In this document: positions 1-64,000 of the stretch, piece after piece | How the letters are laid out: each line of letters starts with the position of its first letter | Numbering within the stretch: position 1 is the stretch's first letter | Origin: Musa acuminata AAA Group | Lineage: Eukaryota > Streptophyta > Magnoliopsida > Zingiberales > Musaceae | Reading direction: 5' to 3' | NCBI RefSeq assembly: GCF_036884655.1 | Contig: NC_088342.1 | Span: 33,354,001-33,418,000 of the forward strand | DNA: 64,000 bases | The notes under the pieces: model-generated | What the model was told of the DNA's origin: nothing | Database searches by the model: none | What the model saw: only the letters and a program-made list of their open reading frames with translations | Made by a program: the position numbers and the translations under genes

Positions 1-625
1 TTGCCGATGATACTGTCGCTTTTGATCTTTGATGAGATTGTTTATTTTCTTGTTGTAGTTGAAAGTGATACATTCTCAGAGCATCGTCCGTGGAAATCTC
101 TTGAACGGGCTTGTAAAGACTTTGAAACGTGCATCTGTCTTCAAGCTTCTTAACTAACTTTTCTTTGAATTGATCTGGGAGGTTTACAAATGCACTACGA
201 AATAATGTAGGAAAAATAAGATACCAAAATTCTTCTGCAGAAAGAGATCAGTAAATACTATCACTTTTCACCTTGTGATGCCTCTAACAATTCCCCATTT
301 GTAACCACTGCTTGCAGATTGCTTAAACCCAATGTTGAAGCCCTCTTGGGCAGAAGCTTCCTTTCCTGCAGATATACCATCTCGATAACCCATATAAACT
401 TTTGTCAAGGGTTCCATATGATACATCCTCAAGTTTAAAGCCCTAAAAGTTTTACTATGAAGAGTTTTGGACAAAGGATATGCATATCATTTATAGATTG
501 CAAGGATACTGTATAAAATTGATCATAACGCCTCTTCTGTTCTCTGTTTAAGTCAGCATCTGAGATTTCATTCAGAAGCCCATCATCACACCAAGAATCA
601 TCAGAAGCATGCTCTGGAACTAAAA
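1..625 (-). CDS. YAE1/LTO1-like protein, 3' end outside window
   Basis: Probable exons are 510-625, 272-398 and 1-194 on the minus strand; the last runs off the window start. Exon 2 encodes the deca-GX3 motif typical of the YAE1/LTO1 family, with G or S every fourth residue (GYRDGISAGKEASAQEG then NIGFKQS..GYKWGIVRG). Intron 2 (195-271) has GT-AG ends and joins in frame. See the complete copy at 12522-13265. Confidence 0.55.
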
Positions 626-2384
626 CTAACTCATTAGCATATTAAACTTTGTATTTGGTCAAAACAACCATGGCAGTATATCATACAACTTCCACAAAAG
701 GCATCATGTAAATGCTACATAAACACCAAAGAGACCAAAATGTCATCTAATATATCCATAATATAGTCACTAATTTGAGGAAGAATGAAATTAAAATTTT
801 AGTTTTGATGAAACTATACTCTGCACATGAATTGCTATGCATGCATCTAGGCCAATCAAATTCAATCGTCTCTGACTTTAAAGGAACAATTCATTCGATT
901 CCAAAATCTCCACATGTGCATGCTCGCTCAATAGCAGAAATGAAAAAGAAACAGTAAAACAATATGATGCATGAGCAATTAAATTAATTTATTAATAAAA
1001 TAAATTTAATTTGTTTAGAGATATTTTACATATGTAATAACATGAAAATATCTACTCAACGAGGAGAAAAAGAAAGAAAAAATACAACAAAAAAGAAATC
1101 ATATTATTGAAAATTACAAATCTTGATTGAATATCTTAAAGATTCATCTCTATAAAGATGAAAGATTATCAATCAAAAATATCATGAAGAGAGGAAGACT
1201 ATTTCTCAAATCAAATCAGAAACGAAGAACAAGATATCATATATTTGATTTGATGCGATTGTAATTTTTTAAATTTCTGTAATTTTCTTTTTATTCTTAT
1301 ACTTGAGCATATAAAAATGGGCTATAACATTGTAATGTATGAATAAAAAAAGGATCCATGAATCAAGTTTTTTTCCTTTCCCACCTTGTGAGGTATGCGG
1401 AGGTGCAAGACTTCTATCCTAGGAGTGTTATCTTTGAGCCAATTGGATAGTTATACATTTGCTTATTATTTTTAGTTATTATCTTTCACTTTTCTCTTTC
1501 TATTCCTCCACTATGAAAGTAATTTGTTGTTGCTCGTCCTACATGCCAACCAATATTGAACACTTCAAAATTAAATATACCATCACATAAGTCTCAGAGA
1601 TATAACCGCAGTGCCTCACCACAATGCTAAAAACTTTGCAAATATCTAGTATTGGTAACAAACCTCATAGCAAACTTTTTACCTTCATCCTCTTGTGATG
1701 ATCTAAGCATGTCCTACAAATAAATCAATTTGTTCCAAAGAGAAACAGAAGAATAGAAATAGCAGGTGCCACCAATTCCACCAAGTAAACCTTTTTCATA
1801 TAAAAATATGACCAAAAGTATCAAATTTATGAGGAAAAAAAAAGCTCACTGAGGGAAAGAACAAGGGTGATCTAGAAGTTGTCCGCTTGCGGAGGGAGGG
1901 CAGCCATCAGAGTTAGAGCTTATCGGGAGAATCACATCAATCGGATCGATAAGCAGCAAAAACACATAGTCCTAGATTAATCATGAGGACCAGATTGATG
2001 GCGGAAAAGAATCTTGCACTGCATCTTCTTTAGGGTTTTCGAACTAGAAAAGTGCGAGAAGGGAATTGAGGGCTAACCGTGAAGTTCTGAACAAGATATG
2101 GTCGATTGTAATGCATTAAATAAATTTGTGAGAGAGTAGGGAACTCTCTTCTTTCCTTAGAGAGAGAAGCTCTGGGTTTCTAAGGCGATAAGGACAACCC
2201 CATTGCCTTCTCCCTCCTTAATTCCACCTTTGATGCGACCCAACCACACCCTTCCCCACCCCCCCCCGCCCCCAACTACTGGCTTCACATCCCCTACTTG
2301 GCTCTCTCCTTGCATCCATTGTTGTTCCCCTCCCTAGGGTGTCATCATCTTCTTCTGTGGTGTCGATCCCTTCAGTTAGGGTTC
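626..2384. other. Upstream region of YAE1-like gene; LTR-like AT-rich segment
   Basis: No convincing coding region. A minus-strand 31-base segment at 1683-1713 is flanked by AG and GT and could be a small upstream exon. The stretch about 1040-1440 resembles the promoter-to-polyadenylation part of a Ty1/copia LTR (TATA-like tataaaaatgggc, then a T-rich end and gaataaaaaaaggatcc), but no TG...CA ends or target duplication were located. A purine/pyrimidine-rich leader-like stretch with an aaaccctaa-type box (minus strand) lies near 2025-2045. Confidence 0.35.
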
Positions 2385-3420
2385 CTGGAGTGATGCCAAG
2401 CCAGACCCCTAAGGTTTTCTCCTTTGGCAAGTACCAAGAAAAATGGGCCACTCCATCGGGATCCTTCCAATGCCCCTCCGCCTTCCAAGAAGAGCCAATT
2501 GGATGGCCCTTTCACTGGAAAGAGCATCTCTTAGGCATTGATGTTAATTGGTCCTTCATATGGGCCAGATGCAAGTTCACTACTATCTTCTTCTTTGTTT
2601 AACCGGATCTATGATGCTTCTAAGGATTTCATCGAATTTGACGAAAAAACTCCTCATGAATGGCAAAAACCTTGAATATCTAGTTTGATCAATCATTTCC
2701 TCCGACTTCGACTTTGGATTTCCTGAAATATGTGGTTTCTCACTAATGGAAATGTTCTTTGGTGTCCCAAGTGATCAATTTGGCTTAAGGTTTTTATTTG
2801 CTTTCAATTTTTTTCTAAAGCGGAGGTTGTTCGCATCCTCACCGAGGGACCATGGACCATTCGAGGGGAGGTTTTGTATCTGATGCCCAAGAAAGCTAAT
2901 TTCCAGCCTCTCACAGAGAGGATCTCATCTGTCCCTATCTAGGTGTAGTTCGTCAATCTTCCTTTGGAGTACTGGAACAGAATGTGTTATTAATCTTGGT
3001 TCTCTCCTAGGTCGTCCCCTAAAGAATGATGAATGTTCTTTCTCGTTTGAAAGGGGTCGATATGTAAGGTTAGTATAGAAATCGATCTTTCAAAACCCCA
3101 TAAGCAGTATGACTGGGTCACCTAAAGAAAGGAATTTTCCAAACTGTTTCATATGAGAATTTACCTTTGGTGTGTTTCAAGTATAGTTGTGTGGGTCATA
3201 AAGTGGATTTGCCCTCTAGTTTCGATGACTTCTTTGACTTCCTCCCTTGTTTTTCTGGACTCTTCTCACAAGGCCGACCCCCAAAAGGGTGTGGAGCAAC
3301 CCCCTTCCGATTTAGATGGCTCTATTACCCTAAGGGAGGTTGGGTCTTCTCACTTAGAGCTGGACCTCTTTGGTCCATGGATTAAAGTTGAGAAGCGTTG
3401 CCCGATTGGTCGTCGGCACA
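2385..3420 (+). pseudogene. Broken LINE (L1-type) ORF1, DUF4283-like
   Basis: Plant L1 ORF1 proteins carry a DUF4283 domain followed by a CCHC zinc knuckle and bind element RNA. Across frames one reads RILTEGPWTIRGEVLYLMP, then FVNLPLEYWNRMC, then NLPLVCFKYSCVGHKVD (knuckle region with one cysteine replaced), then LFGPWIKVEKR, in the order expected for this family. Several stop codons and frame changes separate the blocks. No endonuclease or reverse transcriptase of a LINE is present, so this is a 3'-truncated remnant or a captured ORF1 fragment. Confidence 0.7.
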
Positions 3421-3551
3421 GCCAAGCCAACGCTGATCGAAATCGATCGGAATAGGGGGGTGGGGTGGTGCCATGTCGAGGAAGCGATCGAGGCCATTGG
3501 TTTCCTCTGCTCCTTGAGATATTGGCACACATACAGGTCACATGCCCCCTA

Positions 3552-3960
3552 CACTATAAGAAAAATAGTTATTAACCATGAACAAAAGTTGTCACTAAAA
3601 GAATTAGTGCAAAATGAGCCATCACTAGCTTCCGTCAGCATAGATCTCGTGGCTAAAAGTTTTAGTAACAAAAAAAGACACATATGTCATTAAATTATAG
3701 TTTTTAGTGATAGTTTATATTTGTAGCTAAAACATTAAATTCTATCGCTAAAAATAAATAAATTGATAAATTAATATTTCTGTGACAACAATTGGTTATG
3801 AACACTTCTGTCACTAAAAGAATTGACTAACAATTTTAGTGACAATATAATTAACTCTTACTGATTAAATGGAAAAGATAATAATAATTTAGTGATGGCT
3901 TGACCTGTCACTAAAATATAAAAAAAATTAGTAATGGATTATTTGAGTGTCACTATACTG
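3552..3960 (+). mobile_element. CACTA-like transposon end with subterminal repeats
   Basis: Starts with cactataagaaaaatag, close to plant CACTA (EnSpm) terminal inverted repeats. It is followed by about ten short motifs of the type gtcactaaaa or ttttagtgac in both orientations, as expected for subterminal transposase-binding sites. No matching opposite terminus or transposase was found, so it is a truncated or decayed non-autonomous copy. Confidence 0.5.
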
Positions 3961-4648
3961 TCAATAATAATTTTATTAATTACCTATCAATTTTTAATAA
4001 TTTCAAAATCATACCAAAACTTTTTCATAAATTCAAGATAAAATTATTGATATTTGAAACTTCACATTACAATCTTTATTTTATCCAAAAATCAATATCA
4101 AAGTGAGACAATTATAAATTCCACATCATCTCGAAAAAAAATACATCAAGATATCTTTATATCTTCATTCTTGAACTCTCCTGTGTCATCTTGTGCATCT
4201 TGCGTGAAGTCACAATTGCACAATATATACAGACAAGTCACAATTGTTAGAGTTGCATAGTAGAGTTGAATAGTCCATCACTATTATCCCATGTTTGCAA
4301 ATGCAAATGGTTAAGAAGGTGAGGAAACTGAAACCCTATTCTTCACACATTATTTCTTGCTATTATACTATGGAGGTATATGCAAGTTTTCCTTTATGTC
4401 AACCTACTGCTGACATTACATACTTTTTATTTTCAGAGTTAAGAACTGTTGTATATGAAAATAAAAGCAATTTTATGGTTGATTTCATTGATAAAACATA
4501 AACATGTCAAGATTGTTAGCAGTCCATAACAAGTTTCTAGTGTACTGCAGCCTAAAATTGGAATCCAAAATCAGATTAAAGCTTTCTAAAAGATATACCT
4601 CTTAAGTGAAGTAAAGCAGCATGCAAGCTTAGATATATCAGTGTTGCC
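3961..4648. other. AT-rich unassigned stretch (same at 16601-17288, 38572-39259, 51212-51899)
   Basis: Two open frames of 68 codons lie here but show no recognisable domain and no sign of coding composition. It may hold an interior of the CACTA-like element or intron DNA. I see no defined feature. Confidence 0.4.
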
Positions 4649-5901
4649 AAGCATTGAAATAAAGTGATATAGAAACAGAAAATATCGAAGTCAAGTTCAT
4701 CTTCCTAAGCGAGGGGAGGCCCGAAGCGCGTCGCTTGGGCGCTCGCCCGAGCCCAGGCGTCGGGCGAGCACCCGGGTTAAACCCAGCGACCGAACCAGCG
4801 TTTTAGGTCTGGTTCAATCTCCGGTGCTTTAGTTGGTCCAATCGAACCAACTAAAGCACCGATATCAGCCTTCTTCTCACGACTTCCCCAACTCTAACCC
4901 CGCTCGCCACTTCCACTCCCACTGCCGCTGCCACTGCTACCGCTATCGCTGCCACTATCGTCGCTCGTCGCTCTTGCTCTCGCTGCCGCTGCCACTGTCG
5001 TCGCTCGCCGCTCCTGCTCTCGCTCCCCCCTGCTCGCTGCTACCGCTGCCACTATCGCCGCTCCCGCTGCCACTACTCGCTGTTACTGCTGTCGCTGCCA
5101 CTATCGTCGCTCGCCACTCCTGCTCCCGTTGACACTGTTGCCGCTCCCGCTGCCTCTGCTCGCTACTACTGCTGCTGCTGCCACTATCGCCGCTCGCCGC
5201 TCCTACTCCCGCTACTCGTTACTACCACTGTCGTTGCCACTGTCGCCGCTCCCGTTGCCATCGCTCGCCGCTACCGCTGCCGCTGCCACTATCGCTTCTC
5301 GTTGCTACCGCTGCCGCTGCTCTCAGTCAGTAGCCTCAGTCTTCCTCTTACTCACACTCTTCTTACTTCAATAGTATACTGTTATCAATATATTAACAAT
5401 ATGCTACTAACCAAGGTTCGTCGTACCGTACCGTACAGGCGTTTCGACCCGAGCTCGGTACGGTACGGTACGGTACCGGTGTACCGGGCGGTACATCAGG
5501 GCGTACCGAACAATTTTATACTTTTTTCATACTGTAGCACTGTAGCGGTATCGGGCGATCCGCATACCGGTAACCTATCGGATCGGTACGTACCGCCGGG
5601 TACGGATGGTACGCTTCGGTATGATAGACCTTGCTACTAACTATATACTAGTAATAGTATTTTTATTTATTAGATTAATAATATATTATTTTGATTTTAA
5701 TACTATTAATTTTTATTTATTTAAAATTATTATTAGGTTTCAGAATAAATGATATATTTTTATTTAAATAAATATATTTATTAATTATATTATATATTTT
5801 TATATTTTAGCGTCTCGCTTCACTCAGACGAACGCCTAGCACCTCGGACGTTTTTGGACCTGAGCACCTTTTGGCACCTAGCGCCTTTTCAATCAATGCT
5901 T
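4649..5901. mobile_element. Probable non-autonomous DNA transposon with GCT/GCC minisatellite
   Basis: Bounded by the short inverted pair aagcattga (4649-4657) and tcaatgctt (5893-5901). GC-rich ends (cgcgtcgcttgggcgctcgc on the left, gcctagcacctcgg and cacctagcgcc on the right) surround AT-rich DNA. Inside: a 16-bp stem hairpin (4822-4837 with 4846-4861, 8-base loop), a degenerate GCT/GCC-rich minisatellite at about 4905-5335 and a nested MITE at 5412-5632. The family is unclear; hAT-like is a guess and no 8-bp duplication was found. Confidence 0.35.
5412..5632. mobile_element. 221-bp Mutator-type MITE with 9-bp target duplication
   Basis: Flanked by the direct repeat gctactaac at 5403-5411 and 5633-5641; 9 bp is the Mutator-superfamily length. 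Ends are caagg and cctt with imperfect inverted termini. The interior is rich in ggtacggtacggtacc-type self-complementary blocks. It encodes nothing and would depend on a transposase elsewhere. Confidence 0.65.
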
Positions 5902-6010
5902 GTAACAAAATTGCAAACTCTCTTTAATGCATCTCAACTCCCAAAGCTTTGACAACAAGTTGAGAACAACTTATAGCTAAACAATGAAAAACAAGACCAA
6001 GTTTATATAC

Positions 6011-6595
6011 CATTTATGCCCTCCATTCCAGCTCTGACAATAGGCCGAGCACTTGAGTAGCTGCGGAAGGACCAAAAACTCTTATCTACAAAACATAAAT
6101 AAATGTTACACAATGGCACTTCCCGTGATTCACCATCCAAATTCGAGCAATCAACAATCCAAATAACATAATTAATCAAATTAAAGCCCCACGCCCCCAC
6201 AATCCAAACCCTAATTGAGATTTCCCAAGAGGATCCGCCACGATGAACCTCACGAGAAACATAGAAGAAAAGGCGTAATCCAAATAGAACCGAGAATCCA
6301 CGCAGAACAAATACAACCCTGAGCAATTAAACGGAAATCGAGACGAGCTCCATAGCAAAAGAAACAAGAGCATATCAATGCGTCGCAATAGGAACGGGGT
6401 AGGAGAAAGGAGTGGAGGCAAACCTGGGGGCAGGGCCCGACGACGGGATCGATCGCCTGAGGAGCAAAGGTAGGGGTTTTCGACGAGCGGGACAACTGGG
6501 TGGGACGAGTGAAGCTCCGTCTCTCGATCTCGTCTTCCTCGCCCGCTCCTATTTCGCTGTTGGTGGCGACGCACGGACGTGAGGGGATCATTAAA
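6011..6595 (-). pseudogene. Leader and second exon of an unidentified gene
   Basis: On the minus strand a GC-rich leader-like exon ends at 6424 (CCCCCAG before GT). An intron of about 340 bp runs to TTTTGTAG, and a 75-bp exon (6011-6085) follows, ending before GTATAT. That exon reads SFWSFRSYSSARPIVRAG then MEGIN, possibly a targeting-type N terminus. No later exon was recognised toward 4000, where transposon DNA follows, so it looks like a 5' gene fragment. Product not identified. Confidence 0.4.
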
Positions 6596-7000
6596 TCGCA
6601 ACTACAGAGAGAAGCAGTGTAGAACGAGGAGGTCGAGGAGCAGTGACGGCCAGGACCGAAGAGCCAAGTAAGAATCCGCCATTTCCACCGTCTCTCTCTC
6701 TCACTCTCCCTGCCTCCGGGGGTGATATGGCGAGGGCGTCTCATGCTTAGTGACGCGATTGATATCGGATTCGGGGAGTGGCCTCCGGAGCCGTCGGATC
6801 CGGGTGGGGTTGCAGCCGCCGCCGTTCTCCCTGTAGTTGCGATTTAATGATCCCCTCACGTCCGTGCGTTTTAATGATCCCCTCACGTTCCTCGCCCGCT
6901 CCTATTTCGCTGTTGGTGGCGACGCACGGACGTGCGTTTTAATGATCCCCTCACGTCCGTGCGTTTTAATGATCCCCTCACGTCCGTGCGTTCTCCGCTC

Positions 7001-7679
7001 AAAATGGCGACGCACGGACGTGAGGGGATCATTAAAACGCACGGACGGACGTGAGGGGATCATTAAATCGCACGGACGTGAGGGGATCATTAAAACGCAC
7101 GGACGTGAGGGGATCATTAAAACGCACGTCCGTGCGTCGCCACCAACAGCGAAATAGGAGCGGGCGAGGAACGTGAGGGGATCATTAAAACGCACGGACG
7201 TGAGGGGATCATTAAATCGCAACTACAGGGAGAACGGCGGTGGCTGCAACCCCACCCGGATCCGACGGCTCCGTAGGCCACTCCCCGAATCCGATATCAA
7301 CCGCGTCACTAAGCATGAGACGCCCTCGCCATATCACCCCCGGAGGCAGGGAGAGTGAGAGAGAGAGACGGTGGAAATGGCGGATTCTTACTTGGCTCTT
7401 CGGTCCTGGCCGTCACTGCTCCTCGACCTCCTCGTTCTACACTGCTTCTCTCTGTAGTTGCGATTTAATGATCCCCTCACGTCCGTGCGTTTTAATGATC
7501 CCCTCACGTTCCTCGCCCGCTCCTATTTCGCTGTTGGTGGCGACGCACGGACGTGCGTTTTAATGATCCCCTCACGTCCGTGCGTTTTAATGATCCCCTC
7601 ACGTCCGTGCGATTTAATGATCCCCTCACGTCCGTCCGTGCGTTTTAATGATCCCCTCACGTCCGTGCGTCGCCATTTT
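7001..7679. repeat. 679-bp near-perfect palindrome (foldback)
   Basis: Outer arms 7001-7216 and 7464-7679 are each 216 bp and read as exact reverse complements by eye. Together with the 18-bp inverted ends of the core (7217-7463) the arms reach about 234 bp around a loop of about 211 bp. Counterparts are at 19641-20319, 41612-42290 and 54252-54930. Confidence 0.85.
7377..7457 (+). pseudogene. 26-codon open frame in foldback core, possible captured 5' gene end
   Basis: An ATG after a GA-rich leader-like stretch opens a frame beginning MADSYLALRSW, hydrophobic afterwards, that stops inside the core's terminal repeat. The leader-plus-start layout resembles the 5' end of a host gene captured by a transposon. 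The other core carries it on minus near 6602-6682. Parent gene not recognised. Confidence 0.3.
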
Positions 7680-7712
7680 TCTTGGTACTTGCCAAAGGAG
7701 AAAACCTTAGGG
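7673..7712 (-). repeat. 40-bp inverted copy of LINE-remnant DNA
   Basis: These 40 bases are the exact reverse complement of 2407-2446, about 5.2 kb away in the same unit. The copy overlaps the palindrome end by 7 bases. Confidence 0.85.
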
Positions 7713-7816
7713 TCAAATACTCATCTTGTAAATGAGCTTACAACAACATAATCAAATTAATATTTTATTTATAAAAAATTAATTTATTTTAAGCTTTCGA
7801 TTTTTGGTAAGTTAGT

Positions 7817-8160
7817 CTACGTCGGTTTTGACACGAATTGAAATGTTTGTCGGCGCTCTCTCTCTGTCTTATAACTATTTTCTTGGCAACGAGAATATGA
7901 AAACAAAAATGAACAAACCCTCATCACTCGATAACAGAACAATACCATGAAGAGCAAACCAAAATAACAACAATCCATATCACTTGAATCGAACCAGAAC
8001 CTTTCATCAACGAGATTAATGTCGAGGAGGTCTCGAGGAAGCAATTTCTTAAAAGCATAAACTCGTCCTCCTCCTTCATCGGCACCTCCTCACCAACTTT
8101 GAAACCCGCCGTCTTCAATCAAGTCATTGGGAATAAGGGGTTGGCTGCGCGGGAGAGGGA
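7817..8160 (-). pseudogene. Unidentified minus-strand 5' gene fragment
   Basis: Between about 7980 and 8090 the minus strand carries a charged stretch encoding EGGGRVYAFKKLLPRDLLD then NLVDERFWFDSSD, followed by GA-rich upstream DNA at 8150-8215 typical of a plant leader or promoter. No downstream exon was found. Product not recognised; 5' fragment or pseudogene. Confidence 0.3.
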
Positions 8161-8512
8161 GGAGTGAAGTATTTAGGATGGTGGAGAGAGAGGGAGGAGA
8201 GGAGAGGAGAGCGTGGGCCGTGATTCCTGATCTCGTTTGCGGAGCTGGAGATTGGTATTTCCACTAGGGTTCGCCTACAATCGTGCACCACCAAGAAGGC
8301 CGTGACACGTTATTTCTTTTTCAAAACATTTATATCCCAACTTGCTTAAGTTGAATCGACCGACTCTAAGTCAACTCGTAACTCCATTCTAGTCAAGCTT
8401 TGTATCCGATTCAAACGTCAGGTCCAGCTCCAAATCTCAATCTGGGCCGTAGGATCACATGATCCTACGATCTTGATCACAAATTTGATGACCGCATCTA
8501 ATTCAACAGTGA
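8161..8512. other. Purine-rich leader/promoter-like stretch (same at 20801-21152, 42772-43123, 55412-55763)
   Basis: A GGAGA-type microsatellite lies at about 8180-8215, followed by unique sequence. A short inverted repeat around 8450-8472 (cgtaggatcacatgatcctacg) forms a local palindrome. No coding region seen. Confidence 0.4.
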
Positions 8513-8525
8513 ATATATATATATA
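8513..8525. repeat. AT dinucleotide microsatellite
   Basis: 13 bases of alternating AT, immediately left of the point where copia integrase homology begins. Also 13 bases at 21153-21165 and 43124-43136. Confidence 0.9.
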
Positions 8526-8526
8526 A

Positions 8527-11500
8527 AGCATTAGATCTAACCGTGGAGGGGAATATTACAACAGAAATGACGGCTCAAGTGAATAACGTCGAGGACCATT
8601 TGCTCTATGCTTAGAGGAGTGTGGAATTATCCCTCTGTATAAAATGCCAAGGTCACCTAACATGAATGGTGTAGTTGAAAGACGAAACTGCATACTTAAA
8701 GACATAGTAAGAAATATGATTTTTTAATCTACTTTGCCAGAGTCACCCTGAAGAGAAGCAATAAAAACTATAGCTTACATTCTTATAGAGTACCAATTAA
8801 AGCAACTACAAAAACACCTTATGAGCTTTGGACCGGAAGAAAGCCTAGTCTAAGACACTTTCATAGGTTGTCTATCTAAGACAAGGCTTTACAGGCCTAA
8901 CGAAAAGAAATTGGAACCCCAAACAATAAGCAATTATTTTATTGGTTATTCTGAACGATCTAAGGGGTACAAATTTTATAATCCCAAATCAATAAATATT
9001 TTTGAGACGAGTATTGCTACAAGGATATTGAGTTTGGGGGGAGAAATAAGGTTAAAGACTTTACGTTTGAGGAAGAATTGGTTCAATTTAATCCAATTTA
9101 TATAGTTGCCACTGATGTGGTAAATTCAATACCTCAAAAGGATATAGTTATTTCAACTCTCATATAGTATAAGAAAATTATTCATGAGGATCAAACTCAA
9201 CATCCATAAGAACATATGCCACAAGAGCTAGCACCTTTGTGATGATCCATTAGGGTAAGGAGGAGTGTCATTTCATATGATTATATGGTATTTCTCTGGG
9301 AACATGAAAAAAGTAGTGATATGATGGAAGATGATCCAATCAACTTCTGTCAAGCCATAGAGGATTCCAATTCTGATAAGTGGATTAAAGCAATGAATCA
9401 AGAGTATAAGTCCATACAAGACAATAAAGTTTGAGAACTTGTCCCATTACTAGAAGGAGTGAAACCTATTGGTTGTAAATGAATTTTTAAAACCAAAGGG
9501 GATTCTAATGGTAATGTGGAGAGATATAATGCACGTCTTGTGGCAAAGGGCTATACTCAAAAAGAAGGGATTGACTTTAAATAAACCTCTCCGGTTTTAA
9601 CGAATGACTCTTTTAGAATAATTATGGCTTTAGCCACACATTTTGATTTGGAGCTCTTTTAGATGGATGTCAAAATAACAATTCTCAATGGAAATATTGA
9701 TGAAATAATTTATATGGTACAACCAGAATACTTTGTATCAAAAGAACCTAAAGAAAATAATATGTAAATTGATAAAATCTATCTATGAGATAAAACATAT
9801 TGAATCTTGGATTTTGACGATGAAATCAATTAATGAGTTTACGATCTAATGTACATTTAAGTGACGTAGGACTATATTCAATCAGGAAAGATAAATTGAT
9901 TAAAGCGGTGGAATCAAAAGTTGGGCTAAAATGGAACATGTCAGAAGATTGGATGTCGGACCGGAGGAATGGTCGACATATCAGCAGAAGGCTTCGTGCC
10001 ATGAGTTCGAGCATCGGGCCAAAAGGATCAGACATTGCACTAAGGAGATCGGGTGTTGCGGATATCAACATGTCGATTGGGCAATACATCATAAGAGAGG
10101 ACGATATGCCGAAGGTTCGGGTGAAGCATCGGATGAACCAATGACATGTTGGATAACTTAGAATTCTTACTTATAATAATTTGTCTAGATCGAAGTAGTT
10201 TTAGTTCTAATTGGATTGTTTAGAATGTAATTAGACCAACTCAATTAAGGGTTAACTCGGCCTGAATTGAGGTTATTTTGGGCCAAGTGGAAGGCCCAAT
10301 TAGTGACCCATAGTTGGCCCAAGCTGTGACACTGCCAGTTTAGGTGATAATATTGCTCAGATACAATCTCCCAGACTGTGTTAGGCGATGGTACCACCTA
10401 GTCTCAAACTAGCAGGCGGTGGTATTGCTAGTACCCCGAAAACCCAAGATGAGATCATTTGGTCCCTAAATTTGAATTCATTTGGGGCCTAAAAAAGCCC
10501 TACTCATCCTTACTCAGTAAACACATCAATTGTGAGTTAAAGAAAAGAAAAATGCTATAGTAATATTATAAAAACTCGTCTCAAGCTCTCAGTATTATAT
10601 ATGAAGTTTAAGAGAGAGGTGAGGTTGTAAAGGTTATCTCCTAAACCGGTGAAAAGGAGAAAATGGGTGTAAAAGGATAGTTGATCTTCCTCCGTTGAAA
10701 GAAGATCGATAGTGAAAGCCGATGGCCTTGAGTGAAGAGGAATCAGGAGTGGATGCAGGTCACGATGATCGAACCACTATAAAACTTAGTTTGTATTTAT
10801 ATTTTGTTTTTTACCTTTATTGCAAACTGCTTTACTTGCTCATTACATTTTTATGAACGTTTTCGAGTTAAACATATTTCCAATATGATTTTATCGAACG
10901 AAATTTTCGAATCGATGTAATTTTTATCGTAAGCACTAATTCACACTCCCCCCCTCTTAGTGCCGATTTCGATCCTAACAAAACAAACATCCTTTTAGTA
11001 GTATCACAAATTTCATCAAGTAATTATCTCATTTGGTTTTAAGATGAATGTTGTTGATGATTGCATGTATCATAAATTCAGTGGGAGCAAATTTATTTTA
11101 CTAATATTTTATATGGATGACATTCTGCTTGCCACTAATGATATAGACATATTGCACGAAACCAAGAGATTTTTATCTAGAAATTTTGAGATGAAAGATC
11201 TTGGTGATGCCCCTTTTGTATTAGGAATCCAGATACACCGAGATAGATCGCGAGGTATTCTAGGATTATTACAAAGGAACTATATCGATAAAGTACTCAA
11301 AAGGTTTAGCATATAGGATTGTAAACCAGGAGACACCCCTATCACAAAGGGAGACAAGTTCAGTCTCAATTAGTGCCTTAAAAAAAATCTGGAAACTTAA
11401 GAAATGCAGAAGATTTCCTATGCATTAGCTTTAGGGAGTCTAATGTATGCACAGGTTTGTACGCGTCAAGATATAATGTACATTGTTGGAATGTTAGATA

Positions 11501-11645
11501 GATACTTAAGCAATCATGGAATGAATCATTGGAATGTAGCTAAAAGAGTCATGAGATATTTAAAGAGAACAAAAGATCATATGGGAGATCAGACCATTTG
11601 AAGATCATTGGATATTCTGACTCCGATTTTACTAGATGCTAAGAC
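8527..11645 (+). pseudogene. Decayed Ty1/copia pol, truncated at both ends and split by solo LTR
   Basis: Homology starts inside integrase (SIRSNRGGEYYNRNDGSSE, MNGVVERRN), continues through YFIGYSERSKGYKFY and the start of reverse transcriptase (GNVERYNARLVAKGYTQKEG). After the solo LTR it resumes with NVVDDCMYHKFSG, the catalytic FYMDDILLA block, QDIMYIVG and the start of RNase H (IIGYSDSDF). Many stops and frameshifts interrupt it. No gag, protease, own LTRs or RNase H end are present. It is clearly different from the young element in copy 3. Confidence 0.85.
9798..10980 (+). mobile_element. 1183-bp solo LTR, SIRE-like copia family
   Basis: Flanked by the direct repeat aaaca (9793-9797 and 10981-10985). 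The left end (tattgaatcttggattttga) matches the start of the young element's LTR read on its coding strand. The right end (agcactaattcac, a C run, cctcttagtgccg, gatcctaaca) matches its finish. The first base pair has decayed from TG to TA and the middle is much diverged. It sits in the reverse transcriptase part of the older pol; with one duplication removed the flanking homology is continuous. Arises by LTR-LTR recombination. Confidence 0.85.
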
Positions 11646-12521
11646 AATATGATTTAATATTCTCCGACACATTCAAAAATAATAATTAATTATAAAAATA
11701 ATATATAATTAATCTAGAATTATACACATGAATACATTTAATGAGACTTATATTTTATAATTTATAATTTATACAAATACTATATTGTGGAGCATGACAT
11801 AGTTGTAATATGCTTAGACATCTAAGATTACAATTAATTAAAGGTCAAAGAGAGTTAAGTTGGTAATTGCTGATTTATTTGGCAAATCAAAAATTTATGG
11901 CTATTGAATTGACTTGCTAAATACATAAGAAAGATCAGAAAAACTCAACCATATGACTTTAACTTAGTGTAAAAAAAAATCTAATTAATGAAATACGATG
12001 TTAATTTAAAGCTGAAGTAAATGCATTCTGAAAGTAGAAATTTATTCAGAAAAAAGGAAAGAAAAAAGTGTAAGAGTTGTTTGTATTAGTTTGAAAATAG
12101 TATCTCATTCATTTCAATATAGTGCTACTTGATTAACCTCTCATCAGATTCTATCGTTATTGTTGGAGAAGCATCTTATGCTTATATTTACAGTGTGCAA
12201 AACTAGGAGGAAAAAGAAAGGCCATGCTCAACATCAAACACAATGAAAAAGTATTGCATTTCGGAAGGAGATTATTATCAAACCATGAGTGCTTTCAACG
12301 TTCCCAAAAATGACGGCACAGTTCCAGTGGAAGAATAGTCAATACTCTGAAATTTGGAACCTATTTTTCTGAAGCAAAATCTCAAAATATATTATGCTGC
12401 AATGGAGCAATGGTTCAGTTCTTTTCATTGCAATCTGAGGCCATCAAAAAATTACAATCTGTCCAGAAAATTCAGACGTAAGTGAATTTGAACGATCCCT
12501 CCAAGTACTTCAACATCAAGG
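11646..12521. other. AT-rich stretch downstream of YAE1-like gene (same at 24286-25161, 46257-47132, 58905-59780)
   Basis: No coding region or transposon end recognised. The right part probably holds the 3' untranslated region of the minus-strand YAE1-like gene. Confidence 0.4.
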
Positions 12522-13265
12522 TCATTCTTCTTCCTCTCCTTTTACAACATCAACACTTGCTTTGATTTCAGAAGACTCACTTACAAGTAACATAAGCTCC
12601 TTGAAAAAGAAGTCTAACTTATTGCAGTCAAAATCTTCGATTGCCGATGATACTGTCGCTTTTGATCTTTGATGAGATTGTTTATTTTCTTGTTGTAGTT
12701 GAAAGTGATACATTCTCAGAGCATCGTCCGTGGAAATCTCTTGAACGGGCTTGTAAAGACTTTGAAACGTGCATCTGTCTTCAAGCTTCTTAACTAACTT
12801 TTCTTTGAATTGATCTGGGAGGTTTACAAATGCACTACGAAATAATGTAGGAAAAATAAGATACCAAAATTCTTCTGCAGAAAGAGATCAGTAAATACTA
12901 TCACTTTTCACCTTGTGATGCCTCTAACAATTCCCCATTTGTAACCACTGCTTGCAGATTGCTTAAACCCAATGTTGAAGCCCTCTTGGGCAGAAGCTTC
13001 CTTTCCTGCAGATATACCATCTCGATAACCCATATAAACTTTTGTCAAGGGTTCCATATGATACATCCTCAAGTTTAAAGCCCTAAAAGTTTTACTATGA
13101 AGAGTTTTGGACAAAGGATATGCATATCATTTATAGATTGCAAGGATACTGTATAAAATTGATCATAACGCCTCTTCTGTTCTCTGTTTAAGTCAGCATC
13201 TGAGATTTCATTCAGAAGCCCATCATCACACCAAGAATCATCAGAAGCATGCTCTGGAACTAAAA
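12522..13265 (-). CDS. YAE1/LTO1-like protein gene or gene remnant
   Basis: Family knowledge: YAE1 with LTO1 is an adaptor in iron-sulfur cluster loading of the ABC protein Rli1/ABCE1 in the cytosol. Seen: three minus-strand exons. Exon 1 (about 13150-13265) encodes an acidic stretch then LNREQKRRYDQFYT. Exon 2 (about 12912-13038) encodes ten G/S residues spaced by three, the deca-GX3 signature. Intron 2 is 77 bp (12835-12911), GT-AG. Exon 3 (12522-12834) encodes NLPDQFKEKLVKKLEDRC, continues as a helical tail and ends in KGEEEE and a stop. Oddity: the exon 1/exon 2 junction has a GT donor after the QFYT codons, but the nearest AG acceptor gives the wrong frame, so this could be a pseudogene or use another site. 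The start codon was not found; a possible small exon lies at 14323-14353. The exon-encoded sequences look identical in all copies. Confidence 0.6.
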
Positions 13266-15024
13266 CTAACTCATTAGCATATTAAACTTTGTATTTGGTC
13301 AAAACAACCATGGCAGTATATCATACAACTTCCACAAAAGGCATCATGTAAATGCTACATAAACACCAAAGAGACCAAAATGTCATCTAATATATCCATA
13401 ATATAGTCACTAATTTGAGGAAGAATGAAATTAAAATTTTAGTTTTGATGAAACTATACTCTGCACATGAATTGCTATGCATGCATCTAGGCCAATCAAA
13501 TTCAATCGTCTCTGACTTTAAAGGAACAATTCATTCGATTCCAAAATCTCCACATGTGCATGCTCGCTCAATAGCAGAAATGAAAAAGAAACAGTAAAAC
13601 AATATGATGCATGAGCAATTAAATTAATTTATTAATAAAATAAATTTAATTTGTTTAGAGATATTTTACATATGTAATAACATGAAAATATCTACTCAAC
13701 GAGGAGAAAAAGAAAGAAAAAATACAACAAAAAAGAAATCATATTATTGAAAATTACAAATCTTGATTGAATATCTTAAAGATTCATCTCTATAAAGATG
13801 AAAGATTATCAATCAAAAATATCATGAAGAGAGGAAGACTATTTCTCAAATCAAATCAGAAACGAAGAACAAGATATCATATATTTGATTTGATGCGATT
13901 GTAATTTTTTAAATTTCTGTAATTTTCTTTTTATTCTTATACTTGAGCATATAAAAATGGGCTATAACATTGTAATGTATGAATAAAAAAAGGATCCATG
14001 AATCAAGTTTTTTTCCTTTCCCACCTTGTGAGGCATGCGGAGGTGCAAGACTTCTATCCTAGGAGTGTTATCTTTGAGCCAATTGGATAGTTATACATTT
14101 GCTTATTATTTTTAGTTATTATCTTTCACTTTTCTCTTTCTATTCCTCCACTATGAAAGTAATTTGTTGTTGCTCGTCCTACATGCCAACCAATATTGAA
14201 CACTTCAAAATTAAATATACCATCACATAAGTCTCAGAGATATAACCGCAGTGCCTCACCACAATGCTAAAAACTTTGCAAATATCTAGTATTGGTAACA
14301 AACCTCATAGCAAACTTTTTACCTTCATCCTCTTGTGATGATCTAAGCATGTCCTACAAATAAATCAATTTGTTCCAAAGAGAAACAGAAGAATAGAAAT
14401 AGCAGGTGCCACCAATTCCACCAAGTAAACCTTTTTCATATAAAAATATGACCAAAAGTATCAAATTTATGAGGAAAAAAAAAGCTCACTGAGGGAAAGA
14501 ACAAGGGTGATCTAGAAGTTGTCCGCTTGCGGAGGGAGGGCAGCCATCAGAGTTAGAGCTTATCGGGAGAATCACATCAATCGGATCGATAAGCAGCAAA
14601 AACACATAGTCCTAGATTAATCATGAGGACCAGATTGATGGCGGAAAAGAATCTTGCACTGCATCTTCTTTAGGGTTTTCGAACTAGAAAAGTGCGAGAA
14701 GGGAATTGGGGGCTAACCGTGAAGTTCTGAACAAGATATGGTCGATTGTAATGCATTAAATAAATTTGTGAGAGAGTAGGGAACTCTCTTCTTTCCTTAG
14801 AGAGAGAAGCTCTGGGTTTCTAAGGCGATAAGGACAACCCCATTGCCTTCTCCCTCCTTAATTCCACCTTTGATGCGACCCAACCACACCCTTCCCCACC
14901 CCCCCCCGCCCCCAACTACTGGCTTCACATCCCCTACTTGGCTCTCTCCTTGCATCCATTGTTGTTCCCCTCCCTAGGGTGTCATCATCTTCTTCTGTGG
15001 TGTCGATCCCTTCAGTTAGGGTTC
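13266..15024. other. Upstream region of YAE1-like gene, copy 2
   Basis: Same content as 626-2384, with C in place of T at 14034. The LTR-like segment is at about 13680-14080. Confidence 0.35.
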
Positions 15025-16060
15025 CTAGAGTGATGCCAAGCCAGACCCCTAAGGTTTTCTCCTTTGGCAAGTACCAAGAAAAATGGGCCACTCCATCGGG
15101 ATCCTTCCAATGCCCCTCCGCCTTCCAAGAAGAGCCAATTGGATGGCCCTTTCACTGGAAAGAGCATCTCTTAGGCATTGATGTTAATTGGTCCTTCATA
15201 TGGGCCAGATGCAAGTTCACTACTATCTTCTTCTTTGTTTAACCGGATCTATGATGCTTCTAAGGATTTCATCGAATTTGACGAAAAAACTCCTCATGAA
15301 TGGCAAAAACCTTGAATATCTAGTTTGATCAATCATTTCCTCCGACTTCGACTTTGGATTTCCTGAAATATGTGGTTTCTCACTAATGGAAATGTTCTTT
15401 GGTGTCCCAAGTGATCAATTTGGCTTAAGGTTTTTATTTGCTTTCAATTTTTTTCTAAAGCGGAGGTTGTTCGCATCCTCACCGAGGGACCATGGACCAT
15501 TCGAGGGGAGGTTTTGTATCTGATGCCCAAGAAAGCTAATTTCCAGCCTCTCACAGAGAGGATCTCATCTGTCCCTATCTAGGTGTAGTTCGTCAATCTT
15601 CCTTTGGAGTACTGGAACAGAATGTGTTATTAATCTTGGTTCTCTCCTAGGTCGTCCCCTAAAGAATGATGAATGTTCTTTCTCGTTTGAAAGGGGTCGA
15701 TATGTAAGGTTAGTATAGAAATCGATCTTTCAAAACCCCATAAGCAGTATGACTGGGTCACCTAAAGAAAGGAATTTTCCAAACTGTTTCATATGAGAAT
15801 TTACCTTTGGTGTGTTTCAAGTATAGTTGTGTGGGTCATAAAGTGGATTTGCCCTCTAGTTTCGATGACTTCTTTGACTTCCTCCCTTGTTTTTCTGGAC
15901 TCTTCTCACAAGGCCGACCCCCAAAAGGGTGTGGAGCAACCCCCTTCCGATTTAGATGGCTCTATTACCCTAAGGGAGGTTGGGTCTTCTCACTTAGAGC
16001 TGGACCTCTTTGGTCCATGGATTAAAGTTGAGAAGCGTTGCCCGATTGGTCGTCGGCACA
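15025..16060 (+). pseudogene. Broken LINE ORF1, copy 2
   Basis: Same disablements as copy 1; A at 15027 replaces G. Amplified with the unit rather than independently inserted. Confidence 0.7.
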
Positions 16061-16191
16061 GCCAAGCCAACGCTGATCGAAATCGATCGGAATAGGGGGG
16101 TGGCGTGGTGCCATGTCGAGGAAGCGATCGAGGCCATTGGTTTCCTCTGCTCCTTGAGATATTGGCACACATACAGGTCACATGCCCCCTA

Positions 16192-16600
16192 CACTATAAG
16201 AAAAATAGTTATTAACCATGAACAAAAGTTGTCACTAAAAGAATTAGTGCAAAATGAGCCATCACTAGCTTCCGTCAGCATAGATCTCGTGGCTAAAAGT
16301 TTTAGTAACAAAAAAAGACACATATGTCATTAAATTATAGTTTTTAGTGATAGTTTATATTTGTAGCTAAAACATTAAATTCTATCGCTAAAAATAAATA
16401 AATTGATAAATTAATATTTCTGTGACAACAATTGGTTATGAACACTTCTGTCACTAAAAGAATTGACTAACAATTTTAGTGACAATATAATTAACTCTTA
16501 CTGATTAAATGGAAAAGATAATAATAATTTAGTGATGGCTTGACCTGTCACTAAAATATAAAAAAAATTAGTAATGGATTATTTGAGTGTCACTATACTG
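16192..16600 (+). mobile_element. CACTA-like end, copy 2
   Basis: Terminus at 16192-16208; no change seen against copy 1. Confidence 0.5.
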
Positions 16601-17288
16601 TCAATAATAATTTTATTAATTACCTATCAATTTTTAATAATTTCAAAATCATACCAAAACTTTTTCATAAATTCAAGATAAAATTATTGATATTTGAAAC
16701 TTCACATTACAATCTTTATTTTATCCAAAAATCAATATCAAAGTGAGACAATTATAAATTCCACATCATCTCGAAAAAAAATACATCAAGATATCTTTAT
16801 ATCTTCATTCTTGAACTCTCCTGTGTCATCTTGTGCATCTTGCGTGAAGTCACAATTGCACAATATATACAGACAAGTCACAATTGTTAGAGTTGCATAG
16901 TAGAGTTGAATAGTCCATCACTATTATCCCATGTTTGCAAATGCAAATGGTTAAGAAGGTGAGGAAACTGAAACCCTATTCTTCACACATTATTTCTTGC
17001 TATTATACTATGGAGGTATATGCAAGTTTTCCTTTATGTCAACCTACTGCTGACATTACATACTTTTTATTTTCAGAGTTAAGAACTGTTGTATATGAAA
17101 ATAAAAGCAATTTTATGGTTGATTTCATTGATAAAACATAAACATGTCAAGATTGTTAGCAGTCCATAACAAGTTTCTAGTGTACTGCAGCCTAAAATTG
17201 GAATCCAAAATCAGATTAAAGCTTTCTAAAAGATATACCTCTTAAGTGAAGTAAAGCAGCATGCAAGCTTAGATATATCAGTGTTGCC

Positions 17289-18541
17289 AAGCATTGAAAT
17301 AAAGTGATATAGAAACAGAAAATATCGAAGTCAAGTTCATCTTCCTAAGCGAGGGGAGGCCCGAAGCGCGTCGCTTGGGCGCTCGCCCGAGCCCAGGCGT
17401 CGGGCGAGCACCCGGGTTAAACCCAGCGACCGAACCAGCGTTTTAGGTCTGGTTCAATCTCCGGTGCTTTAGTTGGTCCAATCGAACCAACTAAAGCACC
17501 GATATCAGCCTTCTTCTCACGACTTCCCCAACTCTAACCCCGCTCGCCACTTCCACTCCCACTGCCGCTGCCACTGCTACCGCTATCGCTGCCACTATCG
17601 TCGCTCGTCGCTCTTGCTCTCGCTGCCGCTGCCACTGTCGTCGCTCGCCGCTCCCGCTCTCGCTCCCCCCTGCTCGCTGCTACCGCTGCCACTATCGCCG
17701 CTCCCGCTGCCACTACTCGCTGTTACTACTGTCGCTGCCACTATCGTCGCTCGCCACTCCTGCTCCCGTTGACACTGTTGCCGCTCCCGCTGCCTCTGCT
17801 CGCTACTACTGCTGCTGCTGCCACTATCGCCGCTCGCCGCTCCTACTCCCGCTACTCGTTACTACCACTGTCGTTGCCACTGTCGCCGCTCCCGTTGCCA
17901 TCGCTCGCTGCTACCGCTGCCGCTGCCACTATCGCTTCTCGTTGCTACCGCTGCCGCTGCTCTCAGTCAGTAGCCTCAGTCTTCCTCTTACTCACACTCT
18001 TCTTACTTCAATAGTATACTGTTATCAATATATTAACAATATGCTACTAACCAAGGTTCGTCGTACCGTACCGTACAGGCGTTTCGACCCGAGCTCGGTA
18101 CGGTACGGTACGGTACCGGTGTACCGGGCGGTACATCAGGGCGTACCGAACAATTTTATACTTTTTTCATACTGTAGCACTGTAGCGGTATCGGGCGATC
18201 CGCATACCGGTAACCTATCGGATCGGTACGTACCGCCGGGTACGGATGGTACGCTTCGGTATGATAGACCTTGCTACTAACTATATACTAGTAATAGTAT
18301 TTTTATTTATTAGATTAATAATATATTATTTTGATTTTAATACTATTAATTTTTATTTATTTAAAATTATTATTAGGTTTCAGAATAAATGATATATTTT
18401 TATTTAAATAAATATATTTATTAATTATATTATATATTTTTATATTTTAGCGTCTCGCTTCACTCAGACGAACGCCTAGCACCTCGGACGTTTTTGGACC
18501 TGAGCACCTTTTGGCACCTAGCGCCTTTTCAATCAATGCTT
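17289..18541. mobile_element. Probable non-autonomous DNA transposon, copy 2
   Basis: Minisatellite at about 17545-17975, differing from copy 1 at three sites shared with copies 3 and 4. Confidence 0.35.
18052..18272. mobile_element. Mutator-type MITE, copy 2
   Basis: Duplications at 18043-18051 and 18273-18281. No change seen from copy 1. Confidence 0.65.
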
Positions 18542-18650
18542 GTAACAAAATTGCAAACTCTCTTTAATGCATCTCAACTCCCAAAGCTTTGACAACAAGT
18601 TGAGAACAACTTATAGCTAAACAATGAAAAACAAGACCAAGTTTATATAC

Positions 18651-19235
18651 CATTTATGCCCTCCATTCCAGCTCTGACAATAGGCCGAGCACTTGAGTAG
18701 CTGCGGAAGGACCAAAAACTCTTATCTACAAAACATAAATAAATGTTACACAATGGCACTTCCCGTGATTCACCATCCAAATTCGAGCAATCAACAATCC
18801 AAATAACATAATTAATCAAATTAAAGCCCCACGCCCCCACAATCCAAACCCTAATTGAGATTTCCCAAGAGGATCCGCCACGATGAACCTCACGAGAAAC
18901 ATAGAAGAAAAGGCGTAATCCAAATAGAACCGAGAATCCACGCAGAACAAATACAACCCTGAGCAATTAAACGGAAATCGAGACGAGCTCCATAGCAAAA
19001 GAAACAAGAGCATATCAATGCGTCGCAATAGGAACGGGGTAGGAGAAAGGAGTGGAGGCAAACCTGGGGGCAGGGCCCGACGACGGGATCGATCGCCTGA
19101 GGAGCAAAGGTAGGGGTTTTCGACGAGCGGGACAACTGGGTGGGACGAGTGAAGCTCCGTCTCTCGATCTCGTCTTCCTCGCCCGCTCCTATTTCGCTGT
19201 TGGTGGCGACGCACGGACGTGAGGGGATCATTAAA
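18651..19235 (-). pseudogene. Unidentified leader/second exon, copy 2
   Basis: Exon 2 at 18651-18725 and leader donor after 19064; same as copy 1. Confidence 0.4.
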
Positions 19236-20319
19236 TCGCAACTACAGAGAGAAGCAGTGTAGAACGAGGAGGTCGAGGAGCAGTGACGGCCAGGACCGAA
19301 GAGCCAAGTAAGAATCCGCCATTTCCACCGTCTCTCTCTCTCACTCTCCCTGCCTCCGGGGGTGATATGGCGAGGGCGTCTCATGCTTAGTGACGCGATT
19401 GATATCGGATTCGGGGAGTGGCCTCCGGAGCCGTCGGATCCGGGTGGGGTTGCAGTCGCCGCCGTTCTCCCTGTAGTTGCAATTTAATGATCCCCTCACG
19501 TCCGTGCGTTTTAATGATCCCCTCACGTTCCTCGCCCGCTCCTATTTCGCTGTTGGTGGCGACGCACGGACGTGCGTTTTAATGATCCCCTCACGTCCGT
19601 GCGTTTTAATGATCCCCTCACGTCCGTGCGTTCTCCGCTCAAAATGGCGACGCACGGACGTGAGGGGATCATTAAAACGCACGGACGGACGTGAGGGGAT
19701 CATTAAATCGCACGGACGTGAGGGGATCATTAAAACGCACGGACGTGAGGGGATCATTAAAACGCACGTCCGTGCGTCGCCACCAACAGCGAAATAGGAG
19801 CGGGCGAGGAACGTGAGGGGATCATTAAAACGCACGGACGTGAGGGGATCATTAAATCGCAACTACAGGGAGAACGGCGGCGGCTGCAACCCCACCCGGA
19901 TCCGACGGCTCCGGAGGCCACTCCCCGAATCCGATATCAACCGCGTCACTAAGCATGAGACGCCCTCGCCATATCACCCCCAGAGGCAGGGAGAGTGAGA
20001 GAGAGAGACGGTGGAAATGGCGGATTCTTACTTGGCTCTTCGGTCCTGGCCGTCACTGCTCCTCGACCTCCTCGTTCTACACTGCTTCTCTCTGTAGTTG
20101 CGATTTAATGATCCCCTCACGTCCGTGCGTTTTAATGATCCCCTCACGTTCCTCGCCCGCTCCTATTTCGCTGTTGGTGGCGACGCACGGACGTGCGTTT
20201 TAATGATCCCCTCACGTCCGTGCGTTTTAATGATCCCCTCACGTCCGTGCGATTTAATGATCCCCTCACGTCCGTCCGTGCGTTTTAATGATCCCCTCAC
20301 GTCCGTGCGTCGCCATTTT
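19175..20319. repeat. Foldback cluster, copy 2
   Basis: Cores at 19236-19482 and 19857-20103. The left core differs from copy 1 at 19456 and 19481, the right core near 19982; all three changes are shared with copy 3. Confidence 0.75.
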
Positions 20320-20352
20320 TCTTGGTACTTGCCAAAGGAGAAAACCTTAGGG
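20313..20352 (-). repeat. 40-bp inverted copy, copy 2
   Basis: Reverse complement of 15047-15086. Confidence 0.85.
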
Positions 20353-20456
20353 TCAAATACTCATCTTGTAAATGAGCTTACAACAACATAATCAAATTAA
20401 TATTTTATTTATAAAAAATTAATTTATTTTAAGCTTTCGATTTTTGGTAAGTTAGT

Positions 20457-20800
20457 CTACGTCGGTTTTGACACGAATTGAAATGTTTGTCGGCGCTCTC
20501 TCTCTGTCTTATAACTATTTTCTTGGCAACGAGAATATGAAAACAAAAATGAACAAACCCTCATCACTCGATAACAGAACAATACCATGAAGAGCAAACC
20601 AAAATAACAACAATCCATATCACTTGAATCGAACCAGAACCTTTCATCAACGAGATTAATGTCGAGGAGGTCTCGAGGAAGCAATTTCTTAAAAGCATAA
20701 ACTCGTCCTCCTCCTTCATCGGCACCTCCTCACCAACTTTGAAACCCGCCGTCTTCAATCAAGTCATTGGGAATAAGGGGTTGGCTGCGCGGGAGAGGGA
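20457..20800 (-). pseudogene. Unidentified 5' gene fragment, copy 2
   Basis: Same as copy 1. Confidence 0.3.
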
Positions 20801-21166
20801 GGAGTGAAGTATTTAGGATGGTGGAGAGAGAGGGAGGAGAGGAGAGGAGAGCGTGGGCCGTGATTCCTGATCTCGTTTGCGGAGCTGGAGATTGGTATTT
20901 CCACTAGGGTTCGCCTACAATCGTGCACCACCAAGAAGGCCGTGACACGTTATTTCTTTTTCAAAACATTTATATCCCAACTTGCTTAAGTTGAATCGAC
21001 CGACTCTAAGTCAACTCGTAACTCCATTCTAGTCAAGCTTTGTATCCGATTCAAACGTCAGGTCCAGCTCCAAATCTCAATCTGGGCCGTAGGATCACAT
21101 GATCCTACGATCTTGATCACAAATTTGATGACCGCATCTAATTCAACAGTGAATATATATATATAA

Positions 21167-24100
21167 AGCATTAGATCTAACCGTGGAGGGGAATATTACA
21201 ACAGAAATGACGGCTCAAGTGAATAACGTCGAGGACCATTTGCTCTATGCTTAGAGGAGTGTGGAATTATCCCTCTGTATAAAATGCCAAGGTCACCTAA
21301 CATGAATGGTGTAGTTGAAAGACGAAACTGCATACTTAAAGACATAGTAAGAAATATGATTTTTTAATCTACTTTGCCAGAGTCACCCTGAAGAGAAGCA
21401 ATAAAAACTATAGCTTACATTCTTATAGAGTACCAATTAAAGCAACTACAAAAACACCTTATGAGCTTTGGACCGGAAGAAAGCCTAGTCTAAGACACTT
21501 TCATAGGTTGTCTATCTAAGACAAGGCTTTACAGGCCTAACGAAAAGAAATTGGAACCCCAAACAATAAGCAATTATTTTATTGGTTATTCTGAACGATC
21601 TAAGGGGTACAAATTTTATAATCCCAAATCAATAAATATTTTTGAGACGAGTATTGCTACAAGGATATTGAGTTTGGGGGGAGAAATAAGGTTAAAGACT
21701 TTACGTTTGAGGAAGAATTGGTTCAATTTAATCCAATTTATATAGTTGCCACTGATGTGGTAAATTCAATACCTCAAAAGGATATAGTTATTTCAACTCT
21801 CATATAGTATAAGAAAATTATTCATGAGGATCAAACTCAACATCCATAAGAACATATGCCACAAGAGCTAGCACCTTTGTGATGATCCATTAGGGTAAGG
21901 AGGAGTGTCATTTCATATGATTATATGGTATTTCTCTGGGAACATGAAAAAAGTAGTGATATGATGGAAGATGATCCAATCAACTTCTGTCAAGCCATAG
22001 AGGATTCCAATTCTGATAAGTGGATTAAAGCAATGAATCAAGAGTATAAGTCCATACAAGACAATAAAGTTTGAGAACTTGTCCCATTACTAGAAGGAGT
22101 GAAACCTATTGGTTGTAAATGAATTTTTAAAACCAAAGGGGATTCTAATGGTAATGTGGAGAGATATAATGCACGTCTTGTGGCAAAGGGCTATACTCAA
22201 AAAGAAGGGATTGACTTTAAATAAACCTCTCCGGTTTTAACGAATGACTCTTTTAGAATAATTATGGCTTTAGCCACACATTTTGATTTGGAGCTCTTTT
22301 AGATGGATGTCAAAATAACAATTCTCAATGGAAATATTGATGAAATAATTTATATGGTACAACCAGAATACTTTGTATCAAAAGAACCTAAAGAAAATAA
22401 TATGTAAATTGATAAAATCTATCTATGAGATAAAACATATTGAATCTTGGATTTTGACGATGAAATCAATTAATGAGTTTACGATCTAATGTACATTTAA
22501 GTGACGTAGGACTATATTCAATCAGGAAAGATAAATTGATTAAAGCGGTGGAATCAAAAGTTGGGCTAAAATGGAACATGTCAGAAGATTGGATGTCGGA
22601 CCGGAGGAATGGTCGACATATCAGCAGAAGGCTTCGTGCCATGAGTTCGAGCATCGGGCCAAAAGGATCAGACATTGCACTAAGGAGATCGGGTGTTGCG
22701 GATATCAACATGTCGATTGGGCAATACATCATAAGAGAGGACGATATGCCGAAGGTTCGGGTGAAGCATCGGATGAACCAATGACATGTTGGATAACTTA
22801 GAATTCTTACTTATAATAATTTGTCTAGATCGAAGTAGTTTTAGTTCTAATTGGATTGTTTAGAATGTAATTAGACCAACTCAATTATGGGTTAACTCGG
22901 CCTGAATTGGGGTTATTTTGGGCCAAGTGGAAGGCCCAATTAGTGACCCATAGTTGGCCCAAGCTGTGACACTGCCAGTTTAGGTGATAATATTGCTCAG
23001 ATACAATCTCCCAGACTGTGTTAGGCGATGGTACCACCTAGTCTCAAACTAGCAGGCGGTGGTATTGCTAGTACCCCGAAAACCCAAGATGAGATCATTT
23101 GGTCCCTAAATTTGAATTCATTTGGGGCCTAAAAAAGCCCTACTCATCCTTACTCAGTAAACACATCAATTGTGAGTTAAAGAAAAGAAAAATGCTATAG
23201 TAATATTATAAAAACTCGTCTCAAGCTCTCAGTATTATATATGAAGTTTAAGAGAGAGGTGAGGTTGTAAAGGTTATCTCCTAAACCGGTGAAAAGGAGA
23301 AAATGGGTGTAAAAGGATAGTTGATCTTCCTCCGTTGAAAGAAGATCGATAGTGAAAGCCGATGGCCTTGAGTGAAGAGGAATCAGGAGTGGATGCAGGT
23401 CACGATGATCGAACCACTATAAAACTTAGTTTGTATTTATATTTTATTTTTTACCTTTATTGCAAACTGCTTTACTTGCTCATTACATTTTTATGAACGT
23501 TTTCGAGTTAAACATATTTCCAATATGATTTTATCGAACGAAATTTTCGAATCGATGTAATTTTTATCGTAAGCACTAATTCACACTCCCCCCCTCTTAG
23601 TGCCGATTTCGATCCTAACAAAACAAACATCCTTTTAGTAGTATCACAAATTTCATCAAGTAATTATCTCATTTGGTTTTAAGATGAATGTTGTTGATGA
23701 TTGCATGTATCATAAATTCAGTGGGAGCAAATTTATTTTACTAATATTTTATATGGATGACATTCTGCTTGCCACTAATGATATAGACATATTGCACGAA
23801 ACCAAGAGATTTTTATCTAGAAATTTTGAGATGAAAGATCTTGGTGATGCCCCTTTTGTATTAGGAATCCAGATACACCGAGATAGATCGCGAGGTATTC
23901 TAGGATTATTACAAAGGAACTATATCGATAAAGTACTCAAAAGGTTTAGCATATAGGATTGTAAACCAGGAGACACCCCTATCACAAAGGGAGACAAGTT
24001 CAGTCTCAATTAGTGCCTTAAAAAAAATCTGGAAACTTAAGAAATGCAGAAGATTTCCTATGCATTAGCTTTAGGGAGTCTAATGTATGCACAGGTTTGT

Positions 24101-24285
24101 ACGCGTCAAGATATAATGTACATTGTTGGAATGTTAGATAGATACTTAAGCAATCATGGAATGAATCATTGGAATGTAGCTAAAAGAGTCATGAGATATT
24201 TAAAGAGAACAAAAGATCATATGGGAGATCAGACCATTTGAAGATCATTGGATATTCTGACTCCGATTTTACTAGATGCTAAGAC
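21167..24285 (+). pseudogene. Decayed Ty1/copia pol, copy 2
   Basis: Same stops and truncation points as copy 1. Confidence 0.85.
22438..23620 (+). mobile_element. Solo LTR, copy 2
   Basis: Duplications at 22433-22437 and 23621-23625. Shares two base differences from copy 1 near 22887 and 22910 with copies 3 and 4. Confidence 0.85.
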
Positions 24286-25161
24286 AATATGATTTAATAT
24301 TCTCCGACACATTCAAAAATAATAATTAATTATAAAAATAATATATAATTAATCTAGAATTATACACATGAATACATTTAATGAGACTTATATTTTATAA
24401 TTTATAATTTATACAAATACTATATTGTGGAGCATGACATAGTTGTAATATGCTTAGACATCTAAGATTACAATTAATTAAAGGTCAAAGAGAGTTAAGT
24501 TGGTAATTGCTGATTTATTTGGCAAATCAAAAATTTATGGCTATTGAATTGACTTGCTAAATACATAAGAAAGATCAGAAAAACTCAACCATATGACTTT
24601 AACTTAGTGTAAAAAAAAATCTAATTAATGAAATACGATGTTAATTTAAAGCTGAAGTAAATGCATTCTGAAAGTAGAAATTTATTCAGAAAAAAGGAAA
24701 GAAAAAAGTGTAAGAGTTGTTTGTATTAGTTTGAAAATAGTATCTCATTCATTTCAATATAGTGCTACTTGATTAACCTCTCATCAGATTCTATCGTTAT
24801 TGTTGGAGAAGCATCTTATGCTTATATTTACAGTGTGCAAAACTAGGAGGAAAAAGAAAGGCCATGCTCAACATCAAACACAATGAAAAAGTATTGCATT
24901 TCGGAAGGAGATTATTATCAAACCATGAGTGCTTTCAACGTTCCCAAAAATGACGGCACAGTTCCAGTGGAAGAATAGTCAATACTCTGAAATTTGGAAC
25001 CTATTTTTCTGAAGCAAAATCTCAAAATATATTATGCTGCAATGGAGCAATGGTTCAGTTCTTTTCATTGCAATCTGAGGCCATCAAAAAATTACAATCT
25101 GTCCAGAAAATTCAGACGTAAGTGAATTTGAACGATCCCTCCAAGTACTTCAACATCAAGG

Positions 25162-25905
25162 TCATTCTTCTTCCTCTCCTTTTACAACATCAACACTTGC
25201 TTTGATTTCAGAAGACTCACTTACAAGTAACATAAGCTCCTTGAAAAAGAAGTCTAACTTATTGCAGTCAAAATCTTCGATTGCCGATGATACTGTCGCT
25301 TTTGATCTTTGATGAGATTGTTTATTTTCTTGTTGTAGTTGAAAGTGATACATTCTCAGAGCATCGTCCGTGGAAATCTCTTGAACGGGCTTGTAAAGAC
25401 TTTGAAACGTGCATCTGTCTTCAAGCTTCTTAACTAACTTTTCTTTGAATTGATCTGGGAGGTTTACAAATGCACTACGAAATAATGTAGGAAAAATAAG
25501 ATACCAAAATTCTTCTGCAGAAAGAGATCAGTAAATACTATCACTTTTCACCTTGTGATGCCTCTAACAATTCCCCATTTGTAACCACTGCTTGCAGATT
25601 GCTTAAACCCAATGTTGAAGCCCTCTTGGGCAGAAGCTTCCTTTCCTGCAGATATACCATCTCGATAACCCATATAAACTTTTGTCAAGGGTTCCATATG
25701 ATACATCCTCAAGTTTAAAGCCCTAAAAGTTTTACTATGAAGAGTTTTGGACAAAGGATATGCATATCATTTATAGATTGCAAGGATACTGTATAAAATT
25801 GATCATAACGCCTCTTCTGTTCTCTGTTTAAGTCAGCATCTGAGATTTCATTCAGAAGCCCATCATCACACCAAGAATCATCAGAAGCATGCTCTGGAAC
25901 TAAAA
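25162..25905 (-). CDS. YAE1/LTO1-like gene, third occurrence
   Basis: Exons at 25790-25905, 25552-25678 and 25162-25474, spanning the chosen boundary of copies 2 and 3. Coding sequence looks the same as at 12522-13265. The young retrotransposon sits about 1.7 kb upstream, in the possible promoter region of this copy only. Confidence 0.6.
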
Positions 25906-27585
25906 CTAACTCATTAGCATATTAAACTTTGTATTTGGTCAAAACAACCATGGCAGTATATCATACAACTTCCACAAAAGGCATCATGTAAATGCTACAT
26001 AAACACCAAAGAGACCAAAATGTCATCTAATATATCCATAATATAGTCACTAATTTGAGGAAGAATGAAATTAAAATTTTAGTTTTGATGAAACTATACT
26101 CTGCACATGAATTGCTATGCATGCATCTAGGCCAATCAAATTCAATCGTCTCTGACTTTAAAGGAACAATTCATTCGATTCCAAAATCTCCACATGTGCA
26201 TGCTCGCTCAATAGCAGAAATGAAAAAGAAACAGTAAAACAATATGATGCATGAGCAATTAAATTAATTTATTAATAAAATAAATTTAATTTGTTTACAG
26301 ATATTTTACATATGTAATAACATGAAAATATCTACTCAACGAGGAGAAAAAGAAAGAAAAAATACAACAAAAAAGAAATCATATTATTGAAAATTACAAA
26401 TCTTGATTGAATATCTTAAAGATTCATCTCTATAAAGATGAAAGATTATCAATCAAAAATATCATGAAGAGAGGAAGACTATTTCTCAAATCAAATCAGA
26501 AACGAAGAACAAGATATCATATATTTGATTTGATGCGATTGTAATTTTTTAAATTTCTGTAATTTTCTTTTTATTCTTATACTTGAGCATATAAAAATGG
26601 GCTATAACATTGTAATGTATGAATAAAAAAAGGATCCATGAATCAAGTTTTTTTCCTTTCCCACCTTGTGAGGCATGCGGAGGTGCAAGACTTCTATCCT
26701 AGGAGTGTTATCTTTGAGCCAATTGGATAGTTATACATTTGCTTATTATTTTTAGTTATTATCTTTCACTTTTCTCTTTCTATTCCTCCACTATGAAAGT
26801 AATTTGTTGTTGCTCGTCCTACATGCCAACCAATATTGAACACTTCAAAATTAAATATACCATCACATAAGTCTCAGAGATATAACCGCAGTGCCTCACC
26901 ACAATGCTAAAAACTTTGCAAATATCTAGTATTGGTAACAAACCTCATAGCAAACTTTTTACCTTCATCCTCTTGTGATGATCTAAGCATGTCCTACAAA
27001 TAAATCAATTTGTTCCAAAGAGAAACAGAAGAATAGAAATAGCAGGTGCCACCAATTCCACCAAGTAAACCTTTTTCATATAAAAATATGACCAAAAGTA
27101 TCAAATTTATGAGGAAAAAAAAAGCTCACTGAGGGAAAGAACAAGGGTGATCTAGAAGTTGTCCGCTTGCGGAGGGAGGGCAGCCATCAGAGTTAGAGCT
27201 TATCGGGAGAATCACATCAATCGGATCGATAAGCAGCAAAAACACATAGTCCTAGATTAATCATGAGGACCAGATTGATGGCGGAAAAGAATCTTGCACT
27301 GCATCTTCTTTAGGGTTTTCGAACTAGAAAAGTGCGAGAAGGGAATTGGGGGCTAACCGTGAAGTTCTGAACAAGATATGGTCGATTGTAATGCATTAAA
27401 TAAATTTGTGAGAGAGTAGGGAACTCTCTTCTTTCCTTAGAGAGAGAAGCTCTGGGTTTCTAAGGCGATAAGGACAACCCCATTGCCTTCTCCCTCCTTA
27501 ATTCCACCTTTGATGCGACCCAACCACACCCTTCCCCACCCCCCCCCGCCCCCAACTACTGGCTTCACATCCCCTACTTGGCTCT
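25906..27585. other. Upstream region of YAE1-like gene, copy 3, interrupted by insertion
   Basis: Same content as 626-2305. It ends at the gctct duplicated by the retrotransposon at 27586. Confidence 0.35.
27581..27585. repeat. Left target-site duplication (gctct)
   Basis: Matches 36912-36916. The empty site occurs once in the other units, for example 2301-2305 and 49552-49556. Confidence 0.95.
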
Positions 27586-28798
27586 TGTTAGGATCGGAGC
27601 GGCACTAAGAGGGGGGGGTGAATTAGTGCAGCGGATTAAAACTTCGATTTTAATAAAATCTTTCGTACGTTAAGAACGAAGCTTGAGAAATTTAACTTGA
27701 AGGCGTATTGCAGCAAGAGTAATAAGGAACTAATGCAGTAAGAAGATTTGCAGTAATGTAAATGACAATATTAAAAAGCAAACCAGAGATTACGCCGATT
27801 TTTAGAGTGGTTCGGTCAAATGACCTACTCCACTTGCGAGGCCCCTCTTCGATGAGGCTCCCACCTTCCACTAGCAAGTCTCTTGAAAATGGAAGGGTAA
27901 ACACCCCTCTTACAACCTTTTACAAGCAGCTCAACCTCTTACAAATTTTCAATAAGAAAGAAGGAGGAGAACTCTCTAGCAAATTGAAAACAAGGCTTGC
28001 TAAGACTTTCTAAGACTTTTCTCTCAATCAAAATGCTTCTCAAAAGTTGTAACCTCAGCTGAGATTTGAGGGGTATTTATAGGCCTCAAGAGGATTCAAA
28101 TTTTGGGCTCCAAAATTTGAATTCTCTTAGGGTTCCCGGTGCTGGCGGTTCCACCGCCCAGCCAGACGGTGCCACCGCCCAGCGTTCGGGTGCTGGGCGG
28201 TGCCACCGCCCAGCCAAGGAGGTGTCACCGCCCAGCACTCGGGTGCTGGGCGGTGCCACCGCCCAGCCAGGCGGTTCCACCGCCTGACTTTCCGATTCAT
28301 TGGTTTGGCTTATTTTTCGCCCAAACCAAATCTGATTTTGGCCCCAGTTGGCCCCTAACCAGGATATAGGATTATCTCTTAATCCTAATCCTAATTACAG
28401 GTGAACTACATAAAAAAAACATCCTAAGCAAGTTTTTTAACCGCGAACGTCGAGTCTTGTTCCGGCGAGCTTTTCCGACGAACTCTTCCGACGGACTCCC
28501 TGCAAGCTCCCAATCTTTATGATGACTTTAACGAGTAGCCGAGCCTTCTTGGTGATCTCCGCGAGCCTCCGACGATTTCTTCGGCGAACTTCCAACACGT
28601 TCCCGATTTCTTCTCGGACGGTTCCGGCAGCATCTCCGATGATTCTCCGGTCTCTTAAACGTCTATCAAACTCGACTCCGGTATCCTTGCTTTATGTTTT
28701 CTGATTATCGTAGTTAATCCTGCACACTTAACTCAATAATATGGATTAGATCAATTAACCCACCAATTGATTATATCATCAAAATCCGAGATTCAACA
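27586..28798 (-). repeat. 3' LTR of young copia element
   Basis: 1213 bp. Contains a GC-rich block (about 28136-28290) with two 23-base near-palindromes at 28192-28214 and 28245-28267. No difference from the other LTR was seen by eye. Confidence 0.93.
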
Positions 28799-28800
28799 AT

Positions 28801-28812
28801 CTCCCCCTTTTT
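28801..28812 (-). other. Polypurine tract
   Basis: Minus strand AAAAAGGGGGAG, two bases before the 3' LTR; primes plus-strand DNA synthesis. Confidence 0.9.
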
Positions 28813-29441
28813 GATGATGACAATCAATTGATGACGGAGTTAAACATAACTCCCCCTATCTATATGCCATATTATGAGAAGATAAAACACTTGAATTTCA
28901 TCATTGAATTCAAGTATAAACCTATAAGCTCTAACCGTAGAACTTATCGTTATTCTCATTAAGCATAATGTAAATGCGAAACTTTGATGAAAATCTTTTT
29001 CAAGTCGAAAGATAAGAGACAAATTTTACTATTGACAAGAGATAAAGATTTTCAACTTGAATTGCATGATTATACATTTTAGACATGCATTCAATATGAT
29101 CAATCAATCTTACAATATTTTCAAGGATTTTGCAAGGCATATAAGATAATCATATCACACAAGTTCATACAAGTTTTTGTAATTCATATTAGCCATTGCT
29201 ATCGTTCTGGTGTAAGTCATCACTTCTCCCCCTTTGTCATCAACAAAAAGAGACAAGCCAGCATATTGATGAGCATAGAAAAAGGTTTAGCATGAACTTA
29301 TAAAGGAAAGATCATCATCTATGCAGATTAAGACAGTAGTTATCTAAAGGAAAGATCAGTTATCGTACAATCGATGACAAACATGAACTTGTTTTTTTTT
29401 TTTTTAAACGCAAACAGGACAGAATAAAAAGATACATCAAT
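28813..29441 (-). other. Noncoding stretch between accessory ORF and polypurine tract
   Basis: AT-rich with a T run near 29391-29405. Near the LTR it holds ctccccctt..gatgatgacaa-type sequence in two places (28801 and about 29225), suggesting a second polypurine-like tract. No coding region. Confidence 0.5.
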
Positions 29442-30536
29442 TTAATCCTTAGGAGGTAATCCACAGTGCTGATACATGATATCTATTTTTTCATTCATCT
29501 GTCGTAGTGTCTTCAAAATTTCAACTTGTTGATTCTGAATTTGTTCTTGCTGTGATTTGATCTGAGATAGCTCCGCCATAATGATATCTTCAGAGGAGGA
29601 AACAGGAGCTGAAGGTGCTGCTCCAAAGGGACTAGGAGGAGGAGATTCATTTCCCATAAGAATTGGTGTTTCGGGTTGTTCTATTGGTGTAGGAATTTGA
29701 TCCGTTCTTCTAGGCTGCCTAACCCATATGCCATTGCTAAAAGTGCACCTAAGTTTTTTTAGCAGGTTTTTATTTATTATGTTATATCGATCATTTGGAA
29801 TAGATTCTTCATCGGGTGGAATGCAAATGTCATAGGCATGAAGAATTCTAGTGATTAACCTCCCATATGGCAATATAGTATCCTTAGTCATAATTTCCTG
29901 CATGTGTTGGCGAATCAAGTACCCGAAACAATTATGTTGACCGGTCATAATCCAATACATGGTTCCTATCTCTAATTGACTGACTTCGTCAAGATGAAAT
30001 TGTTTGGGGAATATGATGCTCGTGATAATGTGATGAAGAATTTTAGAATTGAAAGGCATTAAGTGTTCACAGCTCTTGGGTAGGAAGTCAAGGTTTGGAT
30101 TTGCAAAAATTGTGTTCACGGCTTCGGAATAGGTTGCTCCTATTTTTTTGACGTCCCATTTACCTTTAAAATAGCATCCCCTATCTTTTTCAGGTATGCC
30201 AATTAGCTCACAAATGGTGCTGTCAAAAATTCTAATGGGTGTTCCTAGAATGTAAGTGCTTAGGCTATCATTGTCTTCATATAGGTTGGTATAGAACAAT
30301 CTCACTAACCGTGGATAGATTGGTTCATCTATTTGTAGTAGAGGTAGAGCTTCTAGTTGAGCAAACCACTTAATGGGATCTAAGTCCTCTAGTTCATCCA
30401 AATCAATGTATTTTCCCTTATGGACAGATCGGGTTTCAAATTTTCGAAAGCTAAGGGCTACCTCTTTTGATCTAAAAAGGTCATGGTTATATGAATCTCC
30501 TTCAATCCTTATTCCTTTTGATCTCTTTGGAGCCAT
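29442..30536 (-). CDS. Accessory ORF after pol (plant transposon-protein type, env-position)
   Basis: 364 residues, ATG to stop, same strand as gag-pol and 505 bp downstream of pol. It starts MAPKRSKGIRIEG. Residues about 20-270 resemble the putative plant transposon protein domain seen in many SIRE-type and other plant elements (recalled family resemblance, not searched). A proline-rich linker (about 282-318) precedes a glutamine-rich probable coiled coil (about 320-352, AELSQIKSQQEQIQNQQVE). No signal peptide or membrane segment is evident, so an envelope role is not supported. Function unknown. Confidence 0.75.
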   Translation of the reverse strand: MAPKRSKGIRIEGDSYNHDLFRSKEVALSFRKFETRSVHKGKYIDLDELEDLDPIKWFAQLEALPLLQIDEPIYPRLVRLFYTNLYEDNDSLSTYILGTPIRIFDSTICELIGIPEKDRGCYFKGKWDVKKIGATYSEAVNTIFANPNLDFLPKSCEHLMPFNSKILHHIITSIIFPKQFHLDEVSQLEIGTMYWIMTGQHNCFGYLIRQHMQEIMTKDTILPYGRLITRILHAYDICIPPDEESIPNDRYNIINKNLLKKLRCTFSNGIWVRQPRRTDQIPTPIEQPETPILMGNESPPPSPFGAAPSAPVSSSEDIIMAELSQIKSQQEQIQNQQVEILKTLRQMNEKIDIMYQHCGLPPKD

Positions 30537-31041
30537 TTTCTAGACAAGATGATGATGAGATTGTGAAAAATATGCAAGAGAAAGAGAAAAGAAAGGAGGG
30601 ATTTCAAGAGTTACCTTGTGGAGATTACGTTGAGAGATGGAAAGCTTGGACCTCAAGGAATCCTTCTCCAATGTTTCTAAGAGTTGGAATGAGGGTTAGA
30701 GGGAATGGGAGAGAGTGTTTCTTCGGGTTGGGGGCGGTGTCACCGCCGGCCCTAACCCCTCGGGTTAAAGGGGTGACTCGGTCGGTGGCACCGCCAAACT
30801 GGGCGGTGGCACCGCCTGGTGCCCGAGCGCCAATCGGTGCCACCGCCGGATCTGGCGGTTCCACCGCTGGCATCACGTAGAGGAAAGAAAAAAAAGTTTC
30901 TGCCTTCCTTTTGTTTAGCTTCTTCCCTCAAGATCATAATTTAGACTTTAATGGATCATTTTGATTTGAAGAAGAAAGAAGAATTCAAATTCATAAACGA
31001 AGGGAAATGAACGAGTCCTTTTTTTTTTTGTGAAGTTCATT
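30537..31041 (-). other. Spacer between pol and accessory ORF with GC-rich near-palindromes
   Basis: About 30728-30870 holds several blocks of ggcggtggcaccgcc type, the same motif class as in the LTRs. Short open frames here are by-products of these blocks. It may act as leader or promoter for the accessory ORF. Confidence 0.5.
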
Positions 31042-34000
31042 TTAGGGACAATTTAGCATGCCTAATTTCCTTCGGATGAATTCAAATTGATCTTCATTCA
31101 AAGCTTTTGTAAATATATCTGCTAATTGATGCTTTGTGTCAATGAATTCTAGAACAACATCATTGTTAAGAACATGATTGCGTATGAAATGATGCCTAAC
31201 GTCGATGTGCTTAGTTCTAGAGTGCTGAATTGGATTTTTAGTGAGGCATATGGCACTAGTATTATCGCATTTTATGGGAATATTTTCAAGGTGAATTCCA
31301 TAGTCTTCTAATGTATTTTTCATCCAAATTACTTGTGCACAACATGCACTTGCAGCAATGTATTCGGCTTCCGCCGTAGATAGTGCAACTGAATTTTGTT
31401 TCTTGGAAGTCCAAGAAACAAGTGCATGTCCTAAAAATTGGCATGTTCCGGATGTACTTTTTCTATCTATCCTGCATCCGCCAAAATCGGCATCTGCATA
31501 AGCTATTAGATCAAATTTTTCAGATTTTGGATACCACAATCCTAAATTTGAAGTTCCTTTAAGATACCTAAATATTCTTTTAACACTCTTAAGATGAGAT
31601 AATTTAGGATTAGATTGAAACCTAGCGCAAAGTCCTACACTAAACATAATATCCGGTCTAGTCGCAGTGAGGTAGAGTAGACTACCTATCATTCCCCTAT
31701 ATGTTTTTTGATCGAAACTTTCACCAATTTCATCCATATCTAACTTAGTCGCAGTACTCATAGGGGTGTTTATTGCTTTTGAATTATCCATGTTAAATCG
31801 TTTTAACAATTCTAATGTATATTTGGATTGGTTAAGAAATATACCATCATTAAGTTGTTTGATTTGTAATCCCAAAAAGAAAGTTAATTCACCCATTAAA
31901 CTCATTTCAAATTCAAGACTCATACATTTGGCAAATGATTCACATAGTGATTCATCCGAAGAGCCAAACACAATATCGTCAACATAAATTTGCACAATAA
32001 GAAAATTATTTTCAAAATGTTTAATAAACAATGTAGTATCAACCTTGCCTTTGGTAAAATTATTTAAAACAAGAAAGGAACTAAGCCTTTCATACCAAGC
32101 TCTAGGAGCTTGTTTTAAGCCATAGAGAGCTTTAGTCAATTTGAATACATGATTAGGAAGAAGAGAATTTTCAAATCCGGGAGGTTGTTCGACAAATACT
32201 TCTTCGGAAATAAAACCATTCAAGAAAGCACTTTTAATATCCATTTGAAATAGTTTAAAATTATTACTACTAGCATAGGCAAGGAGCATCCTTATGGCTT
32301 CTAATCGAGCCACGGGAGCGAAGGTTTCTTCGTAATCGATACCTTCTTGTTGGTTGAAACCTTTGGCCACTAATCTAGCCTTGTTTCTAACCACGATACC
32401 ATTTTCGTCTTGCTTGTTTCTAAAGACCCACTTAGTACCTATGACTAAGTGGTCACTTGGTCTAGGAACAAGCTTCCATACCTCATTCCTCTCAAATTGG
32501 TTTAATTCTTCTTGCATTGCAATGATCCAAAAATCATCTTTTAAGGCTTCGTCAATGCATTTAGGTTCAATTTGAGAAAGGAAAGCGGCGTTAGCACAGA
32601 AATTTTTGAAAGAAGAACGAGTTTGAACCCCTTTTGATGTATCTCCTATAATTTGCTCTTTTGGATGAGCATCTACATACTTCCATTCTTTTGGTAAAGA
32701 AATTTCGGAAGAAGATGCATTCAAATGGCTATTTTGAGGAGAGGGTTCATTTAAATTCAAATTATCAAAACCAAGATCATCATCAAAATCATTTTTCTTT
32801 AAATCGGAAATTTCATTAAAAACTACATGAATAGACTCTTCAATTACTAAAGTTCTTTTATTAAAAACCCGAAAAGCTTTAGAAACGGAAGAGTAACCAA
32901 GAAAGATGCCTTCATCGGATTTAGCGTCAAATTTTCCTAAAGCATCCCTTTCATTTAAAATAAAGCATTTACAACCAAAAACTTTAAAATAGGAGATGTT
33001 TGGTTTTTTGTTATTCCATAATTCATAGGGAGTTTTGGATAAGGATGGTCTTATTAGGACTCTATTCATGATGTAGCAAGCCGTATTTACGGCTTCGGCC
33101 CAAAAGTACTTAGGTAAACTATGTTCATTCAACATAGTTCTTGCCATTTCTTGTAGGTTTCTATTTTTCCTTTCAACTACTCCATTTTGTTGAGGATTTC
33201 TTGGAGTTGAGAAGTTGTGATTGTACCCATTACTTTCGCAAAAATTCTGAAAGTCACGGTTTTGGAATTCACCACCGTGATCACTCCTAATTGATGAAAT
33301 CATGAAGCCTTTTTCGTTTTGAGTAAGTTTACAAAATTTAGAGAAACACTTGAAGCAATCACTTTTGTGAGCTAGGAAATAGGTCCAAGTGTATCTAGAG
33401 TAGTCATCCACAATCACAAAGGCATATTTGCTTCCACCTAGACTTGTTGTATCAATTGGTCCAAATAAGTCCAAATGGATCAATTGTAATGGTCTAGTAG
33501 TGCTAATTTGATTTTTTGGTTTGAAGCTTGTTTTTATTTGTTTGCCTAGTTGACATGCATCGCATACTTTGTCCTTAATAAACTTTATATTTGGAATTCC
33601 TCGTACTAATTCTTGGGATGAGATCTTAGATATTGTTTTCATGCTTGCATGGCCTAATCTCCTATGCCAAAGCCAAGCATCATCATTTACGGCGGAGAAG
33701 CACATTTCATTACTTAGTTCATCAAGGTTGATGGTATAGACATTATTTTGTTTTAAAGCAATCATAGTCATGTTATGATTTGGTTTTTCAATAATGCACA
33801 TATTTGATTCAAATCTAACGATGTAACCTTTATCGCATAGTTGACTAATACTCAAGAGATTATGTTTCAATCCATCAACTAGTAAGACATCATCAATGGA
33901 AAAATTAAATTTGTTACCAATAGTTCCCTTGCCAATGATTTTGCCCTTGTTGTTGTCTCCGAAGGTAACGTACCCTTCTTCTTTGCTAGTGAGCATAGAG

Positions 34001-34080
34001 AAATGAGATGGATCTCCAGTCATATGTCTTGAGCATCCACTATCGAGATACCATCTCTTGCTCCTAGCTTGTAGGTTTGT
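31042..34080 (-). CDS. pol: Copia pol: protease, integrase, reverse transcriptase, RNase H
   Basis: 1012 codons after the gag TAG in the same frame; numbers below count from the first methionine at 34023. The protease motif [11 protein letters not shown] lies just before that methionine, so it is not the true start. GAG-pre-integrase zinc site: H120, H125, C154, C157. Integrase triad D185, D248, E284 (D-X35-E between the last two). Reverse transcriptase: D595 in [12 protein letters not shown] and the YVDD box at 680-683. RNase H: D844, E885, D920. Order PR-INT-RT-RH defines Ty1/copia. All catalytic residues are present and no frameshift was seen. Expression needs readthrough of TAG, or the stop is a mutation. 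Confidence 0.93.
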
Positions 34081-35646
34081 CTACAAAAGAGGATGATTTT
34101 TAGGTACCCATTTGATTTTGGGTGCCTCAAAAATTGACCCACTAACTTTGTTATTTATGATTGAATTCTTTATAGTTCCTTTAGGAACCCATATTAATTT
34201 TTGTGAACTAATTTTCCTAAATGGGCATTTGTAGGCAATATGTCCGGATTTGCAACAAAAGTTGCATTTCATATAAGAGGAAACATGTAATGTAGGTCCT
34301 TTTATGAAAGTGGTAGGATTTTGATGTAATCCTTTTACAAATCCAATTCCATTTCTATTTGCGATGTGACCCTTGTGAGCAAGGATCATATCTAATCCTT
34401 TGCTACCGACCTTAAACTTGTTTAAGGTTTCCTTAAGAAGCAAGTTTTCATTTTTTATTGCTTCTAAGTGCTCACACTTAGAGCATGGAGGAGTTTGAAG
34501 ACTATCAAACTTATCTTGTAGCAAAGCATGCTCTTTCTTTAAGATACTTAACTTCTTGCTAACAATTCTACATTCATCAAATAATTCATGAAAAGCGATA
34601 GACAGTTCTTCAAAAGATAAATCTTCATTAAATAAATCGCATACCTCTTCTCCTAACGCCATTAGCGCGTAATGAGCAACTTGCTCGGTGTTGGACTCCT
34701 CTTCTTCGGATGCGCTTGAATCATCCCACGTTGCCTTGAATGCCTTCTTCTTTGATGTCCTCTTTTTGGCTTGAGGACAATCGTTCTTGAAGTGTCCCGG
34801 TTTTTTGCATTCATAGCAAATCACTTGGTCCTTCTTTTGTTCAAATTTATTTTTTGTATTATTTTTAAATCTGTTCTTTCTTAAATATTTTTTAAACTTT
34901 TGAGTCAAAAGTGCAATGTCATTGTCACTGTCCTCATCACTTGATGTTCCTTTCAAGTGGTCTTCTTGTGATTTGAGTGCCATATCCTTCCTGTTCTTTG
35001 GAAGGGGGTTCTCGAGCTCGTCATGAGCTTGACATGTCATTTCATAGGTCATTAGAGACCCAATGAGTTCTTCAAGAGGGAATGCTTTGAGGTCTTTGGC
35101 CTCTTGAATGGCCGTAACTTTTGGATCCCAACTTTTAGGGAGGGATCTTAAGATTTTAGTTACTAGTTCAAAGTTAGTAAAATCTTTACCAAGAGCTTTG
35201 AGTCCATTGATGACATCCGTAAACCGGGTGTACATGTCTCCGATGGACTCACTTGGTTTCATTCGGAAAAGTTCGTAAGAGTGCACAAGGATGTTGATTT
35301 TGGACTCTTTCACTCGGCTAGTGCCTTCATGAGTGACCTCAAGAGTTCTCCAAATATCAAAAGCCGAATCACACATTGAAACACGATTAAATTCGTTTTT
35401 GTCTAGTGCACAAAACAAGGCATTCATAGCCTTTGCATTTAAAGCAAAAACCTTCTTCTCCGATTCATTCCATTCGCTCATCGGAAGAGAAGATTTTTGA
35501 AATCCATTCTCGACAATAGACCAAAGCTCAAAGTCCATAGAAATGAGGAAGATTCTCATGCGAGTCTTCCAATATGTGTAATCCGACCCATTAAACAAAG
35601 GTGGTCGTGCAATAGAATGGCCCTCTTGCATGCCGGAGTAAGCCAT
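34081..35646 (-). CDS. gag: Copia gag polyprotein
   Basis: 521 residues ending at TAG. Gag forms the cytoplasmic virus-like particle and packages element RNA. The N terminus (about 15-215) has the plant copia gag layout with NGSDYTYWKTRM near residue 19. Zinc knuckle 1 is C277-X2-C280-X4-H285-X4-C290; knuckle 2 is C461-X2-C464-X4-H469-X4-C474. An acidic serine-rich stretch lies near 308-320 and a probable coiled coil near 355-415. The start is 38 bases after the primer site. The stop is in frame with pol. Confidence 0.9.
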   Translation of the reverse strand: MAYSGMQEGHSIARPPLFNGSDYTYWKTRMRIFLISMDFELWSIVENGFQKSSLPMSEWNESEKKVFALNAKAMNALFCALDKNEFNRVSMCDSAFDIWRTLEVTHEGTSRVKESKINILVHSYELFRMKPSESIGDMYTRFTDVINGLKALGKDFTNFELVTKILRSLPKSWDPKVTAIQEAKDLKAFPLEELIGSLMTYEMTCQAHDELENPLPKNRKDMALKSQEDHLKGTSSDEDSDNDIALLTQKFKKYLRKNRFKNNTKNKFEQKKDQVICYECKKPGHFKNDCPQAKKRTSKKKAFKATWDDSSASEEEESNTEQVAHYALMALGEEVCDLFNEDLSFEELSIAFHELFDECRIVSKKLSILKKEHALLQDKFDSLQTPPCSKCEHLEAIKNENLLLKETLNKFKVGSKGLDMILAHKGHIANRNGIGFVKGLHQNPTTFIKGPTLHVSSYMKCNFCCKSGHIAYKCPFRKISSQKLIWVPKGTIKNSIINNKVSGSIFEAPKIKWVPKNHPLL

Positions 35647-35684
35647 CTCTCTTGGGTATTAAACCAAATATGAGAGATAACCTT

Positions 35685-35696
35685 GCTCTGATACCA
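35685..35696 (-). other. Primer binding site (initiator tRNA-Met)
   Basis: Minus strand TGGTATCAGAGC, two bases after the 5' LTR; the standard plant copia site complementary to the 3' end of initiator tRNA-Met. Confidence 0.92.
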
Positions 35697-35698
35697 CT

Positions 35699-36911
35699 TG
35701 TTAGGATCGGAGCGGCACTAAGAGGGGGGGGTGAATTAGTGCAGCGGATTAAAACTTCGATTTTAATAAAATCTTTCGTACGTTAAGAACGAAGCTTGAG
35801 AAATTTAACTTGAAGGCGTATTGCAGCAAGAGTAATAAGGAACTAATGCAGTAAGAAGATTTGCAGTAATGTAAATGACAATATTAAAAAGCAAACCAGA
35901 GATTACGCCGATTTTTAGAGTGGTTCGGTCAAATGACCTACTCCACTTGCGAGGCCCCTCTTCGATGAGGCTCCCACCTTCCACTAGCAAGTCTCTTGAA
36001 AATGGAAGGGTAAACACCCCTCTTACAACCTTTTACAAGCAGCTCAACCTCTTACAAATTTTCAATAAGAAAGAAGGAGGAGAACTCTCTAGCAAATTGA
36101 AAACAAGGCTTGCTAAGACTTTCTAAGACTTTTCTCTCAATCAAAATGCTTCTCAAAAGTTGTAACCTCAGCTGAGATTTGAGGGGTATTTATAGGCCTC
36201 AAGAGGATTCAAATTTTGGGCTCCAAAATTTGAATTCTCTTAGGGTTCCCGGTGCTGGCGGTTCCACCGCCCAGCCAGACGGTGCCACCGCCCAGCGTTC
36301 GGGTGCTGGGCGGTGCCACCGCCCAGCCAAGGAGGTGTCACCGCCCAGCACTCGGGTGCTGGGCGGTGCCACCGCCCAGCCAGGCGGTTCCACCGCCTGA
36401 CTTTCCGATTCATTGGTTTGGCTTATTTTTCGCCCAAACCAAATCTGATTTTGGCCCCAGTTGGCCCCTAACCAGGATATAGGATTATCTCTTAATCCTA
36501 ATCCTAATTACAGGTGAACTACATAAAAAAAACATCCTAAGCAAGTTTTTTAACCGCGAACGTCGAGTCTTGTTCCGGCGAGCTTTTCCGACGAACTCTT
36601 CCGACGGACTCCCTGCAAGCTCCCAATCTTTATGATGACTTTAACGAGTAGCCGAGCCTTCTTGGTGATCTCCGCGAGCCTCCGACGATTTCTTCGGCGA
36701 ACTTCCAACACGTTCCCGATTTCTTCTCGGACGGTTCCGGCAGCATCTCCGATGATTCTCCGGTCTCTTAAACGTCTATCAAACTCGACTCCGGTATCCT
36801 TGCTTTATGTTTTCTGATTATCGTAGTTAATCCTGCACACTTAACTCAATAATATGGATTAGATCAATTAACCCACCAATTGATTATATCATCAAAATCC
36901 GAGATTCAACA
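35699..36911 (-). repeat. 5' LTR of young copia element
   Basis: 1213 bp and the probable promoter of the element. A TATAAATA box on minus (36187-36194) is followed by R/U5-like DNA toward 35699. Near-palindromes at 36305-36327 and 36358-36380 lie upstream of the TATA box. Confidence 0.93.
36187..36194 (-). promoter_or_regulatory. TATA box in 5' LTR
   Basis: Minus strand TATAAATA, preceded by GAGGCC. It would place the transcript start near 36155-36165. The same box lies in the 3' LTR at 28074-28081. Confidence 0.6.
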
Positions 36912-36916
36912 GCTCT
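36912..36916. repeat. Right target-site duplication (gctct)
   Basis: Second copy of the 5-bp target made by integrase during insertion. Confidence 0.95.
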
Positions 36917-36995
36917 CTCCTTGCATCCATTGTTGTTCCCCTCCCTAGGGTGTCATCATCTTCTTCTGTGGTGTCGATCCCTTCAGTTAGGGTTC

Positions 36996-38031
36996 CTAGA
37001 GTGATGCCAAGCCAGACCCCTAAGGTTTTCTCCTTTGGCAAGTACCAAGAAAAATGGGCCACTCCATCGGGATCCTTCCAATGCCCCTCCGCCTTCCAAG
37101 AAGAGCCAATTGGATGGCCCTTTCACTGGAAAGAGCATCTCTTAGGCATTGATGTTAATTGGTCCTTCATATGGGCCAGATGCAAGTTCACTACTATCTT
37201 CTTCTTTGTTTAACCGGATCTATGATGCTTCTAAGGATTTCATCGAATTTGACGAAAAAACTCCTCATGAATGGCAAAAACCTTGAATATCTAGTTTGAT
37301 CAATCATTTCCTCCGACTTCGACTTTGGATTTCCTGAAATATGTGGTTTCTCACTAATGGAAATGTTCTTTGGTGTCCCAAGTGATCAATTTGGCTTAAG
37401 GTTTTTATTTGCTTTCAATTTTTTTCTAAAGCGGAGGTTGTTCGCATCCTCACCGAGGGACCATGGACCATTCGAGGGGAGGTTTTGTATCTGATGCCCA
37501 AGAAAGCTAATTTCCAGCCTCTCACAGAGAGGATCTCATCTGTCCCTATCTAGGTGTAGTTCGTCAATCTTCCTTTGGAGTACTGGAACAGAATGTGTTA
37601 TTAATCTTGGTTCTCTCCTAGGTCGTCCCCTAAAGAATGATGAATGTTCTTTCTCGTTTGAAAGGGGTCGATATGTAAGGTTAGTATAGAAATCGATCTT
37701 TCAAAACCCCATAAGCAGTATGACTGGGTCACCTAAAGAAAGGAATTTTCCAAACTGTTTCATATGAGAATTTACCTTTGGTGTGTTTCAAGTATAGTTG
37801 TGTGGGTCATAAAGTGGATTTGCCCTCTAGTTTCGATGACTTCTTTGACTTCCTCCCTTGTTTTTCTGGACTCTTCTCACAAGGCCGACCCCCAAAAGGG
37901 TGTGGAGCAACCCCCTTCCGATTTAGATGGCTCTATTACCCTAAGGGAGGTTGGGTCTTCTCACTTAGAGCTGGACCTCTTTGGTCCATGGATTAAAGTT
38001 GAGAAGCGTTGCCCGATTGGTCGTCGGCACA
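36996..38031 (+). pseudogene. Broken LINE ORF1, copy 3
   Basis: Starts 85 bp right of the young copia element, which inserted just upstream. Same lesions as copy 2. Confidence 0.7.
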
Positions 38032-38162
38032 GCCAAGCCAACGCTGATCGAAATCGATCGGAATAGGGGGGTGGCGTGGTGCCATGTCGAGGAAGCGATC
38101 GAGGCCATTGGTTTCCTCTGCTCCTTGAGATATTGGCACACATACAGGTCACATGCCCCCTA

Positions 38163-38571
38163 CACTATAAGAAAAATAGTTATTAACCATGAACAAAAGT
38201 TGTCACTAAAAGAATTAGTGCAAAATGAGCCATCACTAGCTTCCGTCAGCATAGATCTCGTGGCTAAAAGTTTTAGTAACAAAAAAAGACACATATGTCA
38301 TTAAATTATAGTTTTTAGTGATAGTTTATATTTGTAGCTAAAACATTAAATTCTATCGCTAAAAATAAATAAATTGATAAATTAATATTTCTGTGACAAC
38401 AATTGGTTATGAACACTTCTGTCACTAAAAGAATTGACTAACAATTTTAGTGACAATATAATTAACTCTTACTGATTAAATGGAAAAGATAATAATAATT
38501 TAGTGATGGCTTGACCTGTCACTAAAATATAAAAAAAATTAGTAATGGATTATTTGAGTGTCACTATACTG
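38163..38571 (+). mobile_element. CACTA-like end, copy 3
   Basis: Terminus at 38163-38179; no change seen. Confidence 0.5.
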
Positions 38572-39259
38572 TCAATAATAATTTTATTAATTACCTATCA
38601 ATTTTTAATAATTTCAAAATCATACCAAAACTTTTTCATAAATTCAAGATAAAATTATTGATATTTGAAACTTCACATTACAATCTTTATTTTATCCAAA
38701 AATCAATATCAAAGTGAGACAATTATAAATTCCACATCATCTCGAAAAAAAATACATCAAGATATCTTTATATCTTCATTCTTGAACTCTCCTGTGTCAT
38801 CTTGTGCATCTTGCGTGAAGTCACAATTGCACAATATATACAGACAAGTCACAATTGTTAGAGTTGCATAGTAGAGTTGAATAGTCCATCACTATTATCC
38901 CATGTTTGCAAATGCAAATGGTTAAGAAGGTGAGGAAACTGAAACCCTATTCTTCACACATTATTTCTTGCTATTATACTATGGAGGTATATGCAAGTTT
39001 TCCTTTATGTCAACCTACTGCTGACATTACATACTTTTTATTTTCAGAGTTAAGAACTGTTGTATATGAAAATAAAAGCAATTTTATGGTTGATTTCATT
39101 GATAAAACATAAACATGTCAAGATTGTTAGCAGTCCATAACAAGTTTCTAGTGTACTGCAGCCTAAAATTGGAATCCAAAATCAGATTAAAGCTTTCTAA
39201 AAGATATACCTCTTAAGTGAAGTAAAGCAGCATGCAAGCTTAGATATATCAGTGTTGCC

Positions 39260-40512
39260 AAGCATTGAAATAAAGTGATATAGAAACAGAAAATATCGAA
39301 GTCAAGTTCATCTTCCTAAGCGAGGGGAGGCCCGAAGCGCGTCGCTTGGGCGCTCGCCCGAGCCCAGGCGTCGGGCGAGCACCCGGGTTAAACCCAGCGA
39401 CCGAACCAGCGTTTTAGGTCTGGTTCAATCTCCGGTGCTTTAGTTGGTCCAATCGAACCAACTAAAGCACCGATATCAGCCTTCTTCTCACGACTTCCCC
39501 AACTCTAACCCCGCTCGCCACTTCCACTCCCACTGCCGCTGCCACTGCTACCGCTATCGCTGCCACTATCGTCGCTCGTCGCTCTTGCTCTCGCTGCCGC
39601 TGCCACTGTCGTCGCTCGCCGCTCCCGCTCTCGCTCCCCCCTGCTCGCTGCTACCGCTGCCACTATCGCCGCTCCCGCTGCCACTACTCGCTGTTACTAC
39701 TGTCGCTGCCACTATCGTCGCTCGCCACTCCTGCTCCCGTTGACACTGTTGCCGCTCCCGCTGCCTCTGCTCGCTACTACTGCTGCTGCTGCCACTATCG
39801 CCGCTCGCCGCTCCTACTCCCGCTACTCGTTACTACCACTGTCGTTGCCACTGTCGCCGCTCCCGTTGCCATCGCTCGCTGCTACCGCTGCCGCTGCCAC
39901 TATCGCTTCTCGTTGCTACCGCTGCCGCTGCTCTCAGTCAGTAGCCTCAGTCTTCCTCTTACTCACACTCTTCTTACTTCAATAGTATACTGTTATCAAT
40001 ATATTAACAATATGCTACTAACCAAGGTTCGTCGTACCGTACCGTACAGGCGTTTCGACCCGAGCTCGGTACGGTACGGTACGGTACCGGTGTACCGGGC
40101 GGTACATCAGGGCGTACCGAACAATTTTATACTTTTTTCATACTGTAGCACTGTAGCGGTATCGGGCGATCCGCATACCGGTAACCTATCGGATCGGTAC
40201 GTACCGCCGGGTACGGATGGTACGCTTCGGTATGATAGACCTTGCTACTAACTATATACTAGTAATAGTATTTTTATTTATTAGATTAATAATATATTAT
40301 TTTGATTTTAATACTATTAATTTTTATTTATTTAAAATTATTATTAGGTTTCAGAATAAATGATATATTTTTATTTAAATAAATATATTTATTAATTATA
40401 TTATATATTTTTATATTTTAGCGTCTCGCTTCACTCAGACGAACGCCTAGCACCTCGGACGTTTTTGGACCTGAGCACCTTTTGGCACCTAGCGCCTTTT
40501 CAATCAATGCTT
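39260..40512. mobile_element. Probable non-autonomous DNA transposon, copy 3
   Basis: Minisatellite at about 39516-39946; same as copy 2 where compared. Confidence 0.35.
40023..40243. mobile_element. Mutator-type MITE, copy 3
   Basis: Duplications at 40014-40022 and 40244-40252. No change seen. Confidence 0.65.
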
Positions 40513-40621
40513 GTAACAAAATTGCAAACTCTCTTTAATGCATCTCAACTCCCAAAGCTTTGACAACAAGTTGAGAACAACTTATAGCTAAACAATGAAA
40601 AACAAGACCAAGTTTATATAC

Positions 40622-41206
40622 CATTTATGCCCTCCATTCCAGCTCTGACAATAGGCCGAGCACTTGAGTAGCTGCGGAAGGACCAAAAACTCTTATCTAC
40701 AAAACATAAATAAATGTTACACAATGGCACTTCCCGTGATTCACCATCCAAATTCGAGCAATCAACAATCCAAATAACATAATTAATCAAATTAAAGCCC
40801 CACGCCCCCACAATCCAAACCCTAATTGAGATTTCCCAAGAGGATCCGCCACGATGAACCTCACGAGAAACATAGAAGAAAAGGCGTAATCCAAATAGAA
40901 CCGAGAATCCACGCAGAACAAATACAACCCTGAGCAATTAAACGGAAATCGAGACGAGCTCCATAGCAAAAGAAACAAGAGCATATCAATGCGTCGCAAT
41001 AGGAACGGGGTAGGAGAAAGGAGTGGAGGCAAACCTGGGGGCAGGGCCCGACGACGGGATCGATCGCCTGAGGAGCAAAGGTAGGGGTTTTCGACGAGCG
41101 GGACAACTGGGTGGGACGAGTGAAGCTCCGTCTCTCGATCTCGTCTTCCTCGCCCGCTCCTATTTCGCTGTTGGTGGCGACGCACGGACGTGAGGGGATC
41201 ATTAAA
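40622..41206 (-). pseudogene. Unidentified leader/second exon, copy 3
   Basis: Exon 2 at 40622-40696 and leader donor after 41035; same as copy 1. Confidence 0.4.
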
Positions 41207-42290
41207 TCGCAACTACAGAGAGAAGCAGTGTAGAACGAGGAGGTCGAGGAGCAGTGACGGCCAAGACCGAAGAGCCAAGTAAGAATCCGCCATTTCCACC
41301 GTCTCTCTCTCTCACTCTCCCTGCCTCCGGGGGTGATATGGCGAGGGCGTCTCATGCTTAGTGACGCGATTGATATCGGATTCGGGGAGTGGCCTCCGGA
41401 GCCGTCGGATCCGGGTGGGGTTGCAGTCGCCGCCGTTCTCCCTGTAGTTGCAATTTAATGATCCCCTCACGTCCGTGCGTTTTAATGATCCCCTCACGTT
41501 CCTCGCCCGCTCCTATTTCGCTGTTGGTGGCGACGCACGGACGTGCGTTTTAATGATCCCCTCACGTCCGTGCGTTTTAATGATCCCCTCACGTCCGTGC
41601 GTTCTCCGCTCAAAATGGCGACGCACGGACGTGAGGGGATCATTAAAACGCACGGACGGACGTGAGGGGATCATTAAATCGCACGGACGTGAGGGGATCA
41701 TTAAAACGCACGGACGTGAGGGGATCATTAAAACGCACGTCCGTGCGTCGCCACCAACAGCGAAATAGGAGCGGGCGAGGAACGTGAGGGGATCATTAAA
41801 ACGCACGGACGTGAGGGGATCATTAAATCGCAACTACAGGGAGAACGGCGGCGGCTGCAACCCCACCCGGATCCGACGGCTCCGGAGGCCACTCCCCGAA
41901 TCCGATATCAACCGCGTCACTAAGCATGAGACGCCCTCGCCATATCACCCCCAGAGGCAGGGAGAGTGAGAGAGAGAGACGGTGGAAATGGCGGATTCTT
42001 ACTTGGCTCTTCGGTCCTGGCCGTCACTGCTCCTCGACCTCCTCGTTCTACACTGCTTCTCTCTGTAGTTGCGATTTAATGATCCCCTCACGTCCGTGCG
42101 TTTTAATGATCCCCTCACGTTCCTCGCCCGCTCCTATTTCGCTGTTGGTGGCGACGCACGGACGTGCGTTTTAATGATCCCCTCACGTCCGTGCGTTTTA
42201 ATGATCCCCTCACGTCCGTGCGATTTAATGATCCCCTCACGTCCGTCCGTGCGTTTTAATGATCCCCTCACGTCCGTGCGTCGCCATTTT
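41146..42290. repeat. Foldback cluster, copy 3
   Basis: Cores at 41207-41453 and 41828-42074. Shares the copy 2 variants; a private A lies near 41263 in the left core. Confidence 0.75.
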
Positions 42291-42323
42291 TCTTGGTACT
42301 TGCCAAAGGAGAAAACCTTAGGG
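42284..42323 (-). repeat. 40-bp inverted copy, copy 3
   Basis: Reverse complement of 37018-37057, right of the young retrotransposon. Confidence 0.85.
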
Positions 42324-42427
42324 TCAAATACTCATCTTGTAAATGAGCTTACAACAACATAATCAAATTAATATTTTATTTATAAAAAATTAATTTATTT
42401 TAAGCTTTCGATTTTTGGTAAGTTAGT

Positions 42428-42771
42428 CTACGTCGGTTTTGACACGAATTGAAATGTTTGTCGGCGCTCTCTCTCTGTCTTATAACTATTTTCTTGGCAA
42501 CGAGAATATGAAAACAAAAATGAACAAACCCTCATCACTCGATAACAGAACAATACCATGAAGAGCAAACCAAAATAACAACAATCCATATCACTTGAAT
42601 CGAACCAGAACCTTTCATCAACGAGATTAATGTCGAGGAGGTCTCGAGGAAGCAATTTCTTAAAAGCATAAACTCGTCCTCCTCCTTCATCGGCACCTCC
42701 TCACCAACTTTGAAACCCGCCGTCTTCAATCAAGTCATTGGGAATAAGGGGTTGGCTGCGCGGGAGAGGGA
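42428..42771 (-). pseudogene. Unidentified 5' gene fragment, copy 3
   Basis: Same as copy 1. Confidence 0.3.
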
Positions 42772-43137
42772 GGAGTGAAGTATTTAGGATGGTGGAGAGA
42801 GAGGGAGGAGAGGAGAGGAGAGCGTGGGCCGTGATTCCTGATCTCGTTTGCGGAGCTGGAGATTGGTATTTCCACTAGGGTTCGCCTACAATCGTGCACC
42901 ACCAAGAAGGCCGTGACACGTTATTTCTTTTTCAAAACATTTATATCCCAACTTGCTTAAGTTGAATCGACCGACTCTAAGTCAACTCGTAACTCCATTC
43001 TAGTCAAGCTTTGTATCCGATTCAAACGTCAGGTCCAGCTCCAAATCTCAATCTGGGCCGTAGGATCACATGATCCTACGATCTTGATCACAAATTTGAT
43101 GACCGCATCTAATTCAACAGTGAATATATATATATAA

Positions 43138-46100
43138 AGCATTAGATCTAACCGTGGAGGGGAATATTACAACAGAAATGACGGCTCAAGTGAATAACGT
43201 CGAGGACCATTTGCTCTATGCTTAGAGGAGTGTGGAATTATCCCTCTGTATAAAATGCCAAGGTCACCTAACATGAATGGTGTAGTTGAAAGACGAAACT
43301 GCATACTTAAAGACATAGTAAGAAATATGATTTTTTAATCTACTTTGCCAGAGTCACCCTGAAGAGAAGCAATAAAAACTATAGCTTACATTCTTATAGA
43401 GTACCAATTAAAGCAACTACAAAAACACCTTATGAGCTTTGGACCGGAAGAAAGCCTAGTCTAAGACACTTTCATAGGTTGTCTATCTAAGACAAGGCTT
43501 TACAGGCCTAACGAAAAGAAATTGGAACCCCAAACAATAAGCAATTATTTTATTGGTTATTCTGAACGATCTAAGGGGTACAAATTTTATAATCCCAAAT
43601 CAATAAATATTTTTGAGACGAGTATTGCTACAAGGATATTGAGTTTGGGGGGAGAAATAAGGTTAAAGACTTTACGTTTGAGGAAGAATTGGTTCAATTT
43701 AATCCAATTTATATAGTTGCCACTGATGTGGTAAATTCAATACCTCAAAAGGATATAGTTATTTCAACTCTCATATAGTATAAGAAAATTATTCATGAGG
43801 ATCAAACTCAACATCCATAAGAACATATGCCACAAGAGCTAGCACCTTTGTGATGATCCATTAGGGTAAGGAGGAGTGTCATTTCATATGATTATATGGT
43901 ATTTCTCTGGGAACATGAAAAAAGTAGTGATATGATGGAAGATGATCCAATCAACTTCTGTCAAGCCATAGAGGATTCCAATTCTGATAAGTGGATTAAA
44001 GCAATGAATCAAGAGTATAAGTCCATACAAGACAATAAAGTTTGAGAACTTGTCCCATTACTAGAAGGAGTGAAACCTATTGGTTGTAAATGAATTTTTA
44101 AAACCAAAGGGGATTCTAATGGTAATGTGGAGAGATATAATGCACGTCTTGTGGCAAAGGGCTATACTCAAAAAGAAGGGATTGACTTTAAATAAACCTC
44201 TCCGGTTTTAACGAATGACTCTTTTAGAATAATTATGGCTTTAGCCACACATTTTGATTTGGAGCTCTTTTAGATGGATGTCAAAATAACAATTCTCAAT
44301 GGAAATATTGATGAAATAATTTATATGGTACAACCAGAATACTTTGTATCAAAAGAACCTAAAGAAAATAATATGTAAATTGATAAAATCTATCTATGAG
44401 ATAAAACATATTGAATCTTGGATTTTGACGATGAAATCAATTAATGAGTTTACGATCTAATGTACATTTAAGTGACGTAGGACTATATTCAATCAGGAAA
44501 GATAAATTGATTAAAGCGGTGGAATCAAAAGTTGGGCTAAAATGGAACATGTTAGAAGATTGGATGTCGGACCGGAGGAATGGTCGACATATCAGCAGAA
44601 GGCTTCGTGCCATGAGTTCGAGCATCGGGCCAAAAGGATCAGACATTGCACTAAGGAGATCGGGTGTTGCGGATATCAACATGTCGATTGGGCAATACAT
44701 CATAAGAGAGGACGATATGCCGAAGGTTCGGGTGAAGCATCGGATGAACCAATGACATGTTGGATAACTTAGAATTCTTACTTATAATAATTTGTCTAGA
44801 TCGAAGTAGTTTTAGTTCTAATTGGATTGTTTAGAATGTAATTAGACCAACTCAATTATGGGTTAACTCGGCCTGAATTGGGGTTATTTTGGGCCAAGTG
44901 GAAGGCCCAATTAGTGACCCATAGTTGGCCCAAGCTGTGACACTGCCAGTTTAGGTGATAATATTGCTCAGATACAATCTCCCAGACTGTGTTAGGCGAT
45001 GGTACCACCTAGTCTCAAACTAGCAGGCGGTGGTATTGCTAGTACCCCGAAAACCCAAGATGAGATCATTTGGTCCCTAAATTTGAATTCATTTGGGGCC
45101 TAAAAAAGCCCTACTCATCCTTACTCAGTAAACACATCAATTGTGAGTTAAAGAAAAGAAAAATGCTATAGTAATATTATAAAAACTCGTCTCAAGCTCT
45201 CAGTATTATATATGAAGTTTAAGAGAGAGGTGAGGTTGTAAAGGTTATCTCCTAAACCGGTGAAAAGGAGAAAATGGGTGTAAAAGGATAGTTGATCTTC
45301 CTCCGTTGAAAGAAGATCGATAGTGAAAGCCGATGGCCTTGAGTGAAGAGGAATCAGGAGTGGATGCAGGTCACGATGATCGAACCACTATAAAACTTAG
45401 TTTGTATTTATATTTTGTTTTTTACCTTTATTGCAAACTGCTTTACTTGCTCATTACATTTTTATGAACGTTTTCGAGTTAAACATATTTCCAATATGAT
45501 TTTATCGAACGAAATTTTCGAATCGATGTAATTTTTATCGTAAGCACTAATTCACACTCCCCCCCTCTTAGTGCCGATTTCGATCCTAACAAAACAAACA
45601 TCCTTTTAGTAGTAACACAAATTTCATCAAGTAATTATCTCATTTGGTTTTAAGATGAATGTTGTTGATGATTGCATGTATCATAAATTCAGTGGGAGCA
45701 AATTTATTTTACTAATATTTTATATGGATGACATTCTGCTTGCCACTAATGATATAGACATATTGCACGAAACCAAGAGATTTTTATCTAGAAATTTTGA
45801 GATGAAAGATCTTGGTGATGCCCCTTTTGTATTAGGAATCCAGATACACCGAGATAGATCGCGAGGTATTCTAGGATTATTACAAAGGAACTATATCGAT
45901 AAAGTACTCAAAAGGTTTAGCATATAGGATTGTAAACCAGGAGACACCCCTATCACAAAGGGAGACAAGTTCAGTCTCAATTAGTGCCTTAAAAAAAATC
46001 TGGAAACTTAAGAAATGCAGAAGATTTCCTATGCATTAGCTTTAGGGAGTCTAATGTATGCACAGGTTTGTACGCGTCAAGATATAATGTACATTGTTGG

Positions 46101-46256
46101 AATGTTAGATAGATACTTAAGCAATCATGGAATGAATCATTGGAATGTAGCTAAAAGAGTCATGAGATATTTAAAGAGAACAAAAGATCATATGGGAGAT
46201 CAGACCATTTGAAGATCATTGGATATTCTGACTCCGATTTTACTAGATGCTAAGAC
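43138..46256 (+). pseudogene. Decayed Ty1/copia pol, copy 3
   Basis: Same stops; private A near 45615 just after the solo LTR. Confidence 0.85.
44409..45591 (+). mobile_element. Solo LTR, copy 3
   Basis: Duplications at 44404-44408 and 45592-45596; private T near 44551. Confidence 0.85.
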
Positions 46257-47132
46257 AATATGATTTAATATTCTCCGACACATTCAAAAATAATAATTAA
46301 TTATAAAAATAATATATAATTAATCTAGAATTATACACATGAATACATTTAATGAGACTTATATTTTATAATTTATAATTTATACAAATACTATATTGTG
46401 GAGCATGACATAGTTGTAATATGCTTAGACATCTAAGATTACAATTAATTAAAGGTCAAAGAGAGTTAAGTTGGTAATTGCTGATTTATTTGGCAAATCA
46501 AAAATTTATGGCTATTGAATTGACTTGCTAAATACATAAGAAAGATCAGAAAAACTCAACCATATGACTTTAACTTAGTGTAAAAAAAAATCTAATTAAT
46601 GAAATACGATGTTAATTTAAAGCTGAAGTAAATGCATTCTGAAAGTAGAAATTTATTCAGAAAAAAGGAAAGAAAAAAGTGTAAGAGTTGTTTGTATTAG
46701 TTTGAAAATAGTATCTCATTCATTTCAATATAGTGCTACTTGATTAACCTCTCATCAGATTCTATCGTTATTGTTGGAGAAGCATCTTATGCTTATATTT
46801 ACAGTGTGCAAAACTAGGAGGAAAAAGAAAGGCCATGCTCAACATCAAACACAATGAAAAAGTATTGCATTTCGGAAGGAGATTATTATCAAACCATGAG
46901 TGCTTTCAACGTTCCCAAAAATGACGGCACAGTTCCAGTGGAAGAATAGTCAATACTCTGAAATTTGGAACCTATTTTTCTGAAGCAAAATCTCAAAATA
47001 TATTATGCTGCAATGGAGCAATGGTTCAGTTCTTTTCATTGCAATCTGAGGCCATCAAAAAATTACAATCTGTCCAGAAAATTCAGACGTAAGTGAATTT
47101 GAACGATCCCTCCAAGTACTTCAACATCAAGG

Positions 47133-47876
47133 TCATTCTTCTTCCTCTCCTTTTACAACATCAACACTTGCTTTGATTTCAGAAGACTCACTTACAAGTA
47201 ACATAAGCTCCTTGAAAAAGAAGTCTAACTTATTGCAGTCAAAATCTTCGATTGCCGATGATACTGTCGCTTTTGATCTTTGATGAGATTGTTTATTTTC
47301 TTGTTGTAGTTGAAAGTGATACATTCTCAGAGCATCGTCCGTGGAAATCTCTTGAACGGGCTTGTAAAGACTTTGAAACGTGCATCTGTCTTCAAGCTTC
47401 TTAACTAACTTTTCTTTGAATTGATCTGGGAGGTTTACAAATGCACTACGAAATAATGTAGGAAAAATAAGATACCAAAATTCTTCTGCAGAAAGAGATC
47501 AGTAAATACTATCACTTTTCACCTTGTGATGCCTCTAACAATTCCCCATTTGTAACCACTGCTTGCAGATTGCTTAAACCCAATGTTGAAGCCCTCTTGG
47601 GCAGAAGCTTCCTTTCCTGCAGATATACCATCTCGATAACCCATATAAACTTTTGTCAAGGGTTCCATATGATACATCCTCAAGTTTAAAGCCCTAAAAG
47701 TTTTACTATGAAGAGTTTTGGACAAAGGATATGCATATCATTTATAGATTGCAAGGATACTGTATAAAATTGATCATAACGCCTCTTCTGTTCTCTGTTT
47801 AAGTCAGCATCTGAGATTTCATTCAGAAGCCCATCATCACACCAAGAATCATCAGAAGCATGCTCTGGAACTAAAA
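47133..47876 (-). CDS. YAE1/LTO1-like gene, fourth occurrence
   Basis: Exons at 47761-47876, 47523-47649 and 47133-47445. No coding change was seen relative to the other occurrences, and the unresolved exon 1/exon 2 junction is the same. Confidence 0.6.
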
Positions 47877-49635
47877 CTAACTCATTAGCATATTAAACTT
47901 TGTATTTGGTCAAAACAACCATGGCAGTATATCATACAACTTCCACAAAAGGCATCATGTAAATGCTACATAAACACCAAAGAGACCAAAATGTCATCTA
48001 ATATATCCATAATATAGTCACTAATTTGAGGAAGAATGAAATTAAAATTTTAGTTTTGATGAAACTATACTCTGCACATGAATTGCTATGCATGCATCTA
48101 GGCCAATCAAATTCAATCGTCTCTGACTTTAAAGGAACAATTCATTCGATTCCAAAATCTCCACATGTGCATGCTCGCTCAATAGCAGAAATGAAAAAGA
48201 AACAGTAAAACAATATGATGCATGAGCAATTAAATTAATTTATTAATAAAATAAATTTAATTTGTTTAGAGATATTTTACATATGTAATAACATGAAAAT
48301 ATCTACTCAACGAGGAGAAAAAGAAAGAAAAAATACAACAAAAAAGAAATCATATTATTGAAAATTACAAATCTTGATTGAATATCTTAAAGATTCATCT
48401 CTATAAAGATGAAAGATTATCAATCAAAAATATCATGAAGAGAGGAAGACTATTTCTCAAATCAAATCAGAAACGAAGAACAAGATATCATATATTTGAT
48501 TTGATGCGATTGTAATTTTTTAAATTTCTGTAATTTTCTTTTTATTCTTATACTTGAGCATATAAAAATGGGCTATAACATTGTAATGTATGAATAAAAA
48601 AAGGATCCATGAATCAAGTTTTTTTCCTTTCCCACCTTGTGAGGCATGCGGAGGTGCAAGACTTCTATCCTAGGAGTGTTATCTTTGAGCCAATTGGATA
48701 GTTATACATTTGCTTATTATTTTTAGTTATTATCTTTCACTTTTCTCTTTCTATTCCTCCACTATGAAAGTAATTTGTTGTTGCTCGTCCTACATGCCAA
48801 CCAATATTGAACACTTCAAAATTAAATATACCATCACATAAGTCTCAGAGATATAACCGCAGTGCCTCACCACAATGCTAAAAACTTTGCAAATATCTAG
48901 TATTGGTAACAAACCTCATAGCAAACTTTTTACCTTCATCCTCTTGTGATGATCTAAGCATGTCCTACAAATAAATCAATTTGTTCCAAAGAGAAACAGA
49001 AGAATAGAAATAGCAGGTGCCACCAATTCCACCAAGTAAACCTTTTTCATATAAAAATATGACCAAAAGTATCAAATTTATGAGGAAAAAAAAAGCTCAC
49101 TGAGGGAAAGAACAAGGGTGATCTAGAAGTTGTCCGCTTGCGGAGGGAGGGCAGCCATCAGAGTTAGAGCTTATCGGGAGAATCACATCAATCGGATCGA
49201 TAAGCAGCAAAAACACATAGTCCTAGATTAATCATGAGGACCAGATTGATGGCGGAAAAGAATCTTGCACTGCATCTTCTTTAGGGTTTTCGAACTAGAA
49301 AAGTGCGAGAAGGGAATTGGGGGCTAACCGTGAAGTTCTGAACAAGATATGGTCGATTGTAATGCATTAAATAAATTTGTGAGAGAGTAGGGAACTCTCT
49401 TCTTTCCTTAGAGAGAGAAGCTCTGGGTTTCTAAGGCGATAAGGACAACCCCATTGCCTTCTCCCTCCTTAATTCCACCTTTGATGCGACCCAACCACAC
49501 CCTTCCCCACCCCCCCCCGCCCCCAACTACTGGCTTCACATCCCCTACTTGGCTCTCTCCTTGCATCCATTGTTGTTCCCCTCCCTAGGGTGTCATCATC
49601 TTCTTCTGTGGTGTCGATCCCTTCAGTTAGGGTTC
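47877..49635. other. Upstream region of YAE1-like gene, copy 4
   Basis: Uninterrupted counterpart of the stretch broken by the insertion in copy 3; the empty target site gctct is at 49552-49556. Confidence 0.35.
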
Positions 49636-50671
49636 CTAGAGTGATGCCAAGCCAGACCCCTAAGGTTTTCTCCTTTGGCAAGTACCAAGAAAAATGGGCC
49701 ACTCCATCGGGATCCTTCCAATGCCCCTCCGCCTTCCAAGAAGAGCCAATTGGATGGCCCTTTCACTGGAAAGAGCATCTCTTAGGCATTGATGTTAATT
49801 GGTCCTTCATATGGGCCAGATGCAAGTTCACTACTATCTTCTTCTTTGTTTAACCGGATCTATGATGCTTCTAAGGATTTCATCGAATTTGACGAAAAAA
49901 CTCCTCATGAATGGCAAAAACCTTGAATATCTAGTTTGATCAATCATTTCCTCCGACTTCGACTTTGGATTTCCTGAAATATGTGGTTTCTCACTAATGG
50001 AAATGTTCTTTGGTGTCCCAAGTGATCAATTTGGCTTAAGGTTTTTATTTGCTTTCAATTTTTTTCTAAAGCGGAGGTTGTTCGCATCCTCACCGAGGGA
50101 CCATGGACCATTCGAGGGGAGGTTTTGTATCTGATGCCCAAGAAAGCTAATTTCCAGCCTCTCACAGAGAGGATCTCATCTGTCCCTATCTAGGTGTAGT
50201 TCGTCAATCTTCCTTTGGAGTACTGGAACAGAATGTGTTATTAATCTTGGTTCTCTCCTAGGTCGTCCCCTAAAGAATGATGAATGTTCTTTCTCGTTTG
50301 AAAGGGGTCGATATGTAAGGTTAGTATAGAAATCGATCTTTCAAAACCCCATAAGCAGTATGACTGGGTCACCTAAAGAAAGGAATTTTCCAAACTGTTT
50401 CATATGAGAATTTACCTTTGGTGTGTTTCAAGTATAGTTGTGTGGGTCATAAAGTGGATTTGCCCTCTAGTTTCGATGACTTCTTTGACTTCCTCCCTTG
50501 TTTTTCTGGACTCTTCTCACAAGGCCGACCCCCAAAAGGGTGTGGAGCAACCCCCTTCCGATTTAGATGGCTCTATTACCCTAAGGGAGGTTGGGTCTTC
50601 TCACTTAGAGCTGGACCTCTTTGGTCCATGGATTAAAGTTGAGAAGCGTTGCCCGATTGGTCGTCGGCACA
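49636..50671 (+). pseudogene. Broken LINE ORF1, copy 4
   Basis: Same lesions; groups with copies 2 and 3 at the two diagnostic sites (49638 and 50715). Confidence 0.7.
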
Positions 50672-50802
50672 GCCAAGCCAACGCTGATCGAAATCGATCG
50701 GAATAGGGGGGTGGCGTGGTGCCATGTCGAGGAAGCGATCGAGGCCATTGGTTTCCTCTGCTCCTTGAGATATTGGCACACATACAGGTCACATGCCCCC
50801 TA

Positions 50803-51211
50803 CACTATAAGAAAAATAGTTATTAACCATGAACAAAAGTTGTCACTAAAAGAATTAGTGCAAAATGAGCCATCACTAGCTTCCGTCAGCATAGATCTCG
50901 TGGCTAAAAGTTTTAGTAACAAAAAAAGACACATATGTCATTAAATTATAGTTTTTAGTGATAGTTTATATTTGTAGCTAAAACATTAAATTCTATCGCT
51001 AAAAATAAATAAATTGATAAATTAATATTTCTGTGACAACAATTGGTTATGAACACTTCTGTCACTAAAAGAATTGACTAACAATTTTAGTGACAATATA
51101 ATTAACTCTTACTGATTAAATGGAAAAGATAATAATAATTTAGTGATGGCTTGACCTGTCACTAAAATATAAAAAAAATTAGTAATGGATTATTTGAGTG
51201 TCACTATACTG
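50803..51211 (+). mobile_element. CACTA-like end, copy 4
   Basis: Terminus at 50803-50819; no change seen. Confidence 0.5.
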
Positions 51212-51899
51212 TCAATAATAATTTTATTAATTACCTATCAATTTTTAATAATTTCAAAATCATACCAAAACTTTTTCATAAATTCAAGATAAAATTATTG
51301 ATATTTGAAACTTCACATTACAATCTTTATTTTATCCAAAAATCAATATCAAAGTGAGACAATTATAAATTCCACATCATCTCGAAAAAAAATACATCAA
51401 GATATCTTTATATCTTCATTCTTGAACTCTCCTGTGTCATCTTGTGCATCTTGCGTGAAGTCACAATTGCACAATATATACAGACAAGTCACAATTGTTA
51501 GAGTTGCATAGTAGAGTTGAATAGTCCATCACTATTATCCCATGTTTGCAAATGCAAATGGTTAAGAAGGTGAGGAAACTGAAACCCTATTCTTCACACA
51601 TTATTTCTTGCTATTATACTATGGAGGTATATGCAAGTTTTCCTTTATGTCAACCTACTGCTGACATTACATACTTTTTATTTTCAGAGTTAAGAACTGT
51701 TGTATATGAAAATAAAAGCAATTTTATGGTTGATTTCATTGATAAAACATAAACATGTCAAGATTGTTAGCAGTCCATAACAAGTTTCTAGTGTACTGCA
51801 GCCTAAAATTGGAATCCAAAATCAGATTAAAGCTTTCTAAAAGATATACCTCTTAAGTGAAGTAAAGCAGCATGCAAGCTTAGATATATCAGTGTTGCC

Positions 51900-53152
51900 A
51901 AGCATTGAAATAAAGTGATATAGAAACAGAAAATATCGAAGTCAAGTTCATCTTCCTAAGCGAGGGGAGGCCCGAAGCGCGTCGCTTGGGCGCTCGCCCG
52001 AGCCCAGGCGTCGGGCGAGCACCCGGGTTAAACCCAGCGACCGAACCAGCGTTTTAGGTCTGGTTCAATCTCCGGTGCTTTAGTTGGTCCAATCGAACCA
52101 ACTAAAGCACCGATATCAGCCTTCTTCTCACGACTTCCCCAACTCTAACCCCGCTCGCCACTTCCACTCCCACTGCCGCTGCCACTGCTACCGCTATCGC
52201 TGCCACTATCGTCGCTCGTCGCTCTTGCTCTCGCTGCCGCTGCCACTGTCGTCGCTCGCCGCTCCCGCTCTCGCTCCCCCCTGCTCGCTGCTACCGCTGC
52301 CACTATCGCCGCTCCCGCTGCCACTACTCGCTGTTACTACTGTCGCTGCCACTATCGTCGCTCGCCACTCCTGCTCCCGTTGACACTGTTGCCGCTCCCG
52401 TTGCCTCTGCTCGCTACTACTGCTGCTGCTGCCACTATCGCCGCTCGCCGCTCCTACTCCCGCTACTCGTTACTACCACTGTCGTTGCCACTGTCGCCGC
52501 TCCCGTTGCCATCGCTCGCTGCTACCGCTGCCGCTGCCACTATCGCTTCTCGTTGCTACCGCTGCCGCTGCTCTCAGTCAGTAGCCTCAGTCTTCCTCTT
52601 ACTCACACTCTTCTTACTTCAATAGTATACTGTTATCAATATATTAACAATATGCTACTAACCAAGGTTCGTCGTACCGTACCGTACAGGCGTTTCGACC
52701 CGAGCTCGGTACGGTACGGTACGGTACCGGTGTACCGGGCGGTACATCAGGGCGTACCGAACAATTTTATACTTTTTTCATACTGTAGCACTGTAGCGGT
52801 ATCGGGCGATCCGCATACCGGTAACCTATCGGATCGGTACGTACCGCCGGGTACGGATGGTACGCTTCGGTATGATAGACCTTGCTACTAACTATATACT
52901 AGTAATAGTATTTTTATTTATTAGATAAATAATATATTATTTTGATTTTAATACTATTAATTTTTATTTATTTAAAATTATTATTAGGTTTCAGAATAAA
53001 TGATATATTTTTATTTAAATAAATATATTTATTAATTATATTATATATTTTTATATTTTAGCGTCTCGCTTCACTCAGACGAACGCCTAGCACCTCGGAC
53101 GTTTTTGGACCTGAGCACCTTTTGGCACCTAGCGCCTTTTCAATCAATGCTT
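51900..53152. mobile_element. Probable non-autonomous DNA transposon, copy 4
   Basis: Minisatellite at about 52156-52586 with one private C-to-T change near 52401; another private change lies near 52927 in the AT-rich part. Confidence 0.35.
52663..52883. mobile_element. Mutator-type MITE, copy 4
   Basis: Duplications at 52654-52662 and 52884-52892. No change seen. Confidence 0.65.
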
Positions 53153-53261
53153 GTAACAAAATTGCAAACTCTCTTTAATGCATCTCAACTCCCAAAGCTT
53201 TGACAACAAGTTGAGAACAACTTATAGCTAAACAATGAAAAACAAGACCAAGTTTATATAC

Positions 53262-53846
53262 CATTTATGCCCTCCATTCCAGCTCTGACAATAGGCCGAG
53301 CACTTGAGTAGCTGCGGAAGGACCAAAAACTCTTATCTACAAAACATAAATAAATGTTACACAATGGCACTTCCCGTGATTCACCATCCAAATTCGAGCA
53401 ATCAACAATCCAAATAACATAATTAATCAAATTAAAGCCCCACGCCCCCACAATCCAAACCCTAATTGAGATTTCCCAAGAGGATCCGCCACGATGAACC
53501 TCACGAGAAACATAGAAGAAAAGGCGTAATCCAAATAGAACCGAGAATCCACGCAGAACAAATACAACCCTGAGCAATTAAACGGAAATCGAGACGAGCT
53601 CCATAGCAAAAGAAACAAGAGCATATCAATGCGTCGCAATAGGAACGGGGTAGGAGAAAGGAGTGGAGGCAAACCTGGGGGCAGGGCCCGACGACGGGAT
53701 CGATCGCCTGAGGAGCAAAGGTAGGGGTTTTCGACGAGCGGGACAACTGGGTGGGACGAGTGAAGCTCCGTCTCTCGATCTCGTCTTCCTCGCCCGCTCC
53801 TATTTCGCTGTTGGTGGCGACGCACGGACGTGAGGGGATCATTAAA
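53262..53846 (-). pseudogene. Unidentified leader/second exon, copy 4
   Basis: Exon 2 at 53262-53336 and leader donor after 53675; same as copy 1. Confidence 0.4.
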
Positions 53847-54930
53847 TCGCAACTACAGAGAGAAGCAGTGTAGAACGAGGAGGTCGAGGAGCAGTGACGG
53901 CCAGGACCGAAGAGCCAAGTAAGAATCCGCCATTTCCACCGTCTCTCTCTCTCACTCTCCCTGCCTCCGGGGGTGATATGGCGAGGGCGTCTCATGCTTA
54001 GTGACGCGGTTGATATCGGATTCGGGGAGTGGCCTCCGGAGCCGTCGGATCCGGGTGGGGTTGCAGCCGCCGCCGTTCTCCCTGTAGTTGCGATTTAATG
54101 ATCCCCTCACGTCCGTGCGTTTTAATGATCCCCTCACGTTCCTCGCCCGCTCCTATTTCGCTGTTGGTGGCGACGCACGGACGTGCGTTTTAATGATCCC
54201 CTCACGTCCGTGCGTTTTAATGATCCCCTCACGTCCGTGCGTTCTCCGCTCAAAATGGTGACGCACGGACGTGAGGGGATCATTAAAACGCACGGACGGA
54301 CGTGAGGGGATCATTAAATCGCACGGACGTGAGGGGATCATTAAAACGCACGGACGTGAGGGGATCATTAAAACGCACGTCCGTGCGTCGCCACTAACAG
54401 CGAAATAGGAGCGGGCGAGGAACGTGAGGGGATCATTAAAACGCACGGACGTGAGGGGATCATTAAATCGCAACTACAGGGAGAACGGCGGCGGCTGCAA
54501 CCCCACCAGGATCCGACGGCTCCGGAGGCCACTCCCCGAATCCGATATCAACCGCGTCACTAAGCATGAGACGCCCTCGCCATATCACCCCCGGAGGCAG
54601 GGAGAGTGAGAGAGAGAGACGGTGGAAATGGCGGATTCTTACTTGGCTCTTCGGTCCTGGCCGTCACTGCTCCTCGACCTCCTCGTTCTACACTGCTTCT
54701 CTCTGTAGTTGCGATTTAATGATCCCCTCACGTCCGTGCGTTTTAATGATCCCCTCACGTTCCTCGCCCGCTCCTATTTCGCTGTTGGTGGCGACGCACG
54801 GACGTGCGTTTTAATGATCCCCTCACGTCCGTGCGTTTTAATGATCCCCTCACGTCCGTGCGATTTAATGATCCCCTCACGTCCGTCCGTGCGTTTTAAT
54901 GATCCCCTCACGTCCGTGCGTCGCCATTTT
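53786..54930. repeat. Foldback cluster, copy 4
   Basis: Cores at 53847-54093 and 54468-54714. Private changes at 54009, 54259, 54395 and 54508 slightly lower arm identity. Confidence 0.75.
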
Positions 54931-54963
54931 TCTTGGTACTTGCCAAAGGAGAAAACCTTAGGG
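54924..54963 (-). repeat. 40-bp inverted copy, copy 4
   Basis: Reverse complement of 49658-49697. Confidence 0.85.
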
Positions 54964-55067
54964 TCAAATACTCATCTTGTAAATGAGCTTACAACAACAT
55001 AATCAAATTAATATTTTATTTATAAAAAATTAATTTATTTTAAGCTTTCGATTTTTGGTAAGTTAGT

Positions 55068-55411
55068 CTACGTCGGTTTTGACACGAATTGAAATGTTTG
55101 TCGGCGCTCTCTCTCTGTCTTAGAACTATTTTCTTGGCAACGAGGATATGAAAACAAAAATGAACAAACCCTCATCACTCGATAACAGAACAATACCATG
55201 AAGAGCAAACCAAAATAACAACAATCCATATCACTTCAATCGAACCAGAACCTTTCATCAACGAGATTAATGTCGAGGAGGTCTCGAGGAAGCAATTTCT
55301 TAAAAGCATAAACTCGTCCTCCTCCTTCATCGGCACCTCCTCACCAACTTTGAAACCCGCCGTCTTCAATCAAGTCATTGGGAATAAGGGGTTGGCTGCG
55401 CGGGAGAGGGA
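55068..55411 (-). pseudogene. Unidentified 5' gene fragment, copy 4
   Basis: Carries three private substitutions within about 120 bp (55123, 55145, 55237), which would fit loss of constraint. Confidence 0.3.
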
Positions 55412-55763
55412 GGAGTGAAGTATTTAGGATGGTGGAGAGAGAGGGAGGAGAGGAGAGGAGAGCGTGGGCCGTGATTCCTGATCTCGTTTGCGGAGCTGGA
55501 GATTGGTATTTCCACTAGGGTTCGCCTACAATCGCGCACCACCAAGAAGGCCGTGACACGTTATTTCTTTTTCAAAACATTTATATCCCAACTTGCTTAA
55601 GTTGAATCGACCGACTCTAAGTCAACTCGTAACTCCATTCTAGTCAAGCTTTGTATCCGATTCAAACGTCAGGTCCAGCTCCAAATCTCAATCTGGGCCG
55701 TAGGATCACATGATCCTACGATCTTGATCACAAATTTGATGACCGCATCTAATTCAACAGTGA

Positions 55764-55784
55764 ATATATATATATATATATATA
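55764..55784. repeat. Expanded AT microsatellite in copy 4
   Basis: 21 bases against 13 in copies 1-3; this alone makes copy 4 8 bp longer. Confidence 0.95.
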
Positions 55785-55785
55785 A

Positions 55786-58700
55786 AGCATTAGATCTAAC
55801 CGTGGAGGGGAATATTACAACAGAAATGACGGCTCAAGTGAATAACGTCGAGGACCATTTGCTCTATGCTTAGAGGAGTGTGGAATTATCCCTCTGTATA
55901 AAATGCCAAGGTCACCTAACATGAATGGTGTAGTTGAAAGACGAAACTGCATACTTAAAGACATAGTAAGAAATATGATTTTTTAATCTACTTTGCCAGA
56001 GTCACCCTGAAGAGAAGCAATAAAAACTATAGCTTACATTCTTATAGAGTACCAATTAAAGCAACTACAAAAACACCTTATGAGCTTTGGACCGGAAGAA
56101 AGCCTAGTCTAAGACACTTTCATAGGTTGTCTATCTAAGACAAGGCTTTACAGGCCTAACGAAAAGAAATTGGAACCCCAAACAATAAGCAATTATTTTA
56201 TTGGTTATTCTGAACGATCTAAGGGGTACAAATTTTATAATCCCAAATCAATAAATATTTTTGAGACGAGTATTGCTACAAGGATATTGAGTTTGGGGGG
56301 AGAAATAAGGTTAAAGACTTTACGTTTGAGGAAGAATTGGTTCAATTTAATCCAATTTATATAGTTGCCACTGATGTGGTAAATTCAATACCTCAAAAGG
56401 ATATAGTTATTTCAACTCTCATATAGTATAAGAAAATTATTCATGAGGATCAAACTCAACATCCATAAGAACATATGCCACAAGAGCTAGCACCTTTGTG
56501 ATGATCCATTAGGGTAAGGAGGAGTGTCATTTCATATGATTATATGGTATTTCTCTGGGAACATGAAAAAAGTAGTGATATGATGGAAGATGATCCAATC
56601 AACTTCTGTCAAGCCATAGAGGATTCCAATTCTGATAAGTGGATTAAAGCAATGAATCAAGAGTATAAGTCCATACAAGACAATAAAGTTTGAGAACTTG
56701 TCCCATTACTAGAAGGAGTGAAACCTATTGGTTGTAAATGAATTTTTAAAACCAAAGGGGATTTTAATGGTAATGTGGAGAGATATAATGCACGTCTTGT
56801 GGCAAAGGGCTATACTCAAAAAGAAGGGATTGACTTTAAATAAACCTCTCCGGTTTTAACGAATGACTCTTTTAGAATAATTATGGCTTTAGCCACACAT
56901 TTTGATTTGGAGCTCTTTTAGATGGATGTCAAAATAACAATTCTCAATGGAAATATTGATGAAATAATTTATATGGTACAACCAGAATACTTTGTATCAA
57001 AAGAACCTAAAGAAAATAATATGTAAATTGATAAAATCTATCTATGAGATAAAACATATTGAATCTTGGATTTTGACGATGAAATCAATTAATGAGTTTA
57101 CGATCTAATGTACATTTAAGTGACGTAGGACTATATTCAATCAGGAAAGATAAATTGATTAAAGCGGTGGAATCAAAAGTTGGGCTAAAATGGAACATGT
57201 CAGAAGATTGGATGTCGGACCGGAGGAATGGTCGACATATCAGCAGAAGGCTTCGTGCCATGAGTTCGAGCATCGGGCCAAAAGGATCAGACATTGCACT
57301 AAGGAGATCGGGTGTTGCGGATATCAACATGTCGATTGGGCAATACATCATAAGAGAGGACGATATGCCGAAGGTTCGGGTGAAGCATCGGATGAACCAA
57401 TGACATGTTGGATAACTTAGAATTCTTACTTATAATAATTTGTCTAGATCGAAGTAGTTTTAGTTCTAATTGGATTGTTTAGAATGTAATTAGACCAACT
57501 CAATTATGGGTTAACTCGGCCTGAATTGGGGTTATTTTGGGCCAAGTGGAAGGCCCAATTAGTGACCCATAGTTGGCCCAAGCTGTGACACTGCCAGTTT
57601 AGGTGATAATATTGCTCAGATACAATCTCCCAGATTGTGTTAGGCGATGGTACCACCTAGTCTCAAACTAGCAGGCGGTGGTATTGCTAGTACCCCGAAA
57701 ACCCAAGATGAGATCATTTGGTCCCTAAATTTGAATTCATTTGGGGCCTAAAAAAGCCCTACTCATCCTTACTCAGTAAACACATCAATTGTGAGTTAAA
57801 GAAAAGAAAAATGCTATAGTAATATTATAAAAACTCGTCTCAAGCTCTCAGTATTATATATGAAGTTTAAGAGAGAGGTGAGGTTGTAAAGGTTATCTCC
57901 TAAACCGGTGAAAAGGAGAAAATGGGTGTAAAAGGATAGTTGATCTTCCTCCGTTGAAAGAAGATCGATAGTGAAAGCCGATGGCCTTGAGTGAAGAGGA
58001 ATCAGGAGTGGATGCAGGTCACGATGATCGAACCACTATAAAACTTAGTTTGTATTTATATTTTGTTTTTTACCTTTATTGCAAACTGCTTTACTTGCTC
58101 ATTACATTTTTATGAACGTTTTCGAGTTAAACATATTTCCAATATGATTTTATCGAACGAAATTTTCGAATCGATGTAATTTTTATCGTAAGCACTAATT
58201 CACACTCCCCCCCTCTTAGTGCCGATTTCGATCCTAACAAAACAAACATCCTTTTAGTAGTATCACAAATTTCATCAAGTAATTATCTCATTTGGTTTTA
58301 AGATGAATGTTGTTGATGATTGCATGTATCATAAATTCAGTGGGAGCAAATTTATTTTACTAATATTTTATATGGATGACATTCTGCTTGCCACTAATGA
58401 TATAGACATATTGCACGAAACCAAGAGATTTTTATCTAGAAATTTTGAGATGAAAGATCTTGGTGATGCCCCTTTTGTATTAGGAATCCAGATACACCGA
58501 GATAGATCGCGAGGTATTCTAGGATTATTACAAAGGAACTATATCGATAAAGTACTCAAAAGGTTTAGCATATAGGATTGTAAACCAGGAGACACCCCTA
58601 TCACAAAGGGAGACAAGTTCAGTCTCAATTAGTGCCTTAAAAAAAATCTGGAAACTTAAGAAATGCAGAAGATTTCCTATGCATTAGCTTTAGGGAGTCT

Positions 58701-58904
58701 AATGTATGCACAGGTTTGTACGCGTCAAGATATAATGTACATTGTTGGAATGTTAGATAGATACTTAAGCAATCATGGAATGAATCATTGGAATGTAGCT
58801 AAAAGAGTCATGAGATATTTAAAGAGAACAAAAGATCATATGGGAGATCAGACCATTTGAAGATCATTGGATATTCTGACTCCGATTTTACTAGATGCTA
58901 AGAC
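55786..58904 (+). pseudogene. Decayed Ty1/copia pol, copy 4
   Basis: Same stops; private T at 56764. Confidence 0.85.
57057..58239 (+). mobile_element. Solo LTR, copy 4
   Basis: Duplications at 57052-57056 and 58240-58244; private T at 57635. Confidence 0.85.
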
Positions 58905-59780
58905 AATATGATTTAATATTCTCCGACACATTCAAAAATAATAATTAATTATAAAAATAATATATAATTAATCTAGAATTATACACATGAATACATTTAA
59001 TGAGACTTATATTTTATAATTTATAATTTATACAAATACTATATTGTGGAGCATGACATAGTTGTAATATGCTTAGACATCTAAGATTACAATTAATTAA
59101 AGGTCAAAGAGAGTTAAGTTGGTAATTGCTGATTTATTTGGCAAATCAAAAATTTATGGCTATTGAATTGACTTGCTAAATACATAAGAAAGATCAGAAA
59201 AACTCAACCATATGACTTTAACTTAGTGTAAAAAAAAATCTAATTAATGAAATACGATGTTAATTTAAAGCTGAAGTAAATGCATTCTGAAAGTAGAAAT
59301 TTATTCAGAAAAAAGGAAAGAAAAAAGTGTAAGAGTTGTTTGTATTAGTTTGAAAATAGTATCTCATTCATTTCAATATAGTGCTACTTGATTAACCTCT
59401 CATCAGATTCTATCGTTATTGTTGGAGAAGCATCTTATGCTTATATTTACAGTGTGCAAAACTAGGAGGAAAAAGAAAGGCCATGCTCAACATCAAACAC
59501 AATGAAAAAGTATTGCATTTCGGAAGGAGATTATTATCAAACCATGAGTGCTTTCAACGTTCCCAAAAATGACGGCACAGTTCCAGTGGAAGAATAGTCA
59601 ATACTCTGAAATTTGGAACCTATTTTTCTGAAGCAAAATCTCAAAATATATTATGCTGCAATGGAGCAATGGTTCAGTTCTTTTCATTGCAATCTGAGGC
59701 CATCAAAAAATTACAATCTGTCCAGAAAATTCAGACGTAAGTGAATTTGAACGATCCCTCCAAGTACTTCAACATCAAGG

Positions 59781-60524
59781 TCATTCTTCTTCCTCTCCTT
59801 TTACAACATCAACACTTGCTTTGATTTCAGAAGACTCACTTACAAGTAACATAAGCTCCTTGAAAAAGAAGTCTAACTTATTGCAGTCAAAATCTTCGAT
59901 TGCCGATGATACTGTCGCTTTTGATCTTTGATGAGATTGTTTATTTTCTTGTTGTAGTTGAAAGTGATACATTCTCAGAGCATCGTCCGTGGAAATCTCT
60001 TGAACGGGCTTGTAAAGACTTTGAAACGTGCATCTGTCTTCAAGCTTCTTAACTAACTTTTCTTTGAATTGATCTGGGAGGTTTACAAATGCACTACGAA
60101 ATAATGTAGGAAAAATAAGATACCAAAATTCTTCTGCAGAAAGAGATCAGTAAATACTATCACTTTTCACCTTGTGATGCCTCTAACAATTCCCCATTTG
60201 TAACCACTGCTTGCAGATTGCTTAAACCCAATGTTGAAGCCCTCTTGGGCAGAAGCTTCCTTTCCTGCAGATATACCATCTCGATAACCCATATAAACTT
60301 TTGTCAAGGGTTCCATATGATACATCCTCAAGTTTAAAGCCCTAAAAGTTTTACTATGAAGAGTTTTGGACAAAGGATATGCATATCATTTATAGATTGC
60401 AAGGATACTGTATAAAATTGATCATAACGCCTCTTCTGTTCTCTGTTTAAGTCAGCATCTGAGATTTCATTCAGAAGCCCATCATCACACCAAGAATCAT
60501 CAGAAGCATGCTCTGGAACTAAAA
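59781..60524 (-). CDS. YAE1/LTO1-like gene, fifth occurrence
   Basis: Exons at 60409-60524, 60171-60297 and 59781-60093. It is intact to the same degree as the other copies. Confidence 0.6.
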
Positions 60525-62283
60525 CTAACTCATTAGCATATTAAACTTTGTATTTGGTCAAAACAACCATGGCAGTATATCATACAACTTCCACAAAAGG
60601 CATCATGTAAATGCTACATAAACACCAAAGAGACCAAAATGTCATCTAATATATCCATAATATAGTCACTAATTTGAGGAAGAATGAAATTAAAATTTTA
60701 GTTTTGATGAAACTATACTCTGCACATGAATTGCTATGCATGCATCTAGGCCAATCAAATTCAATCGTCTCTGACTTTAAAGGAACAATTCATTCGATTC
60801 CAAAATCTCCACATGTGCATGCTCGCTCAATAGCAGAAATGAAAAAGAAACAGTAAAACAATATGATGCATGAGCAATTAAATTAATTTATTAATAAAAT
60901 AAATTTAATTTGTTTAGAGATATTTTACATATGTAATAACATGAAAATATCTACTCAACGAGGAGAAAAAGAAAGAAAAAATACAACAAAAAAGAAATCA
61001 TATTATTGAAAATTACAAATCTTGATTGAATATCTTAAAGATTCATCTCTATAAAGATGAAAGATTATCAATCAAAAATATCATGAAGAGAGGAAGACTA
61101 TTTCTCAAATCAAATCAGAAACGAAGAACAAGATATCATATATTTGATTTGATGCGATTGTAATTTTTTAAATTTCTGTAATTTTCTTTTTATTCTTATA
61201 CTTGAGCATATAAAAATGGGCTATAACATTGTAATGTATGAATAAAAAAAGGATCCATGAATCAAGTTTTTTTCCTTTCCCACCTTGTGAGGCATGCGGA
61301 GGTGCAAGACTTCTATCCTAGGAGTGTTATCTTTGAGCCAATTGGATAGTTATACATTTGCTTATTATTTTTAGTTATTATCTTTCACTTTTCTCTTTCT
61401 ATTCCTCCACTATGAAAGTAATTTGTTGTTGCTCGTCCTACATGCCAACCAATATTGAACACTTCAAAATTAAATATACCATCACATAAGTCTCAGAGAT
61501 ATAACCGCAGTGCCTCACCACAATGCTAAAAACTTTGCAAATATCTAGTATTGGTAACAAACCTCATAGCAAACTTTTTACCTTCATCCTCTTGTGATGA
61601 TCTAAGCATGTCCTACAAATAAATCAATTTGTTCCAAAGAGAAACAGAAGAATAGAAATAGCAGGTGCCACCAATTCCACCAAGTAAACCTTTTTCATAT
61701 AAAAATATGACCAAAAGTATCAAATTTATGAGGAAAAAAAAAGCTCACTGAGGGAAAGAACAAGGGTGATCTAGAAGTTGTCCGCTTGCGGAGGGAGGGC
61801 AGCCATCAGAGTTAGAGCTTATCGGGAGAATCACATCAATCGGATCGATAAGCAGCAAAAACACATAGTCCTAGATTAATCATGAGGACCAGATTGATGG
61901 CGGAAAAGAATCTTGCACTGCATCTTCTTTAGGGTTTTCGAACTAGAAAAGTGCGAGAAGGGAATTGGGGGCTAACCGTGAAGTTCTGAACAAGATATGG
62001 TCGATTGTAATGCATTAAATAAATTTGTGAGAGAGTAGGGAACTCTCTTCTTTCCTTAGAGAGAGAAGCTCTGGGTTTCTAAGGCGATAAGGACAACCCC
62101 ATTGCCTTCTCCCTCCTTAATTCCACCTTTGATGCGACCCAACCACACCCTTCCCCACCCCCCCCCGCCCCCAACTACTGGCTTCACATCCCCTACTTGG
62201 CTCTCTCCTTGCATCCATTGTTGTTCCCCTCCCTAGGGTGTCATCATCTTCTTCTGTGGTGTCGATCCCTTCAGTTAGGGTTC
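60525..62283. other. Upstream region of YAE1-like gene, copy 5
   Basis: Same arrangement as copy 4, with an empty target site. No additional feature seen. Confidence 0.35.
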
Positions 62284-63319
62284 CTGGAGTGATGCCAAGC
62301 CAGACCCCTAAGGTTTTCTCCTTTGGCAAGTACCAAGAAAAATGGGCCACTCCATCGGGATCCTTCCAATGCCCCTCCGCCTTCCAAGAAGAGCCAATTG
62401 GATGGCCCTTTCACTGGAAAGAGCATCTCTTAGGCATTGATGTTAATTGGTCCTTCATATGGGCCAGATGCAAGTTCACTACTATCTTCTTCTTTGTTTA
62501 ACCGGATCTATGATGCTTCTAAGGATTTCATCGAATTTGACGAAAAAACTCCTCATGAATGGCAAAAACCTTGAATATCTAGTTTGATCAATCATTTCCT
62601 CCGACTTCGACTTTGGATTTCCTGAAATATGTGGTTTCTCACTAATGGAAATGTTCTTTGGTGTCCCAAGTGATCAATTTGGCTTAAGGTTTTTTTTTGC
62701 TTTCAATTTTTTTCTAAAGCGGAGGTTGTTCGCATCCTCACCGAGGGACCATGGACCATTCGAGGGGAGGTTTTGTATCTGATGCCCAAGAAAGCTAATT
62801 TCCAGCCTCTCACAGAGAGGATCTCATCTGTCCCTATCTAGGTGTAGTTCGTCAATCTTCCTTTGGAGTACTGGAACAGAATGTGTTATTAATCTTGGTT
62901 CTCTCCTAGGTCGTCCCCTAAAGAATGATGAATGTTCTTTCTCGTTTGAAAGGGGTCGATATGTAAGGTTAGTATAGAAATCGATCTTTCAAAACCCCAT
63001 AAGCAGTATGACTGGGTCACCTAAAGAAAGGAATTTTCCAAACTGTTTCATATGAGAATTTACCTTTGGTGTGTTTCAAGTATAGTTGTGTGGGTCATAA
63101 AGTGGATTTGCCCTCTAGTTTCAATGACTTCTTTGACTTCCTCCCTTGTTTTTCTGGACTCTTCTCACAAGGCCGACCCCCAAAAGGGTGTGGAGCAACC
63201 CCCTTCCGATTTAGATGGCTCTATTACCCTAAGGGAGGTTGGGTCTTCTCACTTAGAGCTGGACCTCTTTGGTCCATGGATTAAAGTTGAGAAGCGTTGC
63301 CCGATTGGTCGTCGACACA
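62284..63319 (+). pseudogene. Broken LINE ORF1, copy 5
   Basis: Same lesions, with private changes near 62694, 63123 and 63315. Resembles copy 1 at 62286. Confidence 0.7.
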
Positions 63320-63450
63320 GCCAAGCCAACGCTGATCGAAATCGATCGGAATAGGGGGGTGGGGTGGTGCCATGTCGAGGAAGCGATCGAGGCCATTGGT
63401 TTCCTCTGCTCCTTGAGATATTGGCACACATACAGGTCACATGCCCCCTA

Positions 63451-63859
63451 CACTATAAGAAAAATAGTTATTAACCATGAACAAAAGTTGTCACTAAAAG
63501 AATTAGTGCAAAATGAGCCATCACTAGCTTCCGTCAGCATAGATCTCGTGGCTAAAAGTTTTAGTAACAAAAAAAGACACATATGTCATTAAATTATAGT
63601 TTTTAGTGATAGTTTATATTTGTAGCTAAAACATTAAATTCTATCGCTAAAAATAAATAAATTGATAAATTAATATTTCTGTGACAACAATTGGTTATGA
63701 ACACTTCTGTCACTAAAAGAATTGACTAACAATTTTAGTGACAATATAATTAACTCTTACTGATTAAATGGAAAAGATAATAATAATTTAGTGATGGCTT
63801 GACCTGTCACTAAAATATAAAAAAAATTAGTAATGGATTATTTGAGTGTCACTATACTG
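63451..63859 (+). mobile_element. CACTA-like end, copy 5
   Basis: Terminus at 63451-63467. The window ends 141 bp beyond the last subterminal motif, in AT-rich DNA. Confidence 0.5.
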
Positions 63860-64000
63860 TCAATAATAATTTTATTAATTACCTATCAATTTTTAATAAT
63901 TTCAAAATCATACCAAAACTTTTTCATAAATTCAAGATAAAATTATTGATATTTGAAACTTCACATTACAATCTTTATTTTATCCAAAAATCAATATCAA

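Follow-up and report, generated by a model that had tools for sequence, protein, structure and literature searches.

The window, a 64,000-bp stretch of C16 in the Musa acuminata AAA Group assembly, consists of 4.3 head-to-tail units, four of them complete and the last cut short at 4,101 bp, as delimited by alignment at an offset of 12640 in a frame set by window base 1. All on the plus strand, these units lie at 1–12640 (window unit 1), 12641–25280 (window unit 2, 12,640 bp, used as reference unit U for unit coordinates), 25281–47251 (window unit 3, 21,971 bp, or 12,640 + 9,331), 47252–59899 (window unit 4, 12,648 bp, with 8 more bp of TA) and 59900–64000 (window unit 5, truncated at the window edge). 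The length of window unit 3 is due to a 9,326-bp LTR retrotransposon inserted there. Pairs of units differ by 5–23 substitutions (0.04–0.18%), and the five units together show 34 variable sites and one 8-bp (TA) indel, a near-identity that far exceeds chance. The initial annotation had described at least 4.3 units of 12,640 bp with a handful to about 20 differences per pair. Its tandem order, count and range of differences were borne out, and its uniform length was replaced by 12,640, 12,640, 21,971 and 12,648 bp.

Judged from its sequence, the unit carries a complete YAE1 exon set, with one predicted splice site being unusual. YAE1 acts with LTO1 in the Fe-S loading of ABCE1. The gene of window unit 2 was placed on the minus strand at 12525–19241 by tblastn of the predicted proteins P0121 and P0123, with exons 4, 3 and 2 at 12525–12836, ~12914–13033 and ~13150–13260, exon 1b (ending in MEGIN) at 18652–18726 and exon 1a at ~19065–19241. 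The full exon set is open in this unit. P0121 and P0123 contain a Yae1_N domain (PF09811; 44.4 and 44.0 bits, curated cut-off 27.5), and the joined exons have 110 homologues, with that of Ensete at 89%. The earlier designation as a YAE1-like locus was thus right as to YAE1, but too weak.

The 5′ end of YAE1 in window unit 2 coincides with a complex palindrome of 27-bp repeats (19175–20352, unstranded), whose 422-bp arms (19209–19630 and 19709–20130) are 99% complementary and which overlaps the predicted first exon. As RNA, the palindrome folds at −961 kcal/mol, with a z score of −86 against 20 shuffles. A degraded Ty1/copia fossil with SH3_retrovirus and RVT_2 pieces occupies 21240–24290 on the plus strand (Pfam matches on the unit 1 equivalents, limits set by eye), in agreement with the "old transposons" of the initial annotation. 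A degraded LTR is nested in it at ~22420–23620, recognized by a 48-bp LTR-end match, again in the corresponding part of unit 1. Apparent remnants of LINE and CACTA elements, picked out by eye, were not retained, with no Pfam family in the two tested frames (2234–2599 and 3113–3382). An rDNA array and a tRNA array were likewise dismissed, with no match in an Rfam scan of the window at the gathering threshold and no tRNA in the window.

The element in window unit 3, absent from the initial annotation, is a fresh Sirevirus-type Ty1/copia LTR retrotransposon of 9,326 bp (27586–36911, minus strand) in intron 1 of YAE1. Its two 1,213-bp LTRs (27586–28798 and 35699–36911) are identical, and it is bounded by a 5-bp target duplication, GCTCT (27581–27585 and 36912–36916). 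All on the minus strand, a gag ORF (34081–35658) is followed by one in-frame stop and then by a pol ORF with integrase and RVT_2 (31042–34080), and a third ORF after pol (29442–30539) matches PF20167 (Transposase_32). Gag, integrase and RT in Ty1/copia order, a third ORF after pol and TG...CA LTRs place the element in Sirevirus (SIRE/Maximus). It also has an iMet-type primer site, TGGTATCAGAGC, and a G-rich tract, both marks of Sireviruses. Judged by unit length, only one of the 64 units of the array contains this element.

The extent of the array was searched in the assembly from which the window comes, which spans 1.53 Gb and whose YAE1 homologues mark it as banana. The edges were found at C16:32953723 and C16:33847931, giving a span of 894 kb and 64 units, a copy number that may err up or down because the unplaced contigs C989 and C995 hold further junctions (3 and 2, respectively). 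Junction spacings on C989 nearly match those of units 38–39, and a 1,000-N gap adjoins. The edges, which were not visible in the window and lie outside it, and the junction, previously called unknown, are now located on C16. The units were rebuilt from the junction pattern and exact exon matches, with a third marker as a check; sequence was read from about 12 of the 64, mostly partially, and the remaining units were placed by marker positions. Forty-four units are ~12.6 kb long, 16 are ~16.7–17.3 kb and four are of other lengths; one unit is longer by 7.3 kb, and there are small length differences between units. Exon 3 matches C16 at 64 places at ≤3 mismatches, 53 exactly and 11 with one mismatch, and these 11 are the units that lacked an exact exon match in the rebuilding. 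To the eye, the long units and the 11 variant units each appear clustered along the array.

The unit junction, read to the base, consists of ...GTGAA(TA)n joined to AAGCATTAGA (8509–8535, plus strand; repeated at 21149, 43120 and 55760). The partners are a (TA)n microsatellite and a point inside the copia fossil, sharing a few homologous bases at most, and no mobile element lies at the junction. The exact pattern occurs at 59 places on C16, at five on C989 and C995 and nowhere else in the assembly; the other four of the 63 C16 junctions were placed via exon spacing. A doubled marker is present in 16 of the 64 units. In long unit 5 of the array, a 1,881-bp direct repeat with 99.9% identity and a spacing of 4,126 bp surrounds right-flank and loop DNA.

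C27 carries a single copy between matching flanks and without the junction. The left array edge aligns with C27 at 99.6% and the right edge at 99.3%. The right flank is also found on C5 (98%), where exon 3 was not found at ≤3 mismatches. About 1.6–3.4 kb beyond the end of the right flank, C5 has stretches 83–87% similar to the copia fossil and the left flank, so C5 is at most a putative empty site; these stretches may be dispersed repeats or an older relative. C1 was rejected as the third homologue of C16 and C27, since the right flank groups C5, C16 and C27 and C1 carries a separate partial copy. The YAE1 segment and its inner left flank are common to the C9/C20/C31 locus and the C16/C27 chromosome, whereas the outer flanks differ. 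Over ~3.6 kb, the compared array copies are 0–7 bases apart versus 10–16 from the allelic C27 copy, which supports the recent amplification proposed earlier. Two derived bases are common to the compared array copies and absent from the C1, C27, C20 and C31 copies; they fit one founder, and could alternatively reflect conversion.

In our view, the array probably arose when a segment bearing a gene expanded in place in a single haplotype, probably within ~0.5 My. The YAE1 segment and its surroundings would have been copied from the C9/C20/C31 locus to the C16/C27 chromosome, this being the presumed direction. A single tandem duplication on the C16 lineage would then have joined the (TA)n right end into the left-end copia fossil, presumably by repair that needed few homologous bases, if any. 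Near-identical units may then have multiplied to 64 by crossing over unequally or by an equivalent process based on replication. Homogenization of the units, which would look much the same as recent amplification, is likely. Short units may have arisen from long ones through recombination between the 1.88-kb direct repeat copies, a structure present in one long unit that is compatible with this putative direction. The Sirevirus-type element would have jumped into one unit later. The array looks like a newly expanded array that resembles a satellite repeat in birth.

An unlikely alternative route is that a unit was excised, circularized at the (TA)n/copia junction and copied by rolling circle, with the concatemer recombining into its own locus. 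Such a circle would be expected to leave one exact junction type (59 of 63 on C16) and the one-founder pattern; the unit has long palindromes and breakage-prone AT-rich DNA, and reinsertion at its own locus would yield the same flanks and junction. However, the array is bordered by its native flanks and shows no additional junction, and later exchange is needed anyway to explain the mixing of long with short units and the scatter of variants. That an assembler inflated the array, or built it from fewer real units, is very improbable, even though C989 and C995 repeat array pieces, with the 1,000-N gap adjoining on C989, and Martin et al. (2025) caution about chimeric haplotypes among published Cavendish assemblies as a class. 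Both edges are resolved, and the retrotransposon with its target duplication in one unit, the +7.3-kb unit, the 16 long units, the small length differences and the one-base variant in 11 of 64 units are unit-specific features that pure duplication of a single contig would not produce. This copy-specific structure makes an artefact less likely, as the initial annotation had argued from copy-specific bases for a simple assembly duplication.

The in-place expansion needs no selected function. Maintenance of the array by selection for more YAE1 product seems the most improbable of the readings considered. The unit has the full exon set, and exons 2–4 do not vary among the 13 distinct copies taken from the array, but the absence of the 34 variable sites from 634 exon bases has a chance expectation of 17%, the predicted intron between exons 2 and 3 lacks a terminal AG in 53 of the 64 units, and the array is on one of three homologues. 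Small-RNA silencing, which is compatible with the other readings rather than exclusive of them, is possible but doubtful: read-through of the palindrome with 422-bp arms would give hairpin RNA and methylation of the array, perhaps with repression of other YAE1 copies. The unit has a near-perfect hairpin overlapping the predicted first YAE1 exon, and the tandem repeats of maize P1-wr are described as hypermethylated (PMC2788268, available text); however, the predicted YAE1 transcript appears to begin within one arm, and it would not have to run through the hairpin.

By its sequence features, the banana array belongs to a known class, recent tandem gene-segment amplification of the P1-wr/EPSPS type: near-identical units lie head to tail, with a gene in the unit, and a single-copy allele is present at the array site (C27). 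The available text of PMC2788268 describes P1-wr, an allele of maize pericarp color1, as a tandem series of nearly identical copies of the gene (6 in W23, 11 in B73), with a 12.6-kb EcoRV band marking adjacent copies, and P1-rr as a single-copy allele. The contrast of a multicopy tandem allele with a single-copy one is shared with banana, whereas P1-wr has 6–11 copies of a pigment regulator with a known phenotype (PMC2788268), and banana has 64 YAE1 units over 894 kb in long and short forms. The herbicide-selected EPSPS array of Kochia, as given in PMC6808082, typically has three to eight copies with a mobile element between repeats, unlike the element-free junction and 64 units of banana, an array that is not known to be selected.

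Units of the human macrosatellites D4Z4 and DXZ4 are a few kb long. As generally described, these are likewise long-unit tandem arrays of variable copy number; the banana units differ in their length of 12.6–17 kb, their origin from a gene locus and their presence on one of three homologues. In Musa, the accessible text of PMC8423783 traces the gaps left on chromosomes 1 and 5 of DH-Pahang V4 to "other tandem and inverted repeats", and gives 38 genes on chromosome 7 as the largest tandem gene cluster. These gap repeats, given there without a named unit or gene, are from the same genus as the array and possibly the same chromosome. Among the open-access matches listed, no title or beginning of an abstract describes a YAE1 array in banana, nor do the available parts of PMC10493638 and PMC10505225 mention one.

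The beginnings of satellite and gene arrays are usually lost, because the final homogenized array alone remains. In this case a single genome contains the likely source locus and the single-copy allele together with a junction known to the base, two forms of the unit and an array of 64, and initiation and expansion are therefore directly testable, including across banana clones and wild relatives. With its long hairpin where YAE1 begins, the unit might make the array a small-RNA source; that the array is both a macrosatellite born from an ordinary gene locus, still on one of three homologues, and a small-RNA source tuning or silencing YAE1 is a decidedly unlikely combination. The array is a candidate for the content of an unresolved banana assembly gap, and it represents a natural case in which one haplotype has gained a gene segment ~64-fold.

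Comparison of the window with itself gave repeat offsets of 12640, 21971, 34611 and onward, resolving into four full head-to-tail units (12,640, 12,640, 21,971 and 12,648 bp) plus 4,101 bp of a fifth. The proposed arrangement of at least 4.3 head-to-tail units therefore holds, but a uniform length of 12,640 bp does not. Alignment of the five units, with an insertion in unit 3 excluded, revealed 34 substitution sites (24 of them transitions) and one 8-bp TA indel. Unit pairs differ by 5–23 substitutions, in line with the handful to about 20 estimated initially. A 1.18-kb palindrome holds 10 of the 34 sites (binomial p 0.0008), and the 634 exon bases hold none, against 1.7 expected (chance 0.17).

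The insertion, overlooked in the initial annotation, is a minus-strand LTR retrotransposon (27586–36911) lying within the first YAE1 intron of unit 3. It bears a GCTCT target duplication and two identical 1,213-bp LTRs; the insertion site is empty in the other four window units. The element is of the Ty1/copia type, with gag, integrase, reverse transcriptase and a third ORF (Pfam), and its primer site and G-rich tract fit a Sirevirus. With substitution rates between 4.5e-9 and 1.3e-8 per site and year, zero LTR differences correspond to an age under about 0.1–0.27 My. The LTR family is abundant and, among the 40 of 3,672 candidates scored, many nearly identical copies come in pairs spaced about 8 kb, so it looks recently active.

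The assembly (1.53 Gb, 1060 contigs), in which the window is C16:33354001-33418000, was searched with a 39-base exon-3 pattern. Exact matches were found at 64 places, 53 of them on contig C16. Allowing up to three mismatches gave 80 places: 64 on C16, three on C989, two each on C9, C20 and C995, and one each on C1, C27, C31, C1025, C1030, C15 and C26. A pattern spanning the unit-to-unit junction matched exactly at 64 places (59 on C16, 3 on C989, 2 on C995), and a third pattern at 88. Combined, the three markers place an array of 64 units at C16:32953723 to 33847931. The window itself shows no edge, as noted initially, but the edges and junction of the array are now located. Sequence was read in about 12 of the 64 units, mostly in part, the others being known from marker positions. 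By length, 44 units are ~12.6 kb and 15 are ~16.7 kb; single units measure 17,289, 21,971 (the window's own), 19,944 and 12,076 bp, and the last measures 15,079 bp. Every exon and junction match on C16 is on the plus strand, and the last unit contains an inverted piece. Judged by unit length, the retrotransposon is in no other unit; array unit 35 (C16:33422440-33442384), known by length alone, exceeds the standard unit by 7.3 kb. Unplaced contigs C989 and C995 hold additional units; C989 (241001-247000) runs into array sequence close to a gap of 1,000 N, and its spacings resemble units 38–39. A 709-bp unit fragment lies left of the array at C16:32914292-32915000, in a locus (C16:32910001-32920000) with 5,000 N, which are either a gap or withheld sequence.

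Contig matches in the right-flank search fall at steps of 11 (C6/C17/C28, C10/C21/C32, C11/C22/C33), which fits three haplotypes of 11 chromosomes; by contig numbering, chromosome 5 would correspond to C5/C16/C27 and chromosome 9 to C9/C20/C31. C27 carries a single copy at 29956482-29973925, which includes a palindrome whose 4.2-kb arms flank a ~1.7-kb loop, and matches C16 across the array edges at 99.6% on the left and 99.3% on the right. The outer left flank was found at full length on C27 only (40 of 10,503 candidates scored), and the right flank only on C27 and C5 (98%; all 17 candidates scored). C5 tracks the right flank to ~100 bp short of the array end; beyond it lie stretches 83–87% like the left flank and the copia fossil, a degraded Ty1/copia remnant in the unit, and these are either repeats or an older relative. 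C9, C1, C31, C20, C1025 and C1030 also carry 2 kb of the inner left flank (40 of 132 candidates scored). Since the inner flank is on several contigs and the outer flanks are not, the YAE1 segment appears to have been copied between chromosomes. On C20 (12427001-12447000) a palindrome whose arms span 7.8 kb or more holds a head-to-head pair of YAE1 copies, both 99.2% like the unit across 6.6 kb. Among the copies read outside the array, those on C1, C20, C27 and C31, the C31 copy is the most diverged, at 90–98% in its main pieces. The C1 copy (C1:38424209-38432187) is cut short and in part inverted; predicted proteins P0121 and P0139, the latter named calmodulin-like, combine YAE1 exons with a first exon of calmodulin from this locus.

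Homologues of the window's YAE1 include proteins from Musa acuminata AAA Group, other Musa and Ensete, which marks the DNA as banana, probably from a triploid Cavendish. The exon models derive from predicted proteins. All exons of unit 2 (1a, 1b, 2, 3 and 4) were placed by tblastn and are open, exon 1 being examined in unit 2 and the single copies only. Over the 566 bp cut for exons 2–4, the 13 distinct array copies extracted (11 from C16, 2 from C989/C995) match one another and the C1 and C27 copies without a difference; of the two C20 copies, one differs at one site, and the C31 copy differs at nine. The predicted exon 2–3 intron (window 13030-13150, minus strand) starts with GTATCCTT, a U12-type donor. 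Its AG end is absent in every copy inspected, and an AG just before predicted exon 3 occurs in only 11 of the 64 units, through a one-base variant. This non-AG end counts against a plainly intact gene; single-copy loci share it, which rules out array-specific damage. A 922-nt palindrome at the YAE1 5' end folds at −961 kcal/mol (z −86, 20 shuffles).

The sequence left of the segment reads ...GGATAAAAAGCATTAGATC, that on the right ...CAACAGTGAA(TA)nTCATTATAG, and the unit-to-unit join ...CAACAGTGAA(TA)nAAGCATTAGATC, so the join connects the microsatellite with an internal point of the copia fossil. Every array copy compared (9 from C16, 1 each from C989 and C995) has T at −1199 together with C at +1302; at these positions C1, C27, C20 and C31 carry C and T instead. 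These shared bases fit a single founder, but later conversion could also have supplied them. Exchange between units would give the scatter, from unit 12 to unit 51, of the base change just before exon 3. Only one long unit, array unit 5, was read; it ends in a 1,881-bp direct repeat (99.9%, spacing 4,126 bp) surrounding right-flank and loop DNA, and recombination between the two repeat copies would yield a short unit. A doubled marker, 4,058–4,132 bp apart, is present in 16 of the 64 units.

Unit divergence of ~0.12% corresponds roughly to 0.05–0.13 My at the rates used, agreeing with the very recent amplification first proposed; if exchange is ongoing, this is a lower bound. The C16–C27 flank divergence of ~0.45% corresponds roughly to 0.17–0.5 My. 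The nearest known systems are maize P1-wr (PMC2788268) and kochia EPSPS (PMC6808082). Overall, the array looks like a real tandem amplification of a gene-bearing segment, recent and limited to one haplotype.
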